Part shown: positions 1 to 43,179 of the stretch, one piece after another
How the letters are laid out: each line of letters starts with the position of its first letter
How positions within the stretch are numbered: position 1 is the stretch's first letter
Source: Candidatus Nanopelagicales bacterium
GTDB lineage: Bacteria; Actinomycetota; Actinomycetes; S36-B12; GCA-2699445
Direction of reading: 5' to 3'
Length of the DNA stretch: 43,179 bases
NCBI GenBank assembly: GCA_030700225.1
Contig: JAUYJT010000039.1
Span: forward strand, 1-43,179
Position numbers and translations under genes: made by a program
The notes under the pieces: generated by a model
What the model was told of the DNA's origin: nothing
Database searches by the model: none
What the model saw: only the letters and a program-made list of their open reading frames with translations

Positions 1-1
1 T

Positions 2-310
2 TGTCTTGGTCGACTTCCGAACATAGAGCCACGCCCCGTGTGCGCCTTACCCACCGGTCACCGTGTCGCCAGATCCGTTGCCCCGCACCGGTTCGGCACT
101 CTCAGCGCCGAAACTCACCCACATTCATGCCGGGAGAGCCACAAGAACCCTCTGGACTGCTCCGTGAGCGTCGGCGTGAGCTTCTGGTCACCCTCCCGAT
201 CCGCGACGACAGCCGAGGAGTTGCTCACCGCAGCGGACGCCGCCCTGTTCCAGGCGAAGAGCCTGGGCCGGAATCGTGTCGCCCTGGCGGGCGGTCAGTC
301 CGGGGGCTAG
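2..310 (+). pseudogene. C-terminal fragment of a GGDEF (diguanylate cyclase-like) domain
   Basis: The last 50 codons (from about 161) read SVSVGVSF, then AEELLTAADAALFQAKSLGRNRV. This is the typical end of a GGDEF domain (a beta strand with SxGV, then the eeLl.aAD.ALY.AK..GRNrv helix). The GG[DE]EF active-site loop and the front of the domain are not visible. The codons before 161 do not look like GGDEF sequence, so the gene is either cut by the window edge and frame-shifted or truly decayed. It ends in TAG at 308-310. With no catalytic loop it cannot make cyclic-di-GMP from what is seen here. It sits next to IS debris, which favours a broken gene. Identity of the domain end is fairly sure; its state is uncertain. 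Confidence 0.55.
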
Positions 311-400
311 CTCTGTAGTACCGACGCGGGTCATCTACAGCGCGGCTCGTTGGCGGTCATTGTTGTGGTTGGCCGAAACTCTTGCGGAGAACTGCCGGTA

Positions 401-475
401 GAACGTCGGCCTTACGCGCGAACGTCGGCCTTACGCGCGAACGTCGGCCCTACGCAAGAACGTCCGCCTACACAC
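401..475. repeat. 19-bp tandem repeat, about 3.5-4 copies
   Basis: The unit GAACGTCGGCCTTACGCGC occurs perfectly at 401-419 and 420-438. A third copy with three changes lies at 439-457 and a degenerate fourth starts at 458. It abuts the 3' end of the transposase remnant. There are no unique spacers between units, so it is not a CRISPR. The stretch 311-400 before it shows nothing I can identify. Confidence 0.8.
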
Positions 476-746
476 CGGTCCGCGAGATCGGCCCGATGTG
501 GCGGTTACCCGGCCGGAATGGCCGCACCATGCCCATCCCCGCGGCGATCCGCGCCGACTGCGCGAACAAGTCGGTGAACGCGGCCACGAAGCGGGCTCAA
601 TGATCCGCAGGCAGCCAGTCATCCAAAGACGGCGGAATCAGCAGCACCTGATCCGGGTCGAACGCCCGAAACGTCTTCTACACCCCGACCCGAGCACGCG
701 CCACGATCTCAACCGGTACCACCTCGAACAACACCGAATCCGTCAT
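468..746 (-). pseudogene. Remnant of an IS1182/IS5-like transposase N-terminus with two in-frame stops
   Basis: Reading from the ATG at 746-744 in a single frame gives MTDSVLFEVVPVEIVARARV, a TAG, then FRAFDPDQVLLIPPSLDDWL, a TGA, then ARFVAAFTDL and IAAGMGMV, ending in TAG at 470-468. The block FxxxDPDQxLLxPPSLDDWLPxDHxARF is the conserved N-terminal segment of IS1182-type transposases. The two stops lie in the same frame as the conserved residues, so this is decay, not misreading. The catalytic DDE region is absent. A small inverted repeat (CCCGT at 791-795, ACGGG at 801-805) upstream could be what is left of the element end. The stretch 747-889 otherwise holds nothing I recognise. Confidence 0.75.
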
Positions 747-889
747 ACCAAGATTCTCCCCGACCAGCCACCCTCAACCCAGCACCCCCACCCGTATGTC
801 ACGGGGACACGCTCCTAGCCTCCTGGATCGGACCTGCCACATCTCGCCGACCGGCGCCCAAGTCACAGGCCCGCGAAACGCCGAGGGAC

Positions 890-2095
890 TCAGAGCCCGA
901 AAAGCTCCCGGGCCGCTGACTCCAGCGTGCTCGTCTCGTCGTTGCTGATCGCCCGCCGTGGGGAGTGCAGGATGCTCGCGGTGAGTCTGTGGGAGGCTTG
1001 CCTGATCAGCTCACCGTCGCCGACTTGGGAATCGCCCAGCCGACGGACCAGCCATTCCAGTTCAGCTGTGCAGCGTTCCTCCACCGTCTCGGCCAGAGCC
1101 ACCATGGTTGACCCCGAGTCCCGCGTCCGCAGCCATCGGCAATACGAGTGCCCGGACTCATGCACCAGGGCATCGATCCTCGTGAGCAGGCTCTCGGGAA
1201 GGCTCGCCTGCCGTCGCCAGGCCAGATCATCGATCGACACGCATCGTCCCCCGAGTTGGAGCTGGAGGGACATTGGCATGGCGGGAGGGCTGGAGAGGTC
1301 GACGATCACTGTGCCGCCAGCAGTTACCAAGGGCGCCATGTCTAAGGCAGCGGTCCACGTGCCCGCAATGGCCACCACAACACCAGCCAGCGGCTGCGGC
1401 GGCGGGGAACCTGTCCAGTCAGCGGTGTCGCCGCCTACAGCTCGAGCCAGCGCTTCGGCTCGCCCCCGCGTGCGATTGGCAACGAACACGCGGGCCCCGC
1501 GCGCCGCAGCCGCTCGGGCCGCCAGTCTGCCCATGGTTCCGGCCCCGACTACAAGGACGTGCTTGCCGGTCAAATTCCCTGAGACCGACTCGATCTCGTC
1601 CAGCGCCGCGTCACCAAGGCTTGGCCTGGGCCCAGGGAGCCAGGAACGCGCGCTCCGGCCAGCTCGCAACGCGACCTGGAACAGCCGATCCAGCGCGGGG
1701 TCCAGTGCCACCTCACGGCACCTGCTGGTGTAGGCCTCACGGATCTGATGGAGCACCGCGTCCTCGCCGAGGACCGCGCTGTCAAGCCCGCAGGCCACTG
1801 AGATCAAGTGGCGCACTGCCTCGACGTCCATGAGATGTTCGCAACCGGCAGGGGGTTCCGGGAGGCGTTCGATTCCGTCGGCTCCGGCTGCGAAGTAGAC
1901 CTCCACACGATGGCAAGTCCGGACTAGGAGAGCCCTGCCGTCGGGGGAGCATGCACTGAAATCAGCGGCGAACCGCTCGCGGGCGACGCTGGAGACCCGG
2001 CCGGCACGCGCAACCATCGCCCGCACCACGACGGGCTGCGCACCTCGACAGGACAACTGTTCCGCGCTCGGAGCAAGCTGAATGCTCATCGGCAA
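890..2095 (-). CDS. hemA: Glutamyl-tRNA reductase (divergent HemA)
   Basis: HemA reduces glutamyl-tRNA(Glu) to glutamate-1-semialdehyde with NADPH, the first committed step of C5 heme synthesis in the cytoplasm. The thioester-forming Cys is C61 in TCHRVEVY (usually TCNRVEVY). H96 in EAVRHL and the block GLDSAVLGED follow at about 96-112. The NADPH-binding GAGTMG is at 184-189 and VANRT shortly after. The C-terminal dimerisation helices are present. The usual N-terminal GLSHRTAP segment is replaced by VVVRAMVARAG, so this copy is diverged. The start is TTG 2095 (GGGA 6 nt upstream) or ATG 2089. It begins 1 nt after the stop of the regulator gene and ends the cytochrome operon, which suggests a dedicated heme precursor supply. 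Whether a standard hemA exists elsewhere cannot be seen. Confidence 0.9.
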   Translation of the reverse strand: MPMSIQLAPSAEQLSCRGAQPVVVRAMVARAGRVSSVARERFAADFSACSPDGRALLVRTCHRVEVYFAAGADGIERLPEPPAGCEHLMDVEAVRHLISVACGLDSAVLGEDAVLHQIREAYTSRCREVALDPALDRLFQVALRAGRSARSWLPGPRPSLGDAALDEIESVSGNLTGKHVLVVGAGTMGRLAARAAAARGARVFVANRTRGRAEALARAVGGDTADWTGSPPPQPLAGVVVAIAGTWTAALDMAPLVTAGGTVIVDLSSPPAMPMSLQLQLGGRCVSIDDLAWRRQASLPESLLTRIDALVHESGHSYCRWLRTRDSGSTMVALAETVEERCTAELEWLVRRLGDSQVGDGELIRQASHRLTASILHSPRRAISNDETSTLESAARELFGL

Positions 2096-2096
2096 C

Positions 2097-2729
2097 TCAC
2101 ATCCCTGCCGTTACCGGAACCGATTGATGGCCGACGATCAGACGGCGCAGCAGATCGTCCGTCAAGCGCAGCGCACTTAACCCGAACTCGCACGTGGCAG
2201 CAGTTCCGAGGCCATGCCGCCGAGCCAAGTCCGTCAGTTCTCCAATCAGGGCTCGCCTCATTCGTAGGCAGAGCGCCACAACCGAATCCAAGGAGGCGCC
2301 GCAACTCGCGGCCAGGGCACCCAACTGACCTGCGGCCGCAACGGCATCATTCCCCATCTGTGCCCCGGGCGCGTCCAGCCCGGAAAGCAGTCGCTCGACC
2401 ATCGTGACTCCAAGGTCACGCCACTGCTCCCCATCTTCGCGCGCGGCAGCGGTCCACTCCTCAGGTGACTGGGCCAGCTCACGCTCGCACACCCGCAAGA
2501 CACGCCCCGGTGTCACACCAAGCTGCTCCAGCCGGGGCCGCTGGCCTGGGACAGGTGGCAAGAGCCCGAGGACGGCGGACCGGGCGAAGCGACGATGCCC
2601 GCCCGGTGTCGTGAACGTCCGAAGCTCCCCAGAGCCGCTCCACCGCCGCAGCGTCGCTGGCGAAACACTGAGCAGGTCGCAGACCTCCCCGACACTCAGC
2701 CACTTTTCCTCTTCGATGTTGCTGATCAC
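2097..2729 (-). CDS. Excisionase/MerR-type HTH regulator with C-terminal helical domain
   Basis: Residues 10-56 (WLSVGEVCDLLSVSPATLRR, then TPGGHRRF) form a winged helix-turn-helix of the BldC/excisionase (HTH_17, MerR-like) kind. GHRRF is the characteristic wing. The remaining 150 residues are predicted all-helical; segments such as LAASCGASLDSVVALCLRMR and LRLTDDLLRRLI recall RsbR/PucR-type globin-like sensor domains (inference, not a firm match). I chose GTG 2729 because AGGAGG lies just upstream of it. A longer frame reaching 2885 would overlap the cytochrome gene and has no such site. It lies between the decaheme cytochrome (47 nt upstream) and hemA (1 nt gap), so it may control heme supply or this operon. 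The ligand is unknown. Confidence 0.8.
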   Translation of the reverse strand: MISNIEEEKWLSVGEVCDLLSVSPATLRRWSGSGELRTFTTPGGHRRFARSAVLGLLPPVPGQRPRLEQLGVTPGRVLRVCERELAQSPEEWTAAAREDGEQWRDLGVTMVERLLSGLDAPGAQMGNDAVAAAGQLGALAASCGASLDSVVALCLRMRRALIGELTDLARRHGLGTAATCEFGLSALRLTDDLLRRLIVGHQSVPVTAGM

Positions 2730-2775
2730 TTGAGCCCTCCTCTCGCTGTCCAGCGATACCACAGCACGAACCCGG

Positions 2776-4347
2776 CTAAGGAGACCGTGCCGAGGCCTGG
2801 GGCAGCCCGGGCGACAACGACGACGTAGGCAGTACATCTCCCGCGTGACATGTAGCGCAGTAGCTGGGCTTGTGGCAGAGCGCACAGCTCTGCACCCCTG
2901 ACTTGCGGATCTGAGCCGCGTGGCCGTAGATCATGTCGTCATGGCTGATGTTGATCGCTCCGGAGGCGTGGCAATTCTCGCAGTAGCTCCGCGAATGGCA
3001 GGCTCCACATGATGTGCCGACCGGGCTGGCGCTGGACGCGGCACGCTTGTGCTTGAAGACCCAGAGTGCCCTCTTGTGATTGGCCGGCTTCGAGCCAAGC
3101 GGGAGTTCAGACACCTCGGGACCGACCTGCGGGAACGTGTGACACGTCGAGCATGACGACTTTATTGGTTTCGCGGTCGCCTTGCCCTTCTCAACCAGGT
3201 AGTGCGCACCATCATGGCACCGCAAGCAACCGGGGCTGGCCTGATGACCAAGGTTGTTCGGATAGGTTCGAGCCTGAACGTCCATCCATGGCGTGGCGAG
3301 GATCCGGTACTGGACCTTCAGCTCGGCCACCGCCGCATCGATCTGGGCCGTGCGGGTCTTGGCTACGAGCGGATACTTCGTGGCGTAGCCCTTGACCAGT
3401 CCATCGAAAGCTTCGTCCGCAACCTCATCTGATGAGTATCGCCCATTCAGCAGCGCCACGCTGTCCCGTTTGATGAAGGGCAGGTCGCCGCTGATCCGGC
3501 CGTCGGCGATGGCTGCGTCTACGGCGGCGCCCGTGTCCGGCGTTGAGTGCCCGACCCGGTTGTGGCAGTCGACGCAGTTCATCTTCTGCGGCAGGTCCTG
3601 CTCCAGGAGGCTCGGTATGTTCAGGGCCACCTTGCCGGTCGCGTCAACCTGGGATGCCTTGACGTACGTCTTCGTGGATCCGCCAGGAGGCGTCCACACA
3701 ACCAAATCAATGTCCTGCTGCGCCTCGTCGCCCGACAGATACCAGATGTCCTGGTCGACGTGCCAGTGGGCTCCCCTGCTCCCCGAGCTGGTATCAGCGC
3801 CGCCCCGCGGGCCACCGTTCGCATTCACGGCCACTGCCACCATCTCCCGCGTGTTGGCCTTGTCAGGCTTGAACGTGGGGCGAAGGATCAACTGGAGCGG
3901 ACGATCAGCCCTCGTCACCTGATCCAGCGGGTGGCAAGCGATACAGGTGTCTTGGACTGGGGGGAGCTTGGCGCGGTTGATCACAATCGGCCTCGGATAC
4001 TCGTCCGTGGCTACGAGGTACAGCTCCCTGGTTCCGCCGATCTTCGCCTTGATCAGGCCCATGATGCCGGGCGTGATGTGGCACTCACCGCAGTTCACGT
4101 CTGAGTGCACTCCGGCCTGGTTCGCCTTCACCTGAGGTTCCATGGCGTGACATGTACTGCAGAACTCGGTCGTTTCGCTGAACTCACTTGCCCAGATACC
4201 CCCGAACGTGTGCACAGCGGCGAGTCCGCCCGCCAGCACGAGCATCACCAGCAGTCCGCGATGTGTTCGCGGGACGATTCGGGCGCGCCAGCCACGACGC
4301 GCTGCGGGTTCTGCGGCGTCTTCAGTCTGATCCGGCGGCAATGTCAT
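2776..4347 (-). CDS. Decaheme NapC/NirT-type membrane cytochrome c
   Basis: The 523-residue protein has one N-terminal membrane anchor (about 31-53) and ten CXXCH motifs, at about residues 63, 86, 135, 258, 374, 399, 447, 456, 488 and 497. The first two, with FCSTCHAM and CGECHITPG, match the NapC/NrfH quinol-dehydrogenase module, including a Met shortly after the first heme as in NrfH. The NapC family oxidises membrane quinol and passes electrons to periplasmic partners. Six further hemes in the C-terminal half are unusual for NapC and may replace a separate partner, as in the larger NapC-like cytochromes of metal-reducing bacteria. A 120-residue heme-free stretch (140-257) separates the first three hemes from the rest. 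Its ATG overlaps the resA stop (ATGA), implying coupling. The electron acceptor is not evident. Confidence 0.9.
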   Translation of the reverse strand: MTLPPDQTEDAAEPAARRGWRARIVPRTHRGLLVMLVLAGGLAAVHTFGGIWASEFSETTEFCSTCHAMEPQVKANQAGVHSDVNCGECHITPGIMGLIKAKIGGTRELYLVATDEYPRPIVINRAKLPPVQDTCIACHPLDQVTRADRPLQLILRPTFKPDKANTREMVAVAVNANGGPRGGADTSSGSRGAHWHVDQDIWYLSGDEAQQDIDLVVWTPPGGSTKTYVKASQVDATGKVALNIPSLLEQDLPQKMNCVDCHNRVGHSTPDTGAAVDAAIADGRISGDLPFIKRDSVALLNGRYSSDEVADEAFDGLVKGYATKYPLVAKTRTAQIDAAVAELKVQYRILATPWMDVQARTYPNNLGHQASPGCLRCHDGAHYLVEKGKATAKPIKSSCSTCHTFPQVGPEVSELPLGSKPANHKRALWVFKHKRAASSASPVGTSCGACHSRSYCENCHASGAINISHDDMIYGHAAQIRKSGVQSCALCHKPSYCATCHAGDVLPTSSLSPGLPQASARSP

Positions 4348-4940
4348 CCGCGGATCCCCTCCAGAGCCGCATCCATTTGCTCGGGAGACATGGCTCCTGT
4401 CGTTGTGGCTCGCAGCACACCCGAACGGTCGATAAAGAAGTGGACCGGTATCCCGAGCACACGGTACTGGGACGCGATCCGGGTGTCGGGATCGGCGATG
4501 GCGGGGTAGGTTAGCCCGACCCGCTCCGTGTAGTCGCGAACCGCAGCGGAGTCCTCGGAGATGTACACCGAGATGACGACCGGACCGGACTCCCCTGCCC
4601 GCTCATACGCAGCTTGGATATCCGGCGCCTCCGCTTGGCAAGCCGCGCACCAGCTTGCCCCGAACGTCAGCCAGACCGGACGTCCGCGGTAGTCGCTCAG
4701 CGACACCTGGCGACCTTGCACCGTTTGAGCGGTGAAGTCAGGGGCCGACTTGCCGACCTCAGGTGCCTCTCCAACCGCTCCGGTCAGCTCGATCGCGCTC
4801 ACGCCGGGATCAGTCGCGGTCCTGGTTTGCACAATGTAGGCGGCCGCCAGCACGAGCAGCGACGTCACAGCTAGCACGAGCAGTGACCCACCGCGGCTCT
4901 CCCGCAGCTTCTCCCGCCGTCCGGCAGTTGTCTTGTTCAT
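4344..4940 (-). CDS. resA: Thiol-disulfide oxidoreductase ResA/TlpA family
   Basis: A single N-terminal membrane anchor (about 20-38) is followed by an extracytoplasmic thioredoxin fold of the AhpC/TSA-Redoxin type. The active site is WCAAC (C99 and C102 counted from the TTG at 4943). The family's cis-Pro lies in GIPVHFFID. ResA keeps the cysteines of apocytochrome CXXCH sites reduced before heme attachment, taking electrons from CcdA. The start is set at ATG 4940, preceded by AGAGG, rather than the adjacent TTG 4943. It lies between ccsA and the decaheme cytochrome gene and overlaps the latter by 4 nt. Family assignment is secure; the exact substrate is inferred from the neighbours. Confidence 0.9.
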   Translation of the reverse strand: MNKTTAGRREKLRESRGGSLLVLAVTSLLVLAAAYIVQTRTATDPGVSAIELTGAVGEAPEVGKSAPDFTAQTVQGRQVSLSDYRGRPVWLTFGASWCAACQAEAPDIQAAYERAGESGPVVISVYISEDSAAVRDYTERVGLTYPAIADPDTRIASQYRVLGIPVHFFIDRSGVLRATTTGAMSPEQMDAALEGIRG

Positions 4941-4976
4941 CAAAGCCTCTTCCGGCCGCGGCTGCGGCGCCTCAGA

Positions 4977-5870
4977 CTACGCGTACGCGTGCAAGCCCCC
5001 GAAGAACAGATTCCCGAAGAAGGTCAGTAGCACAGCGCCGAAGCCCAGCAGGAGTAGCCAGGCAGCGCGCCGACCCCGCCAGCCACGAACAACTCGAGCG
5101 TGCAGATAGGCGCCATAGATCAGCCAGGTGACCAGGGATGCGGTTTCCTTGGGGTCCCAGCCCCAGTACGTCCCCCAAGCGACCTCGGCCCACACGGCGC
5201 CAAGAAGAACCACCATCGTTAGCAGTGGGAATCCGATGAGGATCGCTCGGTATCCGATCTCCTCAAGGAGGGCCGGTTTCGGCAGCCTTCCGCCTCCGAA
5301 TCTTGGCTGGATCAAGTACAGCACGGCCGCCCCGCCAGCCACGGCGAACGCACCATAGGCGACGATCGCCAGTGCCACATGGACGGTTAGCAGAAGGTTG
5401 TTCTGCAGGGCTGGAACCAGCGGTGCGGTGCTTGCGCCAAGCGTCATTGCGTACAGCAGCAGTGCTGATGCGACAGGCAGCACCAACAACGCCAGGGTCC
5501 GGACCCGGTAGCGGTATTCGAAGTACACGTACACCGCGATGATGCCCCAGGCGAACGCGACTGAGAACTCGTACTGATTGGAGAAGGGTCCGTGGCCGGT
5601 CACCAGGGTGAGGAACAGTAGTGCGGCGGTAAGCAGCACAAGCGCCAGCCGAACCAGCGCCGTCCCGTAGTAGGCCAGGCCGCGCCGCGACCGCTGCTCT
5701 CCGGACCGACTTGGCGGCACTCCTCCGCTACCACGACTCCCGGCTCCAACAGCGACCCGTTCTCGCTGGGCCGTGGTCCCGGCTGTTGCCAAGGCGACCA
5801 CGTACAACACAAGGGCCACTAGCGCCATAAACAGACTCGCTAGCACACAGAACTCGGAGAGTTTCAACAT
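4977..5870 (-). CDS. ccsA: Cytochrome c synthase subunit CcsA (ResC)
   Basis: This 297-residue multi-pass membrane protein has the tryptophan-rich WWD-type signature WGTYWGWDPKETAS (232-245), which binds heme at the outer membrane face in System II cytochrome c synthases. H164 and H257 are good candidates for the conserved external heme ligands. CcsA works with CcsB/ResB to carry heme out and ligate it to CXXCH. A low-complexity cytoplasmic stretch (about 40-62, rich in G, S and R) lies between the first two membrane segments. It starts 5 nt after the stop of ccsB, in the usual ccsBA order. The gap of 36 nt to resA shows no promoter I can recognise. Confidence 0.93.
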   Translation of the reverse strand: MLKLSEFCVLASLFMALVALVLYVVALATAGTTAQRERVAVGAGSRGSGGVPPSRSGEQRSRRGLAYYGTALVRLALVLLTAALLFLTLVTGHGPFSNQYEFSVAFAWGIIAVYVYFEYRYRVRTLALLVLPVASALLLYAMTLGASTAPLVPALQNNLLLTVHVALAIVAYGAFAVAGGAAVLYLIQPRFGGGRLPKPALLEEIGYRAILIGFPLLTMVVLLGAVWAEVAWGTYWGWDPKETASLVTWLIYGAYLHARVVRGWRGRRAAWLLLLGFGAVLLTFFGNLFFGGLHAYA

Positions 5871-5875
5871 CTTTC

Positions 5876-7345
5876 CTACTTTCGCTGGGGATCTGGCGCG
5901 CTGGCCATCGCCTCGATGTCTCTTGCCAGTGACTTGAACTGCGCCTGAAACGCCAAGTCCCGGCGCTGGGACGCTGCCATCTCGACCGTCGACCCTGTTC
6001 TGGACTCGCCTACTCGCAGCCAGATCCGACGGTGCGGGAAGAAGAACACCATGAAGATCCCGACGACCAGGAAGAATGACCCGATCCAGACGAATACGGC
6101 ACCGGGATCCTGGGTGACGATCAACCCGGTGAACTGCCTTGGGCGCTCAAACGTGTACTCAATGCCGTCGATGACGGCAGGCTTCCCTTGCGAAAGGACC
6201 TTCAGCGCGAGGGGGGACTCACCATCGTCCCGGTAGATCTCGAGTTGCACCTGACCCGGTCTGATGTTCGGATCCACCTCACCCGAGGCTGGCACCACCA
6301 CGAACACACGCAGACCCTGATCCGGCAGGGCGAACTCACCGACGTTGTGGACACCGTCGTCGGTCCCCCAGGCCAGCGGCACGCCTTCGTTGAAGAGAAC
6401 CCGCCCCGAGGAGTCCCTGACGCTCATCGCCGCCGCCAGGCCGAAGAACGACTGGTAGAAGGAGACCCCTGAGTATCTCATCGGCTCATTCACCCGCACG
6501 GTTTGCTCCTGCACGGCAACGCCGTCTTCGTACAGAACCAGCTGACTCGCGTAGTCGGCGGGCGACCCGTCCGGGTAGTAGGAGTCACTGAAGGAACGCG
6601 CCAACACTGACAGCCCGGTGTCGTGACCCACGTCAATCGTTGAACCCACCGGGACGGCTAACTGCTCCTCCTTGAATCCGGTCGTGGCCGTGAGGAAGAC
6701 CCCGATCAGGATCAGCACGAAACTCAGATGCGCGATGATGGTCCCGAACGGGCCCCAACGGAAGCGCTCGGCGTACAGGTTTCGCGTGTTGGCCCCGCTC
6801 GGTCCGTCCAGAACCCGGTAGTGGCGGCGCTTGAGGACCTTGCGGACCCGGGCCAGTCCATCGTCCGGCGGCACATCCACTTGTGCGCTGGCGCGCAGAG
6901 GCGCGTGTGCGAAGTAGGAGTCGCTCTTCCGGGTCCTTGCATGAGTCGCGTGCTTCCACAGCCGCGGCGCCCGGTTCACGGAGCAGGCGATGATGCTGGT
7001 CACCAACAACATGGCGATCAACTTGAACACCAGCGATGAGAAGACCGCGAAGAGCCCGAGCCTGTCGATGATCGGGGTCCATCCCCCGAATATCTCCCTG
7101 GTTGAGTCGAGCCAATCTGCGTACAAGCCCGGGTCCTCGGCCAACTCAGCCGGGGCTTGTCTGATCAGCGTCCCGGCCAGCGTGAGAATGCCCAGCCCGA
7201 GAATCAGCGCGAGCCCCGTCTTCATAGAGATGAAGAACCGGAACAGCTTCTCAAAGACGTCCGCCGGGGCCACGGCGATCGAGTCGGCCAGCCCGTCCGG
7301 TGAGTCGCCCAGGCGGGAATCGGCTCGCGAAGTTACTTGGCTCAT
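5876..7345 (-). CDS. resB: Cytochrome c biogenesis protein CcsB/ResB
   Basis: ResB family protein of 489 residues. Membrane segments near the N-terminus are followed by a large extracytoplasmic domain and a last membrane helix (FVWIGSFFLVVGIFMVFFFP) near the C-terminus. ResB pairs with CcsA in the System II heme lyase complex. The start is ATG 7345 because GAGGAG lies 5 nt upstream; the frame stays open to 7396 but that would overlap ccdA. It starts 10 nt after the ccdA stop and ends 5 nt before ccsA, so the set is clearly one operon. Confidence 0.92.
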   Translation of the reverse strand: MSQVTSRADSRLGDSPDGLADSIAVAPADVFEKLFRFFISMKTGLALILGLGILTLAGTLIRQAPAELAEDPGLYADWLDSTREIFGGWTPIIDRLGLFAVFSSLVFKLIAMLLVTSIIACSVNRAPRLWKHATHARTRKSDSYFAHAPLRASAQVDVPPDDGLARVRKVLKRRHYRVLDGPSGANTRNLYAERFRWGPFGTIIAHLSFVLILIGVFLTATTGFKEEQLAVPVGSTIDVGHDTGLSVLARSFSDSYYPDGSPADYASQLVLYEDGVAVQEQTVRVNEPMRYSGVSFYQSFFGLAAAMSVRDSSGRVLFNEGVPLAWGTDDGVHNVGEFALPDQGLRVFVVVPASGEVDPNIRPGQVQLEIYRDDGESPLALKVLSQGKPAVIDGIEYTFERPRQFTGLIVTQDPGAVFVWIGSFFLVVGIFMVFFFPHRRIWLRVGESRTGSTVEMAASQRRDLAFQAQFKSLARDIEAMASAPDPQRK

Positions 7346-7355
7346 TCGTACTCCT

Positions 7356-8090
7356 CTACAGTCCCAAGTTAGGGAAAAATGCAGCGGACTTGGCAAGCAG
7401 GTTCGTGATGAGCAAGAAGCCCATCAGGATCAGCAGCCCTCCCGTTACGAGCGAAACACCGTCATGATGCCGACGGAACCAGGACAGCCGCCCGTTGATC
7501 TCGCTGGCTCCAACGGCCACGAGGATGAAGGGGGTGCCGAGTCCGGCGACGTATGCGATCAGCAGCAGAGTGCCTTCGAGCGCGCTGGCGGTCACTGAGG
7601 CGAGCCCGATGATTCCGCCCAGTATCGGGCCGATGCATGGAGTCCAACCGGCGGCGAAGGCGACCCCCAGCAGGGAGGACCTCGCCAGGCTCGGATTTCT
7701 GGGACCAGGCTCCGGGGCACCCGGCCCGGCCATCGCTGGCACTCGCACCGGCAAGCGAACGTCGCGGTACAGCGCGGGAATGGAGATCAGACCCGCCACA
7801 TGCAGCCCGAGCACGATCAACACTGCCCCCCCCAGGACCCGCAGCACACCAACGTAGTCCCGCAGCACATACCCGACGAACCCGACAGAGGCCCACAGCG
7901 TGACGAACACAACCGCGAATCCCAGGACGAAAGCGAGGGCCTGACGAAAAGCGACCCGCCGTTGCGGGCTCTCGGCGGTGCCGGTGCCGGCCATGTAGCC
8001 GACGTACGCGGGCACCATAGGCAGGCAGCACGGTGAAGCGAACGAGACGATCCCGGCCAAGAACGCTACGGCAAACGTGATGCCCGACAT
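7356..8090 (-). CDS. ccdA: Thiol-disulfide transporter CcdA (DsbD transmembrane family)
   Basis: Six-helix membrane protein of 244 residues that carries reducing equivalents from cytoplasmic thioredoxin to ResA. The two redox cysteines lie in the pseudo-repeats: SFASPCCLPMVPAY near the N-terminus and GWTPCIGPILGG in the second half. The first has an extra adjacent Cys (CC). A Pro- and Gly-rich loop (VPAMAGPGAPEPGPRNP) separates the two halves. The start is ATG 8090, 2 nt after the stop of the TPR gene; the frame is open upstream but codes for nothing recognisable. It completes the System II set CcdA-ResB-CcsA-ResA. Confidence 0.92.
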   Translation of the reverse strand: MSGITFAVAFLAGIVSFASPCCLPMVPAYVGYMAGTGTAESPQRRVAFRQALAFVLGFAVVFVTLWASVGFVGYVLRDYVGVLRVLGGAVLIVLGLHVAGLISIPALYRDVRLPVRVPAMAGPGAPEPGPRNPSLARSSLLGVAFAAGWTPCIGPILGGIIGLASVTASALEGTLLLIAYVAGLGTPFILVAVGASEINGRLSWFRRHHDGVSLVTGGLLILMGFLLITNLLAKSAAFFPNLGL

Positions 8091-8092
8091 CT

Positions 8093-8944
8093 CTACTGCC
8101 CGATCCCCGGAGACTTGCCCTTGCCGAGGCCATCCAGATGCGTAGAGACGGTCTTGGCGAGATCCGAGCCAGGATCGATCTTGACAACCTTCTGCCACTC
8201 TCTTTTAACTCGCGCGAGGTCCGGTGGCTCTTGGCTAAGGTAGAGGAATCCCAGATCGTAGTGCGCCTCCGCGAGCCCAGGATCCAGTTTCGTGACCTTC
8301 AGCCATTGCTTCTCAGCACCGGCGGAGTCGCCCTGGTTGAACAATGAAGCACCGAGCAGCAGCCTGGCACGCTCTGACTTCGGGTTGACGGCCACCGCCT
8401 TCCTGCCAAACTCTCCGGCCACGCGGTAGTCACCGGCCTGGAAGTAGAGGTCTGCCAGCTTCAGCAGCGACTTCGCATCCTGCGGATTCTCGGAGATCTT
8501 GCGCATCAACGGCGCCACTTGGGCCTGATCCACCTCCGCCGGGGCCTGAGCAGCCGAATCCGTGAGATCACCGGAGACGGCGGGGATATCGGAACTACCG
8601 CCGACCTTGTAGACACCGAAGACAATGACTACAGCTGCTGCTGCCGCACCGACCTTCCACCATTTCCTCGAGTTCAGCAGCCGACGTCTCGTCAGATTGC
8701 CGCCTCGGCGCTCCTTGGGCGAGCACGCATGGCGCAGCAGCACGTATGCCTCTTCAGCCTCCGTCCTGCGCATCTCGGCCCAAGGGACCAAATTAGGAGG
8801 AACGCTGTCAAGGAAGTCGGCGCACTCGCTGTGCGCCGTTTCGATGTCGTGCCAACTCGCGGGAGCCGAGAGTCCAAGGCGACTCAGCAGTTCCATCTCG
8901 AGCTCGTCGTCCTGGTCAGCTCGCGTCACACGTATCCCCAGCAT
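8093..8944 (-). CDS. Membrane-anchored TPR protein, CcmI/CycH-like
   Basis: A cytoplasmic N-terminal region of about 90 residues is followed by a single membrane helix (about 97-115, VGAAAAAVVIVFGVYKVGG) and an extracytoplasmic domain with at least three TPR units (for example NPQDAKSLLKLADLYFQAGD and NPKSERARLLLGASLFNQGD). This layout resembles CcmI/CycH apocytochrome chaperones, which hold the apoprotein C-terminus for heme ligation. Such proteins are typical of System I, so pairing one with System II genes would be unusual. It is the first gene of the maturation sub-operon and is preceded by 176 nt that contain a palindrome. The role is inferred from position. Confidence 0.7.
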   Translation of the reverse strand: MLGIRVTRADQDDELEMELLSRLGLSAPASWHDIETAHSECADFLDSVPPNLVPWAEMRRTEAEEAYVLLRHACSPKERRGGNLTRRRLLNSRKWWKVGAAAAAVVIVFGVYKVGGSSDIPAVSGDLTDSAAQAPAEVDQAQVAPLMRKISENPQDAKSLLKLADLYFQAGDYRVAGEFGRKAVAVNPKSERARLLLGASLFNQGDSAGAEKQWLKVTKLDPGLAEAHYDLGFLYLSQEPPDLARVKREWQKVVKIDPGSDLAKTVSTHLDGLGKGKSPGIGQ

Positions 8945-9001
8945 GCGTTATCCCGTCCTCAGGTGATCTGACGATCCCTAACTATTGTCGAAAAGAGCGA
9001 T

Positions 9002-9045
9002 TTGACATGGTATCCGCCGAAAGACATGTCTTGGATAGATATGTC
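9002..9045. promoter_or_regulatory. Palindromic operator candidate upstream of the maturation genes
   Basis: The 12-bp perfect palindrome AAGACATGTCTT lies at 9021-9032. Half-site-like GACAT/ATGTC elements occur on both sides (GACAT 9004-9008, ATGTC 9041-9045). It is in the 176-nt gap between the eight-motif cytochrome stop and the TPR gene start, about 77 nt upstream of the latter. A weak minus-strand -10 (TACCAT, 9012-9007) would place the palindrome over the -35 region. No other function is visible in this gap. The binding protein is unknown; the HTH regulator or the response regulator in this block are candidates. Confidence 0.4.
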
Positions 9046-9120
9046 CCCCCCCTGGGCTAGCCGGTTAGATCCACACAATCGCCCAATCTATGCCACTTGG
9101 CAGGTATCGCGTCCGTCGGC

Positions 9121-11514
9121 TCAGTAGTCGAGAGAGTCGTGTTCCTCGCCGTGGCACGTGAGCGTGCAGGACCCGCCCGAGCCAGCGCGCTCCCACAGTG
9201 GAGGGCCCTCCACGTTCGGTGCGAAGTTCACCAACCTGGACCCCTCGATCGACTGGGATCCGACACTGAAGGTGGTCGAGTGGATCCGGAAGTGGCACTC
9301 AGCGCAGATGGCGTTGCCCTGGCCGGCTCCGGGAGAGTCGATATCGGTCCCACCACTCCCCTCATCCCCCAGGTCTGTCAGATGAAGGCCGTGGTACCGG
9401 AAGTTGGTGTCGGAGGCAGGATCGCCGTTCCCGTCGACAAACGGGCGCTCCGCGTGGCACGTCAGGCACAAGGCGAAATCGGCAGCCGCGTAGTCCTCAT
9501 CCGCCCCCTTGAGGACACGGTCCCGGTAGTTCCGGATGAGTATGCCGCGGTTACGCGATGTGTGAGGCGTCAGGCTCCCATCCGGCTCCGGCGCGGCTCC
9601 AGCGCGGCCGTGGCAGTTAGAGCAGCGGATGGTGCTTCCTGTGGTGAAGTTCCACAACTTGTAGGGAGATGTGCCGACCAGGCTCTCGCTCATGGCCTCG
9701 GTCTGGTTCGTCCCCGCGGCTTCGATCGGATGGAACGAGGGATTGTTTGGGTTGAACTCCGTCCCCTTGTCCAGGGCGTACTGCGACGGCTCCAGAGAAG
9801 AATTCGAGGTCAGTTCCGTGTACCCGGAATGACACTTGAAGCACAACTGGTATTCCAGGTTCACGCCGTCCTTCAGGAACGTGTATTCCGGGCTGGACCC
9901 GGCCGCTCCATTCCCGACGGCGACGCCGGAGGCGTCCCCGATGCGCTGAGACGGTGTCCAGCCGTCCTCGGTCTCGGCCCCGCCGCCAGTACCCGAATCA
10001 TGCACGCCATGGCAATCTCCGCATTCACTGTGGCGGTTCAGCGCTCCGGCGAACTCAGGATCCTTCCCACTCGTGTGGCTGGAATTCACGAGCGCGTCAT
10101 GTGAGTAGTACTCCCGCTGGGCTTCGTTGTTCGCTGGCAGATCATCCGCCGTGTACTCACTCTTCACGTCCTGGCCTGCCCCCAGACCGTCGTGGCAAGT
10201 AAAGCAGAGATCGCTCTGCGGCCTTTTCTGCGCGAGCAGGCTGCTGGCGGCGCCCACGTGGGCGCGGTGACAGGTGGCGCACTGATCCGACGTAGCGGAA
10301 TAGGGACCGTGTACTCGTTCGTCCGCGTCCGAGACGAATGCGGTACTCCTGGCGCGCCTGGATTCTAGACGGTAGCGCGGACCCGCTTGGTCCGTGTGGC
10401 GCCCATCGCGTTGCCTCGGGGAGAGCCTGACTTCGGCGCGCCCTCCTATCCGCAACGACGCCGTGTGTTCACCCGCGAACGGATTCCCAGCATCCGTGAC
10501 CCGGAACTCATAGCGCTCCCAGAAGTCCGCGGCGGAACTGACCCTGACCGAGAACTCCTGCTCGGTCGCCGACCGCGGTTCCATTTCGACCCGCCGGTCC
10601 GGGTTGCGGCCCATCGACAGTTGCCCGGCGAGCCCTGTCGCGCCTTCCGGAATCTCGTACAGGAACTCCCGTAGGGGGATCACTCGCCCCAGTTCGCCCT
10701 TGGCGGTCCGCCCCTGCCCGTTCCGGTTCCATTCGCGGGCAACGTAGAAAGCCTCGTCCAGCTCCGCCTTCTCCGGCACTGTCCGGAAGCGCTCAGCGCC
10801 GCTGCGCCGGTACTCAAGTCTCGGCTTGGCTTTCAGCGTGATCGCTCGGTCGTTCAGCATCTGGAAGCGTACCCGGAAGGTCGAGAACCGTGCGATCCCA
10901 TTCAGGGAAGTGTCTGTCTGAAGGTAGCTAGCACCACTGGGGACGACCTTGCCGAATGTGTGACGCGCCACAGTCAGATTCCCATCCGCGACGATGGCGA
11001 ACGATCCTGGCTTCCCGATCTCCGCGGCCAGTTCTTCCGCGGAACGCTGGGTCGGCAGACGCAGCCAGTTTCCCGCGTTCGTCCGGACCGCGAAACTCAG
11101 GTCGGCGGGTTCTGTCGCGCCCAGAGGCAGGTCCTGGAGCGCTGCCTCGATCTGAACGGGTTTCGCGAATTCGCCGATCGGCCCACCCCCATCCAGCGGC
11201 TTAGCGACCACCGTGAAGGACAGCAATAACTTAGATCCCGGTTCCACCCGAGTTCTGGCAACCTCAACGCTCGCGGGTCGTAGCAATGATCCCGCCGGGA
11301 CGGTGACCGTGATGCCTGACCCCTCCAGGGTGAGCACTCGCTCCTCATCAAGACCCGCCGGATCCGAACCCACCGGCGCGGGCACAGGGTCAGGGCCACC
11401 ATCGGTGCCCACAGCCGAACCCAACCCCGACGCGAAGACAGCCATCGCGAACGCGCCCAGCCATGCGGTCAGCCTCAGCGCCCGCCAACATCCAGCTTCC
11501 CGGTTCAACCGCAT
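9121..11514 (-). CDS. Secreted multiheme cytochrome c (7 CXXCH + 1 CX3CH) with large N-terminal non-heme region
   Basis: The 797-residue protein has a signal peptide (about 10-36, RALRLTAWLGAFAMAVFASG). About 370 residues without heme motifs follow; they are rich in beta-prone sequence, and part resembles ZU5-like surface modules (ITVTVPAGSL). The C-terminal half is a doubled-CXXCH type cytochrome with motifs at about 412, 437, 498, 558, 631, 683 and 737. The final site is CTLTCH (783-788), a CX3CH. The start is ATG 11514 with GGGGAG 6 nt upstream. It lies 66 nt downstream of the hexaheme gene. A role as a cell-surface electron carrier or terminal cytochrome is inferred; no catalytic CXXCK site is present. 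Confidence 0.88.
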   Translation of the reverse strand: MRLNREAGCWRALRLTAWLGAFAMAVFASGLGSAVGTDGGPDPVPAPVGSDPAGLDEERVLTLEGSGITVTVPAGSLLRPASVEVARTRVEPGSKLLLSFTVVAKPLDGGGPIGEFAKPVQIEAALQDLPLGATEPADLSFAVRTNAGNWLRLPTQRSAEELAAEIGKPGSFAIVADGNLTVARHTFGKVVPSGASYLQTDTSLNGIARFSTFRVRFQMLNDRAITLKAKPRLEYRRSGAERFRTVPEKAELDEAFYVAREWNRNGQGRTAKGELGRVIPLREFLYEIPEGATGLAGQLSMGRNPDRRVEMEPRSATEQEFSVRVSSAADFWERYEFRVTDAGNPFAGEHTASLRIGGRAEVRLSPRQRDGRHTDQAGPRYRLESRRARSTAFVSDADERVHGPYSATSDQCATCHRAHVGAASSLLAQKRPQSDLCFTCHDGLGAGQDVKSEYTADDLPANNEAQREYYSHDALVNSSHTSGKDPEFAGALNRHSECGDCHGVHDSGTGGGAETEDGWTPSQRIGDASGVAVGNGAAGSSPEYTFLKDGVNLEYQLCFKCHSGYTELTSNSSLEPSQYALDKGTEFNPNNPSFHPIEAAGTNQTEAMSESLVGTSPYKLWNFTTGSTIRCSNCHGRAGAAPEPDGSLTPHTSRNRGILIRNYRDRVLKGADEDYAAADFALCLTCHAERPFVDGNGDPASDTNFRYHGLHLTDLGDEGSGGTDIDSPGAGQGNAICAECHFRIHSTTFSVGSQSIEGSRLVNFAPNVEGPPLWERAGSGGSCTLTCHGEEHDSLDY

Positions 11515-11580
11515 CGTTCGCTCCCCAGCCGGTGTGGGGCACCGCAGCTCTAGCGACGATGCCCACACACACAGCCTGCC

Positions 11581-12549
11581 TTACGGTGTGTATCCCGAGG
11601 CGTGGCAGACCCGGCAAGTACCCCGGTTGTTGATCCGGAGAAGCTTGCTGTCCCCTGTATCCACAGTTCCGTCCGGCAGGTTCACAACTGACGAGTAGAG
11701 CCCTGGCATCGATGCGTTCGACCCGTGGGCCGTATGGCAGTTCGCACAGTTGCGGGCCTTGCCGCTGACCGCGGTGCTATCGCTGGTGTGCCTGTACGCG
11801 TACACCGCATCGCCCGAGTCGGTCTTCGCCTCATGATCCGCCAGATACCTGGTGTGGCACGTGCTGCACCAACTCGCTATCTTCTCCTGGAACTCCGACG
11901 CGTTCACATCTTGCGTGACCCAGTAGTTGGCGGTCGTGTAGACCTTCGTGGCCGTATCGGCGATCTCCACACCCGGTGAGACTGCCCCAGACTCCTTCGG
12001 AATCGCCCTGAGGATCCGGTACAGGCCGTTCCCGTGCGGGTCATGGCATGAACCGCACGAGAGGCTGACGGATTTCCCGTAGTTCACAGTCGCGCTGATC
12101 GCGCCGTTGCCCCATGCCATCTGACTAGATCCGTCGACGCTGTGATTCGAATTCGTGGCTGTGCCTGCAGCGAGCACACCTATCGTCGTCCCGGTCGCAC
12201 CCGCGCCCGGGGTGTACACAGGATTGGCGGCATCAATCAACGCGTACTCGAACCCACCGCCGCGCAGTCCCGTCTCCCCTCCCGCGTAGCTGCGCCCGTT
12301 CTGGACATCCGTGGTCGCGCCAGCGCCACCACCGCCATGACAGCTGTAGCATATCTGCGACTGAGGATCCTTCAGCAGATGTGACGCTTTCGCCGAATGC
12401 ATTCTGTGGCAACTGGCACAGTTGTCAACCACTAGGCTGCTGTTCTTCACGTGTGGCCCGTTATCGGCCGACGCGGGTCCGGCGAACGCCATAGCCAGCG
12501 CCACACCTCCACCCGCACCCAACAGCAAAAGTGCGCTCCTTACCTTCAC
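11581..12549 (-). CDS. Secreted hexaheme cytochrome c, doubled-CXXCH family
   Basis: A clear signal peptide (1-28, ending ASA) is followed by six CXXCH motifs at about 44, 67, 165, 228, 268 and 312 in a 322-residue protein. Extra histidines near the motifs (CASCHRMH, CGSCHDPH, CANCHTAH) can supply bis-His ligation. No membrane anchor or catalytic site is seen, so it is an electron carrier. Six hemes in a small secreted protein rich in loops is also the plan of Geobacter OmcS, but sequence identity with OmcS cannot be judged here. The GTG start at 12549 has a near-perfect AAGGAGGT 5 nt upstream, the best ribosome site of the block, which suggests high expression. It is preceded by the NHL propeller gene (65-nt gap). 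Confidence 0.9.
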   Translation of the reverse strand: MKVRSALLLLGAGGGVALAMAFAGPASADNGPHVKNSSLVVDNCASCHRMHSAKASHLLKDPQSQICYSCHGGGGAGATTDVQNGRSYAGGETGLRGGGFEYALIDAANPVYTPGAGATGTTIGVLAAGTATNSNHSVDGSSQMAWGNGAISATVNYGKSVSLSCGSCHDPHGNGLYRILRAIPKESGAVSPGVEIADTATKVYTTANYWVTQDVNASEFQEKIASWCSTCHTRYLADHEAKTDSGDAVYAYRHTSDSTAVSGKARNCANCHTAHGSNASMPGLYSSVVNLPDGTVDTGDSKLLRINNRGTCRVCHASGYTP

Positions 12550-12614
12550 AGTCCACCTCCTTGGTCCGGCTCTTTCTCTTTCTCTCGCATCCTGTCATCC
12601 ATTGGATCTCCCAC

Positions 12615-13679
12615 CTAGTACCCCCAAACCTGTACCCGGTCATTCACCCTATCCGTAATGTAGACGTGCGACCGAGCGTCCGCCGCGGCACCGTTCGGGA
12701 ACTCGAAAAGCCCCTCACCGCTACCCTCGGCACCGAACAAACCTACTAGTCGCGGCCCGGTTTCCTGGGAAAGACCAGCGATGTCGTATAGCTGAACTCG
12801 CTGGTTGGTCGTGTCCGCGACGTACAGCAAGTGCCCGTCCGCAACAGCGACTCCCCGGGGCATAGACGTGTCGCCCGGACCGGACCCCCGCTTGATCTCC
12901 GCGACCACGTTCCCCTGACCGTCGAAGAGCAGAACCCGGCCGTTGTTGCTGTCACTGACGATCGTGTTCCCGGCGCCATCCACAGCTACGCCGTTCGGGA
13001 AGGAGGTCAGTCCTGGACTGCCCAACTCCCGGATCAGTTCCCCATCTGGGGAGAACACCAGGATCCGCTGCTTGCCGGCCACGTCCGTCACGGTCACGTT
13101 CCCCGCTTCGTCGAAGCCAATGCCCAGGGGCTGCCACTTCTTGCCGCGCGCCTTCGGAATGAACTGGCGCAGGTAGTTGCCGTCGCGGTCGTAGACATAG
13201 ATCTCCCGCGCGGTCCTGTCGGTGACATAGACATCCTCGGTCAGCGGGTTCACAGCGACGTAGACGGGCATGTGGCTCGGCGCACTTGAGTCCGAGGGGA
13301 CGAGAACACCAACCTCCTGACCAGAATCATCAAACACCTTCGTGGTGCGGTCTCCGCCACTCTGGGTTACGTAGATTCTGTCTCCCGACGGGGTCACAGC
13401 GACTCCGAGCGGCTCGGAAACTCCGTAGACGCTGAACTTGTACGCCGGTACCCGTTCCCAGTCGAGGCCAGGAAGCTGGGACAACGGTTTGCGGTTCACC
13501 AGATACCAGGTGAACAAGGCCGCCAGCATCGCGGCGATCACGATCATCACACCCAGCAGCCTCAGCTTGCGCCGCCTTGCCTCCAGTTCCTCAGGCGAGA
13601 CTTCGTCCGCGGCACTGGTGTCCGGCACTGGCTCAGGAGAATCGGCGTCGAGCGGGGGATTGTCGAAGAAGACGGACAT
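12615..13679 (-). CDS. Membrane-anchored NHL-repeat beta-propeller protein
   Basis: A short cytoplasmic N-terminus rich in D, E and P is followed by one membrane helix (about 42-61, LGVMIVIAAMLAALFTWYLV) and about 280 extracytoplasmic residues forming six NHL units. Typical units read PLGVAVTPSGDRIYVT, FPNGVAVDGAGNTIVSDSNN and FPNGAAADARSHVYITDRVN, each followed by an R-V-x-x-[FY] strand. NHL propellers are binding scaffolds. Placed directly before the hexaheme cytochrome gene, it may dock or guide secreted cytochromes (inference). The ATG starts 1 nt after the TPR gene stop, so the two are coupled. Confidence 0.85.
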   Translation of the reverse strand: MSVFFDNPPLDADSPEPVPDTSAADEVSPEELEARRRKLRLLGVMIVIAAMLAALFTWYLVNRKPLSQLPGLDWERVPAYKFSVYGVSEPLGVAVTPSGDRIYVTQSGGDRTTKVFDDSGQEVGVLVPSDSSAPSHMPVYVAVNPLTEDVYVTDRTAREIYVYDRDGNYLRQFIPKARGKKWQPLGIGFDEAGNVTVTDVAGKQRILVFSPDGELIRELGSPGLTSFPNGVAVDGAGNTIVSDSNNGRVLLFDGQGNVVAEIKRGSGPGDTSMPRGVAVADGHLLYVADTTNQRVQLYDIAGLSQETGPRLVGLFGAEGSGEGLFEFPNGAAADARSHVYITDRVNDRVQVWGY

Positions 13680-13680
13680 G

Positions 13681-14655
13681 TCAGCCTTTCCCCTCGTCGG
13701 CGGTCCCGTGACCAGTCGGAAGCGTGACCTGAGTCAGGCGGGCCAAGGCAGCGCTCGCGGTCTGGTTGCGCGGGTCCTTGGCGACTGCCTGGCGGTACCA
13801 GTCCTGTGCTGCGTCCCCGTCTCCCCGGACTTCGGCGACCATGCCCAAGCCAGTCATGGCCGAGGCTGCCACCGAGGACCCGGTCAGGGTCAGGAGGCGC
13901 GATTCCGCCTCGGGGAGTCGGTTCTGGGTGACGTCCACCATCGCACTCGCGTACGCGGCCTCGTCGGACCGGCCTATCGACTCAGCGGCCTGCGCCAGGG
14001 CGGCGTACGGTTCTGTCCAGCCCTGCGGGACCAGTGCCACAGCGGCGGACAGTGCTTCCACGGCCTTCTTCCCGGAACCCCGCTGCAGCAGCGCCTGGCC
14101 AAGAGAGAACAAGGCATCCGCATCCGTCCGATTGATCGCGAGCGCAGCTCGCAGGCTCGCGATTGCCTCATCCGTGGCACCGCGCCGGAGCAGGATGACA
14201 CCCAACTGGTACTGGGCGGATTCTAGCTGCTCGTCGACCGGGGCGAACTCACCTCCGGCTGACGCGCTCGTGATCTTGCGCAGGGACTCCTCGGCCAAGT
14301 CGTCTTCGCCCATGGTCGCCAGGAGGATGCCCTGGCCCAGCAAGGCTGCCCGGTGCTCCGGTTCCGCCTTCAGGATCTCGTCGTACTGTGCCAGTGCGTC
14401 GTCAATCCTGCCGTCCTGCCGGTAGACTCCCGCGAGCTGCAACCTGGGGTTCACCTCATTGGGGCTTTGCACCACAGCATTCTCGGCGGCCTCGATCTGC
14501 CGTTCGGTCAGCGAAGGACCTGCGGTAACCCTCTGATCAAGGTAGTAGAAGACGCTGAACAGGCCGAGCGCGACCACCAGCGCAATGCCGCTGATCCTGA
14601 TCAACCGTCCCAGGGTGGCCTCGGAAAGGCCCTCGGTACGTCTCACCAGATCCAT
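13681..14655 (-). CDS. Membrane-anchored TPR protein
   Basis: One membrane helix (about 20-40, LIRISGIALVVALGLFSVFY) is followed by an extracytoplasmic TPR solenoid of about six units (for example NPRLQLAGVYRQDGRIDDAL, EPEHRAALLGQGILLATMGE, NRTDADALFSLGQALLQRGS). It probably acts as an assembly or docking factor for the cytochromes, since it leads the NHL-cytochrome sub-operon. The start is ATG 14655; AAGGAGG lies 12 nt upstream, farther than ideal, but no other start codon fits. The 157-nt gap upstream (14656-14812) has an AT-rich stretch (CAATAAATT on the minus strand) that could be a promoter; I could not define hexamers with confidence. Confidence 0.8.
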   Translation of the reverse strand: MDLVRRTEGLSEATLGRLIRISGIALVVALGLFSVFYYLDQRVTAGPSLTERQIEAAENAVVQSPNEVNPRLQLAGVYRQDGRIDDALAQYDEILKAEPEHRAALLGQGILLATMGEDDLAEESLRKITSASAGGEFAPVDEQLESAQYQLGVILLRRGATDEAIASLRAALAINRTDADALFSLGQALLQRGSGKKAVEALSAAVALVPQGWTEPYAALAQAAESIGRSDEAAYASAMVDVTQNRLPEAESRLLTLTGSSVAASAMTGLGMVAEVRGDGDAAQDWYRQAVAKDPRNQTASAALARLTQVTLPTGHGTADEGKG

Positions 14656-14812
14656 ATGCGCGTCAACCCTCCTTAGCGGAGCCGCCACGTCTCGTCGGCG
14701 CCAGGCCGACCACAAGCAGAAGCACTTGCCTCCACGCTCAATTTATTGCCTGGGGGCTTGTCCGGCACATCCACCGGGCGGCACATTTACGGTACAGGCT
14801 CACCCGCATGGC

Positions 14813-15178
14813 TCATCCAGAAGGGCTACGATCTGGTTCACCGCCGGGGAGGGAAGGCAATCCATCGCGGATCGCTTGGACAATCTCGTCGATACTTGCG
14901 CAGGCAGGCCGGGTCAGACCCGGTAGCGCCGACATGCTGATGTCAATGATGCGGGCACCTGGCGCCATCGCGCTGAGGTCCGCTTCGCTGGGTCCGTCGC
15001 CTATTTCGAAGATCACGACGAACGGACCCAGCGACAGGGCCTTGCGAACCGCCTGCGAGTCCTGGAGCAGGACTGGGCGCACATCCGCGCCGGATCCCCG
15101 GATCCACTTGGCCAGGCCCTCTCCGAGCAAGGGATGCCTGTAGAGGATCACGACCAACCGGTCCGGCAAGACCACCAT
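14813..15178 (-). CDS. Degenerate receiver-like protein
   Basis: The 121-residue protein resembles the receiver domain of LuxR-type regulators. VVILYRHPLLGEGLAKWI matches the first strand and helix (normally VDDHPLFREGL) and VVIFEIGDGP matches the third strand. The acidic pair is replaced by YR and the phospho-Asp position by Glu, so normal phosphorylation is unlikely. There is no output domain. The start is ATG 15178 (or TTG 15181) with AGGGGGTG upstream. It lies between the response regulator (149-nt gap) and the TPR gene. It may be a pseudo-receiver that binds a partner, or an uncharacterised small protein. Assignment is tentative. Confidence 0.6.
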   Translation of the reverse strand: MVVLPDRLVVILYRHPLLGEGLAKWIRGSGADVRPVLLQDSQAVRKALSLGPFVVIFEIGDGPSEADLSAMAPGARIIDISMSALPGLTRPACASIDEIVQAIRDGLPSLPGGEPDRSPSG

Positions 15179-15326
15179 CAAGCACCCCCTGACGGCTCTC
15201 CCTCATGGCTTCGACTTCAGTCCAATTGGGCAATGACGTTACGCGGAACGGGACGGCGTGGCTATCCCCCACCAGACACATTCCACGCGGGGCCACGATC
15301 ACCCGGCAGGCTGTCAGAACCAGGCA

Positions 15327-16004
15327 TCAGGGCGCCGTGCCGCTTCGCCCCAGACCATGCCTTACGACGTACGCGGCCGCCTGAGTCCGATTCTCAAGCT
15401 GCAACTTCTCCAACGCGTTGTGCACATGATTCTTGACCGTACCTTCGGTTATGGAAAGCGCCCGCCCAACTTCCTTGTTGCTCATGCCTTCAGCCACGAG
15501 TTGCAGGATTTCCAGTTCCCGCCTCGTGATGGCCGACGTCTCGCCGGTGGCAGGCGACACGGCGGGAATGTTCCTGACCTCGGCCAGGACCCGGGCCGCG
15601 ACCGCCGGTGACAGCGCGGCCTCCCCGCGCATCGTGCACCGCAGCATCTCGAACAACTGTTCCGGGCGAAGGTCCTTGAGCAGGTATCCGCTCGCCCCGA
15701 ACCGGATCGCGTCCAGGAGATGCTCGTCCGAGTCGGACACGGTCAGCATCACAACCTTCACCGCAGGCAGTTGCTCGCGGATAGCTCGCGTTGCCTCAAC
15801 TCCGTCCATCACGGGCATCTCGATATCCATCACGACGAGGTCCGGGCTCAGGGCGTTGGCTTTCTCGATCGCGTCCAGCCCGTTCTCGGCCTCTCCGACA
15901 ATGACCATGTCCTGCTGTTCGGCGATCAGAGCGGCTATCGCTCCCCGGAACAACGGCTGGTCGTCAACGAGCAGAATGCGCATTCGCCCATCGGTGGGTT
16001 GCAT
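15327..16004 (-). CDS. NarL/LuxR-family response regulator
   Basis: The 225-residue protein has an N-terminal receiver with the acidic pair in LLVDDQPLF and phospho-acceptor D60 in VVMDIEMP. T and K of the receiver are in MLTVSD and YLLKDLRP. The C-terminal LuxR HTH (about 160-220) reads ITRRELEILQLVAEGMSNKE and then VKNHVHNALEKL. I chose ATG 16004 because GAGGAG lies 5 nt upstream, which makes it overlap the kinase gene by 41 nt; a later ATG at 15983 has no good site. It is the cognate partner of the adjacent kinase and the natural candidate to control the cytochrome genes. Confidence 0.92.
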   Translation of the reverse strand: MQPTDGRMRILLVDDQPLFRGAIAALIAEQQDMVIVGEAENGLDAIEKANALSPDLVVMDIEMPVMDGVEATRAIREQLPAVKVVMLTVSDSDEHLLDAIRFGASGYLLKDLRPEQLFEMLRCTMRGEAALSPAVAARVLAEVRNIPAVSPATGETSAITRRELEILQLVAEGMSNKEVGRALSITEGTVKNHVHNALEKLQLENRTQAAAYVVRHGLGRSGTAP

Positions 16005-17829
16005 CGTTCTCCTCAAATCCACCCGAGCTACCGTTCGTCGTCACCCAGTGCGGTCCCTGCGACCTGGGAATCTCCGCGATGATTCGCGTGCCCCGGCCCC
16101 TGGCTGCGTCGACCGTCAGGGTACCTCCGATCAGCGACATCCGTTCAGTCATCGTCGACAGACCGAACGTCTCTCGGTGCGACCGATCGGACCTCAACTC
16201 GAATCCACTCCCGTCGTCCTCCACCTCAAACACGGTGGCGAACTGCGTCTCCCGTACCCGGACTGTCACACTCCTCCCCGCTGAGTGCTTGCGGACGTTC
16301 GTCAGGGCTTCCTGAATGACCCTGATCACCTGGACCTCGCAGCGCGGCGTCAGTAGCGGATCGAGATCGATCGCGCATTCCAGCGAGGTTGACATACCGG
16401 TGTTGCGACTGAAGTCGGAAAGATAGTCCCGCAAACCGTCCAGCAGTCCCCAGTCGGCGCGCCCGGAGTCCCGAAGACCGAGGATGGCTTCCCGGACATC
16501 CCGGTAGCCCTCCCCGCAAAGATCCGCGAGATCCGTCAGTTCAGAGAAAACGGAATCGAGTTCGGCTACTCCCGGTCGCGACTGAAGTGCGCGCAAGCGG
16601 AGTTGGCAGGCTCCGAGGATCTGGGCGAGACTGTCATGCATCTCGCGAGCGATCCGGTTCCTTTCATCGATGATGGCCTCCTGACGTTCCTGCTCCCGTG
16701 ATGAAGCGCTGGTCAGGGCGATGGCCGCCAGACCGGAAAGCGTCTCGAGGAACCGACCATCTTTGGATGAGAATGGTTCATCCGCGCGCCGGGCGATCCA
16801 GATATCCCCGATCGTGCAGCCACGCGCCTGGATCGGAACCGTGAGAGTCGTGCGCCATTCGGATGATGCGCGGATCGGGCAGACCACATTCCCCTGATGC
16901 ACGTCATGGAACTGATCGTCCCGCGAGGTGATGCAGGCAGCCGCATCCTCAAATGCCTGGTAGAGCTGGATGACGTCTCCGGCGCGGACGGTGAGGGAGT
17001 CCAGATCGGCCACGGAAAGGGCGGCCTCATCGCAGTTGATCAGTTCCCGTGCGTCATGCACCACGGCCGCGAGAATGTCCGGTGGCGCGACCTGGCGGGA
17101 GATCTGCACGAGCACGTCGTACAGTGCGTGGCCCTCCCTCTGCCGACGGCGAAGGTCGGCCAGAATCTGGTTCGCCTGGATGGCCTCCGCGATCAGGTGT
17201 CCGAGCCTGTGAATGGTGTCGACGGTCAGGGGACTACCCAGCGGGTCCAGAACCACTCTCATGCGGCCTACGGTCGTCAGTCCCGCGATCAACGGTATGT
17301 CGACAACTGTTGCTTCATCGGCGGCGGGCCATAAGGCCCCCGGCGCGTCGCCGTGTTCCGACTTCCACGCCAACTGCTCGATGCCGTCGCACACGTGCCC
17401 TTCAGCGGTTGGCTCGACGGAAATCAGGACTTCACGGGCGCCGCTGGCTTCCCTGACGCATTCACTCGCGGCATCGGCCAGAGCCGGGAGTGAATGCACT
17501 CCCTGGATGGCGTTCGACAGGTCGCTGAGTGCCGCGAGCTCTTGGTTCTGCTCCACGATCCGCCGTTGGATCTTGTCAACGGAATGGAAGATCCCGTAGC
17601 CAAAGGCGAGCGCCGGGATGAATGACACGCCGACGAGAAGCCACAGGACCGGAGTTCGGATCAGATCCGACAGGAAGCTGTCCGCCGCGTAGTTGACCAC
17701 TGCCAGCTCAAGCACCACCAGGAACCCGAGCGGTAGAACCATGGCGATGAGCTTCAGCCGACGCATCTCCGACTGGCCAGTGGCTGCGGAAGCCACCATC
17801 AAGCATCCGCCCAAGCGCTTGAGGACCAC
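15964..17829 (-). CDS. NarL-type sensor histidine kinase with GAF-like domains
   Basis: Two N-terminal membrane helices with only a short outside loop (about 25-50 and 60-84) are followed by a coiled region, two GAF-like cytoplasmic domains (about 105-225 and 240-375), a HisKA_3 dimerisation helix with the phospho-accepting His in REMHDSLAQILG (about residue 398), and an HATPase domain (EALTNVRKHS, EDDGSGF, GLSTMTERMSLIGG). The lack of a large outside domain suggests it senses a cytoplasmic or membrane signal such as redox state, through GAF. The second GAF holds cysteines (NCDEAA, AACITS, VVCP, RGC) that could bind a cofactor. The likely start is GTG 17829, with GAGGAG 5 nt upstream; ATG 17799 is possible. 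Confidence 0.9.
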   Translation of the reverse strand: MVLKRLGGCLMVASAATGQSEMRRLKLIAMVLPLGFLVVLELAVVNYAADSFLSDLIRTPVLWLLVGVSFIPALAFGYGIFHSVDKIQRRIVEQNQELAALSDLSNAIQGVHSLPALADAASECVREASGAREVLISVEPTAEGHVCDGIEQLAWKSEHGDAPGALWPAADEATVVDIPLIAGLTTVGRMRVVLDPLGSPLTVDTIHRLGHLIAEAIQANQILADLRRRQREGHALYDVLVQISRQVAPPDILAAVVHDARELINCDEAALSVADLDSLTVRAGDVIQLYQAFEDAAACITSRDDQFHDVHQGNVVCPIRASSEWRTTLTVPIQARGCTIGDIWIARRADEPFSSKDGRFLETLSGLAAIALTSASSREQERQEAIIDERNRIAREMHDSLAQILGACQLRLRALQSRPGVAELDSVFSELTDLADLCGEGYRDVREAILGLRDSGRADWGLLDGLRDYLSDFSRNTGMSTSLECAIDLDPLLTPRCEVQVIRVIQEALTNVRKHSAGRSVTVRVRETQFATVFEVEDDGSGFELRSDRSHRETFGLSTMTERMSLIGGTLTVDAARGRGTRIIAEIPRSQGPHWVTTNGSSGGFEENDATHRWANAHSAR

Positions 17830-17973
17830 ACCCACTCCTCAAATAATCCCCAGCTTTGAGGATACCACCGCTGCCGGACCCGACCTTGGTCACCGACCGC
17901 CGCGTCAGGCACACTTGTGTGTATGATCTCGCCGTTGTCCGGAAGGTCCCCGAGTACGGTTCGGGTGGGCTGA
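17830..17973. promoter_or_regulatory. Divergent intergenic region, kinase operon and radical SAM gene
   Basis: This 144-nt gap must hold the promoters for both directions. A plus-strand TATGAT at about 17919 is the best -10-like hexamer for the radical SAM gene, but no matching -35 stands out. GGTGGG just before GTG 17974 is its likely ribosome site. On the minus side GAGGAG (17841-17836) serves the kinase. I see no clear palindrome. Confidence 0.35.
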
Positions 17974-19122
17974 GTGCGCACTCCAACGCCCCGATCGTAC
18001 ACAGACAAGCCCCTGCTCGTTTTCTGGGAGATGACCAAGGCCTGCCCGCTGGCTTGTCGTCACTGCCGGGCGACCGCGCAACATGCGCCCCTGGCGGGCG
18101 AGCTCAGTACCTCTGAGGGCATGCGGTTCCTGGACAGTCTCGCCGGCTTCGGCGCCCCCGCACCCGTCTTGATTCTGACTGGCGGGGACCCGCTGGCCAG
18201 GCCCGACTTCCTACCGTTAGTGCGCCATGCCAAGTCCCTTGACTACCGCGTCGCCCTCGCCCCAGCCGTAAGTGATGCCTTCTCCGGCCAGATCCTCGAC
18301 GATCTGCTCGAGGCGGGGGTGCGCACAGTGTCGATGTCGCTGGACGGGGCGAAACCGGAGACACATGAGGGGGTCCGCCAGGTGTCGGCCCACTTCAGCC
18401 AGACGCTCGCCAAGATCAGCGAGCTGGTCGGGCGAGGATACACGGTTCAGATAAACACAACAGTGATGGTTGGCAATGCACCTGAACTGGCCGCCATCGC
18501 GGAACTGTTGCACGACCTCAGAGTCGATATCTGGGAGGTCTTCTTCCTCATACGAGTTGGCCGGGGCACCGATCAGCTAGCCCTGAGCGCTGAACAGTGC
18601 GAGGACGTCGCGCATTTCCTCTATGACGCGGCGGCTTATGGCTTCATCGTGCGCACTGTCGAAGCCCCCCTCTTCAGGCGTGTGGTTACGTGGCGCAACT
18701 CCCCTGAAGCGCAAACCGTCGATGTGGCGGAACACTTCGGCCTGGGGTCGCTATACCGCTCGCTGAGCATGGATCTCATCACGCGCCTGGGCGATCCCGC
18801 CCGCGGACGGAAGGCGACCACTTCCGGGACGCGTGACGGCGACGGGATCCTGTTTGTGGGCCACGACGGGCAGGTACTCCCAGCTGGATTCCTACCCTTG
18901 CCCCTTGGGAACGTCCGCGAGCGCAGCGTCGTGGACATCTACCGCAACCATCCGGTGCTGCGCCGGATCAGGGCGGCGGAGTTCGCCGGCCGATGCGGTT
19001 CCTGCGAATTCCGCAGGGTGTGTGGCGGGTCGCGCTCCCGCGCGTTCGCGGAGACCGGCAATCCGCTGGGTGAGGATCCGGCATGTGTATACCAGCCACT
19101 CCCCGGACAACCCGCCACCTAA
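17974..19122 (+). CDS. Radical SAM/SPASM protein, heme-synthase/NirJ-like (TIGR04053-type)
   Basis: The 382-residue protein has the radical SAM cluster motif CPLACRHC (C24, C28, C31) inside PLLVFWEMTKACPLACRHC, the opening typical of the TIGR04053 family related to NirJ, AhbD and PqqE. GGDP (SAM contact) is in LILTGGDPLARPDF. A SPASM-like C-terminus with C341, C344, C350 and C371 binds auxiliary Fe-S. Relatives modify peptides or heme side chains; the substrate here is unknown. It is divergent from the kinase gene, and no precursor-like small peptide gene is visible beside it. Given the cytochrome cluster, a tetrapyrrole substrate is possible but only by context. GTG 17974 is used because the conserved N-terminus starts soon after it. 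Confidence 0.85.
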   Translation: MRTPTPRSYTDKPLLVFWEMTKACPLACRHCRATAQHAPLAGELSTSEGMRFLDSLAGFGAPAPVLILTGGDPLARPDFLPLVRHAKSLDYRVALAPAVSDAFSGQILDDLLEAGVRTVSMSLDGAKPETHEGVRQVSAHFSQTLAKISELVGRGYTVQINTTVMVGNAPELAAIAELLHDLRVDIWEVFFLIRVGRGTDQLALSAEQCEDVAHFLYDAAAYGFIVRTVEAPLFRRVVTWRNSPEAQTVDVAEHFGLGSLYRSLSMDLITRLGDPARGRKATTSGTRDGDGILFVGHDGQVLPAGFLPLPLGNVRERSVVDIYRNHPVLRRIRAAEFAGRCGSCEFRRVCGGSRSRAFAETGNPLGEDPACVYQPLPGQPAT

Positions 19123-19131
19123 CCCGAATGG

Positions 19132-19180
19132 GTAGCCTCCGCGGCTACGTTTCGCCGGTGAGGTTCGGCCTATCCTCACC
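19132..19180. terminator. Two hairpins between convergent genes (bidirectional terminator candidate)
   Basis: GTAGCC (19132-19137) pairs with GGCTAC (19143-19148) around a 5-nt loop. GGTGAGG (19157-19163) pairs with CCTCACC (19174-19180) around a 10-nt loop. They fill the 64-nt gap between the radical SAM stop and the ribF stop. There is no T-tract, as is usual in high-GC actinobacteria. Confidence 0.6.
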
Positions 19181-19186
19181 AGGGCA

Positions 19187-20155
19187 CTACGCGGTGAGTA
19201 TCCGGCGCGCGGACTTCACGTCCCAGGCGATCGCCGCCTTTAGCTCGGTGACCGAGTCGAACTTCCGCATTGGCCGCAGGTGCTCAATGAAGTCCACCGC
19301 CACGTACTTGCCTGCGAGTCCGAGATCCGCCCGGTCCAGGGCGTGTGCCTCGACGCGTCGGGCCGCGCCGCCGAAGGTAACGTTCGCCCCGACACTTACC
19401 GCCGCCGCGTGGCGCCTCGGCTCTCCGTATGGGTCCACAACGAGCCATGCCGCGTAGACGCCATCGTGCGGCACCGAACTGCTCTCGTGCACGGCGACGT
19501 TCGCGGTTGGGAACCCCAGCGACTTGCCGCGGCCGTCACCGGGAACGACCATTCCTTCCACGCGGTGAGGTCGAGCCAGCCCGACGGATGCTTCGGCAAC
19601 ATCCCCGCGCATCACCAGCGCCCGGATTGCCGTGGACGACCAGACGCTCCCTGACTCGTCAGCGGCCAAGCCGACGGAATCGACGCTGAATCCATCCATC
19701 TCACCCTGCTCGGTCAGCACAGCGACGTCGCCGACAGCCATGTGGCCGAACCTGAAGTTGGACCCGACGACGACGAGCTTGGCCGACAGCTGCCCGGTCA
19801 GGTACTCGGCCGCGAACTCCTCACACGTGACGCCGGCGACCTCGCGGCTGAATGTGACTAGGCGAACGGCGTCGACACCCAGCTCCGCGAGCAGTCCGAG
19901 CTTGTGACGCAAAGTGGTCAGTTGAGGTGTTGAGGCCTCCGGCCGCAGGACGGACACCGGATGCGGATCAAACGTGAGAACGACGAAGGGCAGGTTCCGG
20001 CGCGACGCGTCGGCTCTGGCGCGCGCCAAGATTGAGCGATGTCCTAGGTGAACTCCGTCGAACACTCCCACCGACACGACACTGGGCTGCCCGAAGGGCG
20101 GGTCACCGTCTCTGAGTACGGGAAGCGGGTCGCTGGTTCTCGCGGACTGGCTCAT
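19187..20155 (-). CDS. ribF: Bifunctional riboflavin kinase/FAD synthetase
   Basis: RibF phosphorylates riboflavin to FMN and adenylates FMN to FAD. The N-terminal nucleotidyltransferase domain shows SVGVFDGVHLGHRSIL, TFDPHP, GSNFRFGH and WSSTAIR. The C-terminal flavokinase domain shows GDGRGKSLGFPTANV, the Mg-ATP binding PTAN motif. At 322 residues it has the usual length. ATG 20155 overlaps the truB stop (ATGA); the frame is open upstream but inside truB. In many actinobacteria rpsO and pnp follow ribF; here the strand changes instead and the radical SAM gene comes next. Confidence 0.95.
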   Translation of the reverse strand: MSQSARTSDPLPVLRDGDPPFGQPSVVSVGVFDGVHLGHRSILARARADASRRNLPFVVLTFDPHPVSVLRPEASTPQLTTLRHKLGLLAELGVDAVRLVTFSREVAGVTCEEFAAEYLTGQLSAKLVVVGSNFRFGHMAVGDVAVLTEQGEMDGFSVDSVGLAADESGSVWSSTAIRALVMRGDVAEASVGLARPHRVEGMVVPGDGRGKSLGFPTANVAVHESSSVPHDGVYAAWLVVDPYGEPRRHAAAVSVGANVTFGGAARRVEAHALDRADLGLAGKYVAVDFIEHLRPMRKFDSVTELKAAIAWDVKSARRILTA

Positions 20156-21057
20156 GAAACGACCTTGCCCCGCCCCGCCCGTTTGTCCGGCACGACCATC
20201 CGGTAGCGCCACTGTCCTTCCACGCTGTCGGCCACCGCCAGAAGGTCCGCGCCTGAGTCCAGGAGCGCAACGGGTCCGCTATCCGCCACGCCGGAGGGGA
20301 CTCGCGTGCCTGACAGCACTGGACCGGGGTCACCCACAACCACAGTTGGCAGGACTTGGCCAGCGACGACTCCCGCCGGGATGAGATCCGGGCGGTTGGC
20401 CTCCACGTAGTCCAGAGTCCGAGCCTGAGACACCAAGAAGGGTCCAACTGAGGTCCGGCGTAGCGATGTCAAGTGGCCGCCCACTCCGAGACTCGCGCCG
20501 AGGTCCCGGGCCAGCGCGCGTACATATGTTCCGGACGACACTCGCACGCGAACGTCCACGTCCAGCACTTGCACTGCGTCGAAGACAGCGGCGGACGTGC
20601 GCAGAATCTCGAACGAATGGACTGTGACGGCCCTGGCCGACAGCTCAACGGCTTGACCAGCGCGCACGAGCCGGTAGGCACGAGTACCCGCCACTTTGAT
20701 CGCGGAAACAGACGACGGCCGCTGCTGGATCTCCCCAGTCAAGGCACAGACACCTTGAGCCAGCGGCAATTCCGGAGAGGCGCCATCAGAAGACGTCACC
20801 TCGCCCTCAGCGTCGTCGGTTGTTGTGCTGACTCCCAATCGAATTGTCGCGTCGTACTCCTTGTCCACCCCACCCAGGAAGGTCAGCAACCGGGTCGCGC
20901 TCCCGACCCCGACGACGAGCAAGCCAGTGGCTACCGGGTCAAGGGTTCCCGCGTGCCCAACCTTCCGCGTCCCGTATGCCTTACGAATCCTGGCCACAAC
21001 ACCGTGGCTCGTGATGCCAGCTGGCTTGTCCACCAGCAGGATGCCGTCGGTTGACAT
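20152..21057 (-). CDS. truB: tRNA pseudouridine(55) synthase
   Basis: TruB makes pseudouridine 55 in the T-loop of tRNAs. LLVDKPAGITSH opens the fold; VGHAGTLDPVATGLLVVGVG holds the catalytic Asp (in GTLDP). RAYRLVRAG and SGTYVRALARDLG are the other conserved blocks. The C-terminal PUA-like domain is present. ATG 21057-21055 overlaps the rbfA stop as TGATG; the same frame runs open into rbfA, but that extension is not related to TruB. About 301 residues, as usual. Confidence 0.95.
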   Translation of the reverse strand: MSTDGILLVDKPAGITSHGVVARIRKAYGTRKVGHAGTLDPVATGLLVVGVGSATRLLTFLGGVDKEYDATIRLGVSTTTDDAEGEVTSSDGASPELPLAQGVCALTGEIQQRPSSVSAIKVAGTRAYRLVRAGQAVELSARAVTVHSFEILRTSAAVFDAVQVLDVDVRVRVSSGTYVRALARDLGASLGVGGHLTSLRRTSVGPFLVSQARTLDYVEANRPDLIPAGVVAGQVLPTVVVGDPGPVLSGTRVPSGVADSGPVALLDSGADLLAVADSVEGQWRYRMVVPDKRAGRGKVVS

Positions 21058-21527
21058 CAGACCGGACGATTGGGGGCCACGGAATCCTCGGGCACCGCTT
21101 CCGGAAGTTCCGGGTGCCGGTACGGATCGGGATCCCCGGCGAACGTCGCATCGGCAGCTCGCGCTTGGAGTTCGGCATCCGCCGAGGCCGCCTGCCGGAT
21201 CAGATCCTCGATATGCTCCGCCGCCACGGGCAGAGCGTCGGCGACGAAATCGATTGTCGGCGCGAAGCGAACGCCCGTCTTCTTCGCGACCTCGCTGCGC
21301 ACGAGACCCTTGGCTGACTCGAGCGCGGCTCCTGACTCGGCCAGCTCGTGCTCCGACCCGAGCACGGTGTAGAAGATCGTGCTTGACCGCAAGTCGTTCG
21401 CCACCCGGACCTCGGTGATCGTCACGAACCCCAGGCGGGGATCCTTGATCCTCCGCTCCAGCATCTCCGCGGCGATCTCCTTGATACGGTCGGCCAGCCG
21501 GCGCACTCGCGCTTCGTGGTCGGTCAT
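21057..21527 (-). CDS. rbfA: 30S ribosome-binding factor RbfA
   Basis: RbfA binds the 30S precursor and helps 16S rRNA 5'-end maturation, important in cold. The KH-like fold is recognisable from [31 protein letters not shown] and [12 protein letters not shown], and [20 protein letters not shown]. The acidic, Pro-containing C-terminal tail (from about 120) is not conserved. It overlaps infB by ATGA at its start and truB by 1 nt at its end. The DHH-family phosphoesterase gene often seen between rbfA and truB in relatives is absent. Confidence 0.95.
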
Positions 21528-24271
21528 TCACGCACCTGCTCGCGCTGCTCGAAGGTCTCGATGACGTCGCCGACCTTGATGTCGTTGAACGAGCCCAGAC
21601 CGATACCGCACTCGTATCCGTCACGAACCTCGGTCACGTCATCCTTGAACCGGCGCAAGGACGATACCGTCAGGTCCTGCGCGACCACGACACCGTCGCG
21701 CACGAGTCGCGCCTTGGCGTTTCGCCGGATCAGGCCCGTGCGCACGAGGCATCCCGCGATGTTCCCGAGCTTGCTGGACCGGAACACCTCGCGGATCTCA
21801 GCCGATCCGAGCTGTACCTCTACGTATTCGGGCTTGAGCATGCCGCGCAGGGCCGACTCGACATCGTCGATGGCCGCGTAAATCACCGAGTAGAACCGCG
21901 TCTCCACGCCCTCGCGCTCGGCCAGTTCCGATGCCTTGCCCTGAGGCCTGACGTTGAACCCGATGATGATCGCATCCGAGGCCGCCGCCAACATCACGTT
22001 GGTTTCAGTTATGGCCCCGACGCCGCGGTCAATGACACGCAACGAGACCTCGTCGCCGACGTCGATCTTCATCAGGGCGTCCTCGAGTGCCTCAACCGAC
22101 CCGGAGACGTCGCCCTTCAGGATCAGCTTGAGTTCCTGGACCTCGCCCTTCTCGACCTGCGACAAGAACTCCTCGAGCGTGCGCCGCGGCCTGGACTTGG
22201 CCAGCATCGCGTTGCGCTCCCTGGCTTGCCTGGTCTGGGCGATTTGCCTCGCGGTACGGTCCTCCGACACGACCAGGAACGAGTCTCCCGCAGCCGGAAC
22301 AGACGTCAATCCGAGCACCTGGACCGGTCGCGACGGCGGTGCCTCATCGACCGGCTCCCCGTGCTCATCCAGCATGGCGCGAACCCGCCCGAAAGCCTCG
22401 CCCGCCACGATGGAGACGCCCGGACGCAGCGTTCCGCGCTCAACAAGGACGGTTGCCACCGGACCCCTGCCTCTGTCCAGATGTGCTTCGATCGCGACAC
22501 CTTGCGCATCCTGATTGGGGTTCGCGCGCAGATCCAGCGAAGCGTCCGCCGTCAGGGTCACCGCCTCGAGCAAAGCCTCGATCCCGACTCGGCTCTTCGC
22601 TGACACGTCGACGAACATCACCTCGCCGCCGAATTCCTCCGCGACTAGGCCATATTCGGTGAGCTGTGTTCGAACCTTGGTTGGATCAGCCCCTTCTTTG
22701 TCAATCTTGTTGACCGCCACGACGATCGGCACATCGGCGGCCTGCGCGTGGTTGAGCGCCTCAACAGTCTGCGGCTTGACACCGTCATCCGCCGCGACTA
22801 CCAGGATCGCCACGTCCGTGACCTTCGCTCCCCTGGCCCGCATCGCTGTGAACGCCTCGTGGCCGGGAGTGTCGATGAACGTGATCGCCCGCTCATCGCC
22901 GCCAATGACCGCATGGACCTGATACGCACCGATGTGCTGCGTTATCCCACCGGCCTCGCCAGCGACTACGTCAGCGCTACGTATAGCGTCAAGCAGCTTG
23001 GTCTTGCCGTGATCGACGTGGCCCATGACGGTGACGACAGGCGGGCGTGGCAGCATCTCCGCCGCCTCGCCCTCATCCTCGCCAAACTCCAGGTCGAATC
23101 GTCCCAGCAGCTCACGGTCCTCATCTTCGGGAGAGACGATCTGGACGTCGAAGTCCAGTTCCTGCCCAAGAAGCTTGAGCGTGTCATCGTCGACCGACTG
23201 GGTCGCGTTGACCATCTCCCCCAGCTTGAACATCACTGTCACGAGCTCCGCCGGACTGGCGTCGACCTTGTCGGCGAAGTCGGTCAAGGATGAACCGCGG
23301 GCCAAGCGCACTTGCGCCCCATCCCCCCTGGGGATCCTCACGCCGCCGATCGTCGGCGCCTCCATGTTGTCGAACTCCTGGCGCTTCGCCCGGCGGGACT
23401 TGCGCGCCCGGGTTGGCTTGCCACCAGGCCGCCCGCGGCCTGGGCCCCCTGGACCCCGCCCACCCGGACCACCCGGTGCACCAGGACCACCCGGACCTCG
23501 TGCGCCCGCTCCGGCATAGCTACCCGGAGCGCCACGGCCCGGACCACCCGGACCGCCCGGGCCTCGTGCGCCAGCTCCGGCATAACCACCCGGAGCGCCA
23601 CGGCCACCCGGGGCTCGGCCGCCGGGACCACCTGGGCCGCGGTCACCCGGGCCACCGAAGCCGCCTCTCCCCCTGAGCCCACCAGGTCCGCTCTGCGGCG
23701 TTGGCATTGAGCCAGGTGTAGGACGTGGTGCGTCTGGTACCCCCCCAGGGGGGCGCGTCGCCGTGTTGCCCGTGAACGGGTTGTTCCCAGGGCGTGACGT
23801 CCGGGCAGCGACACTGCCCGAGAACGGGTTGTTGGCGGGACGCGGTCCCGCTGGACGTGGCGTCAGCCTCGGCTCGTCGACCTCGGGAGGTACGGAGGCA
23901 GGCGCGCCACCGGCGGGGGCATCCTTCGGGGCTGCCGCATCGCCTTCTGGTCCGCCGGCAGACTCAGCAGGCGCGACGGGAGTCTTCGGCAGGGCTTGGG
24001 CGGCTGCGGCGCCGGAGTCCTCGACAGCCGGAGCCACACGTGGACGTACAGCTTGTCGCGGACCAGTGCGTATGGAGCTGGAGCCAGCTCGCGGAGCCTG
24101 GGGCTCCGGAGCGGCGACGTTCAGAGATTCTCGAAGTTTGCGCGCTACAGGAGTCGCCACTGTCGAGGAAGCCGACCTAGCGAACTCCCCCATCTCCTCG
24201 AGCTTCTCGAGGACCTGCTTGCTTTCGAGCCCGAGCTCTTTGGCCAGCTCGTAGACCCGGACTTTTGACAC
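21524..24271 (-). CDS. infB: Translation initiation factor IF-2
   Basis: The 915-residue GTPase brings fMet-tRNA to the ribosome. The N-terminal IF2_N domain ([20 protein letters not shown]) is followed by a long disordered region rich in A, P, G and R (about 50-300) that holds a near-perfect repeat of 22 residues, then the second IF2_N segment, the G domain with GHVDHGKT (about 416), DTPGHEAF and NKID, and the beta-barrel and fMet-tRNA binding C-terminal domains. GTG 24271 is preceded by GGAGA. The long N-terminal extension is normal for actinobacterial IF-2. The stop overlaps the rbfA start. Confidence 0.97.
23491..23608. repeat. 66-bp imperfect tandem repeat inside infB
   Basis: Two copies of a GC-rich unit, starting at 23491 and 23557, encode the 22-residue element GRGAPG[SG][11 protein letters not shown]. 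The sequence CTCCGGCATA marks each copy. It lies in the disordered linker of IF-2 and is likely prone to copy-number slippage. Confidence 0.7.
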
Positions 24272-24329
24272 GGTTCTCCTGTCTTGGTCCGGGTGTTCAC
24301 CGCAGACCCTCAGTCGTGGTTTGACTCAC

Positions 24330-24662
24330 TCATGGCTGGGTGGTCATCGGTAGCTCATCTCGTCTCCGCCTTCGATCGACGGCCGTCTTCTGCCGCAGCA
24401 CTTGCCCGAGAGCGTCGGACGACAACGGTCCCGTCACCCTCAGAGCACGGGTCCATGCCCGCCTACGCTCCGCGAGCGCCAGGCACTCCAGGTCGGGATG
24501 CAGATAGGCGCCCCTGCCCGGTTGCCGACCGCTGTCATCTGGGATCAGATCTGATCCCCTGGCAACGGCTCGCAGCAGATCGGATTGGTTTCCCCGACGC
24601 CGACAGCCCACACAAGTGCGTTCTGGGACGTGGGATCCGATGCGGCCAGTGTACCCGCTCAA
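24330..24662 (-). CDS. ylxR: YlxR family RNA-binding protein (DUF448)
   Basis: A small basic protein between nusA and infB, its conserved place. PERTCVGCRRRGNQSDLLRA and GRGAYLHPDLECLALAERRR match the YlxR fold, including the CxxC pair and GRGAYL. Members bind RNA and have been linked to regulation of RNase P in other bacteria. The family is usually about 90-110 residues; a TTG at 24662 overlapping the nusA stop (TTGA) gives 110, whereas the ATG at 24722 would overlap nusA by 64 nt. The C-terminus ends in a basic tract (RRRRRDE). Confidence 0.88.
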   Translation of the reverse strand: MSGYTGRIGSHVPERTCVGCRRRGNQSDLLRAVARGSDLIPDDSGRQPGRGAYLHPDLECLALAERRRAWTRALRVTGPLSSDALGQVLRQKTAVDRRRRRDELPMTTQP

Positions 24663-25654
24663 TCCGGTGCGCCAGCAACGCCCGGCGGAGCGGCGGAGTC
24701 CGACCGAATATCGATCCTCCATCCCGTCATCCGGGCGGCCAGTCGCGCGTTCTGCCCTTCTCTACCGATCGCCAAGGACAACTGATAGTCCGGAACCGTG
24801 ACGCGCGCCGATCTCGCTGCCGCATCTACGACTTCCACGCTGGTAACTCGGGCGGGCGAAAGGGCATTCGCGACGTACCGTGCGGGATCATCGCTGAAGT
24901 CGACGATGTCGATCTTCTCCCCTGACAGTTCGGCCATCACCTGACGCACGCGCTGTCCCATCGGCCCGATGCAGGAGCCCTTGGCGTTTACGTTCGGATT
25001 GTTGCTGCGAACGGCTATCTTCGTCCGATGACCCGCCTCCCGCGCCAGACCCACGATCTCCACCACGCCGTCCGCGATTTCCGGGACCTCCAGCGCGAAC
25101 AGCTTCGCGACCAGATCCGGGTGAGTACGTGAGATGATGACCGACGTCCCGCTGGGGCCGCGCCTCACGGAGACGATCACGGCCTTGATGCGGTGACCGT
25201 GTTCATAGTTGTCTTGGGGAACCTGCTCAGCCGGGGGTAGGACGGCCTCGACCTTCCCCAAATCCACCAACACGACAGCCGGATCACGACCCTGCTGGAT
25301 CGTGCCGCTGACAAGGTCGCCGGACCGAGCGGAGAACTCCTCGAACGAGCGGTCCGAACTGGCATCCCTCAACCGCTGTACCAGTACCTGACGCGCTGTG
25401 GCGGCCGCGACGCGTCCGAATCCGGCGGGAGTGTCGTCGTACTCCTCAACCAGATCACCCCTTTCGTCCAGCCTGGCAGCCCACACGGTGACGTGACCTG
25501 ACTTGCGGTCCAAGCTGACCCTCGCGTGCTCGACTGCCCTGGGCTCGTGGGAGTAGGCGATCAGCAGAGCTTCCTCGATGCTCGACACCAGGAGATCCAG
25601 CGACAAGGACCGCTCGCGTACGAGAGTCTTGAGTGCGTCAATATCGATATCCAT
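24659..25654 (-). CDS. nusA: Transcription termination/antitermination factor NusA
   Basis: NusA binds RNA polymerase and nascent RNA. The N-terminal domain (1-125) is followed by S1 (GDLVSGTIQQGRDPAVVLVD), KH1 (IAVRSNNPNVNAKGSCIGP, then GQRVRQVMAEL) and KH2 (QLSLAIGREGQNARLAARMT). At 331 residues it has the short actinobacterial form without the acidic C-terminal repeats. It starts 6 nt after the rimP stop and its stop overlaps the ylxR start. Confidence 0.95.
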   Translation of the reverse strand: MDIDIDALKTLVRERSLSLDLLVSSIEEALLIAYSHEPRAVEHARVSLDRKSGHVTVWAARLDERGDLVEEYDDTPAGFGRVAAATARQVLVQRLRDASSDRSFEEFSARSGDLVSGTIQQGRDPAVVLVDLGKVEAVLPPAEQVPQDNYEHGHRIKAVIVSVRRGPSGTSVIISRTHPDLVAKLFALEVPEIADGVVEIVGLAREAGHRTKIAVRSNNPNVNAKGSCIGPMGQRVRQVMAELSGEKIDIVDFSDDPARYVANALSPARVTSVEVVDAAARSARVTVPDYQLSLAIGREGQNARLAARMTGWRIDIRSDSAAPPGVAGAPD

Positions 25655-25660
25655 ACCGCG

Positions 25661-26146
25661 TCACTCCTCGGTCTCGTCGCGCCGCTTGAACTCCACCTGC
25701 ACGACGGCGCGTTCAATCGAATCCAGCGGCAATGATCGCTCACCTGCGCCGCTTTCCACTTCGTCAAGCACAACGCGGGAAGCTCGCTCGTCCACTCCGC
25801 GAATGCGGCCAATGATCGTCTCGCCAGCGGCTAGGACTCTCACCAGTCGGCCGACGTTCCTGCGCCAGTGCGATGGCGCAGTCAAGGGCCGATCGACTCC
25901 GGGACTGCTTACTTCCAGAACGTACGGCCTCTTACCCAGATGCGGGGAGTCTTCCAGCGCGGCTGACACGACCCTGGTCGCCGCCGCGAGTTCATCCAGG
26001 GTGATACCAGTCGGCGTGTCCACCGCTACGCGCAGTAGGCGACGCCCGCCAGCCGAGAGTACGCGAACTTCCTCCAGCTCGGCACCCGTGTCAGACAAGG
26101 GGCCAGCGATGACCTGAGTCAGTCGCTCGGCCAGATCCGATGCCAT
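25661..26146 (-). CDS. rimP: Ribosome maturation factor RimP
   Basis: RimP (161 residues) binds the 30S subunit and is needed for its maturation. The N-terminal domain has LRVAVDTPTGITLDELAAAT and VLEVSSPGVDRPL, the family signature; the C-terminal SH3-like barrel has IIGRIRGVDERASRVVL. GGGAGG lies just upstream of ATG 26146. First gene of the rimP-nusA-ylxR-infB-rbfA-truB-ribF operon; its promoter must lie in the gap to the divergent lipoprotein gene. Confidence 0.93.
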   Translation of the reverse strand: MASDLAERLTQVIAGPLSDTGAELEEVRVLSAGGRRLLRVAVDTPTGITLDELAAATRVVSAALEDSPHLGKRPYVLEVSSPGVDRPLTAPSHWRRNVGRLVRVLAAGETIIGRIRGVDERASRVVLDEVESGAGERSLPLDSIERAVVQVEFKRRDETEE

Positions 26147-26256
26147 CGGTGCCTCCCTATGCGGTTGTCGCCTAGGCCAACCCCCAGTGTGTAACGTAGG
26201 CCGCCCGTCCTAGGGTAGCGACAAAGATGCCCTTCCCCCGACCACGGAGAACTACA

Positions 26257-26715
26257 GTGATCCAGCGACGCACACTGCTCGCCGGATTCCTGGCCGGAAC
26301 CGCGCTCGCGGCCGTAGGCTGTTCCTCAGGCATCCCCGTGATTGGCAGCACCGACCCCGACGCGGAGGTCAAGGCAGGAACCGCTGAGTCAGAAGCCGGG
26401 CTCATCGCGATCTACGACTCAGTGATCGAAGCCTTCCCAGCCCTGGGCAAGGATCTGACGCCGTTCCGGGACCAACACAGCCAGCATCTGTCGGCGATAG
26501 TCGGGGACGGGGGGGCACCGGCTTCAGCTAACGTAACGATCGACGTCGCGAGCCAGCTGGACGCTGCTCGCCTGCTGCGACGCGCTGAGCGCCAGGCCGC
26601 CAAGCTTCGCGTCGAAGGATGCGTGGCGGCACGTGACGCATCCCTGTCCGAGCTCCTATCCGTGATCGGGTCATGCGAGGCGGCCCATGCCACGTTCCTG
26701 GCGGGGGTGCGCTGA
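26257..26715 (+). CDS. Lipoprotein with Arg-Arg signal, Rv2843-like position
   Basis: The signal sequence IQRRTLLAGFLAGTALAAVGCSSG has a twin-Arg start, hydrophobic core and lipobox (AVGC), so it is a lipid-anchored protein possibly exported by Tat. The mature part is Ala-rich and helical. I chose GTG 26257 because GGAGA lies 7 nt upstream; ATG 26227 is possible but has no ribosome site. It is followed 1 nt later by the DUF4439 gene, and the same pair occurs between rimP and proS in mycobacteria. The function is unknown. Confidence 0.8.
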   Translation: MIQRRTLLAGFLAGTALAAVGCSSGIPVIGSTDPDAEVKAGTAESEAGLIAIYDSVIEAFPALGKDLTPFRDQHSQHLSAIVGDGGAPASANVTIDVASQLDAARLLRRAERQAAKLRVEGCVAARDASLSELLSVIGSCEAAHATFLAGVR

Positions 26716-26716
26716 C

Positions 26717-27178
26717 ATGGACGCGTGGGCAGCAGCGGCTCTGGGAGAAGAGGCCGCGATCTACGGATACGAAGTCCTGACCGCCCAACTTGTCGGAGCC
26801 GAGCGAATCAAAGCTCTGCGGGCCGTGAAGTCGCATGAACACGCTCGGGACAACGCACGCGACCGCCTGACCGAAGGTGGCGGGAACTTGGATGCTCCCG
26901 CTGCCTATGACCTGCCCTTCTCGATCACGTCGCCGGCCAGCGCCAAACGCTTGGCGATCCTGTTGGAGCTGCGACTGGTTTCTGTTTACGCATCGACGGT
27001 ACGGCCGACTGATGGCTCCGCTCGAGCATATGCGGCAGCCTCAGCCCAGAAATGCGCATCCAGAGCGGTCGGTTGGGGATGGGTACCAACGGCGTTCCCC
27101 GGCATGGAGGCGGACCAGCCATCCGGACCAGCCGACACCTCCCGGTCGCCAGTCTCAGACGGGGCGCGCGTCGACTGA
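26717..27178 (+). CDS. DUF4439 ferritin-like domain protein
   Basis: The 153-residue helical protein begins [17 protein letters not shown] and continues with [20 protein letters not shown]. The Glu, Tyr and His pattern fits the ferritin-like DUF4439 family; function is not established. It sits 1 nt after the lipoprotein gene. Its 3' end overlaps the convergent proS by 24 nt (27155-27178). It could act with the lipoprotein, perhaps outside the membrane, but it has no signal of its own. Confidence 0.85.
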
Positions 27179-28936
27179 GGCGATCGCGCATAGATCAGCG
27201 ATGATCTCGCCAACGGGCACCCTGCGGCGCTCGCCCGTGCGGCGGTCCTTCACCTCGACCGCCCCATCGGCCAGCGCCCTGCCCACGATCACAATCGTCG
27301 GCACGCCGATCAAGTCAGCGTCATTGAACTTGACTCCCGCGGAGACAGATGCGCGATCGTCGAACAGCACCCGGAGCCCGGCGGCCTGCGCGTCTTCGGC
27401 CAGCTTGGCGGCCGCCCCGGTCACATCGTCAGACTTGCCAGCCGCGATGACGTGGATGTCGGCGGGAGCGACTTCACGGGGCCAGCACAGCCCTCGGTCA
27501 TCGCACAACTGCTCAGCGATCGCGGCCACAGCCCGTGAGACGCCGATTCCGTAGGAGCCCATCGTGACCGTGACGAGGCTGCCGTTGGGATCAAGTACTC
27601 GTAACCCAAGCGCCTCCGCGTACTTGCGTCCCAGCTGGAAGATGTGGCCGATCTCGATACCGCGAGCGATCTTCAGTGCCGATCCACAGTGCGGGCAGGG
27701 GTCGCCGTCAATCACTTCCGCGGCCTCTATCTGCCCGTCCGGCTCGAAATCCCGCCCAGCCACTAGGCCGAACACGTGGCGGTCGGGCGCATTCGCCCCC
27801 GTCACCCAGGCCGTTCCCGCCGCGACTCGCGGATCGACCAGGTACCGGATGCCGGTTGAGCTGCTCTCGCCCAACGCCCGCGGACCGATGTACCCGCGGA
27901 CCAGTTCCGGATGGGCAGCGAAGTCATCCTCCTCGAAGACCGCCACGTCGCTTGGATGAAGGGCGGTTTCGAGCCGCTTCAGGTCCACCTCGCGGTTCCC
28001 GGGCAGTCCGATCACCAGAACGGAGCGCTGGCCATCCGGGCCCGTGACCTTGAGCACGACGTTCTTCAGCGTGTCGGCTGCCACCCAGGGCCGGTCCGCG
28101 CGTCGCAGTTCAGGAGTCTCGTTGGCGAACGCCACTAGCGAGTCGATGCTCGCCGTCCCAGGAGTGTCGGCTTCGACGGGTTGACCACGCTCCTCGCCGA
28201 CGGGCACCGGCGGCACCGCAGTTGTGACGGCCTCGGTGTTGGCCGAGTAGTCGCACTCTGAACAGCGCACGAACGTGTCCTCGCCAAACTCACAGGGGGC
28301 GAGGAACTCCTCGCTTGCCGAGCCCCCCATGGCACCGGACTGGGCGGCGACGATGGCGAACGACAGTCCCAACCGTTCGAATGTCTTCACGTAGGCCGAC
28401 CGATGCGCGGCGTAGCTTCTGCGCAATCCGTCATCGTCAACGTCGAACGAGTACGAGTCTTTCATCACGAACTCGCGGCCGCGCAGAATCCCCGCCCTGG
28501 GCCTTGCCTCATCCCGGTACTTCGTCTGGATCTGATACAGGCTCACCGGAAGGTCCTTGTATGAGGACACTTCCTGCTTGACCATCAGCGTGAAGAGCTC
28601 CTCGTGCGTGGGGCCGAGCAGATAGTCCCCGCCCCTACGATCGCGCAGCCGGAATAGCGTCTCGCCGTACTCGTCCCACCGACCAGTCCGCTCGTATGGC
28701 TCGCGCGGAATCAGTGCCGGGAAGTGAACCTCCTGGAAACCCGCGGCGTCCATCTCCTCGCGAACAATGCGCTCCACGTTGCGGTAGACCATGTATCCCA
28801 GCGGCAACCAGGAGAAGATGCCCGGCGCGACGCGTCTGACATAGCCAGCCCGGACCAGGAGCCGGTGGCTCGGTAGCTCCGCGTCAGCAGGATCCTCACG
28901 GAGCGTCCGCAGGAACAAGTGGGACATGCGAAGCAC
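27155..28936 (-). CDS. proS: Prolyl-tRNA synthetase (bacterial type with editing insert)
   Basis: Class II synthetase of 593 residues. Motif 1 lies around [20 protein letters not shown]; motif 2 is in [19 protein letters not shown]; motif 3 is in [14 protein letters not shown]. The central YbaK-type editing domain (about 225-380) marks the long bacterial form, which clears mischarged Ala-tRNA(Pro). The C-terminal anticodon-binding domain is complete. GTG 28936 has GGAGGT 5 nt upstream and is preferred over ATG 28927. Upstream there is a 278-nt gap that contains a strong inverted repeat. Confidence 0.96.
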
Positions 28937-29029
28937 TTCAGACCTCCAACTCGAACACTCCGGTGAGAGTATCCGTCCTGACCGCCAACCCCCGCACGGC
29001 GCGGCGCCAGGCCCCGGCCTCCGGCTCCG

Positions 29030-29130
29030 CGGGAACGGCCGTTCCCGACAAACGCGACCGTTTGGGTACAGACGCGCCCGTTACAACGCCCGTTTCTTTC
29101 CGCAACTGTCGCGTTTGTTCGGAACGGCCG
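29030..29130. repeat. Palindrome and long inverted repeat between GNAT gene and proS
   Basis: CGGGAACGGCCGTTCCCG (29030-29047) is a perfect 18-bp palindrome. In addition 29036-29058 is the reverse complement of 29108-29130 with two mismatches in 23, and pairing continues inward (GTT with AAC) to give a stem of about 27 with a 41-nt loop. The loop holds CGCCCGTT twice and several CGTTT/AACG steps. It is 3' of the GNAT gene and 94 nt upstream of proS, so it could terminate the dxr-ispG-GNAT operon, act in the proS leader, or be a mobile intergenic repeat. I see no T-box features. The rest of the gap (28937-29214) holds no gene I can support. Confidence 0.75.
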
Positions 29131-29214
29131 CTTCGGCGGGGGTGGCGGGCAGGCGGATGGACGTGGCGACGGAGGTGTCGGCGGCATGACCGGCGGCGCG
29201 TCAGAATCGAAGCG

Positions 29215-30054
29215 TCAGAACAGAACTGTCGCGAAGGTGCCGACCCTGCGGAATCCAGACTTCCGGTACGTGCGCAGAGCTCGCTCGTTGAACGAGTTGA
29301 CGTACAAAGACACAGTTGGCGCCTTGCGCGAAGCCAATTCGACAACGGCGGCCATGCCTGGCGCCGACAGCCCCCGCCCGCGGTACTCCGGATCGACCCA
29401 AACTCCCTGTATCTGACATGCGGAGTCAGAAACAGCACCCATTTCCGCCTTGAACACAGGGCGGCCTTCCGCAAACCGGGCGAATGCACGCCCCGCCCGC
29501 ACTAGTGCAGCGACGCGTCGGCGGTATCCAGGCCCAGCTCCGCCAGCCACAGGTGACACCCCGACCTCCTCGGTGAACATGGCCACGCACGCCGGGAAGA
29601 TCGCGTCGATCTCGCCCGGCTGGACAGTCCTGACCGCCGGGTCGGGCTCGACTAGCGACGGTCCCTCGTAGACCATGAGCGGCTGATCAACGCGTACTTC
29701 ACGTGCCGGGCCCCACGTATCCGCCAAGTGACTCCACAAGTCCAGGACCTCCTCCATAGGCCCGACGATCGATGAGCACCTCCTCGGCCGCCGCACCGCG
29801 AAACTGCCAAACGCCCGGCGGGCGTCCGCAGTGGTCTCGATTGGCACCAGATTCGCGCCCGTCAGAACGGCGGAAGTCAGTTCGCCTTCGCCAAATCCCC
29901 AAACCTCGCCGCCAAGTGACTCGGCGCGCAGGCCTCCATCAGCCAAGCGTGACGCGGCGACGCAGTGCCTAACGGGGTCTGACGCCAGCAGCGGCCATAG
30001 CAAGCACTCGTCTCCCGGACGGAGTACGCGCACGCCTGACTGCCAAGCGGTCAT
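29215..30054 (-). CDS. GNAT family N-acetyltransferase (DUF4081-GNAT, Rv2867c-like)
   Basis: 279 residues: an N-terminal DUF4081-type domain (about 1-130) and a C-terminal GNAT domain with the acetyl-CoA loop [20 protein letters not shown] and the final strand [20 protein letters not shown]. The gene order rseP-ispG-this-proS is conserved in actinobacteria. The substrate is unknown. Its ATG overlaps the ispG stop (ATGA), implying coupled expression with the isoprenoid genes. Confidence 0.88.
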
Positions 30055-31202
30055 CTTGACACTTCGACCTCTGCGGAACCCGGCTCACGGCCCGCAGCGG
30101 CAAGCTTCTTGGCCTCTTCGATCAGCGTCTCCACGATCAAAGCCTCCGGCACGGTCTTGACTACTTCACCCTTGACGAAGATCTGACCCTTGCCGTTGCC
30201 GCTCGCCACACCGAGATCGGCCTCGCGAGCTTCCCCCGGGCCATTCACAACGCAACCCATCACGGCCACCCTCAGCGGAACATCCAATCCGGCCAGGCCC
30301 ACGGTCACCTGCTCGGCGAGGGTGTAGACGTCGACCTGTGCCCGCCCACAGGAAGGACACGACACGATTTCGAGGTGCCGCTGCCGCAGATTCAACGACT
30401 CCAGGATCGCCGCTCCGACCTTGACTTCCTCAACTGGTGGAGCGGACAACGAAACCCTGATCGTGTCGCCGATCCCCTCTCCTAGCAGGACACCGAACGC
30501 CACGGCTGACTTGATGGTGCCCTGGAAGGCCGGGCCGGCCTCCGTGACCCCAAGATGCAGTGGGTAGTCGCAGCGGCTGGCCAGTAACCGGTACGCCTTC
30601 ACCATCACCACCGGGTCATGGTGCTTGACGGAGATCTTCAGGTCAGTGAAGCCGTGATCTTCGAACAGCGAACACTCCCAAAGCGCGGACTCAACCAGGG
30701 CTTCGGGCGTGGCACGTCCGTGCTTCTTCAATACACCTGGTTCCAGCGAACCAGCGTTGACGCCTATTCGGATGGGCGTGCCCGCGTCCCCAGCGGCCCT
30801 CGCGATCTCAGCGATCTGGTCATCGAACCGCTTGATGTTGCCCGGGTTCACTCGAACCCCCGCGCACCCGGCGTCTATCGCCGCGAAAACGTACTTCGGC
30901 TGAAAGTGAATATCGGCGATGACCGGAATCGGCGACTTGGCGACTATCCCAGGCAGGGCATCGGCGTCGTCGGCGCTTGGAACAGCTACACGCACTACCT
31001 GGCACCCAGCGGCCGTGAGTTCAGCGATCTCCCGCAGCGTGGCGTCCACGTCAGCGGTCAGAGTCGTCGCCATTGACTGCACGCTGATCGGGGCGTCACC
31101 CCCAACCGCCACCGGATTCGTGGCGTGTCGCAGCACGATCCGTTTGGAGGGCCTTCGCGGAGCCAGTGTGTCCGGCGCCGGACGACCTACCGGAAGGATC
31201 AT
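30051..31202 (-). CDS. ispG: 4-hydroxy-3-methylbut-2-en-1-yl diphosphate synthase
   Basis: IspG (GcpE) reduces MEcPP to HMBPP, the next-to-last MEP pathway step, using a [4Fe-4S] cluster. The TIM-barrel half shows [20 protein letters not shown] and VIADIHFQP; the cluster half shows SCPSCGR (two Cys) and [11 protein letters not shown] (third Cys). ATG 31202 has AAAGGA 9 nt upstream; the longer frame to 31235 would overlap rseP. It lies 22 nt after rseP. Confidence 0.96.
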
Positions 31203-31224
31203 GCCTGGAGTCCTTTCACACGGG

Positions 31225-32535
31225 TCATCCCCCAAGCGTTATCGGCTTGACGATGTCGGCCCAAACCACCATGATTCCAACACCTATCAAGGTAATCGCC
31301 ATCACGTAGGTGACCGGCAGCAAGCGAGCCGTGTCCACTGGCCCCGGATCGGGCCTGTGCCTCCAAGCCGCGAGCCGCCGACGTGCGGCTTCCCACAGCG
31401 CTGCCGCAACGTGCCCGCCGTCAAGTGGCAGCAGGGGCAGGAGGTTGAAGAGGAACAGGAACAGGTTCAGTAATGCCGCGAGCCCCAGGATCGACGCCGC
31501 TTTGGCGCGCAACGGCTCGTCAGTGGCCGCGATCTCCCCGCTGAGTCGGCTGACACCCACAACACTCACAGGGCCGCCCGGGTCTCGTTCGCCGTTGGTG
31601 GCCAGGGTGACGCCCAACTCATACAGCCGCGCCGGAAGGCCTCCCAGAGCAACCACAGAATCCCGAGTGATGCCCCAGATATGGGACGGAACTTCGGTCA
31701 CCGCCAGGCCCTGGTATTCAGCCTGGGGCCGAACGCCCAGGAACGTCCGCTCACGGTAGTCCCCCGTAGGCCTGCTTTGTTCATCGAAGACCGGATATGA
31801 CACCGAGGCCAGATCCGCCGTCAGCGACACGTTGCTGCCCCCCCGGTTCACAACCACAACCGTCGGGCCGAGCGCCGACTCCAGGCTCCGGGTCAGGTCC
31901 TCCCACGACGCGATCGACTCGTTGCCCACAGACACTATGGTGTCGCCCGCTCGTAGCCCAGCCTTCTTGGCGGGCGTCGCCTGCCCGGCGGGGCAGCTCC
32001 CGTCATCACCAACTTCGCCCCGAGGGTCATCGGCAGTCGGCACGCAGGGCACAACCCCGGCAACGCTGGTCGTCTGCACTGGCAGGCCTACGCCAACGAG
32101 CACAATCGAGAACAGAATCACGGCTAGCACAAGGTTCATCAGCGGCCCTGCCAGCATGATGGCCAGGCGCTTCGCCACGGGAAGCCGGTAGAAGACCCGG
32201 CCCTCGTCGCCGGGCTTGATCTCTTTGAGGGACTCCGAGCGCGCCTCGTCTATCAGGCGCGAGAAGCGGCCGCTCCGACGTCGCCCGATTCTCTCGGGCG
32301 GGTACATACCGACAATCCGGACGTAGCCGCCTAACGGCACAGCCTTGACGCCGTACTTGGTTTCGCCCTTCTGCCTGGACGCGAGCACCGGCCCGAATCC
32401 GATCATGAACTCGGTGATCTTCAAGCCGAAGCGCTTCGCCGTGGCGAAGTGCCCAAACTCGTGCAAAGCGATCGACGCGAAGATCAAGGCGATGAACGCG
32501 ATGACGCCTATAGTCGTGGCAATGGCCTCGTTCAA
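31225..32535 (-). CDS. rseP: Site-2 metalloprotease RseP/Rip1
   Basis: Membrane M50 zinc protease of 436 residues that cuts anti-sigma factors and other membrane proteins. The active-site HEFGH is at 25-29 in the first helix; the third zinc ligand is D372 in [15 protein letters not shown] domain (about 165-260, [17 protein letters not shown]) lies between. The TTG start at 32535 overlaps the dxr stop (TTGA), and GGAGGT is 7 nt upstream, so the weak codon is well supported. The order dxr-rseP-ispG matches mycobacteria. Confidence 0.95.
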
Positions 32536-33731
32536 GTCACTGACCTCCGGCCGATCAGGGCCGCGGCCCGCTCACGCGCCCATCCGTCAGCCCCTAGGAC
32601 GTCCTGCAACTCCGCGACGTTCCGCGAGCTGCCAATCTCAGACATGTACTGGTCTACAACGCGCTCGATCGTGTCAACAATCCCCGGGAAGCTCAATCCG
32701 CCGGACAGGAATGCCGAGACAGCCACTTCGTCAGCGGCGTTGAACACCGCTGGGGCTGTCCCCCCGGCTTCACCGACCCGCGCGGCCAACCTCACAGCGG
32801 GAAAGGTGTCGTGATCAACGGGGTCGAAGGTCCACTGCGTCGGATGCGTCCAATCGCACGGCGCTGCCGCGCCCGGCACCCGCTCCGGCCACGCCAACCC
32901 CATCGCTATAGGCAGGCGCATGTCCGGTGGACTGGCCTGCGCCAGAGTCGATCCGTCAGTGAACTGCACCATCGAATGCACGACAGATTGCGGATGGACG
33001 ACGACATCCATGCGCTCAAACGGAACATCGAAGAGCAGGTGCGCTTCGATCAGTTCGAGCCCCTTGTTGACCAACGTCGCCGAGTTGACGGTCACTAGGG
33101 CGCCCATGTCCCAGGTCGGGTGACACAACGCTTGCTCTGGGGTGACCCCGGCCAGAGCGGTCGCTGACCATCCTCTGAACGGCCCACCACTGGCGGTCAA
33201 GATCAGCCGTGCCACTTCCGCGCTGGACCCGCCGCGCAACGCCTGCGCGATCGCCGAGTGCTCGGAGTCGACGGGCACGATCTGGCCGGGTCTAGCCATG
33301 GCTTTGACCAGCGGGCCGCCGATGATGAGGGACTCCTTGTTGGCCAGAGCCAGAACTCGTCCCGCCTCAAGGGCGGCAACCGTCGGACGCAGCCCGGCCG
33401 CACCGGACAGTCCGTTCAGTACCACATCGCACTCGGCCGTCGCGAGCTCCGCTGAGGAGCCAGGCCCCGTCAGAAGCGTCACCGCGTGATCCGGCAGCTT
33501 TCGCGCGGATAGCTCAGCTCGTATCGCGCCGCGCACATCGTCGGCGCGCGCTGCGTCCGCCACGGCCACGATCGGCACGCGGTGAGCTGCCACCTGGCCC
33601 GCTATCAACCCCGGGCGAGCCCCCGTCGCGGAGAGCCCGACAACACGAAAGCGGTCTGGATTCGCGGCAATGACGTCCAAGGCCTGGGTCCCGATCGACC
33701 CGGTCGACCCGAGGACAACTACATCGCGCAT
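32532..33731 (-). CDS. dxr: 1-deoxy-D-xylulose 5-phosphate reductoisomerase
   Basis: Dxr converts DXP to MEP with NADPH, the committed step of the MEP pathway. The Rossmann motif [14 protein letters not shown] is at the N-terminus; [28 protein letters not shown] and [19 protein letters not shown] are the conserved metal and substrate-binding blocks. It is 399 residues long, as usual. ATG 33731 lacks a strong ribosome site. The 51-nt gap upstream to the small membrane protein gene shows nothing. Confidence 0.96.
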
Positions 33732-33782
33732 GAAGTCATCTTCTCAGGTCCGCTTTGGCGGCGTGCCTGACGCGTGTGTGCC

Positions 33783-34166
33783 TCAACCCGCGAAGTAGGC
33801 GAATGCGAAGAGCGCCACGATCGCCAGTTGGAGCACTCGCGTGCCCCAGGCCATCACGGGCTTCAGGATTCCGCTCCAACTGGCCCATGCGTCAACGAGA
33901 GCCAACCCCGCGATGCCCGGCACGATCGTGATCAGAAGCAAGCCCCGCCGTTCATCCGGCGCCGCCGCACCCCATAGCAGCAGCACAGTCCAGCCGAGCA
34001 TCAGCGGGGCACCGAAGCGCATCCCGTAGACGAAGCCGCGGTCGCGGTAGTCGAACCCATCCCGGTACCTGTACTGGGGCCGAAACGCCGCAGGCCACAC
34101 CATCATCACGGCGGCACCCAGGTCGACGACAGCTCCGACCCAGAACGCGACAGTCAGCAACGTCAT
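33783..34166 (-). CDS. Small four-helix membrane protein, unknown function
   Basis: 127 residues with about four membrane helices (1-23, 50-66, 76-95, 105-125). An Arg/Tyr-rich loop (FRPQYRYRDGFDYRDRGFVY) joins helices 1 and 2. I do not recognise a family. ATG 34166 overlaps the stop of the AI-2E transporter gene (ATGA), so the two are co-translated, and it may be an accessory of that transporter. Confidence 0.75.
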   Translation of the reverse strand: MTLLTVAFWVGAVVDLGAAVMMVWPAAFRPQYRYRDGFDYRDRGFVYGMRFGAPLMLGWTVLLLWGAAAPDERRGLLLITIVPGIAGLALVDAWASWSGILKPVMAWGTRVLQLAIVALFAFAYFAG

Positions 34167-35338
34167 GGTGCGGCCTTAGCGGCCTCGCCCGCGAGAGCCT
34201 CGTCGGCGGGCTCACCCGGGGCTGGCAGCAACTCGTACTTGTTCACGTAGATCTCAAGCATGGCCAGCAACATTGCGGTGACCGGAACAGCCAGAAGAGC
34301 TCCGGCCACACCGAACAGGGCCGCCCCCATCAACACCGAGGCGAACGCGACGGCCGGATGCACATCTACCGCCCGAGCGCTGATTCTCGGTTCGAAGGTC
34401 AGGTTCTCGACCTGCTGGTAGACCAGAGCCCACACCAGCGCGGCGATCCCGATCCAGGGGCTACCGCTCAACAGACCGACAATGACCGGCAGCACGATCG
34501 ATATGTACGTACCGATCGTCGGCACGAACTGGGCCACGATCCCTGTCCATAATCCAAGGGCGAGCCAGTACGGCATCCCGATCAAGGCAAACACGATCGC
34601 GCTGGTGCCGCTGTTGATCGCCGCGAGAACCACCCTCGCAGCCACGTACGAGCCGGTCTTCTCAGCCGTGAGGTCCCAAGCGTTGGCCACGATGCCCTGT
34701 ACCCGTGCCGGGAACAATTGCGCCACCCACCGGCGCAGCCTCGGCCCGTCCGCCGACAGGTAGAAGGTGAGCAGCCCCAACGTGAACAGGCTGAAGATGC
34801 TACCCAGGACGGACGACAACAGCCCGAGGACCCCTCCGCCGACCTGGCTGGCGATGTCAGCTATCTGATCCGGCGTCAGGTTGACCTGCTCCAGGATGGT
34901 GTCCAGATCGAGATCCAGGCTGAATTGCTGGTTCGCCCACTCGATCACCCTGTCGATGAGACGCGGGACCGTCTCAATCATCTGTGCGATCTGGTCTATG
35001 AACAGCCGCCCGAACGCGAACAAGAACAGCACCACAGCCAGGACGAAGACCACCATCACGATCAACGTGGCCAGCCCCCGGCGCATGCGCTTCGCCAGCC
35101 TTGAGACAGCCGGCTCCATCGCGATACTCGCGAACCACGCCATGAGGACCGTGAAGATCACGCCACCGCCGTCGTCCAGCACGAACGCCAGGAACCAGGC
35201 GATAGCCGCCACTCCGAGAAGCACGAACCCGATCCGCCAGATATTGCGCCCTGACAGAGTCACCTCGACTGATCTTCGATCAGGCTCAGCCGGAAGCCGT
35301 CCGGAATCCTCTGTCGCATCGGTCAGCGGTTCGGTCAC
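34163..35338 (-). CDS. AI-2E family transporter (PerM/YhhQ-like permease)
   Basis: 391 residues with seven to eight membrane helices, including the paired helices around FVLDDGGGVIFTVLMAWFAS and the C-terminal block FVPTIGTYISIVLPVIVGLL typical of the family. Family members include an autoinducer-2 exporter and Na+/H+ antiporters, so the substrate cannot be told. The GTG start at 35338 has AAGGAG 6 nt upstream. Unlike its neighbours it is not known as a fixed part of the dxr-rlmN interval. Confidence 0.88.
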   Translation of the reverse strand: MTEPLTDATEDSGRLPAEPDRRSVEVTLSGRNIWRIGFVLLGVAAIAWFLAFVLDDGGGVIFTVLMAWFASIAMEPAVSRLAKRMRRGLATLIVMVVFVLAVVLFLFAFGRLFIDQIAQMIETVPRLIDRVIEWANQQFSLDLDLDTILEQVNLTPDQIADIASQVGGGVLGLLSSVLGSIFSLFTLGLLTFYLSADGPRLRRWVAQLFPARVQGIVANAWDLTAEKTGSYVAARVVLAAINSGTSAIVFALIGMPYWLALGLWTGIVAQFVPTIGTYISIVLPVIVGLLSGSPWIGIAALVWALVYQQVENLTFEPRISARAVDVHPAVAFASVLMGAALFGVAGALLAVPVTAMLLAMLEIYVNKYELLPAPGEPADEALAGEAAKAAP

Positions 35339-35401
35339 AGCTTGCTCCTTGGACGTAGCTGCATCCTAGGGATTCTGGACCCCGCGGCCGACCGATTCGC
35401 G

Positions 35402-36454
35402 TCAACTGCCGCCGAGCTGCCCGCATGCCCCGCCGATCTCGCCGCCGCGTGACGCACGAACCGAAACCTGCACTCCGCGGCCCCGCAATCGGGACACGAA
35501 CTCCGACCCAGCTGACGCATCGGATGCAGTCCATCCAGAACCGGAGGTCGGGCTCAGCGGGATCACGTTCACGTGAGCCAAGCGGCCCTTGACGAGGGAC
35601 GCCAGCGCGTCAGCCCGCCACAGTTGATCGTTCACATCCCCGATCAAGGCGTATTCGACGCTGTACCTGCGACCGGTCCGGTCGGCGTATTCGTCAGCGG
35701 CGCGCATGACTTCGGCAACCGGCCAACGCTTGTTGACCGGGACAAGCGAGTCGCGCAGGTCGTCGTCCGGAGCGTGGAGCGACACAGCGAGCGTGACCGG
35801 CAACCCTTCGGTGGCCAGATCCAGAATCCTGGGGACCAGTCCTGCCGTTGAGACAGTCACCGACCGGGCCGAGATTCCAAATCCGGAGGGTGCCGGCGAG
35901 ATGATGCACCTCAGGGCAGCCACCACCGCCCGGTAGTTGGCCAGCGGCTCCCCCATCCCCATGAACACGACGTTGCCGAGTCTCAGCGGCCGGGTGGGCG
36001 ACCAGTTCGCGGCCTCGACTGCTGCCAGCCGAACCTGCTCCACGATCTCCCCGGTGCTCAAGTTCCGGACGAGTCCCCCTTGTCCCGTCGCGCAGAACGG
36101 GCATCCGATGCCGCAGCCAGCCTGCGACGACACGCACACCGTGACCCGATCCGGGTACGCCATCACGACGCTTTCAATCCGCGCATCACCGGCGATCCGC
36201 CACGAGAACTTGCGGGTATCACCGCCGTCGCAAGCTACCTGGCGGTCCGTCTCGAGCAGATTCGGGAACCACTCCTTGGCCACCGTTCCGGCGACGGCGG
36301 ATGACAAATCCGTCCATGAACCAGGGTCGGCCGACAGTCCGGAGAAGTAGTGCCTGGAGACCTGATCCGCGCGAAACTTCGCCAAACCCGCTGCGGTCAC
36401 CGCCAACACGCGCTCCTCCGGCGTCATGTCAGCCCAATGGACCGGCGGCTTCAC
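35402..36454 (-). CDS. rlmN: Dual-specificity 23S rRNA/tRNA methyltransferase RlmN
   Basis: Radical SAM enzyme that methylates C2 of A2503 in 23S rRNA and A37 in some tRNAs. The cluster motif CGIGCPFC (C114, C118, C121) and the methyl-carrying Cys C344 in GGACGQL near the C-terminus are present. [13 protein letters not shown] is the GGEP-like SAM contact. It is 350 residues long. The GTG 36454 start has a weak ribosome site and lies 10 nt after the cdsA stop. Confidence 0.95.
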
Positions 36455-36464
36455 CGCGCTTCGC

Positions 36465-37322
36465 TCACGTGCCGAGGAACGCGGCGAACAGCGCCCACGA
36501 AACGAATGCGTTGGGGATGATCGAGTCCAGCCTGTCCATCAGACCGCCATGGCCTGGGATAGTCGTGCCCATGTCCTTGACGCCCAGATCCCTCTTGATC
36601 GCGCTCTCGACCAGATCCCCCAGAGTCGCCGAGAACGTCATGATCAAGCCAGTGATCAGCCCGGCCCACCACGCCCCGCTCAGCAGCCAAACGAACAGCC
36701 AAGCGCCAACACCCGCCTGGAGAGCCAGCGATCCACCAAAACCTTCCCAGGACTTCTTGGGACTGATGCTCGGGACCATCGGATGCTTGCCGAACAGGAC
36801 GCCCACCGCGTAGCCCCCGACATCACTACTGGCCGTAAGCGCGAGAAACACGATGATCCGGAACTGACCGTCATCGGACCGCAGCAGAAGCATCACGAAG
36901 CCGAGCATCAGTGGCAGATACGCGGCAAGGAAGACACTGGCGGTCACGTCCCGGACGTACCTGTCAGTCCCGCTAGCGAGCCTGGAGACCAGGATGGCGA
37001 GCACTAGGGCCGCGAACACCACAAGCATCGCCTGCTCCCCATGGGCATACGACGCCCAGGCGATCACCGGCACCGCCACGACGAGCGGCCACACGACTAC
37101 CGCGATCGTTTGGCGGGTGAACGCTCCCTTCATCTCCCAGACCGCGACTATCAGGAACACCGCCGCATAGGCCACGAAGACCCACTTGACCCACAGCAGG
37201 ATCGCGAGCGTCACGGCGCCAAGCACTACCCCGACAGCTATGGCCAAGGGCAGATTCCTGCCAGCGCGAGAATTCTGCTCGGATGGCTCGGCTGGGGCGG
37301 CGGACCCGGCCACGTCAGACAT
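36465..37322 (-). CDS. cdsA: Phosphatidate cytidylyltransferase (CDP-diglyceride synthase)
   Basis: CdsA makes CDP-diacylglycerol from phosphatidic acid and CTP in the membrane. About eight helices precede the signature [13 protein letters not shown] and the C-terminal block [18 protein letters not shown], then [12 protein letters not shown], whose Asp residues bind metal. 285 residues. Its start overlaps the frr stop by 8 nt; frr-cdsA-rlmN is a common actinobacterial order. Confidence 0.95.
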
Positions 37323-37872
37323 CGAGGAGTTCGGTCTCTTTGTGCTTGAGCATCTCGTCGATGTGAATCACACGCTCATGGGTCGCCTCATCGAGGTGCT
37401 TCTCAGCCCGGCGCACGTCATCCTCACCAGCGTCACCGTCCTTCATCAACCGATCCAGAGTCTGGTTCGCGTGCCGACGGACGTTACGGATCGAGACACG
37501 GGCATCCTCCGCCTTGTGCTTGGCCTGTTTGATGTACTCGCGGCGGCGCTCCTCGGTGAGTTGCGGGAGCACGACACGGATGATCATTCCGTCCGAAGCT
37601 GGGTTGACCCCCAGGTCAGAGTTTCGGATCGCCTTCTCGACCGCGTCGATGGTGGACTTGTCGTAGGGGGTGATGATCACCATCCGGGCCTCGGGTGAGG
37701 CGAACGACGCCAGCTGATTTATCGGAGTGGCGGTTCCGTAGTAGTCGATCGTTAGCTTGGCGAACATGGCCGGGTTGGCCCGTCCCGTGCGGATCGCTGT
37801 GAAGTCGTCGCGAGCGACCGCGAGCGCCTTGTCCATCTTCTCCTCGGCCTCGAGCAGAATGTCATCGATCAC
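37315..37872 (-). CDS. frr: Ribosome recycling factor
   Basis: RRF splits post-termination ribosomes with EF-G. The three-helix bundle is clear: [20 protein letters not shown] (helix 1), the beta domain with [20 protein letters not shown], and the two long C-terminal helices ([40 protein letters not shown]). 185 residues, full length. It lies 61 nt downstream of pyrH. Confidence 0.97.
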
Positions 37873-37933
37873 GTTCGCTCCTATTCCGCCTATGGCTGCC
37901 GCTTCATCGGCGATGAGCTAGCAGCCACGCCGA

Positions 37934-38728
37934 TCAGTCGATCAACGTTCCGATCCTCTCACCCCGAACAGCGCGTGCGATGTTGCCTTCCACCAAGAGA
38001 TTGAACACGATGATCGGCATCTTGTTGTCCCGGCACAGACTGATGGCGGTGGCATCGGCGACCCTCAGGTTGCGCTGCAACACGTCGTCGTACTTGAGCC
38101 TGGGCAGCAGCTTGGCGTCCGGCACTGTGCGGGGATCAGCGTCGTAGACGCCATCTACGCCCTTTGCCATGAGAACGACTTCCGCGCCAATCTCTAGAGC
38201 CCGCTGAGCCGCGGTTGTATCGGTCGAGAAGTACGGCTGCCCGAGTCCCGCTCCGAAGATGACGACCCTACCCTTGTCGAGATGCCGACGCGCACGCCTG
38301 GGAATGTAGGGCTCGGCCACCTGACCCATCGAGATGGCAGTCTGAACGCGCGTTTCGATGCCTTGCTTCTCGCAGAAATCCTGCAGTGCGAGGCAGTTCA
38401 TCACAGTGCCGAGCATCCCCATATAGTCGGCGCGAGCGCGGTCCATGCCATGCTCCGACAACTGCACGCCACGGAAGTAGTTACCCCCACCGATCACGAC
38501 AGCCACCTCGGCGCCGCTTCGCAGGACTGTGGCGATCTGCATGGCGATCTGGCGCACGACTACCGGATCAACGCCAAGGCCGCCGCCTCCCGCGAAGGCC
38601 TCCCCGCTCAGCTTCAGCACAACCCGTCGGAAGCCGCCTTCCGGAGCTTCGGGCCACATTTCTACAGTGCCCTCGAGGGTGGCTTGCACAACGCCATCGG
38701 GGTCGGCGATCATCGCCGATCCAGGCAT
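37934..38728 (-). CDS. pyrH: UMP kinase
   Basis: PyrH phosphorylates UMP to UDP and is regulated by GTP and [16 protein letters not shown] binds ATP phosphates; [11 protein letters not shown] and [20 protein letters not shown] are family blocks; [11 protein letters not shown] follows. 264 residues from ATG 38728; ATG 38713 is an equal option because neither has a strong ribosome site and residues 1-33 are not conserved. A GC-rich hairpin lies between tsf and this gene. Confidence 0.95.
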
Positions 38729-38733
38729 CGTCC

Positions 38734-38750
38734 TGGCCCGGTGCGGGCCA
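38734..38750. terminator. GC-rich hairpin just after tsf
   Basis: TGGCCCG (38734-38740) and CGGGCCA (38744-38750) form a perfect 7-bp stem with a 3-nt loop. It starts 3 nt after the tsf stop and ends 6 nt before the pyrH start. No T-tract follows, so it may attenuate rather than end transcription between the ribosomal genes and pyrH. Confidence 0.6.
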
Positions 38751-38752
38751 CG

Positions 38753-39571
38753 CTAGCCCTCCCCCACTTCGACGCGCGCGAATGACAAGACAGTGGTTCC
38801 CGCCTCGTCAAGCACGGCCTTCACGGTCTTCTTGGACTCCTTGACAGATGGCTGCGCGAGCAGGACTACGTCCTTGAAGAACCCGTTCAATCGTCCTTCG
38901 ACAATCTTTGGCAGGGCGCCCTCGGGCTTGCCCTCCTCACGGGCAGTTGCCTCCGCGATCCGGCGTTCGCTCTCGACCAGATCCTCGGGAACATCGTCCC
39001 TGGTCAGGAACCGGGGGCGCATGGCCGCGATCTGCATCGCGACGGTCTTGGCAGTGTCACGGTCCCCGGTGAACGAGACCAGTACACCCAAGGCTGGCGG
39101 CAGATCAGCGGCCTTCGTGTGAAGGTACGCGATCACATCTCCGTCCAGGATCGCGATTTGTCCAAGCTCCAACTTCTCGCCAATGACCGCGGCGAGCCGC
39201 TCCAGCGCCTCGGCGACGGTTTCGCCGGATCGCAGTGGCAGCTGAGCGAGAGCAGCGGGGTCCGAAGGGTGCTGATCGTCGGCGAGAGCCGCGATCTGCG
39301 CGGCGAGATCGCCGAAATCGGCGCTCTTCGCGACGAAGTCAGTCTCGCATCGCACCTCGACAAGGGCGTTTCCAGATTGCGCCACAAGACCGTTGCTCGC
39401 GGTGCGTTGCGCCCCGCGCTTGGCGGCCTTGGCTGCTCCGGAGATCCTCAGGATCTCGACTGCCCTATCCAGCGACCCCTCGGCCTCGGCGAGAGCCTTC
39501 TTGCACTCCATCATTCCCGTGCCGGTGAGGTCACGCAGCCGCTTCACTTCAGCGGCGGTGATCGTCGCCAT
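38753..39571 (-). CDS. tsf: Elongation factor Ts
   Basis: EF-Ts exchanges GDP for GTP on EF-Tu. The N-terminal UBA-like domain [20 protein letters not shown] and the core motif [16 protein letters not shown] are present; the C-terminal dimerisation module is complete. 272 residues. It lies 41 nt downstream of rpsB. Confidence 0.97.
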
Positions 39572-39612
39572 TTCGTGTCCCTCTCATCTGTGTCGGGCGG
39601 TCGGTCTTCGCT

Positions 39613-40497
39613 TCAGGCTGTGACTTCCGCAGCGGGCTGCTCTGCTTCGGCCTCAGGTTCCGCAACTGCGGGAGCCCCAGCGGCGGGAGCCCCAGCGGCG
39701 GGAGCCTCAGCCGGTGCGGCCTCAGCGGCGGGAGCCTCAGCCGGTGCTGCCAGCACTTCGCGCTCCCACTCTGCCAACGGCTCGGCGGCTTCTTCAGCGT
39801 CGCCGCCCGACCGCGCGGTCAGGCCAGCCGCGACCGCGTCGGCGATCACGCGCGTCAACAGCGAGACCGCACGGATCGCGTCATCGTTACCTGGGACGGG
39901 GTAGTCGACTTCATCCGGGTCGCAGTTGGTGTCCAGGATCGCGATCACCGGGATGCCGAGCTTGCGCGCCTCGGCTACCGCGATCTGTTCCTTCTTGGTG
40001 TCCACGATCCACACCGCGCTGGGGACCTTGTCCATGGTTCGAATCCCGCCGAGCGTGCGCTCAAGCTTCTCTTTCTCACGGCGCAGGGACAACAGCTCCT
40101 TCTTGGTCTTCCCCGAACCCGCGACGTCGTCGAAGTTGATCTCCTCGAGTTCCTTGAGGCGCTCGAGCCGCTGGTGAACTGTGCTGAAGTTGGTCAGCAT
40201 CCCGCCCAGCCAGCGGTTGTTGACGTAAGGCATCCCGACACGGGTCGCCTGAGACGAAACCGCCTCCTGCGCCTGCTTCTTCGTGCCAACGAACAGAACC
40301 GTCCCGCCATGGGCGACGGTCTCGCTTACGAATTCGTAGGCCCTGTCAATGAAGGACAGGGACTGCTGCAAGTCAATGATGTAGATCCCGTTGCGCTCAG
40401 TGAAGATGAAGCGCTTCATCTTGGGGTTCCACCGGCGAGTCTGATGTCCGAAGTGCACTCCACTGTCGAGCATCTGACGCATTGTCACGACGGCCAT
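39613..40497 (-). CDS. rpsB: 30S ribosomal protein S2 with extended Ala-Pro tail
   Basis: S2 signatures are clear: [35 protein letters not shown] and [20 protein letters not shown]. The conserved protein ends near residue 240; a 55-residue Ala/Pro/Glu tail follows, encoded by 15-bp repeats (39669-39748). ATG 40497 is preceded by AAAGGA at a 10-nt distance and by a stable hairpin. Confidence 0.97.
39669..39748. repeat. 15-bp-based repeat coding the S2 C-terminal tail
   Basis: GGGAGCCCCAGCGGC and close variants are repeated about five times. They encode [10 protein letters not shown] units in the acidic Ala-Pro tail of S2. Confidence 0.75.
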
Positions 40498-40515
40498 GTG
40501 GCGCTCGTCCTTTCA

Positions 40516-40532
40516 GCGCCGCCCAGCGGCGC
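40516..40532 (-). promoter_or_regulatory. Leader hairpin before the rpsB ribosome site
   Basis: GCGCCGC (40516-40522) pairs perfectly with GCGGCGC (40526-40532) around a 3-nt loop. On the mRNA it ends a few nt before AAAGGA. Its place fits autoregulation of rpsB-tsf by S2, which is known in other bacteria, or simple control of access to the ribosome site. Function is inferred. Confidence 0.45.
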
Positions 40533-40722
40533 GCTTCGGTTGCCGCACGACTCCTGTTGGGGCCGTGCCCTGGTGCCCGGGCCCGCCACCCCGAAGGGAC
40601 CGACGGCGGACGCGATCGAACTGGCCGATGGGCACGCGTATTCCGGCGACCTCTGCCGCCGGTCCCGACAGTGTATCCCGCGATCCCGCGGACTGGAATT
40701 CCACGCCGAGACTCATCAAATG

Positions 40723-41116
40723 TGCTCGCGAAAGCGATCGCGTGCCTCACGTAGGAAATGCTCGCGAAACGGGCCTCTCCTGACACACCCATGCCTCGAC
40801 TGGCCCCAGGCGCCGACCCAGTCCCAGGCCAGCGGGACGGACGGTGCCTCCGAACCTGCACACCGCGCCAATCTGCCCGAAAGGGGGGTACCCCTTCCCC
40901 AAAGGGGAGACCCCAACTGGGGGAGTCGTTACCGAGCGGATATTCGCGTTCTAAACGACCATATCGGGTCGATGCGGTCCAGGAACCCGACAAAACGGAC
41001 AGGTAGATCCTTCACTGGCTCGCTTCCGCCCCCGCCCGAGCTCCCTGCCTCCCCAACCCACGAATACATCACAAGAGCCGGAAGCGGATAAGGCATCCGA
41101 CCTGATTTCGCGAGCA
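40723..41116. repeat. Three copies of the 11-mer TGCTCGCGAAA
   Basis: TGCTCGCGAAA occurs at 40723-40733 and 40759-40769 on the plus strand and inverted at 41106-41116 (TTTCGCGAGCA). Copies two and three share 12 bases (ATGCTCGCGAAA). The first two are 36 bp apart, on about the same helix face of 10.3-bp turns. They lie in the upstream region of rpsB and look like protein-binding sites. Confidence 0.7.
40881..40923. repeat. Cluster of short G/C hairpins
   Basis: Three adjacent self-complementary pieces occur: GGGGTACCCC (40885-40894), TCCCCAAAGGGGA (40896-40908) and CCCCAACTGGGG (40911-40922). Their arms are interchangeable, so alternative pairings are possible. It is about 390 nt upstream of rpsB and about 380 nt downstream of vapC, and may be a terminator-like element for the vapBC transcript or a switch in a long rpsB leader. 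Confidence 0.55.
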
Positions 41117-41306
41117 TCTTGACATGAGGCGCCACGACACCGATCACGCTCCGCAGTTTGGGACTGCCGGTCTCCGGATCAACCCGAGATGCTGGCTAAC
41201 CGACCGGAGGTGGCATTCCTAGCAGACCGGGCTCCATGGGGTCGTCCGGCGAATCCGCGAGGCGCTGGCCGAGATCCACGCCGTGAGGGACGCGTCTTGA
41301 TCAGCG

Positions 41307-41738
41307 TCACATCCGCAGCAACTCAACTTCGCCGACCGCGCGGCTACCCAAGTCCTTCAGCCCGTTGTCGAAGGTCACGAGGCAGCCACTCCGACGCATC
41401 GCCAACGCCAGAAGGTGCGCATCAGTAACCTGCCGAAACCCGGTAATCAGCTCAGGAGCAATCTCTGGACAATCCGCCAGAGAGACGTCATCGGACCAGA
41501 AGTGATGGCCGGGCTGATCCCGCAGCGCTCCGAGCAAGTCGATCGCCTCCTTGGGCGAGCGGGCTTCCGGGATTACCCTACGGTTGCTTGAAACCCGGAC
41601 GAAGCCGGCTTCGGTCAGGGGCGCGGTCGCCCATCCGCGGGTGCGGTGGTCGAGGAACCACTGGGAGGCCGATTCGTGATGAACGTGATTGGGCCATGCC
41701 AGAGCGACGAGCACATTCACATCCAGCAGAGCTATCAA
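41307..41738 (-). CDS. vapC: VapC-type PIN-domain toxin ribonuclease
   Basis: 143 residues with PIN fold residues: ALLDVNVLVALAWPNHVHH supplies the first Asp (D6); TEAGFVRV supplies Glu; TDAHLLALAMRRSGCLVTFD supplies the last two acidic residues. PIN toxins cut RNA, often tRNA or rRNA, when the antitoxin is lost. It overlaps vapB by ATGA, the usual VapBC arrangement. Confidence 0.9.
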   Translation of the reverse strand: MIALLDVNVLVALAWPNHVHHESASQWFLDHRTRGWATAPLTEAGFVRVSSNRRVIPEARSPKEAIDLLGALRDQPGHHFWSDDVSLADCPEIAPELITGFRQVTDAHLLALAMRRSGCLVTFDNGLKDLGSRAVGEVELLRM

Positions 41739-41959
41739 GATTCCTCGTTGGCCGCGCGGACCATCTCGGGAGTGATCACGGCGGCGTGCTCACCGACCTC
41801 GAATGTGGGGATTCCCCGGCGCCGGATGGGGCTGCGCGGCGCAAGGCCTCGGCGCGCCAGCTCGGACAGGGCGGCTCCCAAACTGACCTTCTTCTCAGCA
41901 GCCAGCGTCCGAGCAGCTGCCAGGACTTCCTCGTCAACATCGACAGTTGTGCGCACCAT
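41735..41959 (-). CDS. vapB: VapB-type antitoxin (ribbon-helix-helix)
   Basis: 74 residues. The N-terminal RTTVDVDEEVLAAARTLAAE is a ribbon-helix-helix DNA-binding segment. The C-terminal half (IPTFEVGEHAAVITPEMVRA) would wrap VapC. A palindrome just upstream of its start fits autorepression. Confidence 0.88.
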   Translation of the reverse strand: MVRTTVDVDEEVLAAARTLAAEKKVSLGAALSELARRGLAPRSPIRRRGIPTFEVGEHAAVITPEMVRAANEES

Positions 41960-41960
41960 G

Positions 41961-41979
41961 TCATCATAGCATCATGATG
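41961..41979. promoter_or_regulatory. vapBC operator candidate
   Basis: The perfect palindrome CATCATGATG (41970-41979), preceded by a further CATCAT (41962-41967), lies 2-20 nt upstream of the vapB ATG. TATGAT on the minus strand (41967-41962) may be the -10. This fits binding by the VapB ribbon-helix-helix dimer. Confidence 0.5.
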
Positions 41980-42023
41980 TCCGCGCCCGGATGCGGAATC
42001 TGCGGCGGCCGGGAGTTCAGGCG

Positions 42024-42503
42024 TCAGGGGCAGGGCGGCGGAGTCTTAGTCGTGTAGTGGAACCGCAGCGCGCGCGGCTTGTAGATCGACTTGAATCGCA
42101 GTACGTCCCCGGGCTTCGGATCATCCATGATGCTCCGATAGAGGGCCTTCCCTTTCAGGAACTTGACGTATCCCTTGGCGTTCGGGCTCGGCCATCCCGG
42201 AGGCGGCCCACCATTCCCCCACTTCGTGGGGGGACCCCCACCGAACGGAGACGTCTCCCAGGTGGTCCCCTGGATCTGAAGGAACTGGATCCCGCACTTC
42301 GTCGACAACTTCACCGGATTGGCGTCGAGGAGGTCGTCGAGGTAGCTACCCTTCGGCCACACATCAGGAGTCGGCCAAACCTCAGATGGGAAGGGCTCCG
42401 GGGAAGAAGGTTCCGGCTCGGGCGAAGAACACGCCGCGACAACACCTGCCAGCGCGACCGCTACCACCATCGCAAGCACATGGCGACTCCGGCCACTTCC
42501 CAT
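42024..42503 (-). CDS. Pro-rich lipoprotein, copy 1 (unknown function)
   Basis: A lipoprotein signal (VVAVALAGVVAACSSPE, lipobox VAAC) is followed by a Pro/Ser/Glu linker, then a small domain with KLSTKCGIQFL, TWETSPFGGG, GGPPPGWPSP and a C-terminal RFHYTTKTPPPCP. Two conserved Cys of the mature domain (in KCGIQ and PPCP) could form a disulfide. ATG 42503 is used because GGGGAG is 5 nt upstream; GTG 42509 is too close to that site. It is paralogous to the next gene. No family is recognised. Confidence 0.82.
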   Translation of the reverse strand: MGSGRSRHVLAMVVAVALAGVVAACSSPEPEPSSPEPFPSEVWPTPDVWPKGSYLDDLLDANPVKLSTKCGIQFLQIQGTTWETSPFGGGPPTKWGNGGPPPGWPSPNAKGYVKFLKGKALYRSIMDDPKPGDVLRFKSIYKPRALRFHYTTKTPPPCP

Positions 42504-42632
42504 GATCACTCCCCTTACCAGGACGCAGCTGATCGGGGCCGACTCGGCCGCAGTGCTGCTCGCGTCCTGGTCTCTGACGCCAGAGCCGCGTCGAAAGTTC
42601 CCGGCACTGGCCGCCGACCGGGCGCCCAGGCA

Positions 42633-43034
42633 TCAGGGGCAGGGAGGCGGAGTCTTAGTCGTGTAGTGGAACCGCAACATCTTCGGCTCGTACGTCGACT
42701 CGAAGATCAGGTCCGTCCAGGTTGGCTCGCCTGGTCCCCCAATCTCCGCTCCGTAGACTGCCTTTCCCTTGGCGTAGGGGCTCGGCCATCCCGGAGGCGG
42801 CCCACCATCACCAAAAGGCGATGTCTCCCACGTGTACCCCTCGAACCGGAGGAACTGGATCCCGCACTTCGTAGACAACTTCACCCGGGGACCTATGACC
42901 AGTGGTATCGGCATGTCACTGGGCCACACATCAGGAGTCGGCCAAACCTCAGCTGGGAAAGGCTCAGGGGAAGAAGGTCCCGGCTCCGGAGAAGAACACG
43001 CCGCGACAACACCTACCAGCACAATCCCGATCAA
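42633..43034 (-). CDS. Pro-rich lipoprotein, copy 2, start region abnormal
   Basis: Paralog of the neighbour: lipobox VAACSSPEPGPSS, KLSTKCGIQFL, TWETSPFGD, GGPPPGWPSP and the identical ending RFHYTTKTPPPCP. It lacks the KGYVKFLKGK segment of copy 1. The frame is open only back to a TGA at 43076-43074 and holds no ATG or GTG before the signal; the only starts are TTG 43034 and CTG 43037, with no ribosome site. Residues before it (WRSTALLIG) would make a normal signal if translated. It may be a 5'-damaged copy or use a rare start. Confidence 0.65.
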   Translation of the reverse strand: MIGIVLVGVVAACSSPEPGPSSPEPFPAEVWPTPDVWPSDMPIPLVIGPRVKLSTKCGIQFLRFEGYTWETSPFGDGGPPPGWPSPYAKGKAVYGAEIGGPGEPTWTDLIFESTYEPKMLRFHYTTKTPPPCP

Positions 43035-43179
43035 CAGCGCTGTTGACCGCCAGGCTGGCTGAGGATGATGCCGTCACGGTGGGCTGATCTCTCAGTGACG
43101 TGAGGGCCGCATGGGACCCCGTCATGTGGTTGTTCATGTGCGTCGTCATAGTGAGGATGTAGCGAAGGATGGGCGACGG
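43035..43179. other. Right edge, no supported gene
   Basis: A short minus-strand frame from 43149 runs out of frame into copy 2 of the lipoprotein. It has no ribosome site and no recognisable sequence. I cannot tell whether it was once the 5' part of that gene. Confidence 0.4.

Follow-up and report, generated by a model that had tools for sequence, protein, structure and literature searches.

A block of multihaem cytochrome genes in an actinomycete

The class Actinomycetes is seldom named when metal- or electrode-reducing bacteria are discussed, and the locus studied here raises the question of what three multihaem cytochromes, encoded together with maturation and regulatory genes, do in one of its members. 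The window (the whole stretch of DNA analysed, 43,179 nucleotides) begins at base 1 of the contig, on the HemA side of a block of 15 same-strand genes in operon-like arrangement (890-17835, minus strand; Table 1), whose far end is that of the longest open reading frame (ORF) of the kinase gene. A first-pass annotation had proposed a conduit from quinol to the outside, and this is still the best-supported reading, given the NapC/NrfH-type domain of the decahaem protein, the secreted hexahaem of the OmcS superfamily and the lack of a reductase in the block. We consider it likely that the genes of the block together specify a dedicated path for electrons across an envelope of Gram-positive type, leading from quinol to the surface and possibly forming filaments.

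The haem motif counts of that annotation (10, 8 and 6) were reproduced: CXXCH occurs ten times in the 523-aa protein, six times in the 322-aa protein and seven times in the 815-aa protein, which carries one CX3CH (CTLTCH) in addition. Because this CX3CH is kept in four other full-length orthologues, the count of eight is right, and the CXXCH counts are not due to chance, since shuffled versions of each cytochrome contain 0.01-0.03 on average and one at most. Haem-like patterns on three further contigs of the genome (C23, C63 and C80) turned out not to be multihaem genes. All other named content (two TPR proteins, an NHL propeller, HemA, an HTH regulator and a two-component system) was recovered by domain matches, while a conserved 122-aa ORF had been left unnamed. 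Promoter and terminator signals showed no excess over shuffled sequence, and Rfam gave no match.

Table 1. Genes of the block and one neighbouring gene
Feature	Coordinates	Strand	Evidence
HemA, divergent glutamyl-tRNA reductase	890..2095	-	GlutR_N, Shikimate_DH, GlutR_dimer above Pfam gathering scores
BldC/excisionase-type HTH regulator	2097..2885	-	HTH_17 1e-10
Decahaem NapC/NirT protein, predicted ImcH-like membrane quinol dehydrogenase	2776..4347	-	10 CXXCH; Cytochrom_NNT 2e-11
TlpA/ResA-like thioredoxin (System II)	4344..4943	-	AhpC-TSA 2e-26 and CXXC motif
CcsA/ResC haem handling protein (System II)	4977..5870	-	Cytochrom_C_asm 2e-44
ResB/Ccs1 (System II)	5876..7396	-	ResB 9e-75
CcdA/DsbD_TM thiol-electron transporter	7356..8198	-	DsbD_TM 6e-13; start probably internal
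TPR1, membrane-anchored putative cytochrome c maturation helper	8093..8944	-	TPR
Octahaem, predicted secreted/surface cytochrome	9121..11568	-	7 CXXCH and conserved CX3CH; Paired_CXXCH 5e-15
OmcS-superfamily hexahaem, N-terminal export signal	11581..12549	-	6 CXXCH; family profile against PDB
Membrane-anchored NHL beta-propeller	12615..13679	-	NHL 2e-23; helix 39-57
TPR2, membrane-anchored TPR protein adjoining NHL	13681..14715	-	TPR_16 2e-23; helix 38-56
122-aa ORF, probably degenerate receiver domain	14813..15181	-	Position-conserved homologues
LuxR-type response regulator	15327..16022	-	Response_reg 3e-29, GerE 6e-19
GAF-containing histidine kinase	15964..17835	-	HATPase_c 6e-12, HisKA_3 2e-11, GAF 2e-7
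TIGR04053 radical SAM/SPASM protein, possibly associated	17974..19122	+	462 bits against a cut-off of 395

Remote homology of the hexahaem protein to OmcS

The hexahaem belongs to the OmcS superfamily, as a distant relative of the Geobacter nanowire protein (PDB 6EF8/6NEF). When its family profile was compared with the whole PDB, OmcS ranked first (1.8e-11 with 14 rows, 4.7e-16 with 70 rows), at low identity and with the CXXCH motifs contributing part of the score; the next entry for the 70-row profile was about seven orders worse. Only family profiles detect the relationship, and phmmer with the single sequence did not find OmcS. The profile also matches a bona fide OmcS homologue (L168; 1.6e-38 to PDB OmcS) end to end, over profile positions 12-293 of 294; among 328 multihaem ORFs, no other protein from outside the hexahaem family gave a better match of nearly full length. 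In the 77-row family alignment, all six CXXCH are present in every row and in the same order as in OmcS, together with six further histidines (H5 in 74 rows, H23 in 77, H108 in 77, H144 in 76, H226 in 76 and H247 in 77), one of which is unaligned in L168, where a histidine lies nearby. This makes a complete bis-His set of 12 conserved histidines, the same number as the ligands of OmcS, one of which is supplied there by the neighbouring subunit (PMC6584659).

For the structural comparison, an AlphaFold model built with 70 sequences reached pLDDT 77 and pTM 0.80; a model from 14 sequences (pLDDT 36) was left out of the fold search. Foldseek by itself returned nothing from the PDB at E<0.001, and the structural match comes from a second-look aligner, VIA-align, applied to six chains, among which the model aligned best with OmcS (Z 8.2, 201 of 294 residues, 4.1 Å), followed by MtrA (Z 5.6). 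However, the family is about 110 residues shorter than OmcS (294 against 407), its host is of Gram-positive type, and there is no outer membrane and, in the block, no periplasmic carrier of the PpcA type; no beta-barrel of the MtrAB porin type was found, the sizeable coding-strand ORFs of the block all fitting other families.

The hexahaem may possibly form filaments as OmcS does. Alternatively, it could serve the same conduit as a monomeric shuttle in the cell wall or at the surface that never polymerises, the kinship with OmcS being one of fold only, a possibility that we take seriously while doubting it. Polymerisation of OmcS rests on subunit contacts, which the hexahaem alignment does not reveal, and the model is weakest in its first 30 residues, where the presumed inter-subunit histidine sits. 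Moreover, the several hexahaem paralogues found in tandem in Anaerolineae may be carriers of different potentials. Against a monomer, every one of the 77 rows keeps the histidine located just after the first CXXCH (CHxxH, OmcS position 16), and the hexahaem shares its NHL partner with an OmcS homologue (below).

The decahaem and octahaem proteins

Judged from its domain content, the decahaem protein is a predicted ImcH-like quinol dehydrogenase with a NapC/NrfH-type domain: its NapC/NirT-type N-terminus, with a single membrane helix (33-51), has NrfH as top PDB match (7e-9), and ten further histidines are invariant in its family beside the ten CXXCH. With Geobacter ImcH and with the one-helix homologues published from Intrasporangium calvum and Anaerolinea (PMC6295460), it shares this N-terminus, a C-terminal multihaem extension and a length of ~500 aa. 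It differs from ImcH in having one N-terminal helix instead of three and no haem motif other than its ten CXXCH, the atypical CX3CH of ImcH being absent; for these two reasons we file it as ImcH-like only. In a comparison aimed at solved terminal reductases of the OcwA/MtrC type, the octahaem family profile had no PDB match below E=0.03, and the protein itself shows a partial MtrC/MtrF-domain match over the Pfam cut-off (34.1 against 30).

In the conduit that we favour, the one-helix decahaem protein would oxidise menaquinol at the membrane, and its haems would pass electrons to the octahaem and the OmcS-type hexahaem; the latter, perhaps as a filament, would take them across the cell wall and further outward. 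We infer the quinol oxidation, the outward direction of flow, the surface location and the role of the NHL and TPR2 proteins in this scheme. Such a conduit would add an electron-export route to the Actinomycetes.

NHL and TPR2 genes accompany the hexahaem across phyla

The decahaem and the hexahaem occur in exactly the same 4/60 genomes of the order, and the module is also present in the cultured actinomycete I. calvum. An NHL gene, usually with a TPR gene, accompanies the hexahaem in Actinomycetes and in other actinobacterial classes; it adjoins the hexahaem in 19 of 20 Anaerolineae loci, with conserved NHL-TPR2 gene order, and lies beside a bona fide OmcS homologue as well (locus L224). At about 69 loci with an ImcH-like quinol oxidase lacking a hexahaem, neither NHL nor TPR2 was seen. 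The two membrane-anchored proteins are candidate partners of the cytochrome, found with it in more than one phylum, and most likely they would act as hexahaem-specific assembly or docking factors. An NHL gene next to omcS in Geobacter was not confirmed: GSU2505 is listed as hypothetical in the published account, and a search of a Geobacteraceae MAG gave no match.

In phylogenetic terms, the actinomycete hexahaems cluster with those of Anaerolineae, which implies transfer between phyla, and those of other actinobacterial classes fall on branches apart from the Actinomycetes clade. It is tempting to speculate that a high-GC Gram-positive cell bears conductive filaments of the OmcS type made of the hexahaem, and that NHL and TPR2 are a nanowire assembly or docking machine found across several phyla, combined with varied electron-input modules and transferred between Chloroflexota and Actinomycetes, although we hold this fuller version only tentatively. 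The input modules concerned are an ImcH-like quinol oxidase, cytochrome b with large multihaem proteins, formate dehydrogenase and hydrogenase. To our knowledge, the assembly of OmcS-type nanowires and the use of such nanowires by Gram-positive bacteria are open questions; with the module in cultured I. calvum and with NHL and TPR2 named, both become testable.

Earlier work has already described an OmcS-like gene from Actinobacteria as well as an ImcH homologue from I. calvum. The OmcS homologue of the bioanode Coriobacteriales S27 has all six OmcS CXXCH, with a reported identity of 28%, but belongs to another class, and its module or partner genes are not described (PMC7399161). Parvivirga hydrogeniphila (Anaerosomatales), an Fe(III) reducer of Gram-positive type whose surface appendages were seen on ferrihydrite only, likewise has a multihaem cluster with a molybdopterin oxidoreductase; this cluster is linked to formate dehydrogenase, however, and OmcS and NHL are not named in its description (PMC9686372). 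One of our loci (L161), with a hexahaem family member, NHL and TPR, is probably this organism, so that an Fe(III) reducer with appendages probably carries the hexahaem family.

Direction of electron flow and the acceptor

The first-pass annotation had seen no terminal reductase in the block, and none was found among its genes. It had named as evidence against its reading a reductase encoded within the same operon in relatives. Of the relatives, I. calvum PheN6 alone showed one, with nrfH and nrfA placed immediately downstream of the module. This gene order, and the ammonification of nitrite by I. calvum C5 (PMC6349771), would suit a module delivering electrons to a soluble reductase, for instance NrfHA, as part of nitrite ammonification. 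NrfA (Cytochrom_C552) was, however, not detected in the own genome (95.7% complete; E. coli control positive), nor nrfHA in the available sequence around the other actinomycete module loci, and NrfH already serves NrfA as quinol dehydrogenase. Since nrfHA was seen beside the module in PheN6 only and brings its own quinol dehydrogenase, nitrite is not the general acceptor of the module, and we regard a role in ammonification as very improbable.

Alternatively, the conduit might run inward, from outside electrons (a partner cell, formate or hydrogen oxidised outside the cell, reduced iron or a cathode) to menaquinone. In other actinobacterial classes, the hexahaem-NHL-TPR genes adjoin those of an exported formate dehydrogenase, with a NiFe hydrogenase as well in one of these classes, and the NarG nitrate reductase encoded elsewhere in the own genome is a possible internal sink. 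Nevertheless, the block has no donor enzyme, and homologues of ImcH have to date come from Fe(III)-reducing bacteria only (PMC6295460), which makes inward flow unlikely. NarG also counts against the conduit reading as such, as it makes a simpler respiration available. A COX1 search of the own genome gave no match and says nothing on oxygen respiration, because the same search missed the control Corynebacterium glutamicum, which we take to have cytochrome aa3.

Maturation, haem supply and regulation

The first-pass annotation had called the System II set complete and the block self-contained, which holds for the block itself, with all four usual System II parts (Table 1), but not for its relatives, which pair the same cytochromes with System I (Ccm) genes in place of System II, which shows that cytochromes and maturation machinery are exchanged independently. 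The block departs from ordinary System II in its extra TPR1, which is 54% identical over 142 aa to a C-terminal extension of the System I protein CcmF in a relative (G036/L018) and is on these grounds a putative cytochrome c maturation helper. ResB/CcsA/CcdA/TlpA and TPR1 would then attach the haems.

As System II genes usually lie near hem genes in actinobacteria, the block might be no more than the usual locus for maturing aerobic c-type cytochromes, to which some extra cytochromes were added. We give this hardly any credence: ResB, the single copy and only ResB found in the genome, sits between multihaem genes and is merely 25-34% identical to the ResB of relatives, and System I takes its place in related modules.

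In the preferred conduit reading, HemA would boost the supply of haem, whereas expression would be under the control of the kinase-regulator set together with the HTH protein. We call HemA divergent because all three GlutR domains are present but its score falls under the NCBIfam cut-off. We considered whether HemA opens a complete haem operon truncated at the contig end but abandoned this idea, as bases 1-890 contain no minus-strand ORF of at least 80 aa. A full haem operon does adjoin the module in an Anaerolineae locus (L223), where the HTH-HemA pair beside the module is followed by hemC and hemD. The TIGR04053 protein is 38% identical to a homologue within this haem-gene run; its family is related to AhbD/NirJ of haem synthesis.

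The true start of the HTH regulator probably lies within its ORF, which overlaps the decahaem gene, and a homologue follows the decahaem gene in three other loci (L026, L028 and L029). Finally, the 122-aa ORF found no match in Pfam, but it has homologues at the same position in two loci (L025 and L226) and a counterpart of like size in a third (L019). In three Chloroflexi loci (L030, L205 and L206) a receiver-like ORF fills its slot, and the 122-aa product is probably a degenerate receiver domain.

A compact multihaem cytochrome block

The host genome (2.6 Mb, 85 contigs, 95.7% complete; the window is contig C39) is actinobacterial. Its cytochrome module comprises 15 minus-strand genes separated by short gaps or overlaps, including those for a decahaem (10 haem motifs), an octahaem (7 CXXCH plus one CX3CH) and a hexahaem cytochrome (6), against a mean of 0.01-0.03 motifs in shuffled cytochrome sequences. 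The gene run and motif counts confirm the block as the first-pass annotation had described it. Terminator-like sites were no more frequent in the window than in shuffles.

Features of the window and of related loci (L numbers) in other genomes
Feature	Location	Description
Module	17835-890 (-)	In order: kinase, response regulator, 122-aa ORF, TPR2, NHL, hexahaem, octahaem, TPR1, CcdA, ResB, CcsA, TlpA, decahaem, HTH, HemA
Hexahaem	11581-12549	
Octahaem	9121-11568	
Decahaem	2776-4347	
Small ORF	14813-15181	Between response regulator and TPR2, conserved; probably a degenerate receiver domain
Tandem repeat	401-469	19-bp unit, 3.6 copies, between contig start and hemA
Direct repeat	42003-43040	Near contig end; imperfect, 2 copies, 567-609 bp apart, blocks 82-95% identical; within no convincing gene
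CcmF-TPR fusion	L018:7262-10093	C-terminal TPR domain, 54% identity to window TPR1
nrfH and NrfA-like gene	L028:12234-14280	Intrasporangium calvum PheN6
Exported formate dehydrogenase-like enzyme	L154:6343-13944; L158:5379-10651; L159:5811-10841; L161:9671-15227	Adjoins OmcS-type hexahaem
Giant 12-16-haem proteins	L207:6398-10980; L157:7688-10819	Contain a hexahaem-family unit

The hexahaem cytochrome is a relative of OmcS

Judged by its sequence, the hexahaem is a relative of OmcS, the Geobacter nanowire cytochrome. OmcS was the best PDB match of a first profile built from 14 homologues in Actinomycetes and Chloroflexi (E=1.8e-11) and of a profile of 70 homologues (E=4.7e-16), followed in the latter case by MtrA (4e-9; entry 6r2q, the Mtr complex, despite a different label in the chain table) and octahaem nitrite reductase (1e-6). 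To control for similarity driven by the motifs, the hexahaem profile was run against 328 multihaem ORFs from every locus. Those outside the family mostly matched through the first doubled CXXCH only; a Candidatus Eisenbacteria protein (L168), itself a clear OmcS homologue (1.6e-38), matched over positions 12-293 of 294. Across 77 aligned family members every CXXCH is invariant; of the other histidines, exactly six are conserved, each in 74-77 rows. The sole one unaligned in L168 is H226, and a histidine lies close by there (LVHPSG). In OmcS, one of the 12 histidine ligands is supplied by the neighbouring molecule (PMC6584659).

For the AlphaFold model of the hexahaem (pLDDT 77, pTM 0.80), the alignment with OmcS covered 201 residues at 4.1 A (Z 8.2), MtrA being the next match (Z 5.6). 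Since Foldseek alone was negative, we regard the modelled OmcS fold as supportive, not decisive. The giant proteins in the table suggest that nanowire-type units have been fused or duplicated within one chain.

OmcS homologues have already been published for a Coriobacteriales bin (PMC7399161) and diverse bacteria (PMC12954529, PMC10954620), as has the I. calvum homologue of ImcH, the Geobacter quinol oxidase. A partial literature search found no description of the module as a whole, of NHL and TPR proteins as its partners or of maturation systems being exchanged. A stronger claim for the module, that of possible Gram-positive nanowires, is testable.

The decahaem and octahaem cytochromes

The decahaem is the probable membrane entry point of the module; it carries a NapC/NirT domain and a single helix, and its best solved relative is NrfH. 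By sequence, its relatives (529 in a scan of the genome collection, with genes from Acidobacteria, Geothrix, Ignavibacteria, Bacteroidetes and Chloroflexi among the best) form an ImcH-like group; in a published survey, I. calvum and Anaerolinea thermophila are exceptions whose ImcH homologues have one helix (PMC6295460). A four-member decahaem alignment has ten additional invariant histidines, a number that would suffice for ten bis-His haems. The octahaem likewise has ten additional invariant histidines and no CXXCK, and thus bears no mark of an enzyme.

Partner genes and maturation systems

L019/L020 and L025 preserve the gene order kinase-regulator-ORF-TPR2-NHL-hexahaem-octahaem-TPR1-decahaem. 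The I. calvum locus shares this gene set, with the regulators inverted. Of 20 Anaerolineae loci, 19 contain TPR2-NHL-hexahaem, in many cases with hexahaem genes in tandem; the remaining one is broken by a contig end. In other actinobacterial classes this trio has one of two settings: 12-14-haem proteins together with a Rex-like regulator and genes resembling those of cytochrome biogenesis, or a cytochrome b alongside formate dehydrogenase and proteins with 7 and with 14-20 haems. NHL, a membrane-anchored beta-propeller, also lies directly upstream of an OmcS homologue (L224) and of a hexahaem (L225), and about 69 loci that have an ImcH-like gene and lack such a hexahaem showed no NHL homologue. 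Taken together, NHL and TPR2 track the hexahaem, not the quinol oxidase, and may act in assembly or docking.

The maturation genes are of System II in the window, L026, L028 and L029, and of System I (CcmA-B, CcmC, CcmF, CcmE) in L018/L027, L025 and probably L017/L024. The fusion to CcmF in L018 marks TPR1, a separate gene in the window, as a maturation helper. The single ResB found in the host genome belongs to the module.

Distribution and likely transfer between phyla

Decahaem and hexahaem co-occur in the same 4 of 60 genomes of the order and are absent from the 7 other genomes of the same family. In evenly drawn samples, the hexahaem family is present in 14 of 396 actinobacterial versus 32 of 396 Anaerolineae-class genomes. 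In the tree, the six hexahaems from Actinomycetes fall in a single clade (support 100/99), which is grouped at 100/98 with 25 proteins from Anaerolineae; members from other actinobacterial classes are placed elsewhere. Given this grouping and the common gene set, which in the Anaerolineae locus L223 extends to an HTH-HemA pair and a TIGR04053 radical SAM protein, transfer of the module between the two phyla appears likely; the tree is rooted for drawing only and gives no direction.

Respiratory genes in the host and in other genomes

The host genome encodes a respiratory NarG nitrate reductase (G000:C85, L124); no NrfA was found in it, and its COX1 search was unreliable. In I. calvum PheN6, nrfH (above the NCBIfam cut-off) and an NrfA-like gene lie on the same strand, directly 3' of the module and an HTH gene, an arrangement that is not general. 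The formate dehydrogenase-like neighbours in the table, and the NiFe hydrogenase that joins them beside the hexahaem at L154 alone, are possibly extracellular enzymes wired to a multihaem chain. One genome with such an enzyme next to hexahaem, NHL and TPR2 (G223, L161) is, we infer, that of Parvivirga hydrogeniphila, which depends on Fe(III) reduction and bears pili-like appendages on ferrihydrite only (PMC9686372).
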